Positions 1 to 64,000 of a stretch of 64,000 nt of DNA are shown piece by piece. The notes under the pieces were generated by a model. The model saw only the letters and a program-made list of their open reading frames with translations. It did not search any database and was not told the origin of the DNA. Both the position numbers and the translations under genes were made by a program. This DNA comes from Pegea sp. RAD2-039 (Eukaryota > Chordata > Thaliacea > Salpida > Salpidae): NCBI GenBank assembly GCA_034620365.1, contig JAQGEQ010000189.1, positions 186,001 through 250,000 on the forward strand. The letters are read 5' to 3'. The stretch's first letter is position 1, and every line of letters begins with the position of its first letter.

Positions 1-2945
1 TTTTTTTATTTTTTTATAACAATGTTGATATTTCATAAAAACAAAATAAATCAGGTCTAAATAAGCAGACAGGTAAGTTTAGTTATTTAATTTTTGTTTA
101 TCAGTTACATATAAAACTGATTGAAATTATTGTTAATAACTTAATTATTATATTAAAATTTGATGCTTCTCAAATTAGGTAGTAAATTGTTCAATGCAGG
201 CCAACGTAGTTAAAACAATCAAGAAAGATTCCATCAAAAAACTATCTGTAAATGAAGACAAATACATGATGTTAAATATAAATTAAAATATTTAATACCA
301 CACTATACAATATACCTTGATAATAATACATGATGTTAAATTTAAATTAAAGAAAATTAAAGCAATTAATTTCTATTCAACAACATTTTGATTTCTCTGA
401 ATTTCTTTTTATTAAATTAATAATATTGGCTTTTATATCTTGAAATAAGTCAAATAATAAACTGAATATATTTTTTTGCTGAAAGAGAAGATAATTATAA
501 ACTTTCTGATTCGAGTTTTACTTTTGGATGCGTAAGAAAATGTAAATTAAAAGTTTATCTTTTATATGATTTACTTATTTTAATAATATTTTAATTTGTG
601 AAAATTCATAAAATATAAAAAAAAATTATAAACAGTTACTCAGTTTTTAACTACCTTACAAATACTCAAACATGAATTAAATGTAATTGGCCTCAATAAT
701 ATATAAAAATCAACAATTATTTCCATTGAAAAATTATAGTGCCTAAAAAGATATATCATCTGGTTTAAAATTGTTAGAAATTTCAGTAATCGACTTGACT
801 ACTACTATTAAGTCTTCAAATAGAACATAGAACCACTAAATAAGCTTATTAGTAAATAGTCAAATTTTGTTCATGACTATGATATATATAAATTAAATTA
901 AAGTTTATACAACATAATATTTTATTATAAATCTAATGTTTAAAAAAGTGAGAATTGTTTCAGTAATTAATATAAGTAATTTTTCAAATAAATGTTTTAT
1001 GAAGTAAGATGATAGTACTGAGTTTTAATTTCATCATTTTAATAATTTACTTTTTCAACAAAGTTATTATTTTCCTTATTATGTATTTGTAATTTATTTC
1101 TATATCAGTTTTAAGCTTGTAGTTTTCTACCGTATAAGATAAAAAACAACTTATTATGGCAAAAATAATTGGGTAACTGACTTAATATAATCAATTGTAA
1201 TTCACTTTTGGTAAAAAAAGATAACATCAAAGCCACTAATAGTTATAGAAAACAAGGTTTATAACTCTATTCATCATGAAGTCATGTTTAGTATTCTCTG
1301 TATTTCTTGTTTGATGTTTTAAACAAAACATCAAAACTACTTTTAAACAAAGTTAATAATCCAACAAATTTATTTCTAATTTTTTACAAAATAAAAATAA
1401 AAATTAATTTTAACTTTTAAATTTAATATTCAATCTGATTAAAAACTTTGATGATTTAACCAACTGCTGATAAAATGCCTTCTGTACACGGACCTCCAGT
1501 TTCTTTATTGGTAACTTGGCTGGTACTTTCTTCCTAATTGTAATCAACAAAACAATTAGAAAATGAGATGAAATAGGACGGAATTCTGTTTGTACTTAAT
1601 TTATATTTACATCCACCAATCAAATAAGTTAGTATGGAAGCAAACAATAGATCAATTACAACTTAACTTACTTTGTACAGCAGTTCATATGTTTTATTTC
1701 TTCAACAAACTCAACAATCGTGGAAGGTTATAATGAAGATACAAAACGACATCTAAATCTCTTGTTTTGTTTTACTGAGTTCACATGTTTTGGTTTTACA
1801 ACAATAACCTTTCTTCTTCTGGCGTACTTTGCACTTTTACATAATTTCTAAAATTAATCTTCAACATATTAAAAGATTTATTATAAACATTGTAGCTTCC
1901 TAGTAGTCGTTGTTACACTCGAAAAAACTTTCTTTACAACTAGCAGTCAGCCAAATGTCACCATAATTATACTCATTGAAATAAGTTTATTTATAATCTC
2001 TTTTTTATATTCTAAAATCATAAATAAATGAGAAAAAACGGACAATATCTTTAATGTAGAAACAAACAAATATGCTTTTAGAGTATTCTTTAAGTTGAGT
2101 ACTATCAACTATAGAAAAACTTATATTTACAAACCAACTTTGCTGCTAGCAGGACGCAACTAATTACCTACTTTGATAGAATGGTGGACGCTTGTGTAGA
2201 AAAAGTAATCTTAGATGTTTATAAGCTATCATAATTTTACCAAATTGTTGCTGTTTGTATTTACTTACTAGTTATTATAATTTTGAAAATCTAAAAGTTA
2301 TTAATAAAACTATCACCAACCGTTTTCAAACAAACTTTCATTTACTACTCATGTAGGTGCTTCACCGTGCGTGACCAGTTTATGCTAATTTATTTATACT
2401 AAAAGTATTTCAAGAGAGCCTAGAGACTGATTATCAAATTTTGAGAACCAGCAACCTTAAAATTAGAGGTAAGCTCTTTAACTAACTGTTTGTAAACACT
2501 GTATTAGTTTTGTCTTTACTAATAATTATTATGAAAAATTTGTTTAAATTTTTTAATTAAATATTTAAAAGTTAAATCACTTTACTTAAAATGTCGCCAA
2601 CTAAAACCTCAGTTAGTAGTAGTAGAAGGAGCTGTTGTGTATTGAAACGATATTAAGAACCAAAACCTAACTAGATTACCCTCAACAAAACATTGATTTA
2701 AAAATTGCTTAACAATTTCACTATTTTGCTGGAAGCAGTTAAAAGTTTTAAAGTTCTGTGTAAAAGCACAAATAAAAAACTAACTTTTATTTGATGGATA
2801 ATCCTTTCTAGCAAATAAAAGAGGATAATTTAAGTTTTATTTTGAAATAGTCTGTTGAAAATTATCCAACTCTAAAAGTTGATACTTATAAAAGTCATAA
2901 AGATGTTTTCACGCTGATTTGTATCTTTATATTAATTTCGATTAG
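1..2945 (+). repeat. Long direct repeat LR1, copy 1
   Basis: This stretch is nearly collinear with 19,958-22,920, with many substitutions and small indels. Parts recur at 27,700-28,120 (plus), 48,195-48,780 (plus), 57,940-58,440 (minus) and 63,000-63,420 (minus). I found no convincing exon in 1-2,560. From about 2,580 it runs into the MutS-like fragment and then cassette C1. Whether this is a mobile element is unknown; no terminal repeats or transposase were seen. Confidence 0.85.
2590..2775 (+). pseudogene. MutS-homologue-like fragment (M1)
   Basis: One of about 13 copies of a fragment whose best open version lies at 36,198-36,422. Here the reading frame is interrupted. It starts in the conserved ATGTCGCCAACTAAA block and ends at the FKVLCK-type segment followed by a possible GT donor. 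It lies directly upstream of cassette C1, as most copies do. Confidence 0.3.
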
Positions 2946-2970
2946 TTTAGTGTTTGTGGTGAAGATTTGC
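2854..2970 (+). repeat. Cassette C1
   Basis: The palindrome is worn (GTTGAAAATTATCCAAC). The spacer contains GATACTTATAAAAGTCAT and the invariant block is present (GTTTAGTGTTTGTGGTG). A cassette body follows to about 3,330, in which the small ORF of other copies is frameshifted. Confidence 0.75.
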
Positions 2971-3339
2971 TACTAAATTATTTTGTCATAAATATTTTCT
3001 GAGTTGACTCCTGTTAGTTACTTTTTACTTAAAAATTCTTATCTAAATTATCTAAATATATTTTTTTAGCAAATTTATGACTCAGAATAATAGAAGAGAT
3101 GGGAAAATATCAGAATAATGCGACTTTGAGACAACAATTGGAGATTTTGAAGATCAAAATAACAAGATGATAAAATTAAAGTTGAATCTTTAAATCAAGA
3201 GATATTAAGAGTATTAAGAATATATTTATAGTATAAAGAAGGACACTATAATAATTTATATTAAATTATTATGGAACTATAAAAATCTAGCAACAAATTT
3301 ACGTATGAGGTAAAATTGTAATAGATTTAGCCTCCTGCT

Positions 3340-4075
3340 TTACTACTTTTTCGTCAGCCAAACAAACAACTAGCGTAGCAACACCCAACAAAATGGCTTT
3401 TTTTAAAAGTTACTTATTAAAATAAATAATAATTCAAAACATTTCAACATTTACTTAGTAAGCAGCTTTCAATTCATATATAACTTAAAAATGGAATTAA
3501 TGAAAAATTACGCAACACAAACTTTCTCATAACTATACAGTAAGTTTTTCAAATAATTCTTTGACAATAGCTTAAATTTCTTAGTATTAGTCAATATAAA
3601 GTTATTACATCCTTTCAATTTCAAAGTTAAAAGCTTTTAAAAGAAGATATTGTAAGTCACGATTGGAAAAACTTATAGAGGAAATTTTAAATAGAATTTT
3701 GTAATAACTTTCAAAGAAATTTTATCTAGTATTAAACATAATTTCAAAATTACTAATAATTATTGAAATTGAAGTCATTTCAAAGTAAACTTTTGACATT
3801 TTAAGTAAAAAAAATAAATTAATTTTTATTGGTACTTTGTTTTAAAAAACATTTCATAAATTCAATTTACAAAAACTGTAAATAATAAATATAAATTATA
3901 ATATCTAATATTTTAAATCAAAAACTTATTAAAATAAAAAAGATATTTAAACTATAGAATTGAAAAGAACTAAAAAAAGTAAAATATCAAGAAGAACATC
4001 AAAGTTAGAAAAAAATTTGAACTTAAATAAAAATATATCCTGTTTATCTGCATAAAAAAAGATTTTATTTGAAAA
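3340..4075 (-). repeat. RAD54 3'-flank repeat
   Basis: Non-coding sequence that follows the RAD54 stop codon in the fullest copy (47,440-47,690). Related segments lie at 11,880-12,290, 23,878-24,760, 29,880-30,790, 36,540-36,805, 41,220-41,690 and 60,490-61,200. It translates into hydrophobic Phe/Leu/Ile ORFs of about 60-80 codons in several copies, but these differ by frameshifts and look like AT-rich chance ORFs. Confidence 0.7.
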
Positions 4076-4150
4076 TTTTACCTATGCGGTAAAATCAGCT
4101 TACTATGATTTAGCTTCCAGCTTTACTACTTGTTCGTCAAATAAAAAATT

Positions 4151-4831
4151 GACGTAGCTGATCACGTGAGAAATGTCTAGCTAAATCTTTTTCACGGACC
4201 ACTACACACGACGAAAGTGACTTTTTATGAGCTTGGCGCTGAAATATTTTCTCTTCAATACTTGAAGTTGCAAGTAATCTGCAAAAAGCCATTTTCCGTC
4301 ATTTTAATTTTTAGTGTTTCCAATTGATTTTTTTGTAAATTTTTAACCAGTAAACATAATAAATTTTTTTGTCCGTCTCTCCACACTCTAGCCATGACCT
4401 GCTCGTCGTTAGCAGGATTCCAATCAGGATCAAACATAACTAACCGATTTGCACCAATCAAATTTAAACTGCATCTAAAAATTGAAATTTTTTTAAATTT
4501 TTTGTTTGGAAACACTGTTTATCGTACCCTCCTGCCTTACTACTTAACATAAACACAAAATCTTGAGATGCTAGATCATTGAATCGTTTTACGATTTTAA
4601 ATCTTTTTTTAATAGTCATACTTCCATCTAATCTTACATATCCGTATATGACAACAAAATGTTGATTGAAATTCATCATCATCAAGTTCTCTACCTCCTC
4701 ATACGGCACAATTTTTCACATAAATCGAGCGTTTGCGTGTAATTTGATACAATCACGTATTTATCATCATTTATTGAATGAGTTGCTGCCATCAATGAAT
4801 TCACTAACATCATTTTACCAGATAAATCCGG
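4151..4831 (-). pseudogene. rad54: RAD54-like C-terminal fragment, copy A
   Basis: RAD54 is a SWI2/SNF2 DNA translocase that works with RAD51 in homologous recombination. Four exons are recognisable on the minus strand: 4,695-4,831 (SGKMMLV...[13 protein letters not shown]), 4,528-4,647 ([13 protein letters not shown]), 4,348-4,474 ([20 protein letters not shown] and ARVWRDGQK, helicase motifs V and VI) and 4,151-4,278 (IFQRQAHKK). The acceptor before the second exon is CAT instead of CAG, the third exon is 127 bp against 126 in copy F (frameshift), and the last exon breaks off mid-way into foreign DNA. Not functional. Confidence 0.85.
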
Positions 4832-4860
4832 CTGAAAAAAAAATTGTGTAAAAAAAAAGT

Positions 4861-4875
4861 TCCCTGACCGGGAAT
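4861..4875 (-). pseudogene. tRNA-Glu remnant (acceptor/T-stem end only)
   Basis: About 15 bp of the 3' end of the tRNA-Glu that sits upstream of the RAD54 exons. It breaks off in the T loop and joins directly to cassette-body sequence (ATATCAAAAGTG). The same joint is seen near 23,862-23,877, 29,567-29,582, 36,809-36,823 and 61,517-61,531. Confidence 0.6.
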
Positions 4876-5182
4876 ATCAAAAGTGTATTTTACCGCATAC
4901 GTAGATGTGTTGCTAAATTATTTTTATGATCTTCTTATAAATATAAATTTCTTGATTTAAAGATTCAAATATAATTTTATCATCGTGTTATTTTGATCTT
5001 TAAACTCTCTAACCATTTGTCTCAAAGTTGCATCATTCTGATATTTTTCCATCTCTTCAATTATATTAAATCATAAATTTGCTATAAAAATATTTTTAGA
5101 TAATTTAGATAAAAACTTTTAAGTAAAAAGTAGCTAGCAGAAATCAATTCAGAAAATTATTTTATGACGAAATAATTTATTA

Positions 5183-5310
5183 GCAAATCTACACCACAAA
5201 CACTAAACTACTAGAAATTTATATAAAGTGAAAAATCAGCGTAAAAATGTATAAATGCTATAGAAAAACATTAAACAGGTTCTAATTTTTAGAGTTGAAC
5301 AAGTTTCAAC
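5183..5310 (-). repeat. Cassette C2
   Basis: Intact palindrome (GTTGAAACTTGTTCAAC in cassette sense), a 50-nt spacer beginning near CCTGTTTAATGTTTTTCT, and the invariant block. The spacer is distantly related to that of C37. The body lies to its left, down to about 4,880. Confidence 0.8.
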
Positions 5311-5640
5311 AAACTAATTCAAGATTGAATAAAAATTATCTTCTTTCGTTTAAAAGAAAGGATTATTTGCTGTATCAACATTTAATAGTCTTTATTTTGT
5401 ACATTTACACAACATTTAAAAATAAAATAATGTTTCCTTTAAATTTTTAATCTTTAGTAAAATTTAAAATTAGTTTGATTAATTTAACAGCAAAATTAAA
5501 GTTGAATAAAAAAGTTACATCTGTAAAAATTTTTTCAAATGTTTTATGTGGAAAGAAAAATATTTAGTATTCTATAAAATAACAATTTAGATTTTTCATA
5601 AAAACAAAAGAAATTAAGTTTAGAATCAAATTAATATTTA

Positions 5641-5690
5641 CCAAAACTAGATTCACAAAATTATTGCTGGTTTCTCTGCAATCGGTTTCC
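5641..5690 (-). pseudogene. Gene X 48-bp exon copy
   Basis: A copy of the exon ETDCGETNNNFVNLVL, with acceptor AG and donor GT as at 40,023-40,070. Similar copies lie near 8,540, 10,709, 17,475, 23,060, 26,830, 31,825, 37,500, 39,660, 56,850 and 59,390. See 57,223-57,745 for the ordered set of exons. Confidence 0.45.
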
Positions 5691-5851
5691 TAAAAAATAT
5701 AATTTTAAGCTTTTTAATTATTTTGTATTTCACGTCAAAAATTTTGATACAAATAAAAATTTGTTTTAATAAGTTAAGTAAAAATCGAAGTTAAATCTAA
5801 AAGTTTTAAATCTGAAAATTTATTTCAAATCATTCAAATGAATATAATATT

Positions 5852-6130
5852 TTATCTTCTTGTATATAAATATGACAATTTAGTAAGTTCTTGAAACGAA
5901 ATTAAATGGTTTTTTCTTTGTCTGAAAGCAATGAAACCTTTATTAAAGAGATGCTTCAGTTTATTATTAGAAATATTAACTTGTTCAAGATTTATTAAAC
6001 TGAAGAAACTGGGAAGGAACCACATTGTTGAACTACCTATATCTTTAATTACATTGTTATTAAGATACAAATATCTTACGGAAGTGTGTAATCCTGAATT
6101 GAAATTAAATTCGTCATTTGCTTATGTCAT
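5852..6130 (-). pseudogene. Leucine-rich-repeat exon fused in frame to gene X exon
   Basis: The first part (6,130 down to about 5,945) reads TSVRYLYLNNNVIKDIG...INLEQVNISNNKLKHL, a typical LRR with LxxLxLxxN spacing. It then continues without a stop into FIAFRQR...ISFQELTKLSYLY, the gene X sequence of 57,433-57,546. The joint at about 5,940 replaces the native LRR continuation seen at 55,040. An upstream TAA in frame argues against a functional product. It is either a chimeric pseudogene or a captured exon. Confidence 0.55.
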
Positions 6131-6205
6131 ACAAAGATGGTACGTGCTTTGACTTTAATCTTATTGATACAAAGGTTTAACAAATCATCAACAAAATTTC
6201 TATAT

Positions 6206-6457
6206 CTATAAAGCAGTTATACGAATTAAATTTGTAGATTTTGCAAATTGTAGGTTTCCCATAAAAGTAAAATGTTGATAAATAAAACCCACTAAAACAA
6301 CAAGAGTTATTAACAAATTATAAGAAGGAAATACAATAAATAAGTATTTGAAGTAAAATATAATTGATTTTTTGAAAAGAGAAAATTTTACAGAAATAAG
6401 TTTGTAGAAAAATAGGCCATATCTAATTAAAATATTAGTGAATGAAGTAAAAAGCAT
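6206..6457 (-). other. Hydrophobic ORF, probably not a gene
   Basis: Eighty-three codons rich in Phe, Leu, Ile and Tyr. The duplicated sequence at 55,300-55,450 breaks the frame, so coding is unlikely. It lies between the LRR fragment and the tRNA pair, and is probably intron or flank of the LRR gene. Confidence 0.3.
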
Positions 6458-6597
6458 CTCACCAACATTTACTAATAATCAAACAAGGTAAAAGATGGAA
6501 AAATATTTCATGGCAATAAAGATTTGCTTATGATGGGATGTATATGATGTGGATAAAATTATAAAGTGAAAGTTGGCAACATTGTTTTCTGATTGAC

Positions 6598-6620
6598 TTG
6601 GTAAGTTGTTGACTTACCAA
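6598..6620. other. Short perfect inverted repeat
   Basis: TTGGTAAGT and ACTTACCAA are separated by 5 nt. It lies in a stretch (6,450-6,750) absent from the second copy of this block and holds nothing else that I recognise. Confidence 0.4.
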
Positions 6621-6757
6621 CCATAAAATGCTGAAAGTTAGACTCATTTTTTGAAGGCCACCACGTAAGTGCCCACCCCAAAAATTACTGCAAGGAAAAT
6701 AGTTTTTATTTTCAAATTAATTTGATAAATGATGAAATTTTAAGTTGACAAAATAAA

Positions 6758-6829
6758 CTCTCCGTCGGGGAATCGAACCCCGGTCTCCCGCGTGACAGGC
6801 GGGGATACTCACCACTATACTAACAAGGA
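6758..6829 (-). tRNA. tRNA-Asp(GTC), slightly decayed copy
   Basis: A 72-nt cloverleaf. The anticodon loop is CTGTCAC and the B box is GGTTCGATTCC. Compared with the copy at 55,577 the acceptor stem has lost pairing (C3 against A70, two G-U pairs), so it may be weak or inactive. It lies 9 nt from the tRNA-Ile below. Confidence 0.85.
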
Positions 6830-6838
6830 TACAGAACA

Positions 6839-6912
6839 TGGTCAGTACGGGGATCGAACCCGCGACATTCGCGTTATTTGCACGACGCTCTAACCAACTG
6901 AGCTAAGCGGCC
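6839..6912 (-). tRNA. tRNA-Ile(AAT), probable pseudogene
   Basis: A 74-nt Ile-type sequence with anticodon AAT. The universally conserved U33 is replaced by A (loop CAAATAA), and the acceptor stem has two mismatches (3-70 and 6-67). The copy at 55,658 keeps U33. Confidence 0.75.
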
Positions 6913-6939
6913 ACGAGAGATCCTCTCAAATTTGTTATT

Positions 6940-7600
6940 TATTCCAAATATTTTTATTTTTATTTGAAACTTTTTCTTTCTAGGAAATTAAATGGAAAAG
7001 TAGAAATTGTTTTCTTGAATTCTCTGATTTTATTCAATTTAAAATATTTTTAAGTGACATAACTAAACAATTATTGGTTTAATAATTACTTACTTTATAT
7101 GAAGTAGATAACTTTATATTATTGAGACAATCTATTTTATTGATTTCTAATTTTATTGCTTATTTTATTCTGTTTCTTAATACTAAAAATATTTCAATCT
7201 TTTGTTATATTTTTATTCAAAACCTTTTCAAGCAGATGTAATGGTTTTAAGTTCAATATTTCGTTTTGTTTGACTGATTCTTGTTAAATTTTAAACATTT
7301 TAGTTTAATGAAGATTGTAATGGTTTCATCAAAATTAGCAATAATATTGATAATATTTTTGAATTGTTATTGAGCTGTTGTATTTGGAGTCGACATTATG
7401 AACCAAACTCTGACTAGATTATTATCAACAAAATATTAATTAAAAAAATGTTTAAAACATTTCAATCAATTACTAGAAACAGTTAAAAGTTTTAAAGTTC
7501 TGTGTAAAGGTACAAATTGAAAACTACTACATTTTGAATCAGCAATTAATCTGTGCTATCGAAGTAAAGATGACAAATTTGAATAAATATTGAAATAGTT
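6940..7600 (+). repeat. Direct repeat block LR4 with MutS-like fragment
   Basis: The sequence starting ATTTTTATTTGAAACTTTTTC recurs at about 43,700 and 55,770, with related downstream parts at 16,190. A degraded MutS-like fragment lies at about 7,380-7,515 (SFKVLCK-type end). There is no other gene. Confidence 0.7.
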
Positions 7601-7611
7601 TGTTGAAACTT

Positions 7612-7720
7612 ATTCAACTCTAAAAATAAGCTATTTATACCATATATGAAATACAATCTTACGCTGATTTGTTCCTTTATATAAATTTCTATTAGTTTAG
7701 TGTTTGTGGTGTAAATTTGC
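7612..7720 (+). repeat. Cassette C3
   Basis: Palindrome GTTGAAACTTATTCAAC, spacer containing AGCTATTTATACCATATA, intact invariant block. The body follows to about 8,060; its small ORF has TAG at codon 4. Confidence 0.8.
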
Positions 7721-8088
7721 TAATAAATTATTTCGTTATAAAAAAATTTTCTGAATTGACTCCTGTTAGCTACTGTTTACATAAAAGTTTTTATCTAAAT
7801 TATCTAAGTACTATTTTTTTAGCAAATATTTGATGTAATATAAATCGATAAGAGATGGGAAAATAGCAAGATGAAGCAACTTTGGGACAAGTGGTTAGAG
7901 AGTTTGAAGATCTAAGTAACAAGAAGATAAAATTATATTTGAAACTTTAAATCAAGAGATGTTTATAGTATTAAGAAGGACACTATAATAATTTAGCAAC
8001 ACATTTACTTATGCGGTAAAATACACTTCTGATATGCAGTTCAAACAACACAATTTATTTTTATTTATTTTTTTGATGAAATCTATTA

Positions 8089-8203
8089 GCAAATCTACAC
8101 CACAAACACTAAACTACTAGAAATTTTTATAGACTAAAAAATCTGCGTAAAGGTATTATTGAAGATATTTTCATTTAATTTTTGAGATTGAACAAGTTTC
8201 AAC
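8089..8203 (-). repeat. Cassette C4 (core without body)
   Basis: The palindrome side carries a G-to-A change (GATTGAACAAG on the plus strand). The spacer is shared with C6, C31 and C36. The body is missing: the core abuts the tail of C3's body head-on, an arrangement repeated at C10/C11, C30/C31 and C35/C36. Confidence 0.75.
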
Positions 8204-8751
8204 AAACAAATTCAAGATTGAACCTAAATTATCTCTTTTTATTTTTAAGAAATGAATATTCCCTGAATAAATATTTGGTAGTTTTTAAATTGTACGTTTT
8301 TACACAGCATTTAACAATAAAATAATGTTTGCTTTAAATTTTTAAATCTTTAGTAAAAGTTAAAATTAGTTTGATTGATTTAACAACAAAATTAAAGTTG
8401 AATAAAAAATTTACATCTGTAAAAATTATTTCAAATGTTTGAAGTGGAAAGAAAAATATTTAGTATTCTATAAAATTACAATTTAGATATTTCATAAAAA
8501 CAAAAGAAATTAAGTTTAGAATAAAATTAATATTTACCAAAACTAGATTTACCAAATTATTGCTGGTTTCTCTGCAATCGGTTTCCTAAAAAATATAATT
8601 TTAAGCTTTTTAATTAATTTTTGTTTCACGTCAAAAATTTTGTTACAAATAAAAGTGTGTTTTAATAGTTAATTTAAAAATCAAAATTAAATTTAAAAGT
8701 TTTAAATCTGTAAAACTTATTTCAAATCTTCTTAATGAATAAACTATTTTA

Positions 8752-8863
8752 TCTTCTAATGTATAAGATTGACAATTTAGTAAGTTCATGAAAAGAAATT
8801 AATGGGTTTACTCTTTGTCCGAAAGCAATGAAACCAGTTTCAATCTAATCATCTTCTATATCC
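8752..8863 (-). pseudogene. Gene X 51-bp exon region, broken copy
   Basis: Matches the DIEDDWIETGLIAF exon of 57,496-57,546, but the Trp codon is TAG here. Other decayed copies lie near 10,431 (plus), 17,797 (minus), 27,150 (minus), 37,817 (minus), 39,376 (plus) and 45,637 (minus). Confidence 0.5.
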
Positions 8864-9287
8864 TGCAAAATTGTATTAAATAATAACATCAGTAACTGGT
8901 ATTTAGTTCTTAAATAACTATAATTATACAAAAAATATTATACTAAAAATATATAAAAATATGTGGAGTTTGAACTGCATATCAGAAGTGTATTTTACCG
9001 AATACGTAAATGTGTTGCTAAATTTTTATAGTGCCTTTCTTAATATTATAAATCCCTTGATTTAAACATTCAAATATAATTTTATCATCTTGTTAATTTG
9101 ATCTTCAAACTCTCTAACCACTCATCTCAAAGACGCATCATTTTGATATTTTCCCATCTTTTCATTTATATTAAATCATCTATTTACTAAAAGAATATTT
9201 TTAGATAATTTTAATAAAAACTTTTAAGTAAAAAGTAGCTAACAGCAATCAATTCAGAAAATTATTTTTTGACGAAATAATTTATTA

Positions 9288-9407
9288 GCAAATTTACACC
9301 ACAAACACTAAACTAATAGAAATTTATATAATGAAAAAAATCTGAGTAATACTACAATTAAAGCACATTTCTATATTGCTAATTTTTGAAGTTGAACAAG
9401 TTTCAAC
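9288..9407 (-). repeat. Cassette C5
   Basis: Spacer of 33 nt containing AGCAATATAGAAATGTGC, the same as C26. The upstream CGCTG element is changed to CTCAG. A body with a decayed small ORF lies on the left. Confidence 0.75.
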
Positions 9408-9474
9408 AAACTATTTCAATATTTATTCTAAATTTCTTCTTTAATTCCATAGCAAAGATTATTTGCTGAAACAA

Positions 9475-9670
9475 AATTCAGTAGTTTTCTTTTTGTACCT
9501 TTACACAGAACTTTAAAACTTTTAACTGCTTTCAGTAAATGAATTAAGTTTTATTTTTCAATCAATGTTTTGTTGATAGTAATCTAGTCAGGGTTTGGTT
9601 CATAATATCGGCTCCATATCCAGCAGATCCTTCTACTACTAACTGAGGTTTTAGTTGGCGACAATTTAGG
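9475..9670 (-). pseudogene. MutS-homologue-like fragment
   Basis: Minus-strand copy of the fragment described at 36,198-36,422, upstream of cassette C5 in the same orientation. The frame is interrupted. Confidence 0.3.
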
Positions 9671-9954
9671 TAAAATGATTTAACTCTTAACAATTTACTA
9701 TCCAAAGATCAATTATAGTGTTGCCCACAGCAGCTTTTTATTGGGTCTTTTCTTCCTTTACACCACAGGTATGATTCAGACTATTAACAGTTAAGGGTTT
9801 CAAACGGTTATGAGTTTCATTCACTTATTTCTAAATACTTTTTTCTAAAAACAATTATTATATTATATAAACAAGTTTAATATATAATCTACCGGCCAAT
9901 ATTTCTTGTAGTAGCTTCTATCGAACCTTCAAATGAGTTTTTTTTAATTTCAGA

Positions 9955-10246
9955 CTCCATCTTTCAAAATTTTCTTTTTTCACATCAATTTGAATTTCTT
10001 TTTTAAAATTCTCCCAGTGATCAGTTGTTGTCCTATCTCCATCAGTGGTTGTATTTCTCAATCAAGTCTTAGAAACATCCTGATACAACAGATAAATATG
10101 AAATGCCGATGTGTCTTGAAAGATGAATAGATGATGATCAACAATCAGATGACTACAATACAAATTTGGATTTAGAAACAGCTCTTGATGTGTGCTTACA
10201 TAAAACAGGAAAAAATTTAATTACAAGAATTACTCACCCTACTTAG
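9955..10246 (+). pseudogene. Conserved ORF K fragment
   Basis: A copy of the ORF at 38,867-39,190. Here an in-frame TGA follows MCLER, and a TAG precedes KHPDTTDKY, so this copy is broken. Confidence 0.4.
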
Positions 10247-11089
10247 CTAAATGGATAAAACCAAAATTATCGTTTATCATGAAAACTGATTATTTATATT
10301 TCTTCTTTTATCTAAAATTTGATTTAATTTGGTTTTAAGTTTTAGACTAAAGTAATTATTATAATATAGAATTGATTATTTAAGATCTAAATACCAGTTA
10401 CTGATGTAATTATTTAATAAAATTTTGCAGGATTTAGAAGATTATTGGATTGAAACTGGTTTGATTGCTTTCAGACAAAGAGTAAACCATTTTAATTTAT
10501 TTTTAAGAACTTACTAAACTCTCAGATTTATATACAAGAAGATAAAATAGTTTATTCATTTAAAAGATTTGAAATAAGTTTTACAGATTTATAATTTTTG
10601 ATTTAACTTTGATTTTTACTTAAACTATTAAAACAAACTTTCATTTATACAAAAGTTTTAACATAAGAGAAAACATAATTTAAAAACTTAAAATTATATT
10701 TTTCGGAAACCGATTTTTAAGAAACCAACAATGATTTTGTGAATCCAGTTTTGGTAAATATTAATTTGATCTTAAACTTAAATTCTTTGGTTTTTATGAA
10801 ATATCTAAATAGTTATTATTCTATAGAATACAAAATACTTTTTTTTCACTTGAAACATTTGAAAAAATTTGTACAGATCTTACTTTTTTATTTAACTTTA
10901 ATTTTGTTGTTAAATCAATCAAACTAATTTTAATTTTCATTAAAAATTTAAAAATTTAAAGAAAATATTATTTTATTGTTAAATGCTATGTAAAAACGTA
11001 CAAATTAAAAACTACAAAATATTTATTCAGGGAATATTCATTTCTTAAAAATAAAAAGAGATAATTTAGGTTCAATCTTGAATTTGTTT

Positions 11090-11207
11090 GTTGAAACTTG
11101 TTCAATCTCAAAATTGAAATGAAAATATCTTCAATAATACCTTTACGCAGATTTTTTTTTAGTTTATAAAAATTTCTAGTAGTTTAGTGTTTGTGGTGTA
11201 GATTTGC
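11090..11207 (+). repeat. Cassette C6 (core without body)
   Basis: Palindrome variant TTGAAACTTGTTCAATC. The spacer, containing GAAATGAAAATATCTTCA, is the same as in C4, C31 and C36. It abuts a body of opposite orientation. Confidence 0.75.
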
Positions 11208-11572
11208 TAATAGATTTTCGTAAAAAAAATAAATAAAAATAAGTTGTGTTGTTCGAACTGCATATCAGAAGTGTTTTTTACCGCATACGTAAATGTGTTG
11301 TTAAATTATTATAGTGTCCTTCTTAATACTATAAACATCACTTTATTTAAATTTTCAAATATAATTTTATCTTCTTGTTACTTAGATCTTCAAACTCTCT
11401 AACCGATTGTCTCAAAGTTGCTTCATCTTGCTATTTTCCAATCTTTTATCCATTTATATTATATCAAATATTTTCTAAAAAAATGGTATTTAGATAATTT
11501 AAATAAAAACTTTTATGTAAAAAGTAGCTAACAGGAGTCAATTCAGAAAATTTTTTACGAAATAATTTATTA

Positions 11573-11702
11573 GCAAATTTACACCACAAACACTAAACTA
11601 ATCGAAATTTATATAAACTGAAAAATCAGCGTAAAAATGTTCAAGAAATCCTTAAAATGTGCAAATATGTTTGCTAGATTTTGGAGTTGAACAAGTTTCA
11701 AC
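11573..11702 (-). repeat. Cassette C7
   Basis: Spacer containing TTTGCACATTTTAAGGAT, shared with C28. Palindrome and invariant block intact. Confidence 0.8.
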
Positions 11703-12280
11703 AAACTATTTCAAGATTAAACTGAAATTTTCTTCCTTTATTTGAAGGAAAAGATTATTTGCTAAATCAATATACAGCATTGTTTAATTGGTACGTTTAC
11801 ACAACGTTTAACAATCAAATAATATTTTCTTTAAATTTTTTAATAAAAATTAAAATTAGTTTGATAGATTTCACAAAAATTAAAGTTAAAATTAAAGAAA
11901 TTTTATTTAGTACTAAACATAAATTCAAAATTACTAATAATTATTGAAATTTAAGTCATTTCAAAATAAACTTTTGACATTTTAAGTAAAAAAAATAAAT
12001 AAATTTTTAATGATACTTTATTTAAAAAAACTTTTTATAAATTCAACTTACAAAATCTGTAAATAATAAATATAAATTATAATATCTAAATATTTCAAAT
12101 CGAAAACCTATTAAAATAAAAAAGATATTTAAACTATAGAATTGAAAAGAAATGAAAAAGCAAACTATCAAGAAGAACATCAAAGTTAAAAATAAATTTG
12201 ACTTTAAATACAAATATGTGCTGTTTGTTTGCATAAAAAATATTTAATTTGAAACTATTATATAAAAACTGTTCTTTAAA

Positions 12281-12803
<523 letters not shown>

Positions 12804-12817
12804 TTAAAAAAGAAATC

Positions 12818-12889
12818 TTCCCAGACCGGGAATCGAACCCGGGCCGCGTGGGTGAGATCCACGAATCCTAACCACTAGACCACCTGGAA
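12818..12889 (-). tRNA. tRNA-Glu(CTC)
   Basis: A 72-nt cloverleaf with anticodon loop ATCTCAC, T loop TTCGATT and discriminator A. The acceptor stem is fully paired except for G-U pairs. It is the best-formed tRNA-Glu in the window. It lies just upstream of the RAD54 exon acceptor, in the same orientation, and so is an intronic tRNA of the RAD54 block. Confidence 0.85.
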
Positions 12890-13316
12890 CTTGCGATTGA
12901 TGTTTTTATTGAGAAACTTTTATCAAAATGTTTCGATTTAACTTAAAAATAAAGAAATTATGAAACGATGCTAAAAAAATTATTTAAAATTGTTGCTAAT
13001 TTCAACTCATTTCTAAAAAGTTACTTTAAAGTGTAAAAAAAATTGCAAAAAATCAACTTTTTAGAAATTAATTATTTCTATAATGAAATATAATTGCAAA
13101 AAAATCTCAGATAAATACCTGTAAGATCTTGTTTGAATAGTTTTGAGGATAAAGCTGAACTACTAGACCATTATTACTCTTGTATCTTAAATTGAACATT
13201 TTCAATTTTAAAATAGATGAAAAGCTGTGTTGTTTGAACTACATATTAGAAATGTATTTTACCGCATACGTAAATGTGTTGCTAAATTATTATAGTGGGT
13301 TTATTAATACTATAAA

Positions 13317-13412
13317 CATCTCTTGATTGAAAGATTCAAATTTAATTGTATCTTCTTGTTATTTTGATCTCCAAACTCTGCAATCACTTGTCTCAAAGTT
13401 GCATCATTCTGA
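13317..13412 (-). repeat. Cassette body
   Basis: Body sequence of C8 containing a worn copy of the 31-codon ORF. It belongs to the family that recurs at 42,640-42,760 and 53,317-53,412. Confidence 0.4.
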
Positions 13413-13549
13413 TATTTTCCCATCTCTTCAATTATATTAAATCATAAATTTGCAAAAAAAATATATTTAGATAATTCAAATAAAAACTTTTATGTAAAAA
13501 GTAGCTAAAAGAAGTCATTACAGAAAAATTTTTTGACGACAATTTTTTA

Positions 13550-13685
13550 GCAAATTCACACCACAAACACTAAACTACAAGAAATTTATATAAAGAAACA
13601 AATCAGCGTACAATCGATTTTGAAATTTTTATTAGCGATATATTATTTAATTTTTGGAGTTGAACAAGTTTCAACAAACTAATTC
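13550..13685 (-). repeat. Cassette C8
   Basis: Spacer containing ATATCGCTAATAAAAATT, shared with C34. Here the invariant block ends in GTGAATTTGC. Confidence 0.75.
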
Positions 13686-14351
13686 AAGATTAAACTTAAA
13701 TTATCTTCTTTTATTTAAAAGAAAGGATTATTTGCTGAATCAATATTCAGTAGTTTTTAATTGGTACGTTTACACAACATTTAACGATAAAATAATATTT
13801 TCTTTAAATTTAAAATTTTTTAATAAAAATTAAAATTAGTTTGATTGATTTAACAAAAATTAAAGTTAAATAAAAAAGTTAGATAATTAAAAAGTATTTT
13901 AAATATTTTAAGAAAAAAAAAACTATTTTCTATTCTATATAATAACTATTTTGATATTTCATAAAACCAGAAGAAATAAAGTAAACAGACAAATTGTCAC
14001 TAAGTATTGATAACCAACTATCTAACATCCCTCTTATGACTCTTATGAGCTTTAACTAACTCTTTTATTTTATATCTAATTTACAAGTTTAATTTATATG
14101 AATATCAAAATAAATCAAAATAAAATACAAGTAAATTGTAACTAGTAGCTTAACAAAATTCAACTAATTTAGTTGACAATCATCTTACAACTACTAAATG
14201 CAGCATTTTATTTATAATTTTAAATAATTTAGGTTTTAAAATTTAATTTATTAGAATAGAAATTTGAAAATTCCAGTAATTAAATGAGAGTTAAACTTAT
14301 ACAAGCTTAAAATTTATTTCAATAATAAAAGTTGATGCTAGCAACAAGATG

Positions 14352-14650
14352 GACAAGTAATTAAGATAATTGGCTGCTAATCTATTAAACTTTGAGGGCA
14401 TGGGTTAAAATCCCACCTTGTCATCAAAGAAACGGCATTCCTCGCTATATTAAGCCATTTAATAAGTACAGAAACCATCTTTTCAATTATGAGTGAATAG
14501 TGCCACTGCATTGTGGTTGTTTCAGAAGAAATAATGATTATAAGAGGAATACCAAACAGAATATTTACTATTCGTTGGCATCATAGTAAAAGGCTTAGGT
14601 CAATGACTTTTACGATATAAAGTTTCAAATCTTTCACCCAAGTTAATCTA
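14352..14650 (+). mobile_element. tRNA-Ser-derived SINE-like element
   Basis: The head, 14,352-14,423, resembles tRNA-Ser(GCT): paired ends GACAAG/CTTGTC, anticodon region CTGCTAATC and a degenerate B box GGGTTAAAATCCC. About 220 bp of unrelated body follow. A second copy lies at 34,276-34,570, inside a longer shared segment, so both may have spread by segmental duplication rather than retroposition. Confidence 0.55.
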
Positions 14651-14733
14651 AGGGTTATCCATAATGTATCGAACGTTGAAGGTTTTTTAAGATGTCTTTT
14701 TCAAACAACTTTCAAAAGGTGCTATTGAGAAAA

Positions 14734-14993
14734 TTATTCTTTAAGTTTCTCTTTCTTACAATCATCAGGTAAATTTCCAACCAACAAATTACCTTCATCA
14801 TCTTCAACAGTTGTTTCTTTTTCAACTTCATTTTCAAACAAAATGTGCTCTTTCAAATGATCCACTTTTAAATCAGCAATACGTTTAGTATAAACACTTC
14901 TCATTTCTACTACTTTCAATTGACTCTTGTGTTTCTCGATATAAAGATAATCATGGAAGGCTGTCAATCCAAACTCAGTTTCTCGCTAAAAAT
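14734..14993 (-). pseudogene. Orphan exon of unknown family
   Basis: An 87-codon open stretch after a good acceptor (TTTTTAG at 14,993). It reads ETEFGLTAFHDYLYIEKHK, is rich in charged residues and ends TAA after DDCKKEKLKE. There is no start codon, so it would be the last exon of a gene. The copy near 34,650-34,690 keeps only the last few codons. I do not recognise the family. Confidence 0.4.
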
Positions 14994-15369
14994 TTTAAAA
15001 GTTTTTTTCTAATAATTTATAGATTGAATTATGTTTTAATATTTACAAATAATTTCTAATTAATTTTATTTCAAAAATATTAAATTATCTTTTGTTTGGT
15101 GAAATAAATATATAAAAACTGATAAATCATTTTATATTTTTCATTCATTTCTTCATTCAAGTTCTTTTGAAAAAGTTTTTGATTTGTACAAATGCTTCAC
15201 CAAAGACAAAGAAAACGATAATTTTTTTTGGTTTTATCCGTTTAGCTAAGTAGCGTGAGTAATTCTTGTAATTAAATCTTATCTTGTTTTATGTAAGCAC
15301 ACATTAAGAGCTGGTTCTAAATCCAAATTTGCATTGTAGTCATCTGATTTGGATAGTAAATTTTTAAGG

Positions 15370-15558
15370 GTTGAATCACTTTACCTAAAATGTCGCCAAA
15401 TAAAACCTCAGTTAGTAGTAGAAGGAGCTGCTGGATATGGAGCCGATATTATGAACCAAACCCTGACTAGATTACCATCAACAAAATATTGATTCAAAAA
15501 ATGTTTAAAACACTTCAGTCAGTTGCTGGAAGCAGTTAAAAGTTTTAAAGTTCTGTGT
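15370..15558 (+). pseudogene. MutS-homologue-like fragment
   Basis: A copy of the 36,198 fragment with an in-frame TGA at the usual position after STKH. It lies upstream of cassette C9. Confidence 0.3.
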
Positions 15559-15652
15559 AAAGGTAAAAATTGAAAACTAAAAATTTTTGATTTAGCAAAT
15601 AATTTTTGCTTTCGAATTAAAGAAGAGAATTATAAAAATAATGAAATAGTTT

Positions 15653-15736
15653 GTTAAAACCTGTTCAACTCTAAAAATTAAAAGTTTGAAATAATTGTAA
15701 TGTGCTTTCACGCTGATTTGTTTCTTTATATAAATA
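15653..15736 (+). repeat. Cassette C9 (truncated)
   Basis: The spacer contains AAAAGTTTGAAATAATTG. The core stops just after TATATAAAT and joins gene X exon sequence, so the invariant block is lost. Confidence 0.6.
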
Positions 15737-16533
15737 CTAAAACTGGATTCACTAAATTATTGCTGGTTTCTCTGCAATCAGTTTCCTAAAAAATATAATT
15801 TTAAGCTTTTAAGTTATATTTTCTAAGAGGATAAAATTATATTTGAATCGTTAAATCAAGAGATTTTTATAGTTTTAAGAAGTACATTATAATAATTTAG
15901 TATCACATTTACGTATGCGGTAAGATACACTTTTGATGTGTAATTGAAACAACACATCTTTTTATCTTTTTTTAGATTGAAAATGTTCAATATTAGAGAC
16001 AAGATTAATGTTAATAGGTTAAATTTGCTTTTAAATCGTAATCTTTATTAGTTAATATGATGACATGACTTCAACTTGACAACTTTTGATTATATTATAA
16101 AAGTAATATAAAGTTATAAACATTTACTAAGTATTTAACTACCTTACATACTCTCAAACGGAAATTTTTTTTGTCTGACGAATTAATTTAATAAAAACTT
16201 GACTGATTCTTGTTAAATTCTAAACATTTCAGTTTACTGAAGATTGTAATGGTTTCATAAGAATTAGCAATAATATTGATAATATTTTTGAATTATTGCT
16301 ATTGATCTGTTGTATTTGGAGTCGATATTATGAGCCAAACTCTGACTAGATTACCATCAACAAAATATTGATTGAAAAAAATGTTTAAAACATTTCAATC
16401 AATTACTGGAAACAGTTAAAAGTTTTAAAGTTCTGTGTAAAGGTACAAATTGAAAACTACTAAAGTTTGATTCACCAAATAATCTCTGCTATCGAATTAA
16501 AGAAGAACGCTAGAATAATTATTGAAATAGTCT

Positions 16534-16653
16534 GTTGAAACTTGTTCAACTCTAAAAATTATAGTAATAGCTACTCATATGAAATTCAATTTTACGCTGA
16601 TTTGTTCCTTTATATAAATTTCTATTAGTTTAGTGTTTGCGGTATAAATTTGC
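16534..16653 (+). repeat. Cassette C10
   Basis: Spacer containing ATAGTAATAGCTACTCAT, shared with C30 and C35. The invariant block carries GTGTTTGCGGTATAAATT. A body follows to about 16,980, with TAG at codon 4 of the small ORF. Confidence 0.8.
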
Positions 16654-17032
16654 TAATAAATCATTTCGTTATAAAAATATTTTCTGAATTGACTCCTGTT
16701 AGCTACTTTTTACATAAAAGTTTTTATTTAAATTATCTAAATACCATTTTTTTAGAAAATATTTGATATAATATAAATGGATAAAAGATTGGAAAATAGC
16801 AAGATGAAGCAACTTTGAGACAAGCGGTTAGAGAGCTTGAAGATCTAAATAACATGAAGATAAAATTATATCTGAATCTTTAAATCAAGAGATGTTTATA
16901 GTATTAAGAAGTACACTATAATAATTTAGCAACACATTTACTTATGCGGTAAAATACACTTCTGATATGCAGTTCGTACAACACAATTTATTTTTATTTA
17001 TTTTTTTGATGAAAATCTATTAGCAAATCTAC

Positions 17033-17138
17033 ACCACAAACACTAAACTACTAGAAATTTTTATAGACTAAAAAAATCTGCGTAAAGGTTTTATTCAAGA
17101 TTTTTTCAATTAAATTTTGAGATTGAACAAGTTTCAAC
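17033..17138 (-). repeat. Cassette C11 (core without body)
   Basis: Spacer containing TTGAAAAAATCTTGAATA, shared with C27. It abuts the tail of the C10 body. Confidence 0.75.
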
Positions 17139-18549
17139 AAACAAATTCAAGGTTGAACCTAAATTATCTATTTTTATTTTTAAGAAATGAATATTCCCTG
17201 AATCAACATTTGGTAGTTTTTAATTTGTACGTTTTTACATAGCATTTAACAATAAAATAATATTTTCTTTAAATTTTAACATTTTTCATGAAAATTAAAA
17301 TTAGTTTGATTGATTTAACAACAAAACTAAAGTTAAATAAAAAAGTAAGATCTGTACAAATTTTTTCAAATGTTTCCAGTGAAAAAAAAGTAATTTGTAT
17401 TCTATAGAATAACTATTTAGATATTTCATAAAAACAAAAGAATTCAAGTCTAAGATCAAATTAATATTTACCAAAACTAGATTCACAAAGTTTTTGCTGA
17501 TTTCTCCGCAATCGGTTTCCTAAAAATATAATTTTAAGCTTTTAAATTATGTTTTCTCTTATGTTAAAAATTTTGTATAAATGAAAGTTTGGTTTAATAG
17601 TTTAAGTAAAAATCAAAGTTAAATCAAAAATTATAAATCTGTAAAACTTATTTCAAATCTTTTAAATGAATAAACTATTTTATCTTCTTGTATATAAATC
17701 TGAGAGTTTAGTAAGTTCTTAAAAATAAATTAAAATGGTTTACTCTTTGTCTGAAAGCAATCAAACCAGTTTCAATCCAATAATCTTCTAAATCCTGCAA
17801 AATTTTATTAAATAATTACATCAGTAACTGGTATTTAGATCTTAAATAATCAATTCTATATTATAATAATTACTTTAGTCTAAAACTTAAAACCAAATTA
17901 AATTAAAATTTAGATAAAAGAAGAAATAGAAATAATCAGTTTTCATGCTAAACGATAATTTTGGTTTTGTCCATTTAGCTAAGTATCGTGAGTAACTCTT
18001 GTAATTAAATTTTTTCCTGTTTTATGTAAGTACACATCAAGAGCTGTTTCTAAATCCAAATTTGTATTGTAATAATCTGATTGTTGATCATCATCTATGC
18101 ATCTTTCAAGACACATCAGCGTTTCATATTTATCTGTTGTATCAGGATGTTAATAAGACTTGATTGAGAAATACAACCACTGATGGAGATAGGACAACAA
18201 CTGATCACTGGGAGATTTTTGAAAAAGAAATTCAAACTGATGTGAAAAAAAAATTTGAAGAATGGAGTCTGAGATTAAAAAAAATAATCATTTGAAGATT
18301 CAATAGAAGATACTACAAGAAAAATTGGTCGGTAGAATATAAAGTAAGCTTGTTTATATAATATAAAAATTGTTTTTATAAAAAAGTATTTAGAAATAAG
18401 TGAATGAACCTCATAACCGTTTGAACCCCTTAACTGTTGATAATCTGAATCATACCTGTGGTGTAAACGAAGAAAAGAGCCAATAAAAAGCTGCTGTGGG
18501 CAACACTATAATTGATGTTTGGATAGTAAATTTTTAAGAGTTAAATCAT

Positions 18550-18735
18550 TTTACTTAAATCGTCGCCAACTAAAGCCTCAGTTAGTAGTAGAAGGAGCTG
18601 CTGGATATTGAGCCGATATCATGAACCAAACCCTGACTAGATTACCATCAGCAAAACATTGATTGAAAAAAAAACTTAAATCATTTACTGTAAGCAGTTA
18701 AAAGTTTTTAAGTGCTGTGTAAAGGTACAAATTGA
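18550..18735 (+). pseudogene. MutS-homologue-like fragment
   Basis: Interrupted copy of the 36,198 fragment, upstream of C12. Confidence 0.3.
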
Positions 18736-18816
18736 AAACTACTAAATGTTGATTTGATGAATTATCCTCTCTAACAAATAAATGAGGATAATTAAAGTTT
18801 AATCTTGAAATAGTCT

Positions 18817-18943
18817 GTTGAATATTATTCAACTATAAAAGTTAATACTTATAGAAGTCAGTGATTACATCAAACATAATTTTACGCTGATTTGTTCGGT
18901 TATATACATTTGTACAAATTTAGAGTTTGTGGTGTACATTTGC
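18817..18943 (+). repeat. Cassette C12
   Basis: Spacer containing ATAGAAGTCAGTGATTAC, close to C18 and C40. The invariant block is worn (TTTAGAGTTTGTGGTGTAC). A body follows to about 19,350. Confidence 0.7.
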
Positions 18944-19576
18944 AAAAAAAATTATTTCGTCATAAAAAATTTCTGAGTTGACTTCTGTTAGCTACTTTTG
19001 ACTTTAATGTTTTAATCTATACTATCTTGATATCGTTTTATTAGCAATTTGTTTTTATCCAAATTATTTAAATATAATCTTTTTAGTTCTAAAATATCTA
19101 AAAATCTTTTTTTAACAAACATATGATTAAATATAATTGAAAAGATGGGAAAATATCAGACTGATACAACCTTGAGATAAGTTGTTAGAGAGTTTGAAGA
19201 TCAAAATAACAAGATGATAAAATTATATTTGAAGCTTTAAATCAAGAGAAATTTATAGTATTAAGAAATGCACTAAAATAATTTAGAAGCACATTTACGT
19301 ATGCGGTAAACTACACTTCTGATATGCAGTTCAAACAACACAGCTTTTTATCTATTTTTAGATTGAAAACGTTCAATCTAAAAGACAAGATTAATGTTAA
19401 TAGGTTAAATTTGCTTTTAAATCTTTATCTTTATTATTTAATATGATGTCATGACTTCGACTTGACAACTTTTGATCATATTATAAAGGTCATATAAAGT
19501 TATAAAAATTTACTAAGTATTTAACTACCTTACATACTCTCAAACGGAAATTTTTTTCTGATAATTTAATTCATTA

Positions 19577-19694
19577 GCAAATATACACCACAAACACTAA
19601 ACTACTAGATATTTATATAAGGGAAAAATCAGCGATTGAATATCAATGCATAAACAAATAATTCATTAATTTTTGGAGTTGAAAAATTTTCAAC
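19577..19694 (-). repeat. Cassette C13
   Basis: Palindrome half GTTGAAAAATTTTCAAC, spacer containing AATTATTTGTTTATGCAT. The same as C32. It is followed by LR1-type sequence in both places. Confidence 0.75.
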
Positions 19695-19957
19695 AGATCA
19701 TTTCAAGATTAAATCTAAAATATCTTCCTTAATCAGATAGAACGGATTATTCACTAAGTCAACATTATGTACTTTTAAATTTTTACTTTTCCACAGCATT
19801 TAACCTTTAACAATAAATTAATATATTCTATTATATCAAAACTTCTAATAAAATTGAAAATTAGTTTGATTAATTTAACAAAAAATTGAAGATAAATAAA
19901 AAAGTTTTATCAGAACAATTTATTTCAAATGTTTTAATTGAAATAAAAGTATTTTGT

Positions 19958-22920
19958 GTATTTTTTGTATAACAATGTTGATATTTCATAAAAACAAAAT
20001 AAATCAGGTCTAAATAAGCAGACAGGTAAGTTTAGTTATTTAATTTTTGTTTATCAGTTACATATAAAACTGATTGAAATTGATGTTAATATATTAATAT
20101 TTATATTAAAATTTGATGCTTCTCAAATTAAGTAGCAAATTGTTCAATGCAGGCCAACGTAGATAAAACAATCAAGAAAGATTCTAACAAAAAACTATCT
20201 GTAAATGAAGACAAATACATGATCTTAAATATAAATTAAAATATTTAATACCACACTATACAATAAAACTTGATACTAATACATGATGTTAAATTTAAAT
20301 TAAAGAAAATTAAAGCAATTAATTTCTATTCAACAACATTTTGATTTCTCTTAATTTCTTTTTATTAAATTAATAATATTGGCTTTTATATCTTGAAATA
20401 AGTCAAATAATAAACAGAATATAATTTTTTGTTGAAAGAGAAGATAATTATAAACTTTCTGATTCGAGTTTTTACTTTTGGATGCGTAAGAAAATGTAAA
20501 TTAAAAGTTTATCTTTTATATGATTTACTTTTGTTGAAATTATATTAATTTGGAAGCCTTATATTTGTGAAAATTCATAAATTATAAATAAAAAAAATTA
20601 TAAACAGTTACTCAGTTTTTAACTACCTTACAAATACTCAAACATTAATTAAATGTAATTGGCCTCAATAATATATAAAAAATCAACAATTACTTTCATT
20701 GAAAAATTATATTGTCTAAAAGATATATCATCTAGTTTAAAATTGTTAGAATTTTCAGTAATCGACTTGACTACTACTATTAAGTCTTCAAATAGAACAT
20801 GGAACCACTAAATAAGCATATTAGTAAATAGTCAAATTATATTTATATGAATAATATATATTAAATTAAATTAACGTTTAAATAAGATAATATTTTTTTA
20901 TAAATATAAATAATGTTTAAAAAAAGTGAGAATTGTTTCAGTAATTAATATAAGTAATTTTTCAAACAAATGTTTTATTAAGTAAGATGATAGTATTGAG
21001 TTTTAATTTCATCATTTTAATAATTTAATTTTTCAACAAAGTTATTATTTTCCTTATTATGTTTTTGTAATTTATTTTTATATCAGTTTTAAGCTCGTAG
21101 TTTTCTACCGTATACAGATAAAAAACAACTTATTAAAGCAAAAATAATTGGGTAACTGACTTAATGTAATCAATTGTAATTAACTTTTGGTATGAAATGA
21201 TAACATTAAAGCCATTAATAGTTAAAGAAAACAAGGTTTATAAATCTATTTATCATGAAGTCATGTTTAGTATTCTATCTATTTCTTGTTTGATATTTTT
21301 AAACAAAACATTAAAACTACTTTTAAACGAAGTTAATAGTCCAACAGATATATTTCTCATTTATTACAAAAAAGTAATTTCAACTTTTAAATTTATTATT
21401 CAATCTAATTAAAAATTTTGACGATTGAACCAACTACTGATAAGTTATCTTCTGTACACGGACTTCCAGTTTCTTAATTGGTAACTTGGCTAGTACTTTT
21501 TCTAAATTGTAATCAAGAACATAAATAGAAGATGAAATGGAATAGGTCGGAATTCTGTTTGTAATTAATACATATTTTCATCCACTAATCAAATAAGTTA
21601 GTATGGAAGCAAACAATAGATCAATTACAACTTAACTTACTTTGTACAGCAGTTCATATGTTATATTTTTTCAAGAAACTCAACAACCGTGGAAGGTTAT
21701 GATGAAAATACAAAACGACATCTAAACCTCTTGTTTTGTTTTACTGAATCAACATGTTTTGGTTTTACAACAATAACCTTTCTTCTTCTGGCGTACTTTG
21801 CACTTTTATATACATTCTAGAATTAATCATCAACATATTAATAGACTTAACGTAAAAGTTGTAGCTTACTAGTAGTTGTTGTTCGAAAAAAAGTTTCTTT
21901 ACAACTAGCAGTCAGCCAAATGTCACCATCATTATACTCATTGAAATAAGTTTATTTATAATCTCTTTTTTATATTCTAAAATCTTAAATAAATGAGAAA
22001 AAACGGACAATATCTTTAATGTAGAAACAAACAAATATGCTTTTAGAGTATTCTTTAAGTTAAGTACCATCAAATATAGAAAAATTTGTATTTACAAACC
22101 AACTTTGCTGCTAGCAGCACGCAAGTAATTACTTACTTTAATAGAATGGTGGACGCGTGTTTAGAAAAAGTAATCTTAGATGTTTAATAGCTATAAGCTA
22201 TCATAATTTTACCAAATTGTTGCTGTTTGTATTTACTTACTAGTTATTATAAATTTGAAAATCGAAAAGTTATTAATAAAATTATCAACACCCGTTTTAA
22301 ACAATTTTTCATTTACTACTCATATAGGTGCTTCACCGTGCGTGACCAGTTTATGCTAATTTATTTATACTAAAAGTATTTCAAGAGAGCCTAGAGACTG
22401 ATTATCAAATTTTGAGAACCAGCAACCTTAAAATTAGAGGTAAGCTCTTTAACTAACTGTTTGTAAACACATTATTAGTTTTGTCTTTACTAATTATTAT
22501 TATGACAAATTTATTTAAATTTTTTAATTAAATATTTAAAAGTTAAATCACTTTACTTAAAATGTCGCCAACTAAAAACCTCAGTTAGTAGTAGTAGAAG
22601 GAGCTGTTGTATATGGAATCAATATTAAGAAGCAAACCCTGACTAGATTAACATCAACAAAACATTGAATGAAAAATTGTTTAACAATTTCACTATTTTG
22701 CTGGAAGCAGTTAAAAGTTTTAAAGTTCTGTGTAAAAACACAAATAAAAAACAACAAGTGTTGATTTGATGAAAAATCCTTTTTAACAAATAAAGTAGGA
22801 TAATTTAAGTTTAATTTAAATTAGTATGTTGAATCTTATTAAACTCTAATAATTAAACCTTAGAGAAGTGATGAGGATGGTTTTATGATGATTTGTTTCA
22901 TTATATAAATTTCGATTAGA
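19958..22920 (+). repeat. Long direct repeat LR1, copy 2
   Basis: Matches 10-2,945. It holds no exon apart from a MutS-like fragment near 22,560-22,740. A 71-codon ORF at 21,197 is not open in copy 1 and is rejected as a gene. The repeat ends where cassette C14 runs into an AT microsatellite. Confidence 0.85.
22828..22920 (+). repeat. Cassette C14 (truncated)
   Basis: Spacer containing ACCTTAGAGAAGTGATGA. It ends after TATATAAATTTCGATTAG, before the GTGTTTGTGG block, at a TA-rich simple repeat (22,925-22,950). Confidence 0.6.
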
Positions 22921-23434
22921 TTATTACATATATATATATATTTATATCGAATCATATAAATCTCAAACCAGACATTCATTTGTTTTGTATTTATTGGTAT
23001 CAAAATTTTTAACATAAAAGAAAACATAATTAAAAAGCTTAAAATTATATTTTTAGGAAACCGATAGCGGTGAAACCAACAACAATTTTGTGAATCTAGT
23101 TTTGGTAAATATTAATTTGATCTTAAACTTAATTTCGTTTGTTTTTATGAAATATCTAAATTGTTATTCTATAGAATACAAAATAGTATTTTTTCACTTG
23201 AAACATTAAAAAGAATTTTTACAGATCTTACTTTTTTATTTAACTTTAATTTTGTTATTAAATCAATCAAACTAATTCTAGCTTTTACTAAAGATTAAAA
23301 ATTTAAAGCAAACATTATTTTATTTTTAAATGTTGTGTAAATGAACAAACTAAAGACTATTAAATGTTGATACAGCAAATAATCCTTTCTTTTAAACAAA
23401 GGAAATTATTTTATGTTTAATTTTGAATTAGCTC

Positions 23435-23555
23435 GTTGAAACTTATTCAACTCCAAAAATTAAAAATTTCTCATAATGATTTTCTTGAAAAATTTTACGA
23501 TGATTTGTTGGTTTATATAAGTTTTACTAGTTTAGTGTTTGTGGTGTAAATTTGC
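23435..23555 (+). repeat. Cassette C15
   Basis: Spacer containing TTTCTCATAATGATTTTC, partly alignable with C17 and C25. The upstream element reads ACGATGATTTG. Confidence 0.75.
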
Positions 23556-23684
23556 TAAAAAATTATTTTGTCAAAAAAAATTATCTGAATTGATTTCTGC
23601 TAGCTACTATTTACTTAAATGTTTTTATCTAAATTATCTAAAAATATTTTTATAATAAATTTATGATTTAATATAATTAAAGAG

Positions 23685-23780
23685 ATGGGAAAATATCAGA
23701 ATGATGCAATTTTGAGACAAGTGGTTAGAGAGTTTGAAGATCAAGATAACAAGATGACAAAGTTTTATTTGAATCTTTAA
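23685..23780 (+). CDS. Candidate 31-aa peptide in cassette body
   Basis: Begins MGKYQNDAILRQVVREFEDQ and ends YLNL. Copies at 26,147-26,242, 32,700-32,795, 53,317-53,412, 58,668-58,763 and 61,614-61,709 keep exactly the same 96-nt length and frame, while other copies are broken by TAG or frameshift. The predicted peptide is charged and probably helical. It follows a possible acceptor (TTTTTTAG) about 35 nt upstream in most copies. A functional role is inference only. Confidence 0.3.
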   Translation: MGKYQNDAILRQVVREFEDQDNKMTKFYLNL

Positions 23781-23861
23781 ATCAAGAGATTTATATTTAT
23801 AAGAAGAGCACTAAAATAATTTAGCAACATATTTACCTATGCGGTGAAATACACTTTTGAT

Positions 23862-24760
23862 ATTCCCGGTTTGGGAACTTTTTTAGCTTTAAAAAGATTC
23901 TGCGCAGTTCTAGAGAAAGACCAAAATTGGCCGAAATATTTATTTTCTCAATTCTAAATGTTTTTTTAACAATTCTTTTAAAGAATAGTTTGTTTATAAT
24001 TGTTTCAAATAAAATCTTTTTTTATGCAGACAAACAGGATATATTTTTATTTAAAGTCAAATTTTTTTTAACTTTGATGTTCTTCTTCATATTTTACTTT
24101 TTCAGTTCTTTTCAATTCTATAGTTTAAATATTTTTTTTATTTAAATAGGTTTTGGATTTGAAATATCTTTAGATATTATAATTTATATTTATTATTTAC
24201 AGATTTTGTAAGTTGAATTTATAAAAAGTTTTTTAAACAAAGTGTCATTGAAATTTTTTTTTTCTTAAAATGTCAAAAGTTTATGTTGAAATGACTTCAA
24301 TTTCAATAATTATTAGTAATTTTGAAATTATGTTTCAAACTAAATAAAATTTCTTTGAAAGTTATTACAAAATTCTATTTAAAATTTCTTCTATAAGTTT
24401 TTCCAATTGTTCCTTACAATATCTTCTTTTAAAAGCTTTTAACATTGAAATCGAAAAGATGTTATCACTTTATATTGACTAATATTGAAAACATTTAAGG
24501 TATTGTCAAAGAATTATATAAAAAACTTACCGTATAGTTATGAGAAAGTTTGTGTTGCGTAGTTTTTCATTAATTCTATTTTTAAATTATATATGAATTG
24601 AAAGCTGCTTACTAAGTAAATGTTGAAATGTTTTGAATTATTATTTATTTTAATAAGCAACTTTTAAAAAAAGCCATTTTGTTGGGTGTTGCTACACTAG
24701 TTGTTTGTTTGTTTGTTTGACGAACAAGTAGTAAAGCAGGAGGCTAAATCTAGTAGAATT
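23862..24760 (+). repeat. tRNA-Glu remnant plus RAD54 3'-flank repeat
   Basis: Starts with 16 bp of tRNA-Glu 3' end (ATTCCCGGTTTGGGAA) and jumps straight to the 3' flank, so all RAD54 exons are deleted here. The stretch ends at AGTAGTAAAGCAGGAGG near 24,750, which is itself part of the RAD54 KAGG exon border. Confidence 0.6.
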
Positions 24761-25053
24761 TTACCACATACATAAATATGTTGCTAGATTTTTATAGTGC
24801 CGTTCTTAATACTATAAATATCTCTTGATTTAAAGATTCAAATATAATTTCATCTTCTTGTTATTTTGATCTTCAAACTCTCTAACCACTTGTCTCAAAG
24901 TCTCATCTTTCTGAAATTTTCTGATCTCTTAAATTATATTATATCATATATTTGCTGAAAAAATCATATTTGGATAATTGAGATAAAACATTTTAAGTAA
25001 AAAGTAGCTAATAGGAGTCAACTCAGAAATTTTTTATGACGAAATAATTTATT

Positions 25054-25169
25054 AGGAAATCTACACCACAAACACTAAACTACTAGAAATTTATGTAAAG
25101 AAAAAAATCAGGGTAAACATAAATCATTAAAGTCATCATTTAAAGTTTTGCAGTTGAACAAGTTTCAAC
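25054..25169 (-). repeat. Cassette C16
   Basis: Spacer containing AATGATGACTTTAATGAT, found in no other cassette. The upstream element reads ACCCTGATTTT. Confidence 0.7.
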
Positions 25170-25299
25170 GAACTAATTCAAGATTAAACATAAATTTTTT
25201 TTCTTTATTTAAAAGAAAGGATTATTTGCTCTTTCAACATTTAATAGTTTTCAATTTGTGCCTTTTTACAGCATTTAATCTTTAACAATAAAATAATAT

Positions 25300-25990
25300 A
25301 TTTTTTTTAGTTTTATAAGTTTCTAACAAAAATGAGTTGTAGTTTTATCGATTTAACATTTTTATTTAATTTAGTTTTTATTTATGAAATAAACTATTTC
25401 TTACAAGATTATCAAATATTTAATTAAATAATTGTAAATTTGAATAAATCATAGCTAAAAAAACTTACATAAAACTTAATTGAAAGTAAACAAAACTTAT
25501 AATATTTGTATTTTCTTAATAAATCATGGCTAGAAAAAAAATTGATTTTTATAAGTGTTTGATACATTTTATTTGAGTTTTTTATTTTGTGTTTTTGTAT
25601 AATTGTTATTATTGTTTAATTTTTATTATTGTTTGATCTTTAAAAAACTAAAATTATTAATATTTCATACAATAAAGCAAAAGACACTCAAATTAGACAA
25701 ATGCAAGTGAAGCTGCAAAAGAAGTAATTTTTTGTTTCACATCAACTATTAAAATCATTTTAACAAACAAATGATAACTTGGTAATAGTCTTACCATCGA
25801 AGATACTGATGTAAGTGAAGTCGTCTCACTTGTATTATCTTCTATATTATCCTGTTACAAATAAATGATTTAAATGAAAGTTTATAATACATTTATTTTA
25901 TAATTAAATTTTCACAACAATTTAACAATTTAGTCATGACATCAAAAGAACTAAAAATGATGAAGAATTAAAAGAAAATTTAACCTATTA
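25300..25990. other. Single-copy AT-rich stretch
   Basis: I see no repeat partner and no gene here, apart from one candidate micro-exon on the minus strand (next entry). Confidence 0.5.
25795..25851 (-). CDS. Candidate 57-bp phase-0 micro-exon
   Basis: Reads DNIEDNTSETTSLTSVSSM between a clean acceptor (TTGTAACAG) and donor (GTAAGA). The length, the phase and a partly shared residue pattern (SE.T...S) match the 57-bp exon of gene X at 57,689-57,745. It could be a diverged exon of the same gene family. Confidence 0.35.
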
Positions 25991-26146
25991 ACATTACCCT
26001 TGTCTTTTAGATTGAACTTTTTCAATCTTAGAATAGATGAAAACTGTGGTGTTTGAACTGCATATCAGAAGTGTATTTTACCGCATACGTAAATATGTTG
26101 CTAAATTATTATAGTGCCTTTCTTAATACTATAAACAACTCTTGAT

Positions 26147-26242
26147 TTAAACATTCGAATATAATTTTGTCTTCTTGTTATTTTGATCTTCAAACTCTCT
26201 AGTCACTTGTCTTAAAATTGCATCATTCTGATATTTTCCCAT
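26147..26242 (-). CDS. Candidate 31-aa peptide in cassette body
   Basis: Open copy of the cassette-body ORF, MGKYQNDAILRQVTREFEDQ then NNKKTKLYSNV and stop. It belongs to C17. Confidence 0.3.
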   Translation of the reverse strand: MGKYQNDAILRQVTREFEDQNNKKTKLYSNV

Positions 26243-26371
26243 CTCTTCAATTATATTAAATCATAAATTTATTATAAAAATATTTTTAGATAATTTAGAT
26301 AAAAACGTTTAAGTAAATAGTAGCTACCAGAAATCAATTCAGATAATTTTTTTTTACGAAATAGTTTTTTA

Positions 26372-26491
26372 GCAAATTTACACCACAAACACTAAACTTT
26401 TAAATCTTATATAAAGCAACAAATCATCGTAAAACTTTTCAAGAAATTCATAATGTGAAATTTTAATTTTTGGAGTTGAACAAGTTTCAAC
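26372..26491 (-). repeat. Cassette C17
   Basis: Spacer containing TTTCACATTATGAATTTC, identical in C25. The upstream element reads ACGATGATTTG. Confidence 0.8.
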
Positions 26492-28225
26492 AAGCTAAAC
26501 CAAAATTAAACATAAAATAATTTCCTTTATTTAAAAGAAAGGATTATTTGCTGTATCAACATTTAATAGTCTTTATTTTGTACATTTACACAACATTTAA
26601 CAATAAAATAATGTTTGCTTTAAATTTTTAAATCTTTAGTAAAAGTTAAAATTAGTTTGATTGATTTAACAGCAAAATTAAAGTTGAATAGAAAAGTTAC
26701 ATCTGTAAAAATTATTTCAAATATTTTATGTGGAAAGAAAAATATTTTGTATTCTATAAAATTACAATTTAGATATTTCATAAAAACAAAAGAAATTAAG
26801 TTTAGACTCAAATTAATATTTACTAAAACTAGAATTACCAAATTATTGCTGGTTTCTCCGCAATCGGTTTCCTAAAAAGATAATTTTAAGTTTTTAAATT
26901 ATGTTTTCTCTTATGTTGAAACTTTTGATACAAATAAAAGTTTGGTTTAATTATTTAAGTAAAAATCGTAGTTAAATAAAAAGTTTTAAATCTGAAAAAC
27001 TTATTTCAAATCATTTAATTGAATATAATATTTTATCTTCTTGTGTATATATATGACAATTTAGTAAGTTCTTGAGAAGAAATAAAATGGTTTAATCTTT
27101 GTCTGAAAGCAATCAAACCAGTTTCAATCTAATCATCTTCTAAATCCTACAAGATTTTATTAAATAGTAACATCAGAAACTGGTATTTAGATCTTAAGTA
27201 ACTATAATTATACCACTGGAAACAATTAAAATCAGAACAAACTTTTTTAGATAGAAGAAAAAATAGAAATATAATTTTTCACTTACTGTATCAGGTTCTG
27301 AAAATATCATAGTGTCTTCAGCTTTTTATTGGCTCTTATCTTCATTTACACCACAGGTATGATTCAGACTATTAACAGTTAAGGGGTTATAACTGTTATG
27401 AGGTTCATTCACTTATTTCTAAATATTTTTTTATCAAAACAACTTTTATATTACTTAATTTCTATACTTTATAAACAAGTTTTCTTAATTATCGACCAAT
27501 TTTTCTTTTAGTAGCTTTTTTATACAACTTCAATTTGTTGTTAAATTAGTCAAACTAATCATCAATTTTATTATAAGTAATAGAGAAGAAAATATTACGT
27601 AATAATTTAATGTTTGTAATTCTGCTGCTTTTAATATAGCGTTTGCAAAAAAGAATAATTATTATATTATCTTTTTCAACAAAGCGTAGATGTAATAAAA
27701 ATTTTGAATAAAAATATTCAAAATGTTTAAAGCAAACCAGTTAAGTAGTAAATTGTTTACTGAAGGCCAAAATAGTTAACAGAATCAAGAAAGATGCCAT
27801 CAAAAAACTATCTGTAAATGAAGACTAATACATGATGTTAAATTTAAATTAAAGAAAATTAAAGCAATTAATTGCTATTCAACAACATTTTAATTTTTCT
27901 GAATTTCTTTTTATTAAATTAACTATATTGGCTTTTATACCTTAAAATAAGTCAAATAATAAACTGAATATATTTTTTTGCTGAAAGAGAAGATAATTAG
28001 AAACTTTCTGATTCGATTTCTTACTTTTGGATGCGTAAGAAAATGTAAATTAAAAGTTTATCTTTTATATGATTTACTTATTTTAAAATTATATTAATTT
28101 TGGAAGCCATATTTTTGTGTAATATCATTTTATATATATAAAAACAAATTATATCATTGTATAAAATTTCTGCTGTTATCATTTAACTTTAATCGAAAAT
28201 AAAACTTTTTTTATATATATAAATG

Positions 28226-28392
28226 CGAATGAGGGTACCTAAGGAGAGTATATCTCACTAACACACATTCTCACGAGTTTTTTATGGTTTTTCTCAAGAA
28301 ATTATAAATATGTCTCCATCCGGGTCAAACTCGGTACTTCTTAGCTAAAAGGTAGGTGTAGTAACCGATTAGCCACCAATCAGGACTTCTTT
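28226..28392 (-). mobile_element. tRNA-derived SINE-like element, short form
   Basis: Minus-strand head (28,392 downward): GGTGGCTAATCGGTTACTA (A-box-like) and GAGTTTGACCC (B-box-like). The tail GTGAGAATGTGTGTTAGTGAG...GTACCCTC ends in a TA-rich run. The inverted-arm partner is at 62,690-62,860. The tail is shared with the longer element at 50,400-50,935. Confidence 0.6.
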
Positions 28393-28869
28393 ATTTAATT
28401 TTTCATTTTCAGAAACTTTAATCGAGTGATGAAATTGCAAATATGTTTTGTAAATCTGCTGATAAACAAATAAACAAATTTTCTTGTTATTTCAGAAGTT
28501 GTATTTCTTGTATTGTTGTTTGTGAATGGATTTCTCGTTTAGAAATAAATGTTTTTCTTCAACTCAATTCAAATTGGAAAGCTACTCCATTATATAAATA
28601 AAAATTGTTTTTATAAAAAACTATTTAGAAATAAGTGAATATAAGTATATAAAATATAATAATAAGTATATAAATATATAATAAATATACTTATAATATA
28701 AGTTTATATAAATAATTGAATGAACCTCATAACCGTTTGAACCCCTTAACTGTTAATAGTCTGAATCATACCTGTGGTGTAAATGAAGAAAAGACCCAAT
28801 AAAAAGCTGCTGTGGGCAACACTATAACTGATCTTTGGATATTAAATCTTTAAAAGTTAAATCAATTTA

Positions 28870-29040
28870 CCTAAAATGTCGCCACCTAAAGCCTCAGTTA
28901 GTAGTAGAAGGAGCTGCTGGATATGGAGTCGAATTTATGAACCAAACCTTGACTAGATTACCATCAACAAAAAATTGATTGAAAAAACAACTTAAATCAT
29001 TTACGGTAAGCAGTTAAAAGTTTTTAAGTGCCGTGTAAAA
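28870..29040 (+). pseudogene. MutS-homologue-like fragment
   Basis: Interrupted copy upstream of C18. The inverted partner lies at about 62,060-62,230. Confidence 0.3.
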
Positions 29041-29132
29041 GCACAAATACAAAATTAACAAGTGTTGATTTGATCAAATATCCTTTTTAACAAATAAAGT
29101 AGGATAATTTAAGTTTAATTTTGAGATAGTCT

Positions 29133-29257
29133 GTTGAATCTTATTCAACTCTAAAATTCAAATCTTATAGAAGTCAATGATTACATCGAATAATTTCACG
29201 CTGATTTGTTTCATTATATACATTTGTATTAGTTTAGTGTTTGTGATATTAATTTGC
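29133..29257 (+). repeat. Cassette C18
   Basis: Spacer containing ATAGAAGTCAATGATTAC. Arm partner of C40. The block reads GTGTTTGTGATATT, and the GT after GTG is lost. Confidence 0.75.
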
Positions 29258-29605
29258 TAAAAAATTATTTCGTCAAAAAAAATTTTCTGAATTGATTTCT
29301 GCTAGCTACTTTTTACTTAAACGTTTTTATCTAAATTATCTAAAAATATTTTTATCTTAAATTTATGATTTAATATAATTGAAGAATTTGGAAAATATCA
29401 GAATGATGCAACTTTGAGACAAGTGGTTAGAGAGTTTGAAGATCAAAGTAACAAGATGATAAAATTATATTTGAATCTTTAAATCAAGAGATTTATATTT
29501 ATAAGAAGGGCACTAAAATAATTTAGCAACACATTCACGTATGCGGTAAAATACACTTCTGATATTCTCGGTTGGAAACTTTTTTATTACACAATATTTT
29601 TTCAG

Positions 29606-29858
29606 CCGGATTTATCTGGTAAAATGATGTTAGTGGATTTATTGATGGCAGCAACTCGTTCAATAAATGATGATAAATACGTGATTGTAGCAAATTACAC
29701 GCAAACGCTCGATTTATGTGAAAAATTGTGCCGTATGAGGAGGTAGAGAACTTGATGATGATGAATTTCAATCAACATTTTGTTGTCATATACGGATATG
29801 TAAGATTAGATGAAAGTATGACTATCAAAAAAAGATCAAACATCGTAGAACGATTTGT
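29606..29858 (+). pseudogene. rad54: RAD54-like fragment, copy E
   Basis: Exon 29,606-29,742 (137 bp) is open from PDLSGKMM to the CRMR end and has correct splice borders. The following intron ends CAT instead of CAG, the same lesion as in copy A. The YVRLDE exon breaks at about 29,858 and jumps to the 3' flank. A tRNA-Glu remnant lies just upstream (29,567-29,582). Confidence 0.8.
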
Positions 29859-29879
29859 TTAATTCTTGTTGAAAATTTC

Positions 29880-30790
29880 TCTTTTTTATTTGGGAGCTTT
29901 AAAAAATTATGCGCAGTTCTAGAGAAAGACCAAAATTGGCCGAAATATTTATTTTCTCAATTCTAAATGCTTTTTTAACAATTCTTTTAAAAAACAGTTC
30001 TTATATAATTGTTTCAAATGAAATCTTTTTTTATGCAGACAAACAGGATATATTTTTATTTAAGTTCAAATTTTTTTTTAACTTTGATGCTCTTCTTGAT
30101 ATTTTGTTTTTAGTTCTTTTCAATTCTATAGTTTAAATACCTTTTTTATTTTGATAGGTTTATTGATTTGAAATAATTAGATATTATAATTCATATTTAT
30201 TATTTACATATCCCTTAAGTTGAATTTAAAAAATGTTTTTTTAAATAAAGTACTATTAAAAATTTATTTATTTTGTTTATTTGAAATGTCAAAAGTTTAT
30301 GTTGAAATGACTTAAATTTCAATAATTATTTGTAATTTTGAAATTATGTTTAATACTAGATAAAATTTCTTTGAAAATTATTACAAAATTCTATTTAAAA
30401 TTTCTTCTATAAGTTTTTCCAATCGTTCCTTACAATATCCTTTTTTAAAAGATTTTAACTTTGAAATTGAAAGGATGTTATCAATTTATATTGACTAATA
30501 TTAAGAAATTTAAGGTATTGTCAAAGAATTATTTGAAAAACTTACTGTATAGTTATGAGAAAGTTTGCGTTGCGTAATTTTTCATTAATTCCATTTTTAA
30601 GTTATGTATGAATTGAAAGTTGCTTACTAAGTAAATGTTGAAATGTTTTGAATTATTATTTATTTTAATAAGAAACTTTTAAAAAAGCCATTATGTTGGG
30701 TATTGCTACGCTAGTTGTTTGTTTGGTTGACGAACAAGTAGTAAAGCAGGAAACTAATATCGCGAACAAGTAATATCGCAGGAGGCTATA
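29880..30790 (+). repeat. RAD54 3'-flank repeat
   Basis: Same segment as 23,878-24,760. It ends in a duplicated AGTAGTAAAGCAGGA-like stretch near 30,740-30,785. Confidence 0.65.
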
Positions 30791-31094
30791 TCTAGTAAAT
30801 TTTACCGCATACGAAAATGTGTTGCTAGATTTTTTTAGTGGCTTTATTAAGATTATAAACATCTCTCGATTTAGAGATTCAAATATAATTTATAATATAA
30901 TATAAATTTTATCTTCAAACTCTCTATTCACTTGTCTCAAAGTTGCACATTCTGATATTTTCCTATCTCTTCTATTTTATTAAGTAAGAAAATTGCTTAA
31001 AAAATCTTATTTAGATTATTTAAATAAAAACTTTAAAGTCAAAAGAAGCTAACAGGAGTCAATTCAGAAAATATTTTGACGAAATAATTTATTA

Positions 31095-31211
31095 GTAATT
31101 CTACACCACAAACACTAAACTAATACAATTTTGTATAAAGAAACAAATCAGCGTAAAAGCGTCTCCATCACTTGGATAAATTGTTATTTTTAGAGTTGAA
31201 TACATTTCAAC
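31095..31211 (-). repeat. Cassette C19
   Basis: Spacer containing ATCCAAGTGATGGAGACG. Arm partner of C39. Confidence 0.75.
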
Positions 31212-31383
31212 AGACTATTTCAATTATTAAATCAAAAGTATCTTTTTCTGTTTAAAATAAAACATTTATTAGTTTTTAATTTGTGTCGTTTGATATTTAG
31301 ATGACTTAAATAGAAACTTTAAAGAAAAACGTATCTAATTGAAGGAAATTCAGAAAATTTTCCTTTGACCAACTAATTTATTA

Positions 31384-31502
31384 GCAATTTTACATTACAA
31401 GCACTAAACTACTAGAAATTTATATAAAGTAAAACGTCAGCGACTTAAGCGATCAATAAATATATAAATTTTCTTAAATTTTGGAGTTGAACAAGTTTCA
31501 AC
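31384..31502 (-). repeat. Cassette C20
   Basis: Spacer containing ATATATTTATTGATCGCT. The block is changed to GTGCTTGTAATGTA. Arm partner of C38, which shares the GTGCTTGTA change. Confidence 0.75.
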
Positions 31503-32218
31503 TCACTAATCTAAGATTAAACCTAAATTATTTTTGTTTATTTGCTAGAAAGGATTTGTTGAATCAACATTTGTATTTTAATTTGTACGTTTTTACACAA
31601 GATTTAACAATAAAATAATATTTCGTTTAAATTTTAAAATCTTTAATAAAAGTTAGAATTAGTTTGATTGATTTAACAACAAAATTAAAGTTAAATAAAA
31701 AAGTAAGATCTGTACAAATTTCATAAAATGTTTCAAGTGAAAAAAAGTATTTCGTTTTCTATAGAATAACAATTTAGATATTTCATAAAAACAAAAGAAA
31801 TTAAGTTTAGAATCAAATTAATATTTACCAAAACTGGATTTACAAAATTATTGTTGGTTTCTCCGCAATCGGTTTCCTGAAAAATTAATTTTAAGCTTTT
31901 ATGTTGTATTTTCTTTTATGTCAAAAATTTTGATACAAATGAAATGTATCTAATATATAAAACAAAATACTTTTTTTCACTTGAAACATTTGAAATAATA
32001 TTAACAGATCTTACAATTTTATTTAATTTTAATTTTGTTGTTAAATCAATCAAACTAATTTTCACTTTTACTAACGATTTTAAAATTTAAAAGAAACATT
32101 ATTTGATTGTTAAATGTTGTGTAAATGTACAAATTAAAGACTACTGAATGTTGGTTCAGCAAATAATCCTTTCTTTTAAACAAAAGACGATAATTTTTAT
32201 TCAATCTTGAATTAGTTC

Positions 32219-32344
32219 GTTGAAACTTGTTCAACTCTAAAATTTAGAAGTATTTAATGGTTTTTTATAGTATTTCTTCATTTGATGCTGATTTTTCACT
32301 TTATACAAATTTCTAGTAGTTTAGTGTTTGTGGTGTAGATTTGC
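32219..32344 (+). repeat. Cassette C21
   Basis: Spacer containing GTTTTTTATAGTATTTCT. Arm partner of C37. TATATAA is replaced by TATACAA. Confidence 0.75.
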
Positions 32345-32489
32345 TAATAAATTATTTCGTCATAAAATAATTTTCTGAATTGACTCTTGTTAGCTACTTT
32401 TTACTAGTTTTTACATAAAAGTTTTTATTTAAGTCATCTAAATATAATTTTTTCAGAAAATATATGATTTTACTTAATTGAAGAGAGGG

Positions 32490-32850
32490 AAAAAAATCGA
32501 AATGATGCGACTTTGAGACAAGTGGTTAGAGCGTTTGAAGATCAAAATAACAAGAAGATGAAATTATATTTGAAACTTTAAATCATGAGATGTTTATAGA
32601 ATTAACAATGCCACTTAAAAAATCTAGCAACACATTTACGTATATTTATATTTATATTTATATTTATATTAAACATTTACTAATATAAATGGATAAGAGA
32701 TGGGAAAATATCAGAATGATGCAACTTTGGGACAAGCGGTTAGAGAGTTTGAAGATCAAAATAACAAGAAGATGAAATTATATTTGAAACTTTAAATCAT
32801 GAGATGTTTATAGAATTAACAATGCCACTTAAAAAATCTAGCAACACATT
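32490..32850 (+). repeat. Local tandem duplication around a TTTATA microsatellite
   Basis: About 150 bp of cassette body (32,490-32,640) are repeated at 32,690-32,850. Between them is a (TTTATA)n run at 32,641-32,670. Confidence 0.75.
32700..32795 (+). CDS. Candidate 31-aa peptide in cassette body
   Basis: Open copy, MGKYQNDATLGQAVREFEDQ then NNKKMKLYLKL and stop, in the second unit of the local duplication. Confidence 0.3.
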   Translation: MGKYQNDATLGQAVREFEDQNNKKMKLYLKL

Positions 32851-33233
32851 TACGTATGCAGTAAAATACACTTTTGATATGCAGTTCAAACAACACAGCT
32901 GTTTATCTATTTTAAGATTGAAAATGTTCAATCTAAGATACAAGAGTAATAATGGTCTAGTAGTTCAGCTTTATCCTCACAAATATTCAAACAAGATCTT
33001 ACAGGTTTTTATCTGAGATTTCTTCGCAATTATACTTCAATATAGAAATAATTGATTTCTAAAAAGTTGATTTTTTGCATCTTTTTTTGAGACATTAATA
33101 TAACTTTTTAGAAATGAGTTGAATTTTGCAAAAATTTTAAATTATTTTTTTTGCATCGTTTCATAATTTCTTTATTTTAAGTTAAATCGAAACATTTTCA
33201 TTAAAATTTCTCAATAAAAATATCAATCTAAAG

Positions 33234-33305
33234 TCCCAGGTGGTCTAGAGGTTACGATTCGTGGCTGTCACCCACGCAGCACGGGTTCGATTCCCGGTCT
33301 GGGAA
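33234..33305 (+). tRNA. tRNA-Glu body with GTC (Asp) anticodon
   Basis: Acceptor TCCCAGG/TCTGGGA, D arm and T arm are those of the tRNA-Glu family here. The anticodon loop is CTGTCAC, and 27-31 pairs with 39-43 (CGTGG/CCACG). One base changes CTC to GTC. The T stem has one mismatch (GCACGGG in place of GCCCGGG). It is followed by a TTTTTTCAG acceptor remnant, but the RAD54 exon is gone. Confidence 0.75.
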
Positions 33306-33352
33306 CTTTTTTTTCACAATTTTTTTTCAGCTTTTTATAATACTAGAAAAAT

Positions 33353-34690
33353 GATTTCTTCAATTATATTAAATCATAAATTTGCAACAAAAATATATTT
33401 AGATAATTCAAATAAAAACTTTTAAGAAAAAAGTAGCTAAAAGAAGTCATTACAGAAAAATTTTTTGACGACATTTTATTAGCAAATTCACACCACAAAC
33501 ACTAAACTAATAGAAATTTATATAAAGAAACAAATCAGTGTACAATTGATTTTGAAATTGTACAATTTTAAATTTTTGTAGTTGAACAAGTTTCAACGAA
33601 CTAATTCAAGATTAAACTTAAATTATCATCATCCTTTATTTAAAAGAAAGGATTTTTTGCTAAATCAACATTTAGTAGTGTTTAATTGGTACATTTACAC
33701 AACATTTAACAATAATATAATATTTTCTTTAAATTTTGAATTTTTTAATAAAAATTAAAATTAGTTTGATGGATTTAACAAAAATTAAAGTTAAATAAAA
33801 AAGTTAGATAATTAAAAAATATTTTAAATATTTTAAGAAAAAAAATCTTTTCTTTATTCTATATAATAACTATTTAGATATTTCATAAAACCAGAAGATA
33901 TAAAGTAAACAGACAAATTGTCACTAAGTATTGATAACCAACTATCTAACATCCCTCTTATGACTTTTATGAGCTTTAACTACCTCTTTTATTTTATATC
34001 TAATTTACAAGTTTAATTTATATGAATATCAAAATAAATCAAAATAAACTACAAGTAAATTATAACTAGTAGCTTAACAAAATTCAACTAATTTAGTTGA
34101 CAATCATCTTACAACTACTAAATGCAGCATTTTATTTATAGTTTTAAGTAGTTTATGTTTTAAAATTTAATTTATTAGAATATAATTTTGAAAATTCCAG
34201 TAATTAAATGAGAATTAAACTTATAAAAGCTTAAAATTTATTTCAATAATAAAAGTTGATGCTAGCAACAAGATGGACGAGTAATTAAGATAATTGGCTG
34301 TTTATCTACTAAACTTTGAGGGCATGGGTAAAAATCCCACCTTGTCATCAAAGAAACGCCATTCCTCGCTATATTAAGACATTTAATAAGTGCAGAAACC
34401 ATCTTTTCAATTATGAGTGAATAGTGCAACTGCATTGTGGTTGTTTCAGAATAAATAATAATTATATGAGGTTTACCAAACAGAATATTTACTATTCGTT
34501 GGCATCATAGTAAAAAGCTTAGGTCAATGACTTTTACAATATAAAATTTCAAATCTTTCACCCAAGTTAATCTAAGGGTTATCCATAATGATTCAAAGGT
34601 TGAAGGTTTTTTAAGATGTCTTTAAAAAAATACAACTTTCAAAAGGTATTCTTGAGAAAATCATTCTTTAAGTTTCTCTTTCTTACAATC
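33353..34690 (+). repeat. Direct repeat, partner of 13,423-14,760
   Basis: Contains C22 and the second tRNA-Ser-derived element (34,276-34,570). It ends abruptly inside the orphan exon of 14,734-14,993. Confidence 0.8.
33482..33597 (-). repeat. Cassette C22
   Basis: Spacer containing TTGTACAATTTCAAAATC, partly like C8 and C29. Confidence 0.7.
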
Positions 34691-34826
34691 ATAAGCTTCT
34701 GTGTAAAGGTACAAATTGATAACTACTAAATCTTGATTCAGCAAATAATCTTTGCTATCGAATTAAAGAAGAAAGCTAGAATAAATATTCAAAGAGTAAA
34801 TCAATCAATGAATATTGAAATAGTCT

Positions 34827-34943
34827 GTTGAAACTTGTTCAACTTCAAAAATTAAATGTTTGAAATATTGACAGGGTACTTTTACGCAAATATTTTCATT
34901 GATATAAATTTCGATTAGTTTAGTGTTTGTGGTGTAAATTTGC
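34827..34943 (+). repeat. Cassette C23
   Basis: Spacer containing AAATGTTTGAAATATTGA, similar to C33. The upstream element is ACGCAAATATTTTC. The body is almost all deleted, joining RAD54 copy F at about 35,095. Confidence 0.7.
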
Positions 34944-35135
34944 TAATAAATTATTTTGTTATAAAAATATTTTCTGAATTGACTCCTGTTAGCGACAAAG
35001 AGATATTTAGATTATTTAGAGAGGCACTGTGAGAATTTAGCAACAAATTATTTATGTGGTAAAATACACTTCTGATGCGGTAAAATTTTACTAGATTTAG
35101 CCTCCAGCTTCACTACATGTTCGTCAAACAAAAAA

Positions 35136-35819
35136 CTGACGTAGCTGATCACGTGAGAAATATCTAGCTAAATCTTTTTCACGGTCCACTACACACGACG
35201 AAAATGACTTTTTATGAGCTTGGCGCTGAAATATTTTCTCCTCAATACTTGAAGTTGCGAGTAATCTACAAGAAGCAATTTTCCGTCATTTTAATTTTCA
35301 GTGTTTCCAATTGATTTTTTTATAAATTTTTAACCAGTAAACATAACAAGTTTTGTCGTCCATCTCTCCACACACTAGCATTGGTCGGTTCGTCGTAAGC
35401 AGGGTTCCAATCAGGATCAAACATAACTAACCGATTTGCACCAATCAAATTTAAACACACCTAAAAATTTGATATTTTTTTTAATTTTTTTGTTTGGAAA
35501 TACTGTTTATCGTACCCTCCTGCTTTACTACTAAACATAAACACAAAATCTTGTGATGCTGGATCATGAAATCGTTCTACGATTTTAAATCTTTTTCTAA
35601 TAGTCATACTTCCATCTAATCTTACATATCCGTATCTGACAACAAAATGTTGATTGAAATTCATCATCATCAAGTTTTCTACCTCCTCATACGGCACAAT
35701 TTTTCACATAAATCGAGCGTTTGCGTGTAATTTGATACAATCACGTATTTATCATCATTTATTGAACGAGTTGCTGCCATCAATAAATCCACTAACATCA
35801 TTTTACCAGATAATTCCAG
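35136..35819 (-). pseudogene. rad54: RAD54-like C-terminal fragment, copy F (best reading frames)
   Basis: Exons 35,683-35,819 (137 bp), 35,516-35,635 (120 bp) and 35,335-35,460 (126 bp) are all open, in phase 2 to each other and with GT/AG borders. They cover the SGKMM segment, [26 protein letters not shown] and [18 protein letters not shown]. The fourth exon (35,136-35,265) is truncated after DQL and joined to foreign DNA, and the arginine-rich motif VI is altered. The N-terminal two thirds of RAD54, including the Walker A site, is absent, so no translocase can be made. Confidence 0.9.
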
Positions 35820-35845
35820 CTGAAAAAAAATTGCGTGAAAAAAAG

Positions 35846-35917
35846 TTCCCATAGCGGGAATCGAACCCGGGCCGGGTGGGTGAAAGCCACGAATCCTAAC
35901 CACTAGACCACCTAGGG
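35846..35917 (-). tRNA. tRNA-Glu(TTC), probably decayed
   Basis: Loop CTTTCAC gives anticodon TTC. Acceptor pairing fails at 1-72 and 6-67, and the anticodon stem 27-43 pair is C-C. It sits 27 nt upstream of the RAD54 copy F acceptor. Confidence 0.7.
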
Positions 35918-36197
35918 GTCGTCGCTAAAATTTATATCGAGAATTTATTCAACAAAATGTTTGGATTTAAGTTAAAAATAAAGAAATTATTAAACGATGC
36001 TAAAAAAATAATTTAAAATTGTTGCAAAATTTGAATTTTTACAAATGCTTCACCAAAGACAATAAAAACGATAATTTTGGTTTTATCCGTTTAGCTAAGT
36101 AGCGTGAGTAATTCTTGTAATTAAATTTTTTCCTGTTTTATGTAAGCACACATCAAGAGCTGGTTCTAAATCCAAATTTGCATTGTAGTCATCTGTT

Positions 36198-36422
36198 TTG
36201 GATAGTAAATTTTTAAGGGTTAAATCAGTTTACCTAAAATGTCGCCAAATAAAACCTCAGTTAGTAGTAGAAGGAGTTGTTGTATTTGGAGTCGATTTTA
36301 TTAACCAAACCCTGACTAGATTACCATCAACAAAACATTGTTTGAAAAAATGTTTAAAACACTTCAGTCAGTTGTTGGAAGCAGTTAAAAGTTTTAACGT
36401 TGTGTGTAAAAGTACAAATTGA
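36198..36422 (+). pseudogene. MutS-homologue-like fragment, longest open copy
   Basis: Seventy-four codons open. The C-terminal part FSQLLEAVKSFNVVCK (FKVLCK in other copies) resembles the MSH6 core segment ending F-K-V-M-C-K, and LTRLPSTKHCLKK resembles the LPDLERLL segment before it. The middle of the MSH6 segment would be missing. Other copies have TGA after STKH, where this one has TGT. The similarity is short and could be chance. Confidence 0.35.
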
Positions 36423-36502
36423 AAACTACTAAGTTTTGATTCAGCAAATAATCTTTGCTATCGAATTAAAGGAGAAATTTAGAATAAATATTGAAATAGT
36501 TT

Positions 36503-36540
36503 GTTGAAACTTATTCAACTATAAAAGTTAAATGTTTGTA
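36503..36540 (+). repeat. Cassette C24 (palindrome only)
   Basis: GTTGAAACTTATTCAAC followed by the first bases of a C23/C33-type spacer, then a joint to RAD54 3'-flank sequence. Confidence 0.6.
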
Positions 36541-36823
36541 CAATTTAGTTGTATATTTAAACAATAGATTTGAAAAGAACTGAAAAAGTAAAATATCAAG
36601 ATGAACATAAAAGTTAAAAAAAATTTGACTTTAAATAAAAATATATCCTGTTTGTCTGCATAAAAAAAGATTTCATTTGAAACAATTATATACAAACTGT
36701 TCTTTAAAAAAATTGTTAAAAAAACATTTAGAATTGAGAAAATAAATATTTCGACCAATTTTGGTCTTTCTCTAGAGCTGCGCAGAATCTTTTTAAAGCT
36801 AAAAAAGTTCCCAGACCGGGAAT
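36541..36823 (-). repeat. RAD54 3' flank joined to tRNA-Glu remnant
   Basis: Same fusion as at 23,862, in reverse. The last 15 bp (36,809-36,823) are the tRNA end cut in the T loop. Confidence 0.65.
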
Positions 36824-37044
36824 ATCAAAAGTGTATTTCACCGCATACGTAAATGTGTTGCTAGATTTTTATAGTGCCATTCTTAATACTATAAATTTCT
36901 CTTGATTTAAAGATTTAAATTTAATTTTATCTTCTTGTTACCTTATTTTATCTTCAAACTCTCTATTCACTCTATTCACGTTTAAATAAATAGTAGCTAT
37001 CAGAAATCAATTCAGATAATTTTTTTTGACGAAATAATTTTTTA

Positions 37045-37164
37045 GCGAATTTACACCACAAACACTAAACTTTTAAAACTTATATAAACCAACAAATCAT
37101 CGTAAAATTTTTCAAGAAATTCATAATGTGAAATTTTAATTTTTGGAGTTGAACAAGTTTCAAC
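37045..37164 (-). repeat. Cassette C25
   Basis: The spacer is identical to that of C17 over its full length. The block is intact. Confidence 0.8.
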
Positions 37165-38241
37165 AAGCTAATACAAAATTAATCATAAAATAATTTCCTT
37201 TATTTAAAAGAAAGGATTATTTGCTGTATCAACATTTAATAGTCTTTATTTTGTACATTTACACAACATTTAACAATAAAATAATGTTTGCTTTAAATTT
37301 TTAAATCCTTAGTAAAAGTTAAAATTAGTTTGATTGATTTAACAACAAAATTAAAGTTGAATAAAAAATTTACATCTGTAAAAATTATTTCAAATGTTTT
37401 ATGTGGAAAGAAAAATATTTTGTATTCTATAAAATTACAATTTAGATATTTCATACAAACAAAAGAAATTAAGTTTAGGATCAAATTAATATTTACCAAA
37501 ACTAGATTCACAAAATTATTGCTGGTTTCTCTGCAATCGGTTTCCTAAAAATATAATTTTAAGCTTTTTAATTAATTTTTGTTTCACGTCAAAAATTTTG
37601 TTACAAATAAAAGTTTGTTTTAATAGTTAATTTAAAAATTAAATTTAAAAGTTTTAAATCTGTAAAACTTATTTCAAATCTTCTGAATGAATAAACTATT
37701 TTATCTTCTAATGTATAAGATTGACAATTTAGTAAGTTTATGAAAAGAAATTAATGGGTTTACTCTTTGTCCGAAAGCAATGAAACCAGTTTCAATCTAA
37801 TCATCTTCTATATCCTGCAAAATTGTATTAAATAATAACATCAGTAACTGGTATTTAGTTCTTAAATAACTATAATTATACAAAAATTATTATACTAAAA
37901 ATATATAAAAAGATGTGGAGTTTGAACTGCATATCAGAAGTGTATTTTACCGCATACGTAAATGTGTTGCTAAATTTTTATAGTGCAATTCTTATAACTA
38001 TAAACATCTCTTGATTTAAAGTTTCAAATATAATTTTATCATCTTGTTAATTTGATCTTCAAACTCTCTAACCACTTATCTCAAAGACGCATCATTTTGA
38101 TATTTTCCCATCTTTTCATTTATATTAAATCATCTATTTACTAAAAGAATATTTTTAGATAATTTTAATAAAAACTTTTAAGTAAAAAGTAGCTAACAGC
38201 AATCAATTCAGAAAATTATTTTTTGACGAAATAATTTATTA

Positions 38242-38361
38242 GCAAATTTACACCACAAACACTAAACTAATCGAAATTTATATAATGAAAAGAATCTGAG
38301 TAATACTACAATTAAAGCACATTTCTATATTGCTAATTTTTGAAGTTGAACAAGTTTCAAC
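38242..38361 (-). repeat. Cassette C26
   Basis: Same spacer as C5. Confidence 0.75.
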
Positions 38362-38866
38362 AAACTATGTCAATATTTATTCTAAATTTCTTCTTTAATT
38401 CCATAGCAAAGATTATTTGCTGAAATAAAATTCAGTAGTTTTCTATGTGTACCTTTACACAGAACTTTAAAACTTTTAACTGATTTCAGTAAATGATTTA
38501 AGTTTTTTTTTCAATCAATGTTTTGTTGATAGTAATCTAGTCAGGGTTTGGTTCATAATATCGGCTCCATATCCAGCAGCTCCTTCTACTACTGAGGCTT
38601 TAGTTGGCGACATTTTAGGTAAATTGATTTAACTCTTAACAATTTACTATCCAAAGATCAATTATAGTGTTGCCCACAGCAGCTTTTTATTGGCTCTTTT
38701 CTTCATTTACACCACAGGTATGATTCAGACTATTAACAGTTAAGGGGTTCAAACGGTTATGAGGTTCATTCACTTATTTCAAAATACTTTTTTATAAAAA
38801 CAATTTTTATATTATATAAACAAGTTTACTTTATATTCTACCGACCAATTTCTCTTGTAGCTTCTA

Positions 38867-39190
38867 TTGAATCTTCAAATGATTATTTTTTTAATCTCCG
38901 ACTCCATTCTTCAAAATTTTTTTCCACATCAATTTGAATTTCTTTTTCAAAAATCTCCCAGTGATCAGTTGTTGTCCTATCTCCATCAGTGGTTGTATTT
39001 CTCAATCAAGTCTTATAAACATCCTCATACAACAGATAAATATGAAACGCCGATGTGTCTTGAAAGATTCATAGATGATGATCAACATTCAGATAACTAC
39101 AATACAAATTTGGATTTAGAAACAGCTCTTGATGTGTGCTTACATAAAACAGGAAAAAATTTAATTACAAGAATTACTCACCCTACTTAG
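38867..39190 (+). CDS. Conserved ORF K, unknown function, best copy
   Basis: The longest ORF in the window. The C-terminal half (KHPHTTDKYETPMCLERF, then an acidic stretch, then LDLETALDVCLHKTGKN and ITHPT) has ordinary amino-acid composition. The copies at 9,955-10,246, 17,990-18,190 and 45,821-46,072 are wholly or partly broken. The opposite strand of the same copies also shows a protein-like run (TTTDHWEIFEKEIQIDV), so the true coding strand is unclear. It may be an exon of a larger lost gene. No family recognised. Confidence 0.35.
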   Translation: MNLQMIIFLISDSILQNFFPHQFEFLFQKSPSDQLLSYLHQWLYFSIKSYKHPHTTDKYETPMCLERFIDDDQHSDNYNTNLDLETALDVCLHKTGKNLITRITHPT

Positions 39191-40022
39191 CTAAATGGAT
39201 AAAACCAAAATTATCGTTTATCATGAAAACTGATTATTTCTATTTCTTCTTTTATCTAAAGTTTAATTTAATTTGGTTTTAAGTTTTAGACTAAAGTATT
39301 TATTATAATATAGAATTGATTATTTAAGATCTAAATACCAGTTAATGATGTAATTATTTAATAAAATCTTGTAGGATTTATAAGATGATTAGATTGAAAC
39401 TGGTTTGATTGCTTTCAGACAAAGAGTAAACCATTTTAAATTATTTTTAAGAACTTACTAAACTGTCAGATTTATACACAAGAAGATAAAATAGTTTATT
39501 TATTTAAATAATTTGAAATAAGTTTTACAGATTTCGAATTTTTGATTTAACTTCGATTTTTACTAAACTTATTAAATCAAACTTTTATTTGTATCAAAAT
39601 TTTTGACGTGAAACAAAAATAATTAAAAAGCTTAAAATTATATTTTTTAGGAAACAGATTGCAGAGAAACCAGCAATAATTTTGTAAATCCAGTTTTGGT
39701 AAAGATTATTTTCATCCCAAACTTAATTTCTTTTGTTTTTATGAAATATCAACATTGTTATACAAAAAATACACAAAATATTTTTTTTTCAAATAAAACA
39801 TTTGAAATGAATTTTACTGATAAAACTTTTTTATTTTTCTTCAATTTTTTGTTAAATTAATCAAACTAATTTTCAATTTTATTAGAAGTTTTGATATAAT
39901 AGAATATATTGATTTATTGTTAAAGGTTAAATGCTGTGAAAAAGTACAAATTTAAAAGTACATAATGTTGATTTAGCGAATAATCCTTTCTATCTGATTT
40001 AGGAAGATAATTATCTTTTTAG

Positions 40023-40070
40023 GAAACCGATTGCGGAGAAACCAACAATAATTTTGTGATTCTAGTTTTG
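40023..40070 (+). pseudogene. Gene X 48-bp exon copy with clean splice sites
   Basis: ETDCGETNNNFVILVL between CTTTTTAG and GTAAATATT, phase 0. The flanking exons are missing: the sequence upstream is a C13/C32-type flank. Confidence 0.5.
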
Positions 40071-40404
40071 GTAAATATTAATTTGATCTTAAACTTAATT
40101 TCTTTTGTTTTTATGAAATATCTAAATTATTATTCTATAGAATACAAAATACTTTTTTTTTCACTTCAAACATTTGAAAAAATTTGTACAGATCTTACTT
40201 TTTTATTTAACTTTAATTTCGTTGTTAAATCAATCAAACTAATTTTAATTTTCATGAAAAATTTTAAAATTTAAAGGAAATATTATTTTATTGTTAAATG
40301 CTGTGTAAAAACGTACAAATTAAAAACTACCAAATGTTGATTCAGGGAATATTCATTTCTTAAAACTAAAAAGAGATAATTTAGGTTCAACCTTGAATTT
40401 GTTT

Positions 40405-40519
40405 GTTGAAACTTGTTCAATCTCAAAATTTAATTGAAAAAATCTTGAATAAAACCTTTACGCAGATTTTTTAGTCTATAAAAATTTCTACTAGTTTAGT
40501 GTTTGTGGTGTAGATTTGC
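40405..40519 (+). repeat. Cassette C27 (core without body)
   Basis: Same spacer as C11. It abuts an opposite-strand body. Confidence 0.75.
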
Positions 40520-40884
40520 TAATAGATTTCATCAAAAAAATAAATAAAAATAAATTGTGTTGTTCGAACTGCATATCAGAAGTGTATTTTACCGCATACG
40601 TAAATGTGTTGCTAAATTATTATAGTGCCTTTATTAATACTATAAACATCTCTTGATTTAAAGATTCAAATATAATTTTATCTTCATGTTATTCAGATCT
40701 TCAAGCTCTCTAACCGCTTGTCTCAAAGTTGCTTCATCTTGCTATTTTCCAATCTCTTATCCATTTATATTAAATCATAAATTTGCTAAAAAAAATGGTA
40801 TTTAGATAATTCAGATAAAAACTTTTATGTAAAAAGTAGCTAACAGGAGTCAACTCAGAAAATTTTTTACGAAATAATTTATTA

Positions 40885-41014
40885 GCAAATTTACACCACA
40901 AACACTAAACTAATCGAAATTTATATAAATTGAAAAATCAGCGTAAAAATGTTCAAGAAATCCTTCATATGTGCAAATATGTTTGTTAGATTTTGGAGTT
41001 GAACAAGTTTCAAC
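40885..41014 (-). repeat. Cassette C28
   Basis: Spacer as in C7, with a few substitutions. Confidence 0.8.
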
Positions 41015-41219
41015 AAACTAATTCAAGATTAAACTGAAATTATCTTCTTTTATTTGAAAGAAAAGATTATTTGCGGAATCAATACACAGCATTGTTTAAT
41101 TGGTACGTTTACACGACGTTTACACGACGTTTAACAATCAAATAATATTTTCTTTAAATTTTTTAATAAAAATTAAAATTAGTTTGATAGATTTAACAAA
41201 AATTAAAATTAAAGAAATT

Positions 41220-41690
41220 TTATTTAGTATTAAACATAATTTCAAAATTACTAATAATTATTGAAATTTAAGTCATTTCAAAGTTAACTTTTGACATTTC
41301 AAGTAAAAAAATTTTAATGGTACTTTGTTTAAAAAACGTCTTATAAATTCAACTTACAAAAACTGTAAATAATAAATATAAATTATAATATCTAAATATT
41401 TCAAATCGAAAAACTATTAAAATAAAAAATATATTTAAACTATAGAATTGAAAATTACTAAAAAAGTAAAATATCAAGAAGAACATCAAAGTTAGAAAAA
41501 AATTTGACTTTAAATAAAAATACATCCTGTTTGTCTGCATAAAATATAAAAATATTTAATTTGAAACTATTATATAAAAACTGTTCTTTAAAAAAATTGT
41601 TAATAATCGTAAACTACTATCGTAAAAAAATTATTGTAAAACAGTGTTTACAACTTTTCTCTTTTTTTATTTTAATATCAAAAAATAAAG
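41220..41690 (-). repeat. RAD54 3'-flank repeat
   Basis: Contiguous with copy D's last exon, which shows that this repeat really is the downstream flank of the RAD54 stop codon. Confidence 0.7.
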
Positions 41691-41718
41691 ACAAAAATAT
41701 CGCGAGATGATGACGTCA

Positions 41719-42392
41719 TCAAACTGGTTTTCGTTGCATGATATGCGAGACCTGATGAAAGGCGAAACTTGCCCCAGAAGAGTCCCAGACGCAAATGTAA
41801 TTCGGAATGTGTCTCACTGAATATGAGTGATTCCAATCCGATAAATCTGAATTACAATCAGCAGTAGCCGGTGGAGGGCGCACTTGCACACAATTGACGC
41901 ATCTGTGACGCGTTGATGACGTCATTGACGCGATACCAACAGACGTAATTACCTTTGTGTTGAATGAGTGTCGCTTCCACATGACTTCATCGTGTCGTCG
42001 AGGGGTGAAAACAACTGAAGTAGCTGATCACATAAGAAATGTCTGGCTACATCTTCTTCACGGTCCACTACACACGACGAAAGTGGCTTTTTATGAGCTT
42101 GGCGCTGAAATATTTTCTCTTCAATACTTGAAGTTGCGAGTAATCTGCAAGAAGCCATTTTCGGTCACTTTAATTTTCAGTGTTTCCAATTGACTTTTTA
42201 ATAAATTTTTTATCTGTAAATGTAACAAGGTTTTTTTTGCCCATCTCTAGCCATGGCTTGTTCGTCGTTAGCAGGGTTCCAATCAGGATTAAACATAACT
42301 AACCGATTTGCACCAATCAAATTTAAACCATATCTAAAAATTTTATAATAAATTAATAAATCCACTAACATCCTTTTGCCAGATAAATCCGG
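41719..42392 (-). pseudogene. rad54: RAD54-like C-terminal fragment, copy D
   Basis: Last exon 41,719-41,902 (RCVNCVQVRPPPATADCNSD, LSDWNHSY, FAFHQVSH, stop), exon 41,953-42,144 (192 bp), motif V/VI exon 42,214-42,333 (120 bp, internal deletion, donor GT changed to AT). The YVRLDG exon is deleted exactly as in copy B. The first exon is reduced to 42,357-42,392. Confidence 0.85.
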
Positions 42393-42422
42393 CTGAGAAA
42401 AAAAATTGTTATAAAAGAAATG

Positions 42423-42455
42423 TTCCCAGACCGGGAATCGAACCCGGGCAGCGTG
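42423..42455 (-). pseudogene. tRNA-Glu 3' half
   Basis: Acceptor and T arm only. The break in the anticodon arm joins ATTTGTGAGGATAAAG, which at 52,807 and 53,127 is some 250 bp further on: a simple deletion. Confidence 0.7.
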
Positions 42456-42870
42456 AATATTTGTGAGGATAAAGATGAACTACTAGACCATTATTATCCT
42501 TGTATCTTAGATTGAACTTTTTCAATCTTAAAATAGATGAAAAGCTGTGTTGTTTGAACTACATATCAGAAGTGTATATTTTACCGCATACGTAAATGTG
42601 TTGCTAAATTATTATAGTGGGTTTATTAATACTATAAACATCGCTTGATTTAAAGATTCAAATTTAATTGTATCTTCTTGTTATTTTGATCTTCAAACTC
42701 TGTAACCGCTTGTCTCAAAGTTGCATCATTCCGATATTTTTCCATCTTTTCAATTATATTAAATCATATATTTGCAAAAAAATGTATTTAAATAATTTAA
42801 ATAAAAACTTTTATGTAAAAAGTAGCTAAAAGAAGTCATTACAGAAAAATTCTTTGACGACAATTTATTA

Positions 42871-42990
42871 GCAAATTCACACCACAAACACTAAACTACA
42901 AGAAATTTATATAAAACAACAAATCAGTCTACAATTTATTTTGAATTTGGCAAAACGTCTTTTAATTTTTGGAGTTGAACAAGTTTCAAC
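42871..42990 (-). repeat. Cassette C29
   Basis: Spacer containing GACGTTTTGCCAAATTCA. The upstream element is AGACTGATTTG. Confidence 0.75.
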
Positions 42991-43406
42991 AAACTAATTC
43001 AAGATTAAACTTAAAGTATCTTCTTTTGTTTAAAAGAAAGGATTATTTGCTGAATCAACATTTAGTAGTTTTTAATTGTTACGTTTACACAACATTTAAC
43101 AATCAAATAATATTTTCTTTAAATTTTAAATTTTTTAATAAAAATTAGAATTAGTTTGATTGATTTAACAAAAGTTAAAGTTAAATAAAAAAGTTCGATC
43201 AATAAAATTTATTTTAAATATTTTAAGAAAAAAAAAACCTTTTTCTATTCTATATAATAACTATTTAGATATTTCATAAGACCAGAAGAAATAAATTAAG
43301 CAGACGAATTGTCACTAAGTATTGATAACCAACTATCTAACATCCCTCTTATGACTCATAATTCATCTTTCAAAAGACAGCTTTATAAAACATAACAAAA
43401 GTTAAA

Positions 43407-43682
43407 GTGATTTTCTTGATACACAGGAATTTGTTTACGGGGTTTTTGAAATCACTAATACAAAAAGAGATAATAATGAAAGTAATAAATGACTATAACA
43501 AATATATAAAAAAATTTCGTTTATACAATACTGAGGTTATTGATCTGAAAATGAATTGTAGTTTATGTAAACTATTTGAAAATAATGATAGTGTATTAGA
43601 TAATGTTGTCAATAATTTGTTCAAGCAAATCTGTTTAAGTTGTCTAAATCTGTTTATCCTTAATTCACTAGAAATTATTTAA
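43407..43682 (+). CDS. 91-aa ORF with two CxxC pairs, unknown
   Basis: The part from MKVINDYNKYIKKF onward is lysine-rich and carries CSLC and CLSC about 30 residues apart, a spacing that could bind a metal ion. The copy at 54,090-54,356 has a 2-nt deletion with a stop, but keeps both CxxC pairs. Alternatives are a captured exon or chance. Confidence 0.3.
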   Translation: MIFLIHRNLFTGFLKSLIQKEIIMKVINDYNKYIKKFRLYNTEVIDLKMNCSLCKLFENNDSVLDNVVNNLFKQICLSCLNLFILNSLEII

Positions 43683-44371
43683 TTTTCAACACAAAAAAGA
43701 AACTCAGCAACAAATATTTTTATTTTTATTTGAAACTTTTTCTTTCTAGGAAATTAAATAGAAAAGTAGAAATTGTTTTCTTGAATTCTCTGATTTTATT
43801 CAATTTAATATATTTTTAAGTGACATAAATAAACAATTATTGGTTTAATAATTACTTACTTTATATGAAGTAGATAACTTTATATTATTAAGACAATCTA
43901 TTTTATAAATTTCTAATTTTAAGGCTTATCTTATTCTGTTTCTTAATACTAAAAATATTCCAATTTTTTTTTTAAACTTTATTCAGTACCTTTTCAAGCA
44001 GATTTAAAGGTTTTAAGTTCAATATTTTGGTTTTCTTTTACTGATTCTTGTTAAATTTTAAACATTTCAGTTTACTGAAGATTGTAATAGTTTCATAAGA
44101 ATTAGCAATAATATTGATAATATTTTTGAATTATTGCTATTGAGCTGTTGTATTTGGAGTCGATATTATGAACCAAACTCTGACTAGATTACCATCAACA
44201 AAATATTGATTGAAAAAAATGTTTAAAACATTTCAATCAATTACTGGAAACAGTTAAAAGTTTTAAAGTTCTGTGTAAAGGTACAAATTGAAAACTACTA
44301 AAGTTTGATTCAGCAAATAATCTTTGCTATCGAATTAAAGAAGAAAGCTAGAATAATTACTGAAATAGTCT

Positions 44372-44491
44372 GTTGAAACTTGTTCAACTCTAAAAATTAT
44401 AGTAATAGCAACTCACATGAAATACAATTTTACGCTGATTTGTTCCTCTATATAAATTTCGATTAGTTTAGTGTTTGTGGTATAAATTTGC
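44372..44491 (+). repeat. Cassette C30
   Basis: Same spacer as C10. The block ends GTGGTATAAATTTGC. Confidence 0.8.
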
Positions 44492-44860
44492 TAATAAATC
44501 ATTTCGTTATAAAAATATTTTCTGAATTGACTCCTGTTAGCTACTTTTTACATAAAAGTTTTTATTTAAATTATCTAAATACCATTTTTTTAGAAAATAT
44601 TTGATATAATATAAATGGATAAAAGATTGGAAAATAGCAAGATGAAGCAACTTTGAGACAAGCGGTTAGAGAGCTTGAAGATCAAAATAACATGAAGATA
44701 AAATTATATTTGAATCTTTAAATCAAGAGATGTTTATAGTATTAAGAAGGACACTATAATAATTTAGCAACACATTTACGTATGCGGTAAAATACACTTC
44801 TGATATGCAGTTCGAACAACACAATTTATTTTTATTTATTTTTTTGATGAAAATCTATTA

Positions 44861-44979
44861 GCAAATCTACACCACAAACACTAAACTACTAGAAATTTTT
44901 ATAAACTAAAAAAAAAATCTGCGTAAAGGTATTATTGAAGATATTTTCATTTAATTTTTGAGATTGAACAAGTTTCAAC
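44861..44979 (-). repeat. Cassette C31 (core without body)
   Basis: Same spacer as C4, C6 and C36. Confidence 0.75.
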
Positions 44980-45312
44980 AAACAAATTCAAGATTGAACC
45001 TAAATTATCTCTTTTTAGTTTTAAGAAATGAATATTCCCTGAATCAACATTTGGTAGTTTTTAATATGTACGTTTTTACACAGCATTTTACAATAAAATA
45101 ATATTTTCTTTAAATTTTAAAATTTTTAATGAAAATTAAAAATAATTTGATTGATTTAACAACAAAATTAAAGTTAAATAAAACAGTAAGATCTTTAAAA
45201 ATTTCATAAAATGTTTCAAGTGAAAAAAAAGTAAATTGTATTCTATAGAATAACAATTTAGATATTTCATAAAAACAAACGAAATTAAGTTTAAGATCAA
45301 ATTAATATTTAC

Positions 45313-45360
45313 CAAAACTAGATTCACAAAATTGTTGTTGGTTTCTCCGCAATCGGTTTC
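45313..45360 (-). pseudogene. Gene X 48-bp exon copy
   Basis: ETDCGETNNNFVNLVL with intact AG and GT borders. Confidence 0.5.
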
Positions 45361-46350
45361 CTAAAAAGATAATTTTAAGCTTTTTAAATTATGTTTTCTC
45401 TTATGTTAAAACTTTTGTATAAATGAAAGTTTGTTTTAATAGTTTAAATAAAAATCAAAGTTAAATCAAAAATTCTAAATCTGTAAAACTTATTTCAAAT
45501 CTTTTAAATGAATAAAGTATTTTATCTTCTTGTATATAAATCTGACAGTTTAGTAAGTTCTTAAAAATAAATTAAATTGGTTTACTCTTTGTCGGAAAGC
45601 AATCAAACCAGTTTCAATCCAATAATCTTCTAAATCCTGCAAAATTTTATTAAATAATTACATCAGTAACTGGTATTTAGATCTTAAATAATCAATTCTA
45701 TATTATAATAAATACTTTAGTCTAAAACTTAAAACCAAATTAAATTAAACTTTAGATAAAAGAAGAAATAGAAATAATCAGTTTTCATGATAAACGATAA
45801 TTTTGGTTTTATCCATTTAGCTAAGTAGGGTGAGTAATTCTTGTAATTAAAACTTTTCTTGTTTTATGTAAGCACACATCAAGAGCTGTTTCTAAATCCA
45901 AATTTGTATTGTAGTCATCTGATTGTTGATCATCATCTATGCATCTTTCAAGACACATCGGCGTTTTATATTTATCTGTTGTATCAGGATGTTTATAAGA
46001 CTTGATTGAGAAATACTTGATGGAGATAGGACAACAACTGATCACTGGCAGATTTTTCAAAAAGAAATTCAAATTGATGTGAAAAAAAATTTTGAAGAAT
46101 GGAGTCTGAGATTAAAAAAAATAATCATTTGAAGATTCAATAGAAGCTACTACAAGAGAAATTGGTCGGTAGAATATAAAGTAAGCTTGTTTATATAATG
46201 TAAAAATTGTTTTTATAAAAAAGTATTTAGAAATAAGTGAATGAAACTCATAACCGTTTGAAACCCTTAACTGTTAATAGTCTGAATCATACCTGTGGTG
46301 TAAACGAAAAAACTAACGGAATTATAAGGAACTATCAATTGTAGCTAGAC

Positions 46351-46422
46351 CCCCAGGTGGTCTAGAGGTTAGGATTCGTGACTCTCACCCACGCGGCCCG
46401 GGTTCGATTCCCGCTCTGGGAA
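46351..46422 (+). tRNA. tRNA-Glu(CTC), partly decayed
   Basis: Loop CTCTCAC. Mismatches at 1-72 and 31-39. It ends 28 nt before the RAD54 exon of copy G, within the same intron. Confidence 0.75.
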
Positions 46423-46450
46423 CTTCTTTTTTCACGCAATTTTTTTTCAG

Positions 46451-47437
46451 CCGGATTTATCTGGTAAAATGATGTTAGTGGATTTATTGATGGCAGCAAC
46501 TCGTTCACTAAATGATGATAAATATGTGATTGTATCAAATTACACGCAAACGCTCGATTTATGTGAAAAATTGTGCCGTATGAGGAGGTAGAGAACTTGA
46601 TGATGATGAATTTCAATCAACATTTTGTTGTCAGATACGGATATGTAAGATTAGATGGAAGTATGACTATTAAAAAACGATCAAAAATCGTAGAACGATT
46701 TAATGATCCAGCATCTCAAGATTTTGTGTTTATGCTAAGTAGTAAAGCAGGAGGGTACGATAAACAGTGTTTCCAAACAAAAAATTTTAAAAAAATATCA
46801 AATTTTTAGCTGTGGTTTAAATTTGATTGGTGCAAATCGGTTAGTTATGTTTGATCCTGATTGGAATCCTGCTAACGACAAACAGACCATTGCTAGAGTG
46901 TCGAAAGACGGACAAAAAAACCTTGTTACATTTACAGGTTAAAAATTATAAAAAAATCAATTGAAAATTCTGAAAATTAAAGTGACCGAAAATGGCTTCT
47001 TGCAGATTACTCGCAACTTCAAGTATTGAAGAGAAAATATTTCAGCGCCAAGCTCATAAAAAGGCACTTTCGTCGTGTGTAGTGGACCGTGAAGAAGATG
47101 TAGCTAGAAATTTCTCACGTGATCAGCTACTTCAGTTGTTTTCACCGCTCGACAACACGATGACTTCATGTAGAAGCGACACTCATTCAACACAGAGGTA
47201 ATTACGTCTGTTGGTTCCGCGTCAATGACGTCATCAACGCGTTACAGATGCGTCAATTGTGTGCAAGTGTGCCCTCTACCGGCTACCGCTGATTGTAATT
47301 CAGATTTATCGGATTGGAATCACTCATATTCAGCGAGACACATTCTGCATGACCGTCTCCGTCGCGTCTGGGACCCTTCTGGGGCAAGTTTCTCGTTTCA
47401 TCAGGTCTCGCATATCTTGCAACGAAAAACAGTTTGA
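46451..47437 (+). pseudogene. rad54: RAD54-like C-terminal segment, copy G (most complete)
   Basis: All five exons, each with AG/GT borders and phase-2 junctions: 46,451-46,587, 46,635-46,754, 46,810-46,937, 47,006-47,197 and 47,248-47,437 with the stop. Introns are 47, 55, 68 and 50 bp. The third exon is 128 bp instead of 126 and frameshifts before the TCYIY segment, and motif VI reads ARVSKDGQK in place of ARVWRDGQK. The fourth exon lacks the LKC codons present in copy B. N-terminal exons and promoter are absent. The copy is useful for reconstructing gene structure but is not functional. Confidence 0.9.
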
Positions 47438-47439
47438 TG

Positions 47440-47690
47440 ACGTCATCATTTCGCGATATTTTTGTCTTTATTTTTTGATAGTAAAATAAAAAATGAAAAA
47501 AGTTGTAAACATTGTTTTGGGATAATTTTTTTACGATAGTAGTTTACGATTTTTTACAATTCTTTTAAAGAACAGTTTTTTTATAATAGTTTTAAATTAA
47601 GTATTTTTTTATGCTGACAAACAGAATATATTTTTATTTAAAGTCAAATTTATTTTTAAGTTTGATGTTCTTCTTGATATTTTACATTGT
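47440..47690 (+). repeat. RAD54 3'-flank repeat, attached to copy G
   Basis: Directly follows the stop codon of copy G and joins C13/C32-type sequence at about 47,690. Confidence 0.65.
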
Positions 47691-47810
47691 CAATTTGACA
47701 ACTTTTGATTATATTATAAAGGTAATATAAAATTATAAACATTTACTAAGTATTTAACTACCTTACAATACCCTCAAACGGAAATTGTTTTCTGATAATT
47801 TAATTCATTA

Positions 47811-47930
47811 GCAAATATACACCACAAACACTAAACTACTAGATATATATATAAGGGAAAAAAATCTGCGATTGAATATCAATGCAAAAACAAATAATTC
47901 ATTGATTTTTGGAGTTGAAAAATTTTCAAC
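47811..47930 (-). repeat. Cassette C32
   Basis: Same spacer as C13. It is followed by a partial LR1 copy (48,195-48,780). Confidence 0.75.
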
Positions 47931-48779
47931 AGATCATTTCAAGATTAAATCTAAAATATCTTCCTTAATCAGATAGAACGGATTATTCACTAAGTCAACA
48001 TTATGTACTTTTAAATTTGTACTTTTCCACAGCATTTAACCTTTAACAATAAATTAATATATTCTATTATATCAAAACTTGTAATAAAATTGAAAATTAG
48101 TTTGATTAATTTAACAAAAAATTGAAGATAAATAAAAAAGTTTTATCAGCACAATTTTTTTCAAATGTTTTAATTGAAATAAAAGTATTTTGTTTATTTT
48201 TTGTATAACAATGTTGATATTTCATTAAAATAAAATGATTCAGGTATAAATAAGCAGCTAGGTAAGTTTAGTTATTTAATTTTTGTTTATCAGTTACATA
48301 TAAAACTGATTGAAATTATTTTTATTAGGTTAATATTTATATTAAAATTTGATGCTTCTCAAATCAAGTAGTAAATTGTTCAATGCAGGCCAACGTAGTT
48401 AACACAATCAAGAAAGATGCCATCAAAAAAACTATCTGTAAATGAAGACTAATACATGATGTTAAATATAAATTAAAATATTTATTACCACACTATACAA
48501 TAAAACTTGATACTAATACAAGATCTCAAATACAAGTTAATGAAAATTAAAGCAATTAATTTCTATTCAACAACATTTTGATTTCTCTTAATTTCTTTTT
48601 ATTAAATTAATAATATTGGCTTTTATACCTTGAAATTAGTCAAACAATATTCAGAATATAATTTTTTGCTGAAAGAGAAGATAATTATAAACTTTCTGAT
48701 TCGAGTTTTTACTTGTGGATGCGTAAGAAATGTAAACTAAAAATTTATCTTTTAGATGATTATTATAACTTAGTTTTAA

Positions 48780-49190
48780 TTCATCATCAAATTATAAATA
48801 AATTTGTTGCAATAAATGTTATTTCGATATTTTAGCATTTTTTAAGACGAATAAAATATCTAGTTTATATTAAAGTAGAAAACTTCGTTAAACACTCAGA
48901 TGTTTTATATCACTTATTTAATAAAAATGTTTTTATTTCAAAGACTTTAATTATTTCATGAAAAATTTCTCTCTAATAAAATATTTCTTAATTATTTTTG
49001 ACATTGAAGCTACAAAAAAAAAGTTTAAATTTTAATTAATCGTCGAAATTTTTTTAATCTTTCTGAAAAATCAAAATATTGACTTCTTATTTCTAAATAA
49101 ACCTAAAAAAAAACAGAATTTATGTTTCACTGTTTTTTATTAATATTTTGATTAAAGCTCAATTTTTTAGCAAGCTATTTTATTTTTAAA
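48780..49190. other. Single-copy AT-rich intergenic stretch
   Basis: No repeat partner and no exon seen. It is the 3' flank of the EndoU gene. Confidence 0.5.
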
Positions 49191-49196
49191 TGATAA

Positions 49197-51119
49197 TCAT
49201 TCATACTCCACGAAAAATGCACTTTTAATTTTTTGTTTATTTCTATTAAATGTTCTTTTGATAATTTTGATTATAGCAACTTTTTTCTCCAAAGTAACTG
49301 CACACCTACTAAATAAAAAAACTGATATTAACTTTTGGTTAATAACAAAAAATTAAACGTAATAAACTTCATTTTTAATATAAAAAAATATTTATAAACT
49401 TAAAAAACAGTATAAAAATTATTCTCAAATAAATAATTTTACATAATAACTTACGTTTCTTCTTCTTGTTTTTTCATATGGCTAAAACAATAAGTATAAA
49501 TAGCAAATTCATATGCAGGGTCTAGGCCAACCATAATTGAATCATATAATTTTTTAGCTTGTTTCCAATAGAAATCAACTTTGCACAAAAGTGGCTGAAA
49601 ACATTTAAATTAATTAAACTATTTTGATTACAACATAAACCAAAAATTAAACTAATTAATAGTTAATAGCCAAAAATGTTTATCAAAACTTACTTTATGC
49701 TTTGCGCCATTCACTTTGCTGTTAGTTAATTTAATGTTGGTTATATTTTTTTCTCCATTTAATCGATTGAATTGAATCCAGTTATGCATCCCATTAACTA
49801 TTTCCAGGGTCGTATTAATGGAACCATAAAACACATGCTTAAAACTGAAATAATAAATTAACGCTTGAACTTAATTAATACAAATTTATTTACCTATGAC
49901 TTGTAGTTATATCTGGATATCGTTCAAACCAAATTTTTTTGATATAAGTCCTAACAGCATCGTGCCCACTTTCTAAAAACAAACTTTTTGATAAATTTGT
50001 CAAGAAGGAAACATAAAGGTAAGAATGTAAAGCACTTATTTGGTTGCCCAAAGTTTGCCGCAAGTAAACTTCCAGTTTTTTTCCAACTTTTGTTTTCAGG
50101 AATCTACCCATGAATTCGTCAATCAAATAATTTGTTGGTTGTTTGTTTTGATCATACGCCTTAAAAAGATTTTCAAAAGAATCAAGGAAATCTTTATCAT
50201 ATAATCTCTTCTTTAATTCAGTCCAAATATCTTCAGTTGGTCTATAAAGAAGTTCAAAAAAATTATTTTAGAAATTTTATTAGCAAATTTTATTTGTTTA
50301 AACTTTATTATTGTTTCAATAATAATAATTATGCATTCAAAGTTAGATAAATATTATTAAGATGATATCACTTAATAATTAATTTATATATTTCAATAAA
50401 CGTTAAAGAGGGTGCCTGAAGAGATCACCTCTCGGTAACACACATTCTCACAAATAATATCTATTAAGTTAGAAATATAGAAAGAAAAAGATGTGACACG
50501 TGACATTTCAGTAGTCCTCAAATCATGTAACCAATGATATTAGATAACTTAATAATAATAATATTATGGGCCTTCTTTGCTGTAAGCAAAAGAAGAAGTG
50601 AATGTCTAGTTGTTGCCAATGCAGCAGGATTCCACTCTCTACGCCATCTAGGTGTGCAGCGGAACAGAAGGACTGATGCAGCTGGCGTCGTAGGAGCTTC
50701 TGGAAAGACACTGAGTACAGCGACAAACTGCCTACGAGGCTCCAACTCCGGTTTTAAATTCGGAGTTTTGCATTTCTTAGAAGTGTTTTTATTAACCAGA
50801 CTAACAAGGCCCTTCTACCCGGGTTTCTTATAGACGTTTCCTTGTCGCAAATATGTGTCCGCCCGAGACTTGCGGGTCAGTTGGGCGTGTGACCAGTAAA
50901 CTACGGTGACAGACAACTTAATTAAATAACAAACCAGAAAACCACAAAAATGAAAAGTACTTACTTAGGATTGTTTATAAAATCTTTACAACTGTCCCAC
51001 TTATCTATAAATCGGGATTCTTTCCACAATTCTCCAGTGATTGGTAGTGGAACTGAATCTGACCAAGTCTGTTGAAAGGACACAAACTGAATGATTAAAA
51101 CAGCAAGAAATATCTTCAT
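49197..51119 (-). CDS. endou: EndoU/XendoU-family endoribonuclease, complete, 5 exons
   Basis: Exons in order: 50,965-51,119, 49,894-50,241, 49,694-49,844, 49,455-49,594 and 49,197-49,308, summing to 906 nt (301 aa plus stop), all with GT/AG borders. The start ATG opens a signal peptide (MKIFLAVLIIQFVSFQQTWS), so the enzyme is probably secreted. EndoU enzymes are metal-dependent RNases that cut at U. Family signatures seen: DEFMGRF, FKHVFYGS, GMHNWIQF, YEFAIYTYCF and a final RCAVTL...SAFFVEYE strand. The two catalytic His (FKH, MHN) and a Lys in WKQAKKLYDS align with the known triad. The two acidic residues that flank the first His in XendoU (E-H-V-F-x-G-E) are Lys and Ser here, so activity may be altered. 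Intron 1 holds a SINE-like insertion. Confidence 0.9.
50400..50935 (-). mobile_element. Long tRNA-derived SINE-like element in EndoU intron 1
   Basis: The only relatively GC-rich patch in the window. The minus-strand head (50,935 downward) is tRNA-like. A body of about 250 bp follows, then a run of ATT repeats at 50,550-50,572, then the tail GTGAGAATGTGTGTTACCGAG...GCACCCTC, shared with the short form at 28,226 and 62,690. Open frames of 67-99 codons on both strands are by-products of the GC content. It may be two nested elements. Confidence 0.6.
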
Positions 51120-51739
51120 TGTTTCCAACTGAACTTGAAAACCTAAATTTGGAACAGAAAAGTTATCAGGAAAGTTACTAATGATAATTACATATTATTT
51201 GATTCTAAAGGAAAATATTTTATATAAAATCATTAAATTTTTAACTTATTTTAACATAAATGAATTAACTAGTTTTTATCAAAAGAAAACCTTAACTTAA
51301 GTTAGAAGAACTTTGATTTAAAATAATTCTGTACCGAAGCTTTACGTTTATATATGTTAGGGAATCTATAAATAAAAGTTATTTAAAATCTTTGAATGAA
51401 GCTATTAAAAGAAGTGTATTTTAGGCCGTAAAGAAAACGGAAAGCTTTTGTTGAAAGCCTTTGATAGAAATAATTTAAATTGAAAGTTAATTTAAAACGA
51501 TGAAAATAAGATTCCGTTTATTAATTTCTTTATTATTCACTATGAAAAGATTCGTGAACAATTCTTCAATTTAAAATAAATTATAAATTTAACTCTTGAA
51601 AAAATAAAGAATAAAGCCACGTAATATTCATTTTAATCTCTTTCTATTATTAGCTCAAAAATTTCATAATGTTTTAGTCACTGATGAAATTTAAAATCAT
51701 TTTAAAGAAAAACTGAGTTTTATTTACAATATAAATTAG
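51120..51739. promoter_or_regulatory. Intergenic region between divergent EndoU and phosphatase exons
   Basis: Single-copy, AT-rich. It must contain the EndoU promoter. If the phosphatase exons belong to a gene, their 5' exons should lie here or have been lost; I cannot find them. No clear TATA box can be assigned. Confidence 0.35.
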
Positions 51740-52043
51740 AAGAATATCTGATGACAATAAACCATTTCGAGAAGAGTTCAGCGTGAGTCCGAAAGATGTA
51801 GATGACTCGAGATTAAATCTGATTAGTTTAGAGTTTACCAATAGGAAAAGGACTTCGAAGTCAAGGAGAGAAACCTCAAAACAAAGATAAGAATAGATAC
51901 ACAAATATCATTCCATGTAAGATACTTGTTGATGAGACTACATCATCTGATCTTCTTGATCTTCAGATGATCATTCTAGAGTTGTCCTCCCGAAATCAAC
52001 AAATACAAGTGAAAGTGATTATAAAAACGCATCTTTTGTGGAT
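51740..52043 (+). pseudogene. Receptor-type protein tyrosine phosphatase, three exons, truncated
   Basis: Exons 51,740-51,782 (ISDDNKPFREEFS), 51,832-51,916 (SLPIGKGLRSQGEKPQN, KNRYTNIIP) and 51,967-52,043 (YDHSRVVL, SDYKNASFVD), joined in frame through introns of 49 and 50 bp with GT/AG borders. This is the N-terminal edge of a PTP catalytic domain: the KNRYxNIxPYDHSRVxL and SDYxNASFxDG signatures. After the last donor the next exon (GY...ATQGP) and the catalytic HCSAGxGR are missing, because repeat DNA begins at about 52,090. K replaces the usual I in SDYINAS. A disrupted gene or captured fragment. Confidence 0.8.
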
Positions 52044-52099
52044 GTGAGTCTTTATCTTCATCTTTTTACTGACTGAGTTTCGAAGCAGTAGACGTAAAG

Positions 52100-52310
52100 T
52101 AGAGTTAAATCAGTTTACCTAAAATGTCGCCAAATAAAACCTCAGTTAGTAGTAGAAGAAGTTGTTGTATAGGGAGCCGATATTAGTAACCAAACCCTGA
52201 CTAGATTACCATCAACAAAACATTGATTGAAAAAATGTTTAAAACACTTCAGTCAGTTGTTGGAAGCAGTTAAAAGTTTTAACGTTGTGTGTAAAGGTAC
52301 AAATTGAAAA
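52100..52310 (+). pseudogene. MutS-homologue-like fragment
   Basis: Copy close to that at 36,198-36,422. It begins just after the phosphatase breakpoint. Confidence 0.3.
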
Positions 52311-52387
52311 CTACTAAATTTTGATTCAGCAAATAATCTTTGCTATCGAATTAAAGAAGAAATTTAGAATAATTATTGAAATAATTT

Positions 52388-52504
52388 GTTGAAACTTGTT
52401 CAACTCTAAAAATTAAATGTTCGAAATATTAGCAGAGTAATTTTACGCAGTTATTTTCCTTTATATAGATTTATATTAGTTTAGTGTTTGTGGTGTAAAT
52501 TTGC
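52388..52504 (+). repeat. Cassette C33
   Basis: Spacer containing AAATGTTCGAAATATTAG, similar to C23. The element reads ACGCAGTTATTTTCC. Confidence 0.75.
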
Positions 52505-52806
52505 TGATAAATTATTTCGTTATAAAAATATTTTCTGAATTGACTCCTTTTAGCGACTTTTTACATAAAAGTTTTTATTTAAATTATCTAAGTACTATTT
52601 TTTTTAGCAAATTTATGATTTAGTATAAATGGATAAGAGATAAGAAATTAGGAAGATGATGCAAGTTTGAGACTAGCGGTTAGAGAGTTTGACGATCAAA
52701 ATAACAAGAAGATAAAATTAAATTTGAATCTTTAAATCAAGATATATTCCTATTATTACGAAAGGCACTGTGAGAAGCAACACAAAAATATTGTGAAAAA
52801 AAGAAG

Positions 52807-52878
52807 CTCCCAGACCGGGAATCGAACCACGGCCGCGGGCGTTAGAGCCAAGAATCCTAACCACTAGACCACCTGGGA
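52807..52878 (-). tRNA. tRNA-Glu-like pseudogene with CTA anticodon
   Basis: The loop CTCTAAC would give anticodon CTA (reads UAG), but the anticodon stem has three mismatches and the T stem two, so it should not fold or work. It lies in the block shared with 12,818. Confidence 0.7.
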
Positions 52879-53316
52879 CTTGCTTTTACTATTTTTATTG
52901 AGAATTTAATCAACAAAATGTTCTAATTTAACTTAAAAATAAAAAAATTATGAAACGATGCTAAAAAAATTATTTAAAATTTTTGCGAATTTCAACTCAT
53001 TTCTAAAAAGTTACTTTAAAGTGTCAAAAAAGATTCAAAAAATCAACTTTTTAGAGATTAATTATTTCTATATAGAAATATAAATGCGAAGAAATCTCAG
53101 ATCAATACCTGTAAGATCTTGTTTATTATTTGTGAGGATAAAGCTGAACTACTAGACCATTATTACTCTTGTATCTTAGATTGAACATTTTCAATCTTAA
53201 AATAGATGAAAAGCTGTGTTGTTTGAACTACATATCAGAAGTGTATTTTACCGCATACGTAAATGTGTTGCAAAATTATTATAGTGCGTTTATTAATACT
53301 ATAAACATCTCTTGAT

Positions 53317-53412
53317 TTAAAGATTCAAATTTAATTGTATCTTCTTGTTATTTTGATCTTCAAACTCTCTAACCACTTGTCTCAAAGTTGCATCATTCTG
53401 ATATTTTCCCAT
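53317..53412 (-). CDS. Candidate 31-aa peptide in cassette body
   Basis: MGKYQNDATLRQVVREFEDQ then NNKKIQLNLNL and stop. Belongs to C34. Confidence 0.3.
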   Translation of the reverse strand: MGKYQNDATLRQVVREFEDQNNKKIQLNLNL

Positions 53413-53539
53413 CTCTTCAATTATATTAAATCATAAATTTGCAAAAAAAAATATATTTAGATAATTTAAATAAAAACTTTTATGTAAAAAGTAGCTAAAA
53501 GAAGTAATTAAAGAAAAATTTTTTGACGACAATTTATTA

Positions 53540-53665
53540 GCAAATTCAGACCACAAACACTAAACTACAAGAAATTTATATAAAAGAACAAATCAGCGTA
53601 CAATCGATTTTGAAATTTTTATTAGCGATATATATTTCAATTTTTGGAGTTGAACAAGTTTCAAC
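53540..53665 (-). repeat. Cassette C34
   Basis: Same spacer as C8. Confidence 0.75.
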
Positions 53666-54089
53666 GATCTAATTCAAGATTAAACATAAATTATCTTCCT
53701 TTATTTAGAAGAAAGGATTATTTGCTGAATCAACATTTAGTAGTTTTTAATTTGTACGTTTACACAACATTTAACAATCAAATAATATTTTCTTTAAATT
53801 TTAAATTTTTTAATAAAAATTAAAATTAGTTTGATTGATTTAACAAAAATTAAAGTTAAATAAAAAAGTTTGATCAATAAAATTGATTTTAAATATTTTA
53901 AGAAAAAAATTTTTTTTTCTATTCTATATAATAATTATTTAGATATTTCATAAAACCAGAAGAAATAAAGTAAACAGACAAATTGTCACTAAATATTGAT
54001 AACCAACTATCTAACATCCCTCTTATGACACATAATTCATCTTTCAAAAGACAGCTTTATGAAACATAATGAAAGTTAAAGTGATTTTT

Positions 54090-54356
54090 TTGATACACAC
54101 AGGAATTTGTTTATGGGGTTTTTGAAATCAATAATACAAAAAGAGATAGCAATAAAAGTAATAAATGACTATAACAAATATTAAAAAATTTTGTTTATAA
54201 AATACTGAGGTTATTGATCTGAAAATGAATTGTAGTTTATGTAAACTATTTGAAAATAATGATAGCGTATTAGATAATGTTGTCAATAATTTGTTCAAGC
54301 AAATCTGTATAAGTTGTCTAAATCTGTCTATCCTTAATTCACTGGAAAATATTTAA
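54090..54356 (+). pseudogene. Broken copy of the 91-aa CxxC ORF
   Basis: A 2-nt deletion after NDYNKY gives a stop. Downstream codons are otherwise well conserved with 43,540-43,682. Confidence 0.5.
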
Positions 54357-54399
54357 TTTTCAACACAAAAAAGAAACTCAGCAGTTTGTAAAAAATAAA

Positions 54400-54685
54400 T
54401 TTTGATTGTTCTAGAAGAGAATAGATTTTAGAATCAAATAATCCACCAAAGAAATTGAGATTTCTTTTAAAAGAAGAATGATTAACCTAAGACAAGAAAA
54501 TATACGTAGAAAAAATACAATCGATTTTCTCAATTTGCAAATAGAAACTTTCTTGTTATGAATTATTAAGCATGAAGATAATTATTTTTTGTTATTTTTT
54601 GCAATTGCTTCAGAAAACATCGCTTAGAGCAGGATACAACTTTAACAGGAAAGGTTTCTGGGATAAATCCTCATTTTGGCTCTTT
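54400..54685. other. AT-rich single-copy stretch
   Basis: No gene or repeat recognised. It probably belongs to the LRR gene remnant that follows. Confidence 0.4.
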
Positions 54686-55240
54686 TCATGATCCTCGTCT
54701 AGTTACTTGCACGATTGCTTTTCGTAATTCTGTAAAAATCTTGTCACCACACGAACGAGTCTCTTTTTCATCAACAAAACTAAATAATTTCAAGAGTACA
54801 GGTATCTTAGCAGATAACAAACTGTTCCTGTAAGCTACGTTATGGCTCATGTCATACAAAGATGTCATCATGATAGACTTGGACATGGATTGGCTGGTTG
54901 CCAAACTCGTATAAGGGATTTTTACAAGACTACACGATTTCAGAATCAATAAATTCAATATGCCGGGTGGCAAATATATTAGTTAATTAGAATAAGTAGT
55001 TAATCTTCGGTGCTCAAACATTTGATTTCATTGGAGAGATGCTTCAGTTTATTATTAGAAATATTAAATTGTTCAAGATTTATTGAACTGAAGAAACTGG
55101 GAAGGAACCACATTGTTGAACTACCTATATCTTGAATTACATTGTTATTAAGATACAAATATCTTACGGAAGTGTGTAATCCTGAATTAAAATTAAATTC
55201 GTCATTTGCTCATGTCATACAAAGATGGTACGTGCTTTGA
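54686..55240 (-). pseudogene. Leucine-rich-repeat protein fragment
   Basis: Minus strand, first part 55,240-55,015: VRYLYLNNNVIQDIG...INLEQFNISNNKLKHLSNEI. Second part 54,973-54,686: LPPGILNLLILKSCSLVKIP, then about 70 residues to a stop after VQVTRRGS. Between them (54,974-55,014) the frame is lost and no splice donor is visible, so the gene looks broken. LRR proteins bind other proteins; nothing more specific can be said. Confidence 0.6.
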
Positions 55241-55576
55241 CTTTAATCTTATTGATAAAAAGGTTTAACAAATCATCAACAAAATTTCTATATCTATAAA
55301 GCAGTTATACGAATTAAATTTGTAGTTATTGCAAATTGTAGGTTTTCCATAAAAGTAAATTGTTTATAATTAAATCCACTAAAACAACAAGAGTTATTAA
55401 CAAATTATAAGAAGGAAATACAATAAATAAGTACTTGAAGTAAAATATAAATAATTTTTTGAAAAGAATTAAAATCATCCACAAATACATCAATAAAATA
55501 ACTAAAAATCAAATAAAATATTCTAAAAAATATCTTTACTATTAACAATGATGAGATTTTAAGTTGCCAAAATAAA

Positions 55577-55648
55577 CTCCCCGTCGGGGAATCGAACCCC
55601 GGTCTCCCGCGTGACAGGCGGGGATACTCACCACTATACTAACGAGGA
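55577..55648 (-). tRNA. tRNA-Asp(GTC), intact
   Basis: A 72-nt cloverleaf, acceptor TCCTCGT/ACGGGGA paired throughout with one G-U pair, loop CTGTCAC, T loop TTCGATT, discriminator G. The best functional candidate among the tRNAs here. Confidence 0.92.
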
Positions 55649-55657
55649 CACAGAACA

Positions 55658-55731
55658 TGGCCAGTACGGGGATCGAATCCGCGACATTCGCGTTATTAGC
55701 ACGACGCTCTAACTAATTGAGCTAACCGGCC
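55658..55731 (-). tRNA. tRNA-Ile(AAT), nearly intact
   Basis: 74 nt, loop CTAATAA with U33 kept, acceptor GGCCGGT/ACTGGCC paired. The T stem has lost the 53-61 pair (A against C), and one of the two D-loop guanines is A. It may be weak. Confidence 0.85.
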
Positions 55732-55942
55732 AAGAAAGAACATCTCAAATTTGTTATTTATTCCAAATTTCTTTATTTTTATTTGAAACTTTTTCTCTCT
55801 AGGAAATTAAATAGAAAAGTAGAAATTGTTTTCTTGAATTCTCTGATTTTATTCAATTTAAGATATTTTTAAGTGACATAAATAAACAATTATTGGTTTA
55901 ATAATTACTTACTTTATATGAAATAGATAACTTTATATTATT

Positions 55943-56030
55943 AATAGCTACTCATATGAAATACAATTTTACGCTGATTTGTTCCTTTATATAAATTTCT
56001 ATTAGTTTAGTGTTTGCGGTATAAATTTGC
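55943..56030 (+). repeat. Cassette C35 (lacks the palindrome)
   Basis: Begins inside the C10/C30-type spacer. The block has GTGTTTGCGGT as in C10. A body follows to 56,360. Confidence 0.65.
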
Positions 56031-56401
56031 TAATAAATCATTTCGTTATAAAAATATTTTCTGAATTGACTCCTGTTAGCTACTTTTTACATAAAATTTT
56101 TTATTTAAATTATCTAAATACCATTTTTTTTTAGCAAATATTTGATTTAATATAAATAGTTAAGAGATTGGAAAATATCAGAATGATGCAACTTTGAGAA
56201 AAGCGGTTAGAGAGTTTGAAGATCTAAATAACATGAAGATAAAATTTTATTTGAATCTTTAAATCAAGAGATGTTTATAGTATTAAGAAGGACACTATAA
56301 TAATTTAGCAACACATTTACGTATGCGGTAAAATACACTTCTGATATGCAGTTCGAACAACACAACTTATTTTTATTTATTTTTTTGACGAAAATCTATT
56401 A

Positions 56402-56516
56402 GCAAATCTACACCACAAACACTAAACTAGTAGAAATTTTTATAGACTAAAAAATCTGCGTAGAGGTATTATTGAAGATATTTTCATTTAATTTTTGAGA
56501 TTGAACATGTTTCAAC
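56402..56516 (-). repeat. Cassette C36 (core without body)
   Basis: Same spacer as C4 and C31. One substitution in the palindrome loop. Confidence 0.75.
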
Positions 56517-57222
56517 AAACAAATTCAAGATTGAACCTAAATTATCTCTTTTTATTTTTAAGAAATGAATATTCCCTGAATAAATATTTAGCAGTTTTTA
56601 ATTTGTAAGTTTTTACACAACATTTAACAATAAAATAATGTTTCCTTTAAATTTTAAAATTTTTAATAAAAATTAAAATTAGTTTGATTGATTTAACAAC
56701 AAAGTTAAAGTTAAATAAAAAAGTAAGATCTGTAAAAATTTTTTCAAATGTTTGAAGTGAAAAAAAAGTAATTTGTATTCTATAGAATAACAATTTAGAT
56801 ATTTCATAAAAACAAACGAAATTAAGTTTAAGATCAAATTAATATTTACCAAAACTAGAATCACAAAATTATTGTTGGTTTCTCCGCAATCGGTTTCCTA
56901 AAAAGATAATTATCTTCCTAAATCAGATAGAAAGGTTTATTCGCTAAATCAACACTTTGTACTTTTAAATTTGTACTTTTTCACAGCATTTAACCTTTAA
57001 CAATAAATCAATATATTCTATTATATCAAAACTTCTAATAAAACTGAAAGTTAGTTTGATTAATTTAACAAAAAATTGAAGAAAAATAAAACAGTTTTAT
57101 CAGTAAAATTTATTTCAAATGTTTTAATTGAAAAAAAAAATATTTTGTGTATTTTTTGTATAACAATGTTGATATTTCATAAAAACAAAAGAAATTAAGT
57201 TTTGGATGAAAATAATCTTTAC

Positions 57223-57745
57223 CAAAACTGGATTCACAAAATTATTGCTGGTTTCTCTGCAATCTGTTTCCTAAAAAATATAATTTTAAGCTTTTTAATT
57301 ATTTTTGTTTCACGTCAAAAATTTTGATACAAATAAAAGTTTGATTTAATAAGTTTAGTAAAAATCGAAGTTAAATCTAAAAGTTTTAAATCTGAAAAAC
57401 TTATTTCAAATCATTTAAATGAATAAACTATTTTATCTTCTTGTGTATAAATATGACAATTTAGTAAGTTCTTGAAAAGATATTAAATGGTTTACTCTTT
57501 GTCTGAAAGCAATCAAACCAGTTTCAATCCAATCATCTTCTATATCCTACAAAATTGTATTAAATAATTACATCAGTAACTGGTATTTAATCTTTAATAA
57601 CTATATTTATACCACTCTTAATATTTAAATTTAATATGAATTTGTTTTTAGATAGACGAAGAAATAGAAATAATCATTTTTCACTTACTGTATCAGGTTC
57701 TGAAAATATCAAAGTGACTTCACTTTTCATTTCATTATTGTCAAT
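57223..57745 (-). CDS. Gene X: three ordered phase-0 micro-exons
   Basis: Exons 57,689-57,745 (57 bp, IDNNEMKSEVTLIFSEPDT), 57,496-57,546 (51 bp, DIEDDWIETGLIAFRQR) and 57,223-57,270 (48 bp, ETDCRETSNNFVNPVL). All are multiples of three in phase 0, with TTTTAG, TTTGTAG and TTTTTTAG acceptors and GTAAGT, GTAAAC and GTAAAG donors. Introns are 142 and 225 bp. If the second donor is skipped, that exon reads on to a stop at 57,433 (ISFQELTKLSYLYTRR). Single exons recur all over the window. Family unknown; acidic and short, perhaps an exported or micro-exon-type protein. Confidence 0.45.
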
Positions 57746-57939
57746 CTAAAATCATAAATAAATATATTGAATAAATTGTAAGAAGTAAAAATTATATCTA
57801 AAACAAAGGAACTAAGGTTTAGTATCAAATTAATAATTACCAAAACTGGGTTCACTAAATTATTGAAAAATACGAGGTAAAAACTGATATAAAACCAGAT
57901 TACAACAACATAATAAACAAAATAAATCTTTGATGAAAA

Positions 57940-58440
57940 AATAAATTATTAAAATGATGAAATAAAAACTCAATACTATCATCTTACTTCATAAAAAATT
58001 TGTTTGAAAAATTACTTAAATTAATTACTGAAACAATTTTTACTTTTTTTAAATGTAATTTAAATTCATATCTCAATATTAATTTTATATATACTTTCAT
58101 TTAACTTATAGATATTACAATTATATCTATTATATGTAATCTGACAATTTACTAATAAGCTTATTTAGTGATTCCTTGTTCTATTTGAAGACTTAATTGT
58201 AGTAGTTAGGTCGATTATTGAAATTTTTCACAACTTTAAACTAGATGATTTATCTTTTAGACAATATAATTTTTCAATGGAAAAATTTGTTTATTTTTTA
58301 TATATAATTAAGGCAAATTACATTTAATTAATGTTCAAAAATAAATAAAAGTAAAAATTTCTGTTTGAGTATTTGTAAGGTAGTTAAAAACTGAGTATCT
58401 GTTTATAATTTTTTATTAATTTTATAATGGAATCAAAAGT
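57940..58440 (-). repeat. Inverted partial copy of LR1
   Basis: Matches 600-1,060 in reverse. No gene. Confidence 0.7.
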
Positions 58441-58667
58441 TGTCAAGTTCAAGTCATGACATCATATTAACTAATAAAGATTACGATTTAAAAGCAAATT
58501 TAACCTATTATCATTAATCTTGTCTCTAATATTGAACATTTTCAATCTAAAAATAGATAAAAAGATGAGTTGTTTCAACTACACATCAGAAGTGTATTTT
58601 ACCGCATACGTAAATGTGATACTAAATTATTATAATGTACTTTTTAAAACTATAAAAATCTCATGAT

Positions 58668-58763
58668 TTAACGATTCAAATATAATTTTATCATCTTATT
58701 ATTTTGATCTTCAAACTCTCTAACAGCTTGTCTCAAAGTCGCTTCATTCTGATATTTTCCCAT
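58668..58763 (-). CDS. Candidate 31-aa peptide in cassette body
   Basis: MGKYQNEATLRQAVREFEDQ then NNKMIKLYLNR and stop. Belongs to C37. Confidence 0.3.
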   Translation of the reverse strand: MGKYQNEATLRQAVREFEDQNNKMIKLYLNR

Positions 58764-58919
58764 CTCTTCAATTAAGTAAAATCATATATATTCTGAAAAA
58801 ATTATATTTAGATGACTTAAATATAAACTTTTATGTAAAAACTAGTAAAAAGTAGCTAAGTAAAAAGTAGCTAACAGGAGTCAATTCAGAAAATTATTTT
58901 ATGACGGAATAATTTATTA

Positions 58920-59045
58920 GCAAATCTACACCACAAACACTAAACTACTAGAAATTTATATAAAGTGAAAAATCAGCGTAAAATTTAGAAATACTATAGA
59001 AAACCATTAAATACTTTTAAATTTTAGAGTTGAACAAGTTTCAAC
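58920..59045 (-). repeat. Cassette C37
   Basis: Spacer containing GTTTTCTATAGTATTTCT. Arm partner of C21. Confidence 0.8.
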
Positions 59046-59765
59046 GAACTAATTCAAGATTGAATAAAAATTATCTTCTTTTATTTAAAAGAAAGGATTA
59101 TTTGCTAAATCAATATTCAGTAGTTTTTAATTGGTACGTTTACACAACATTTAACAATCAAATAATGTTTCTTTTAAATTTTAAAATCGTTAGTAAAAGT
59201 GAAAATTAGTTTGATTGATTTAACAACAAAATTAAAATTAAATAAAATTGTAAGATCTGTTAATATTGTTTCAAATGTTTCAAGTGAAAAAAGTATTTCG
59301 TTTTATATATTAGATACATTTCATTTGTATCAAAATTTTTGACATGAAAGAAAATACAACATAAAAGCTTAAAATTAATTTTTCAGGAAACCGATTGCAG
59401 AGAAACCAACAATAATTTTGTAAATCCAGTTTTGGTAAATATTAATTTGATCCTAAACTTAATTTCGTTTGTTTTTATGAAATATCTAAATTGTTATTCT
59501 ATAGAATACAAAATACTTTTTTTTTCACTTGAAACATTTTATGAAATTTGTACAGATCTTACTTTTTTATTTAACTTTAATTTTGTTGTTAAATCAATCT
59601 AACTAATTTTAATTTTTATCAAAAATTTTAGAATTTAAACGAAATATTATTTTATTGTTAAATGTTGTGTAAAAACGTACAAATTAAAATCCAAATGTTG
59701 ATTCAACAAATAATCCTTTCTAGCAAATAAACAAAAATAATTTAGGTTTAATCTTGAATTAGTGA

Positions 59766-59884
59766 GTTGAAACTTGTTCAACTCCAAAATTTAAGAAAAT
59801 TTATATATTTATTGATCGCTTAAGTCGCTGACGTTTTACTTTATATAAATTTCTAGTAGTTTAGTGCTTGTAGTGTAAAATTGC
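59766..59884 (+). repeat. Cassette C38
   Basis: Spacer containing ATATATTTATTGATCGCT. The block reads GTGCTTGTAGTGTAAAA. Confidence 0.75.
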
Positions 59885-60055
59885 TAATAAATTAGTTGGT
59901 CAAAGGAAAATTTTCTGAATTTCTTTCAATTAGATACGTTTTTTTTAAAGTTTCTATTTAAGTCATCTAAATATCAAAAGACACAAATTAAAAACTAATA
60001 AATGTTTTATTTTAAACAGAAAAAGATACTTTTGATTTAATAATTGAAATAGTCT

Positions 60056-60172
60056 GTTGAAATGTATTCAACTCTAAACATAACAACACGTCCAAGTGAT
60101 GAAGACGCTTTTACGCTGATTTGTATCTTTATACAAATTTTTATTAGTTTAGTGTTTGTGGTGTAGAATTGC
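60056..60172 (+). repeat. Cassette C39
   Basis: The 40-nt spacer contains CGTCCAAGTGATGAAGAC. TATACAA replaces TATATAA. Confidence 0.75.
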
Positions 60173-60489
60173 TAATAAATTATTTCGTCAAAAAATATTT
60201 TCTGAATTGACTCCTGTTAGCTACTTTTGACTTTAAAGTTTTTATTTAAATAATCTAAATAAGATTTTTTAAGCAATTTTCTTACTTAATAAAATAGAAG
60301 AGATAGGAAAATATCAGAATGTGCAGCTTTGAGACAAGTGAATAGAGAGTTTGAAGATAAAATTTATATTATATTATAAATTATATTTGAATCTCTAAAT
60401 CGAGAGATGTTTATAATCTTAATAAAGCCACTAAACAAATCTAGCAACACATTTACGTATGCGGTAAAATTTTACTAGATTTAGCTTCC

Positions 60490-61200
60490 TGCTTTACTAC
60501 TTGTTCGTCAACCAAACAAACAACTAGCGTAGCAATACCCAACATAATGGCCTTTTTAAAAAGTTACTTTACTTTTATTGTTACTTTTTTAATATTAGTC
60601 AATATAAGGTGACTACACCCTTTCAATTTCAAAGTTAAAAGGTTTTTAAAAAAGATATTATAAGGAACGATTGGAAAAACTTATAGAAGAAATTTTAATT
60701 AGAATTTTGTAGTAACTTTCAAAGAAATTTTATTTAGTATTAAACATAATTTCAAAATTACTAATAATTATTAAAATTGAAGTCATTTCAACGTAAACGT
60801 TTGACATTTTAAGAAAAAAAAATCAATAAATTTTTAATAGTACTTTATTTAAAAAAACATTTTTTAAATTCAACTTAAGGGATATGTAAATAATAAATAT
60901 GAATTATAATATCTAATTATTTCAAATCAATAAACCTATTAAAATAAAAAAAGTATTTAAACTATAGAATTGAAAAGAACTAAAATAGTAAAATATCAAG
61001 AAGAACATCAAAGTCAAAAATAAATTGGACTTTAAATAAAAATATATCCTGTTTGTCTGCATAAAAAAAGATTTCATTTGAAACTTTTATATAAAAACTG
61101 TTCTTTAAAAGAATTGGTAAAAAAACATTTAGAATTGAGAAAATAAATATTTCGGCCAATTTTGGTCTTTCTCTAGAACTGCGCAGAAATTTTTTAAAGC
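60490..61200 (-). repeat. RAD54 3'-flank repeat
   Basis: Arm partner of 29,880-30,790, with a deletion of about 110 bp near 60,570. Confidence 0.65.
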
Positions 61201-61238
61201 TTCCAAATAAAAAAGAGAAATTTTCAACAAGAATTAAA

Positions 61239-61490
61239 CAATTCGTTCTACGATGTTAGATCTTTTTTTGATAGTCATACTTCCATCTAATCTTACATAT
61301 CCGTATCTGACAACAAAATGTTGATTGAAATTCATCATCATCAAGTTCTCTACCTCCTCATACGGCACAATTTTTCACATAAATCGAGCGTTTGCGTGTA
61401 ATTTGATACAATCACGTATTTATCATCATTTATTGAACGAGTTGCTGCCATCAATAAATCCACTAACATCATTTTACCAGATAAATCGAG
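61239..61490 (-). pseudogene. rad54: RAD54-like fragment, copy H
   Basis: Exon 61,354-61,490 (137 bp, open, LDLSGKMM start) and part of the YVRLDG exon (61,239-61,305). The acceptor here is CAG, unlike the CAT of its arm partner, copy E. The rest is deleted at the same point as in copy E. Confidence 0.8.
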
Positions 61491-61613
61491 CTGAAAAAAA
61501 ATTGTGTAAAAAAAAGTTTCCAGACCGGGAATATCAAAAGTTTATTTTACCGCATACGTGAATGTGTTGCTAAATTATTTTAGTGCTCTTCTTATAAATA
61601 TAAATCTCTTGAT

Positions 61614-61709
61614 TTAAAGATTCAAATATAATTTTATCATCTTGTTATTTTGATCTTCAAACTCTCTAACCACTTGTCTCAAAGTTGCATCATTCTGATA
61701 TTTTCCCAT
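61614..61709 (-). CDS. Candidate 31-aa peptide in cassette body
   Basis: MGKYQNDATLRQVVREFEDQ then NNKMIKLYLNL and stop, the consensus form. Belongs to C40. Confidence 0.3.
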   Translation of the reverse strand: MGKYQNDATLRQVVREFEDQNNKMIKLYLNL

Positions 61710-61838
61710 CTCTTCAATTATATTAAATCAAAAATTTAATATAAAATTATTTTTAGATAATTTAGATAAAAACGTTTAAGTAAAAAGTAGCTAGCAGAAA
61801 TCAATTCAGAAAATTTTTTTTGACGAAATAATTTTTTA

Positions 61839-61963
61839 GCAAATTAATACCACAAACACTAAACTAATACAAATGTATATAATGAAACAAATCAGCGTGA
61901 AATTATTCGATGTAATCATTGACTTCCATAAGATTCAAATTTTGGAGTTGAATAAGATTCAAC
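61839..61963 (-). repeat. Cassette C40
   Basis: Spacer containing TATGGAAGTCAATGATTA. Arm partner of C18. Unlike C18 it keeps GTGTTTGTGGTATT. Confidence 0.75.
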
Positions 61964-62689
61964 AGACTATCTCAGAATTAAACTTAAATTATCCTCCTTT
62001 ATTTGTTAAAAAGGATTTTTCATCAAATCAACACTTGTTAATTTTGTATTTGTGCTTTTACACGGCACTTAAAAACTTTTAACTGCTTACAGTAAATGAT
62101 TTAAGTTGTTTTTTCAATCAATGTTTTGTTGATGGTAATCTAGTCAAGGTTTGGTTCATAAATTCGACTCCATATCCAGCAGCTCCTTCTACTACTAACT
62201 GAGGGTTTAGGTGGCGACATTTTAGGTAAAGTGATTTAACTCTTAACAATTTACTATCAAAAGATCAATTATAGTGTTGCCCACAGCAGCTTTTTATTGG
62301 CTCTTTTCTTCGTTTACACCACAGGTATGATTCAGACTATTAACAGTTAAGAAGTTCAAACGGTTATGAGGTTCTTTCAATTATTTATATAAACTTATAT
62401 TATAAGTATATTTATATACTTATTATTATATTTTATATTTATATTCACTTATTTCTAAATAGTTTTTTATAAAAACAATTTTTATTTATATAGTGGAGTA
62501 GCTTTCTAATTTGAATTGAGTTGAAGAAAAACATTTATTTCTAAACGAGAAATCCATTCACAAACAACAATACAAGAAATACAACTTCTGAAATAACAAG
62601 AAATTTGTTTATTTGTTTATCAGCAGATTTACAAAACATATTTCCAATTTCATCACTCGATTAAAGTTTCTGAAAATGAAAAATTAAAT

Positions 62690-62860
62690 AAGGAAGTCCT
62701 GATTGGTGGCTAATCGGTTACTACACCTACCTTTTAGCTAGGAAGTACCGAGTTTGACCCGGATGGAGACATATTTATAATTTCCTGAGAAAAACCATAA
62801 AAAACTCGTGAGAATGTGTGTTAGTGAGATATACTCTTCTTAGGTACCCTCATTCGCATT
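62690..62860 (+). mobile_element. tRNA-derived SINE-like element, short form
   Basis: Inverted-arm copy of 28,226-28,392, so copied by duplication, not by a second insertion. Confidence 0.6.
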
Positions 62861-63824
62861 TATATATCTAAAAAAAGTTTTATTTTCGATTAAAGTTAAA
62901 TGATAACAGCAGAAATTTTATAAAATGATACAATTTGTTTTTATATATATAAAATGATATTTCACAAAAATATGGCTTCCAAATTAATATAATTGTAAAA
63001 TAAGTAAATCATATAAAAGATAAACTTTTAATTTACATTTTCTTACGCATCCAAAAGTAAGAACTCGAATCAGAAAGTTTATAATTATCTTCTCTTTCAG
63101 CAAAAAAATATTTTCAGTTTATTATTTGACTTATTTCAAGATATAAAAGCAAATATTGTTAATTTAATAAAAAGAAATTCAGAAAAATTAAAATGTAGTT
63201 GAATAGCAATTAATTGCTTTAATTTTCTTTAATTTAAATTTAACATCATGTATTAGTATCAAGTTTTATTGTATAGTGTAGTATTTGATATTTTAATTTA
63301 TATTTAACATCATGTTTTAGTCTTCATTTACAGATAGTTTTTTGATGGCATCTTTCTTGATTCTGTTAACTATGTTGGCCTTCAGTAAACAATTTACTAC
63401 TTAACTGTTTTGCTTTAAACATTTTGAATATTTTTATTCAAAATTTTTATTACATCTACGCTTTGTTTTTGAGAAAGATAATATAATAATTATTCTTTTT
63501 TGCAAACGCTATATTAAAAGCAGCAGAATTATAAACATTAAATTATTACGTAATATTTTCTTCTCTATTACTTATAATAAAATTGATGATTAGTTTGACT
63601 AATTTAACAACAAATTGAAGTTGTATAAAAAAGCTACTAAAAGAAAAATTGGTTGATAATTAAGAAAACTTGTTTATAAAGTATAAAAATTAAGTAATAT
63701 AAAAGTGGTTTTTATAAAAAACTATATAGAAATAAGTGCATGAAACTCATAACCGTTTGAACCCCTTAACTTTTAATAGTCTAAATCATACCTGTGGTTT
63801 AAAGGAAGATAAGAGCCAATAAAA

Positions 63825-63871
63825 AGCTGAAGACACTTTGATATTTTCAGAATCTGATACAGTAAGTGAAA
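63825..63871 (+). pseudogene. Gene X 57-bp exon, 5'-truncated copy
   Basis: EDTLIFSESDT followed by the donor GTAAGTG. The first codons are replaced by the AAAAAGCTG joint, as at 27,280-27,330. Confidence 0.4.
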
Positions 63872-64000
63872 AATTATATTTCTATTTTTTCTTCTATCTA
63901 AAAATGTTTGTTCTGATTTTAATTGTTTCCAGTGGTATAATTATAGTTATTTAAGATCTAAATACCAGTTTCTGATGTTATTATTTAATAAAATTTTGCA

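Follow-up and report, generated by a model that had tools for sequence, protein, structure and literature searches.

Clustered cassettes with a hypervariable stretch in the salp Pegea sp. as candidate genes for a family of short Sm-class-like RNAs

Introduction

A stretch of 64,000 nucleotides (the window) of contig JAQGEQ010000189.1 of Pegea sp. RAD2-039 contains several dozen cassettes in which a short, hypervariable spacer is enclosed by near-invariant flanks, in both orientations. What does such a cassette encode, and why does its central part differ so much from copy to copy? The original prediction offered two readings. In the first, the cassette was a promoter-like module with an upstream palindrome and a variable part resembling that of nematode piRNA loci. 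In the second, it was the 3′ end of an intron with a branch site and an invariant 15-bp micro-exon. Here, we argue from the DNA sequence that the cassettes are probably a multigene family of short Sm-class-like RNAs, previously undescribed, which would be encoded on the complement of the strand on which the cassettes had been read.

Number and distribution of the cassettes

In the window, the palindrome has 41 matches with up to three mismatches (0.64 expected) and the block GTTTAGTGTTTGTGGTGTA has 37 (0.04 expected). Thirty-six cassettes are complete with both elements (Table 1), and the original observation holds. The complete exact module is present 19 times in the window (0.00 expected) and at 96 places genome-wide, every one of them on the window's contig (C102, 250,794 bp) or on contig C247; the reversed control gave none. 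Some cassette copies are damaged. With up to three mismatches, the 15-bp block has 143 matches on C102, 130 of which have the palindrome beside them. The 13 matches that lack it, some of which are surely explained by chance, were dropped. At an edit distance of 30%, the spacers of 129 cassettes form 31 families, 16 of which are represented in the window, the number being dependent on the threshold (51 families at 15% and 13 at 45%).

Table 1. Positions of the predicted snRNA-like genes in the window (PSE, snRNA promoter element)
Feature	Position	Strand	Predicted RNA
snRNA-like gene, PSE to 3′ hairpin	2854..2959	-	2902-2854
snRNA-like gene	5194..5310	+	5251-5310
snRNA-like gene	7602..7709	-	7652-7602
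snRNA-like gene	8100..8203	+	8157-8203
snRNA-like gene	9299..9407	+	9356-9407
snRNA-like gene	11090..11196	-	11139-11090
snRNA-like gene	11584..11702	+	11641-11702
snRNA-like gene	13561..13675	+	13618-13675
snRNA-like gene	16534..16642	-	16585-16534
snRNA-like gene	17034..17138	+	17091-17138
snRNA-like gene	18817..18932	-	18875-18817
snRNA-like gene	19588..19694	+	19645-19694
snRNA-like gene	23435..23544	-	23487-23435
snRNA-like gene	25066..25169	+	25123-25169
snRNA-like gene	26383..26491	+	26440-26491
snRNA-like gene	29133..29246	-	29189-29133
snRNA-like gene	31106..31211	+	31163-31211
snRNA-like gene	31395..31502	+	31452-31502
snRNA-like gene	32219..32333	-	32276-32219
snRNA-like gene	33493..33597	+	33550-33597
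snRNA-like gene	34827..34932	-	34875-34827
snRNA-like gene	37056..37164	+	37113-37164
snRNA-like gene	38253..38361	+	38310-38361
snRNA-like gene	40405..40508	-	40451-40405
snRNA-like gene	40896..41014	+	40953-41014
snRNA-like gene	42882..42990	+	42939-42990
snRNA-like gene	44372..44480	-	44423-44372
snRNA-like gene	44872..44979	+	44929-44979
snRNA-like gene	47822..47930	+	47879-47930
snRNA-like gene	52388..52493	-	52436-52388
snRNA-like gene	53551..53665	+	53608-53665
snRNA-like gene	56413..56516	+	56470-56516
snRNA-like gene	58931..59045	+	58988-59045
snRNA-like gene	59766..59873	-	59816-59766
snRNA-like gene	60056..60161	-	60104-60056
snRNA-like gene	61850..61963	+	61907-61963
PSE of truncated copy without the palindrome (3′ hairpin)	56005..56023	- (block reads on +)	

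Identity of the invariant block

The block that had been described as invariant is the reverse complement of CCACAAACACTAAAC. This element ends 41–48 nt before +1, with 12–15 of its 15 positions matching, in all 24 U1, U2 and U6 genes that were fetched, many of which are near-duplicates of one another. The genes were located by Rfam models and represent 10 of the 19 U2, 10 of the 15 U6 and 4 of the 19 U1 matches listed. At least 12 matching positions were reached in 27 of 800 random 105-bp windows. Starting from the motif instead, we found three U3 genes, for which the Rfam model begins exactly 42 nt after the element, and an RNase-MRP-like gene, for which it begins 46 nt after and whose score of 33.8 bits falls short of the 50-bit cut-off. 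Among the matches listed on contigs before C102, nine of the 11 exact copies belong to U1, U2, U3, U6 or MRP-like genes. The other two, L073 and L078, have no assigned gene.

Judged by its placement, CCACAAACACTAAAC is the snRNA promoter element (PSE) of this genome, common to the U1, U2, U3 and U6 genes and presumably the SNAPc site. It is near invariant across the 129 cassettes. The cassette TATA lies at +9 to +18 after the PSE, as it does in U1 and in one of the U3 genes (L076), whereas the TATA of U6 and of the RNase-MRP-like gene lies near +17 to +25. By this measure, the spacing in the cassettes is that of U1 and U3, which are of the RNA polymerase II class, and not that of U6.

These findings reverse the orientation of the cassette. 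The presumed micro-exon is the same 15 bp that precedes the snRNA genes, the presumed branch site, CTGATTT, falls in the promoter between the TATA and the predicted start, and the palindrome that had been placed upstream would form the 3′ hairpin at the downstream end, after an Sm-like U-run. What survives of the first reading is a fixed promoter motif beside many differing short sequences, similar to a nematode piRNA locus; its strand and the roles of its parts were the wrong way round.

Architecture of the predicted RNA

On the RNA strand, the order of elements is PSE, TATA, predicted start, hypervariable stretch, Sm-like U-run and 3′ hairpin. An A-rich CAGCGTAAAA element follows the TATA, a AAUUUUUGG-like site follows the hypervariable stretch, and the near-invariant hairpin has 6 bp. 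The predicted RNA is 47–72 nt long, of which the hypervariable stretch accounts for a median of 23 nt. In the position profile of the 129 cassettes, conservation is gone from about +38 and returns at the AATTTTT site, and no start-site base is conserved at +38 to +50 after the PSE. The U-run is found in most copies and the strict RAUUUUUR[GA] site in 70 of the 129, and all six hairpin pairs are retained in 106. As the stem is nearly invariant, it displays no compensatory changes, and it could instead be a DNA-binding palindrome. The variable part is no more structured than its shuffles (mean folding z of +0.19 for the 31 family medoids), and the hairpins that it appears to contain by eye are no more frequent than in shuffled sequences.

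Conservation and divergence among copies

The per-column diversity analysis that had been proposed as a check gives a mean column entropy of 1.3–1.6 bits in the spacer versus about 0.1–0.95 bits within 150 bp on either side. In 55 disjoint pairs of close copies, the spacer carries 0.0815 substitutions per site compared to 0.033–0.049 in four flank windows, and its gap openings are at 0.032 compared to 0.004–0.011. The spacer exceeds the flank with a Wilcoxon p-value of 0.0005, although the direction is seen in only 35 of the 55 pairs (sign test p = 0.058). In these pairs, the variable part thus evolves at about double the rate of the flanks, and the claim that it varies more than the adjoining DNA is borne out. 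The flank seems to be a fair yardstick because the 31-codon open reading frame (ORF) that recurs in it has little codon-position bias (0.063, 0.074 and 0.083 differences per site at the three positions). Raw counts of transitions and transversions are 45 and 77 in the spacer and 601 and 735 in the four flanks. Within families, the variable part is no more conserved than the flanks. In simulations, the closest pairs are fitted by a twofold substitution rate with a fourfold indel rate, and more distant pairs by three- to fourfold substitutions with four- to sixfold indels, no single rate being suitable for all bins. In 111 of 434 pairs both flanks are more than 0.85 alike and the spacer less than 0.65. 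Replacement or recombination of spacers was considered as their source and set aside, as faster ordinary divergence can explain them.

The picture at longer range is different for the fixed parts. Among the 55 recent pairs, the Sm site with the hairpin diverges at the rate of the slowest flank (both 0.033 substitutions per site), and the TATA stretch (0.052) does not lag behind the flanks either. In 762 pairs with far upstream flanks at chance level (mean of 0.47–0.48), the PSE is still 0.92–0.93 alike and the Sm site with the hairpin 0.81–0.85 alike. Furthermore, contigs C23 and C238 contain six more copies, near-duplicates within each contig, with the TATA in the same place, TATTTTTGGAG and an identical hairpin. 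Their PSE is looser, with 10–11 of 15 matches, a score that is not striking alone, as it was also obtained in 143 of 800 control windows. For two of these copies, the 40 bp past the hairpin were compared with the array, and their resemblance to it did not exceed that of shuffled sequences. Judging by this comparison, the hairpin, the Sm-like site and the TATA recur beside unrelated DNA on both contigs.

Proposed explanation and its alternatives

We favor the explanation that the cassettes are snRNA-type genes of very small size. RNA polymerase II would initiate within the hypervariable stretch, about 42 nt past the PSE, and produce an RNA whose U-run would bind an Sm ring and whose 3′ end would be formed by the hairpin. 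The product would be an snRNP similar in size to that of U7, in which a single-stranded 5′ arm, about 23 nt long, varies from member to member. Long-run selection would hold the promoter element and the 3′ module, while the arm outpaces the flanks. Most likely, the Sm core and the 3′ hairpin are the parts on which the work of such an RNP would depend, and the arm would either drift freely or swap pairing partners.

The variability itself may be an effect of mutation, for example transcription-associated mutagenesis in a stretch that is heavily transcribed and under no constraint, and have no function. We consider this addition to the favored explanation possible, if somewhat doubtful. It is consistent with the moderate excess (about twofold for substitutions, more for indels), with the location of this excess in the predicted transcribed, unpaired part and with the lack of a target for the arms: when 31 family representatives were compared on both strands with the masked contig and with the retrieved snRNA loci, nothing stood clearly above shuffles. 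A genome-wide search with the 24-mer of one family, allowing up to two mismatches, found eight occurrences, all on C102 or C247. Alternatively, a fixed promoter and scaffold may present some 30 single-stranded addresses selected for their diversity, i.e. a repertoire of Sm-core guide RNAs. This is unlikely; if true, a eukaryotic genome would hold a recognition repertoire built on snRNPs.

The cassettes could also be piRNA-like loci, in which transcription from the snRNA promoter yields short, unique RNAs that correspond to the variable part, and the U-run and the palindrome serve as pausing or 3′ processing signals. The combination of a PSE with differing sequences in dense clusters follows the logic described in the consulted part of PMC6436959, the median of 23 nt is suitable and genes with a Piwi domain (Piwi or Argonaute) are found at three places in the genome. 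However, a fixed first base or start motif is absent, spacer families recur in many copies, and the strictly kept Sm-like site and hairpin have no counterpart among the nematode piRNA-locus features described in that part, which makes this reading rather improbable. A nematode cuticle-collagen match is also absent from the genome, albeit in a search without a positive control that shows little.

A decaying, untranscribed array, in which the PSE and the hairpin are alike merely through recency or gene conversion, would account for the recent partner copies (e.g. 5.0 kb at 96.7% identity), for copies that are truncated or lack parts, and for an Sm site and hairpin that are barely slower than the flanks in recent pairs. 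It is at odds with the likeness of the PSE, the Sm site and the hairpin in pairs with chance-level upstream flanks and with the occurrence of the hairpin, the Sm-like site and the TATA beside unrelated DNA on C23 and C238, and we find it improbable.

Spliced-leader RNAs, in which the 5′ part holds a leader exon followed by a GU donor ahead of the Sm site, would agree with the size, the promoter, the Sm-like site and the clustering of the cassettes, and some spliced-leader RNAs are as short. At +32 to +37 after the PSE, many copies have a GTAAAA-like donor (G 0.61, T 0.63), but it would be included in the RNA only if the start were further upstream, which is disfavored by U1, U2 and U3 starting at 41–42 nt. 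Given the predicted start, GT is missing from 57 of 129 5′ parts and from two whole families, of nine and four members, as well as from the two copies on C238. The identity was rejected on these grounds and is very improbable.

The two initial readings, a promoter for genes on the strand first read or an intron end with a micro-exon, are scarcely credible: many copies do have a 31-codon ORF (MGKYQNDATLRQVVREFEDQ...) that starts about 150 bp past the block, but it is intact in only 33 of 82 alignable copies and has little codon-position constraint. When 24 distinct intact copies are compared, the codons with a single change include 1584 non-synonymous and 244 synonymous differences. A protein-coding reading beyond the block was rejected, and the block itself serves as PSE for genes running the other way.

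Comparison with known small RNAs

At the gathering score, an Rfam search of the whole window returned tRNAs only. With E-values of up to 5 over 6.4 kb, this was extended only by sub-threshold Spd-sr07 and snoZ39, and four of the six loci on C23 and C238 gave only sub-threshold Yar_1 and MPMV_package. No description of such an array was found among the papers listed in literature searches.

U7 snRNA has the same order of parts, a single-stranded 5′ arm, an Sm-type site and a 3′ hairpin, and a similar length. The cassettes differ from it in their canonical-type U-run and in their many copies. The TCTTT of the U7 5′ arm, which is the complement of the histone element, is present in three of 129 arms, and the best genome-wide match to the Rfam U7 model has an E-value of 0.4, with none above the cut-off; U7 identity was rejected. 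SmY RNAs are likewise small Sm-class RNAs that are encoded by multiple genes and do not belong to the spliceosomal set. As described in the consulted part of PMC11229312, they are nematode-specific and have a stem-loop on each side of the Sm site, the first stem-loop being strongly conserved. The first part of the cassette RNA would be neither structured nor conserved, and this identity was rejected as well. Sm-class RNAs outside the spliceosome also include the 116-nt Drosophila LU snRNA, with its PSE elements and Sm site (PMC4053861), and the HSURs of Herpesvirus saimiri, which bind host microRNAs and mRNAs; unlike the cassettes, neither has a hypervariable multigene repertoire in the portions of their descriptions used here.

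Nematode 21U-RNA loci are clustered, with a motif derived from the SNAPc motif before differing short sequences, according to the same part of PMC6436959. In contrast to them, the cassettes have an Sm-like site and a hairpin following the variable part, their types recur, and the 21U start motif at a fixed distance was sought and not found, no base being conserved in the start region.

Dictyostelid Class I RNAs, for which the Rfam searches (window and 6.4 kb) gave no match, measure 42–65 nt, have many genes and a variable interior, and share the upstream element DUSE, about 60 nt before the start, with other small-RNA genes (consulted part of PMC7919456). The cassettes resemble them in size, gene number, shared upstream element and variable sequence. 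In Class I RNAs, as described there, the 5′ and 3′ ends are joined by a stem and accompanied by an 11-nt motif, whereas the cassette RNA would have an Sm-like site, a 3′ hairpin of its own and a variable 5′ end, which therefore could not pair with the fixed 3′ end. In summary, if expressed, the cassettes would represent an unlisted family of Sm-class RNAs, about 50 nt long, that combine a fixed RNP scaffold with an arm that evolves fast. Its 96 exact modules compare with 15–19 listed matches each for U1, U2 and U6. The cassettes would then also be an example of snRNA machinery turned into a multigene RNA repertoire, such as has been proposed for nematode piRNAs and with a resemblance to the Class I RNAs of Dictyostelium.

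Promoter element and strand

In the strand test, the cassettes were compared with genes for known small RNAs in this genome, located by Rfam models: U2 (19 matches, 10 fetched), U6 (15 matches, 13 over the cut-off, 10 fetched) and U1 (19 matches, 18 over the cut-off, 4 fetched). The sequence CCACAAACACTAAAC or a close form of it (12-15 of 15 bases) is present in all 24 fetched genes, many of which are near-duplicates and represent fewer independent cases, and it ends 41-48 nt before +1. We refer to it as the PSE, the snRNA promoter element of this genome. In a control, 800 windows of 105 bp were drawn at random near U2 and U6 genes; 27 of them matched at least 12 bases, possibly including other promoters. 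The motif search itself led to three U3 genes and one RNase-MRP-like gene (33.8 bits, below the cut-off of 50); the distance from the motif to the model start is exactly 42 nt in the U3 genes and 46 nt in the MRP-like gene.

The invariant 15-bp block of the cassettes, GTTTAGTGTTTGTGG, gives this PSE when reverse-complemented. Hence, the cassettes are read in the direction opposite to that of the original prediction, and the palindromic motif becomes a 3' hairpin.

Elsewhere in the genome, an exact PSE accompanied by a ACATTTTTGG site marks a candidate small-RNA gene (L073, G000 C1:3635378-3635668), which no Rfam model matches even with E allowed up to 1.

Cassette anatomy and the predicted RNA

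A profile of 129 cassettes on the RNA strand, with equal weight per spacer family, shows a nearly invariant PSE, a TATA box 9-18 bases past it and then an A-rich element around CAGCGTAAAA. The TATA spacing is the same in U1 and in one U3 gene (L076); in U6 and the MRP-like gene it is near 17-25. Conservation drops from about +38 and returns at AATTTTT, a Sm-like U-run, followed by GTTGAACAAGTTTCAAC. The start was set at 42 nt past the PSE by U2 and U3 spacing (41 for U1), a position that we infer from spacing and that no conserved base marks. The predicted RNA is 47-72 nt long (median 51), with a variable 5' part of 19-44 nt (median 23).

Judged from this sequence organization, the cassettes are probably snRNA-type genes of the Pol II class, encoding a family of Sm-class-like RNAs of about 50 nt. 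The genes would be transcribed, and their RNAs may bind Sm proteins and may act by pairing. In 31 family representatives, folding of the variable part does not exceed that of its shuffles (mean z of +0.19, compared with -0.07 for the reverse strand and -0.05 for a downstream control). In the array contig C102 and the examined snRNA loci, no complementarity to variable parts clearly exceeded that of shuffles, and a genome-wide search with one spacer family gave matches only on C102 and the other array contig, C247.

Extent of the array and related copies

The cassettes are present as originally described, 36 of them in the window having both block and palindrome. There the palindrome has 41 matches with up to 3 mismatches, where 0.64 would be expected, and the block has 37 against an expectation of 0.04. 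C102, the 250,794-bp contig to which the window belongs, contains 143 matches to the block, with the palindrome present in 130 and absent in 13. Copies of the block also occur on C247, where the spacers of 20 fetched cassettes are, by eye, mostly of C102 kinds. In the 105.7-Mb genome the strict form of the whole module occurs at 96 places, every one on C102 or C247 (reversed control, 0). As C102 ends within the array, just past the window (C102:250001-250794), the true array may be longer.

Six cassette pairs have diverging promoters with PSEs about 400 bp apart. Fragments resembling a RAD54-type helicase gene are scattered through the array, and the Asp-type tRNA may represent an anticodon shift or a decayed copy.

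Features within the array (window coordinates)
Feature	Position	Strand	Basis or remark
Helicase_C fragment, RAD54-type-like	4255-4518	-	domain match
Leucine-rich-repeat fragment	5852-6121	-	LRR_4, LRR_8
Diverging cassette pair	7602-8203		
Diverging cassette pair	11090-11702		
Diverging cassette pair	16534-17138		
tRNA, Asp (GTC) by anticodon	33234-33306	+	body like neighbouring Glu tRNAs
Diverging cassette pair	40405-41014		
RAD54-type-like fragment	41719-42027	-	PDB 1z3i 'similar to RAD54-like', E 4.8e-10
Helicase_C fragment, RAD54-type-like	42210-42479	-	domain match
Diverging cassette pair	44372-44979		
Diverging cassette pair	56005-56516		one member truncated

The hairpin plus GAG occurs 183 times genome-wide (up to 1 mismatch); the first 100 of these places listed fall on C23 (4), C238 (2), C102 and C247. 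The six C23 and C238 copies, near-duplicates inside each contig, have the TATA position unchanged, a TATTTTTGGAG site and a hairpin identical to that of the array. Their PSE is looser (CCACAAACAGCAGAT or CCACAAACGGCAGAT, matching 11 and 10 of 15 bases) and similar to that of a U1 gene (L051, CCACAAACAGCAAAC). In the two copies tested, L079 and L083, the 40 bp past the hairpin show no likeness to the array (0.44 vs 0.45 shuffled) and the 60 bp ahead of the PSE show little (0.53-0.54 vs 0.47-0.49). These loci (L079-L084; G000 C23:478226-514233, C238:12491-34910) thus form a second subfamily of the RNA module, distinguished by a 5' arm of its own (GGAAATTTTTGACTCAC...), by the looser PSE and by unrelated flanking DNA.

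Constraint and variability

In 762 cassette pairs with a chance-level far upstream flank (mean identity 0.47-0.48), identity is 0.92-0.93 in the PSE and 0.81-0.85 in the Sm site plus hairpin. Spacer identity is 0.87 where flank identity is at least 0.95 and 0.53 at flank identity 0.80-0.85 (random pairs, 0.476); the pairs behind all these identity-by-flank comparisons are non-independent.

Across 55 disjoint pairs, substitutions per site amount to 0.0815 in the spacer, 0.033-0.049 in four flanks, 0.052 in the TATA stretch, 0.033 in the Sm site plus hairpin and 0.022 in the PSE; gap openings are 0.032 in the spacer vs 0.004-0.011 in the flanks. The spacer exceeds the flank in 35 of these pairs (p=0.058 by sign test, p=0.0005 by Wilcoxon test), and the excess is smaller when only the 44 pairs whose spacers can be aligned are taken (0.055 vs 0.027-0.043). 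Constraint on the 3' module thus shows over long times and hardly in recent pairs. The flanks are seemingly fair yardsticks, because a recurrent 31-codon ORF there (MGKYQNDATLRQVVREFEDQNNKMIKLYLNL, read on the strand opposite to the RNA, some 150-250 bp past each block) shows only slight signs of coding constraint. The claim that the spacer varies more than the DNA beside it therefore holds, at about twice its neighbours' rate in recent pairs. Simulation requires 2 (closest pairs) to 3-4 times (distant pairs) the flank substitution rate, and 4-6 times as many indels. This rate pattern speaks against a fixed guide inside each family; drift of an arm free of constraint, a raised mutation rate and diversifying selection would each agree with it.

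Comparison with known RNA classes

At gathering score, Rfam release 15 finds nothing except tRNAs in the window, and closer looks at selected loci gave sub-threshold matches only. If the cassettes encoded spliced-leader RNAs, a GT would be looked for in the predicted 5' part, where it is absent from 57 of 129; GTAAAA is common just upstream of the predicted start, which is relevant if the true start is earlier. The first stem-loop that SmY RNAs possess (PMC11229312) is missing in the predicted cassette RNAs. In dictyostelid Class I RNAs (PMC7919456), a stem joins the 5' and 3' ends, an arrangement that the variable 5' end rules out here. U7 does not fit, as TCTTT, the complement of the histone element, occurs in 3 of 129 cassettes and the U7 model has no match over the cut-off.

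Piwi-domain genes exist in this genome. Unlike nematode piRNA loci, the cassettes have no start motif; in promoter logic (PMC6436959) the two are similar.
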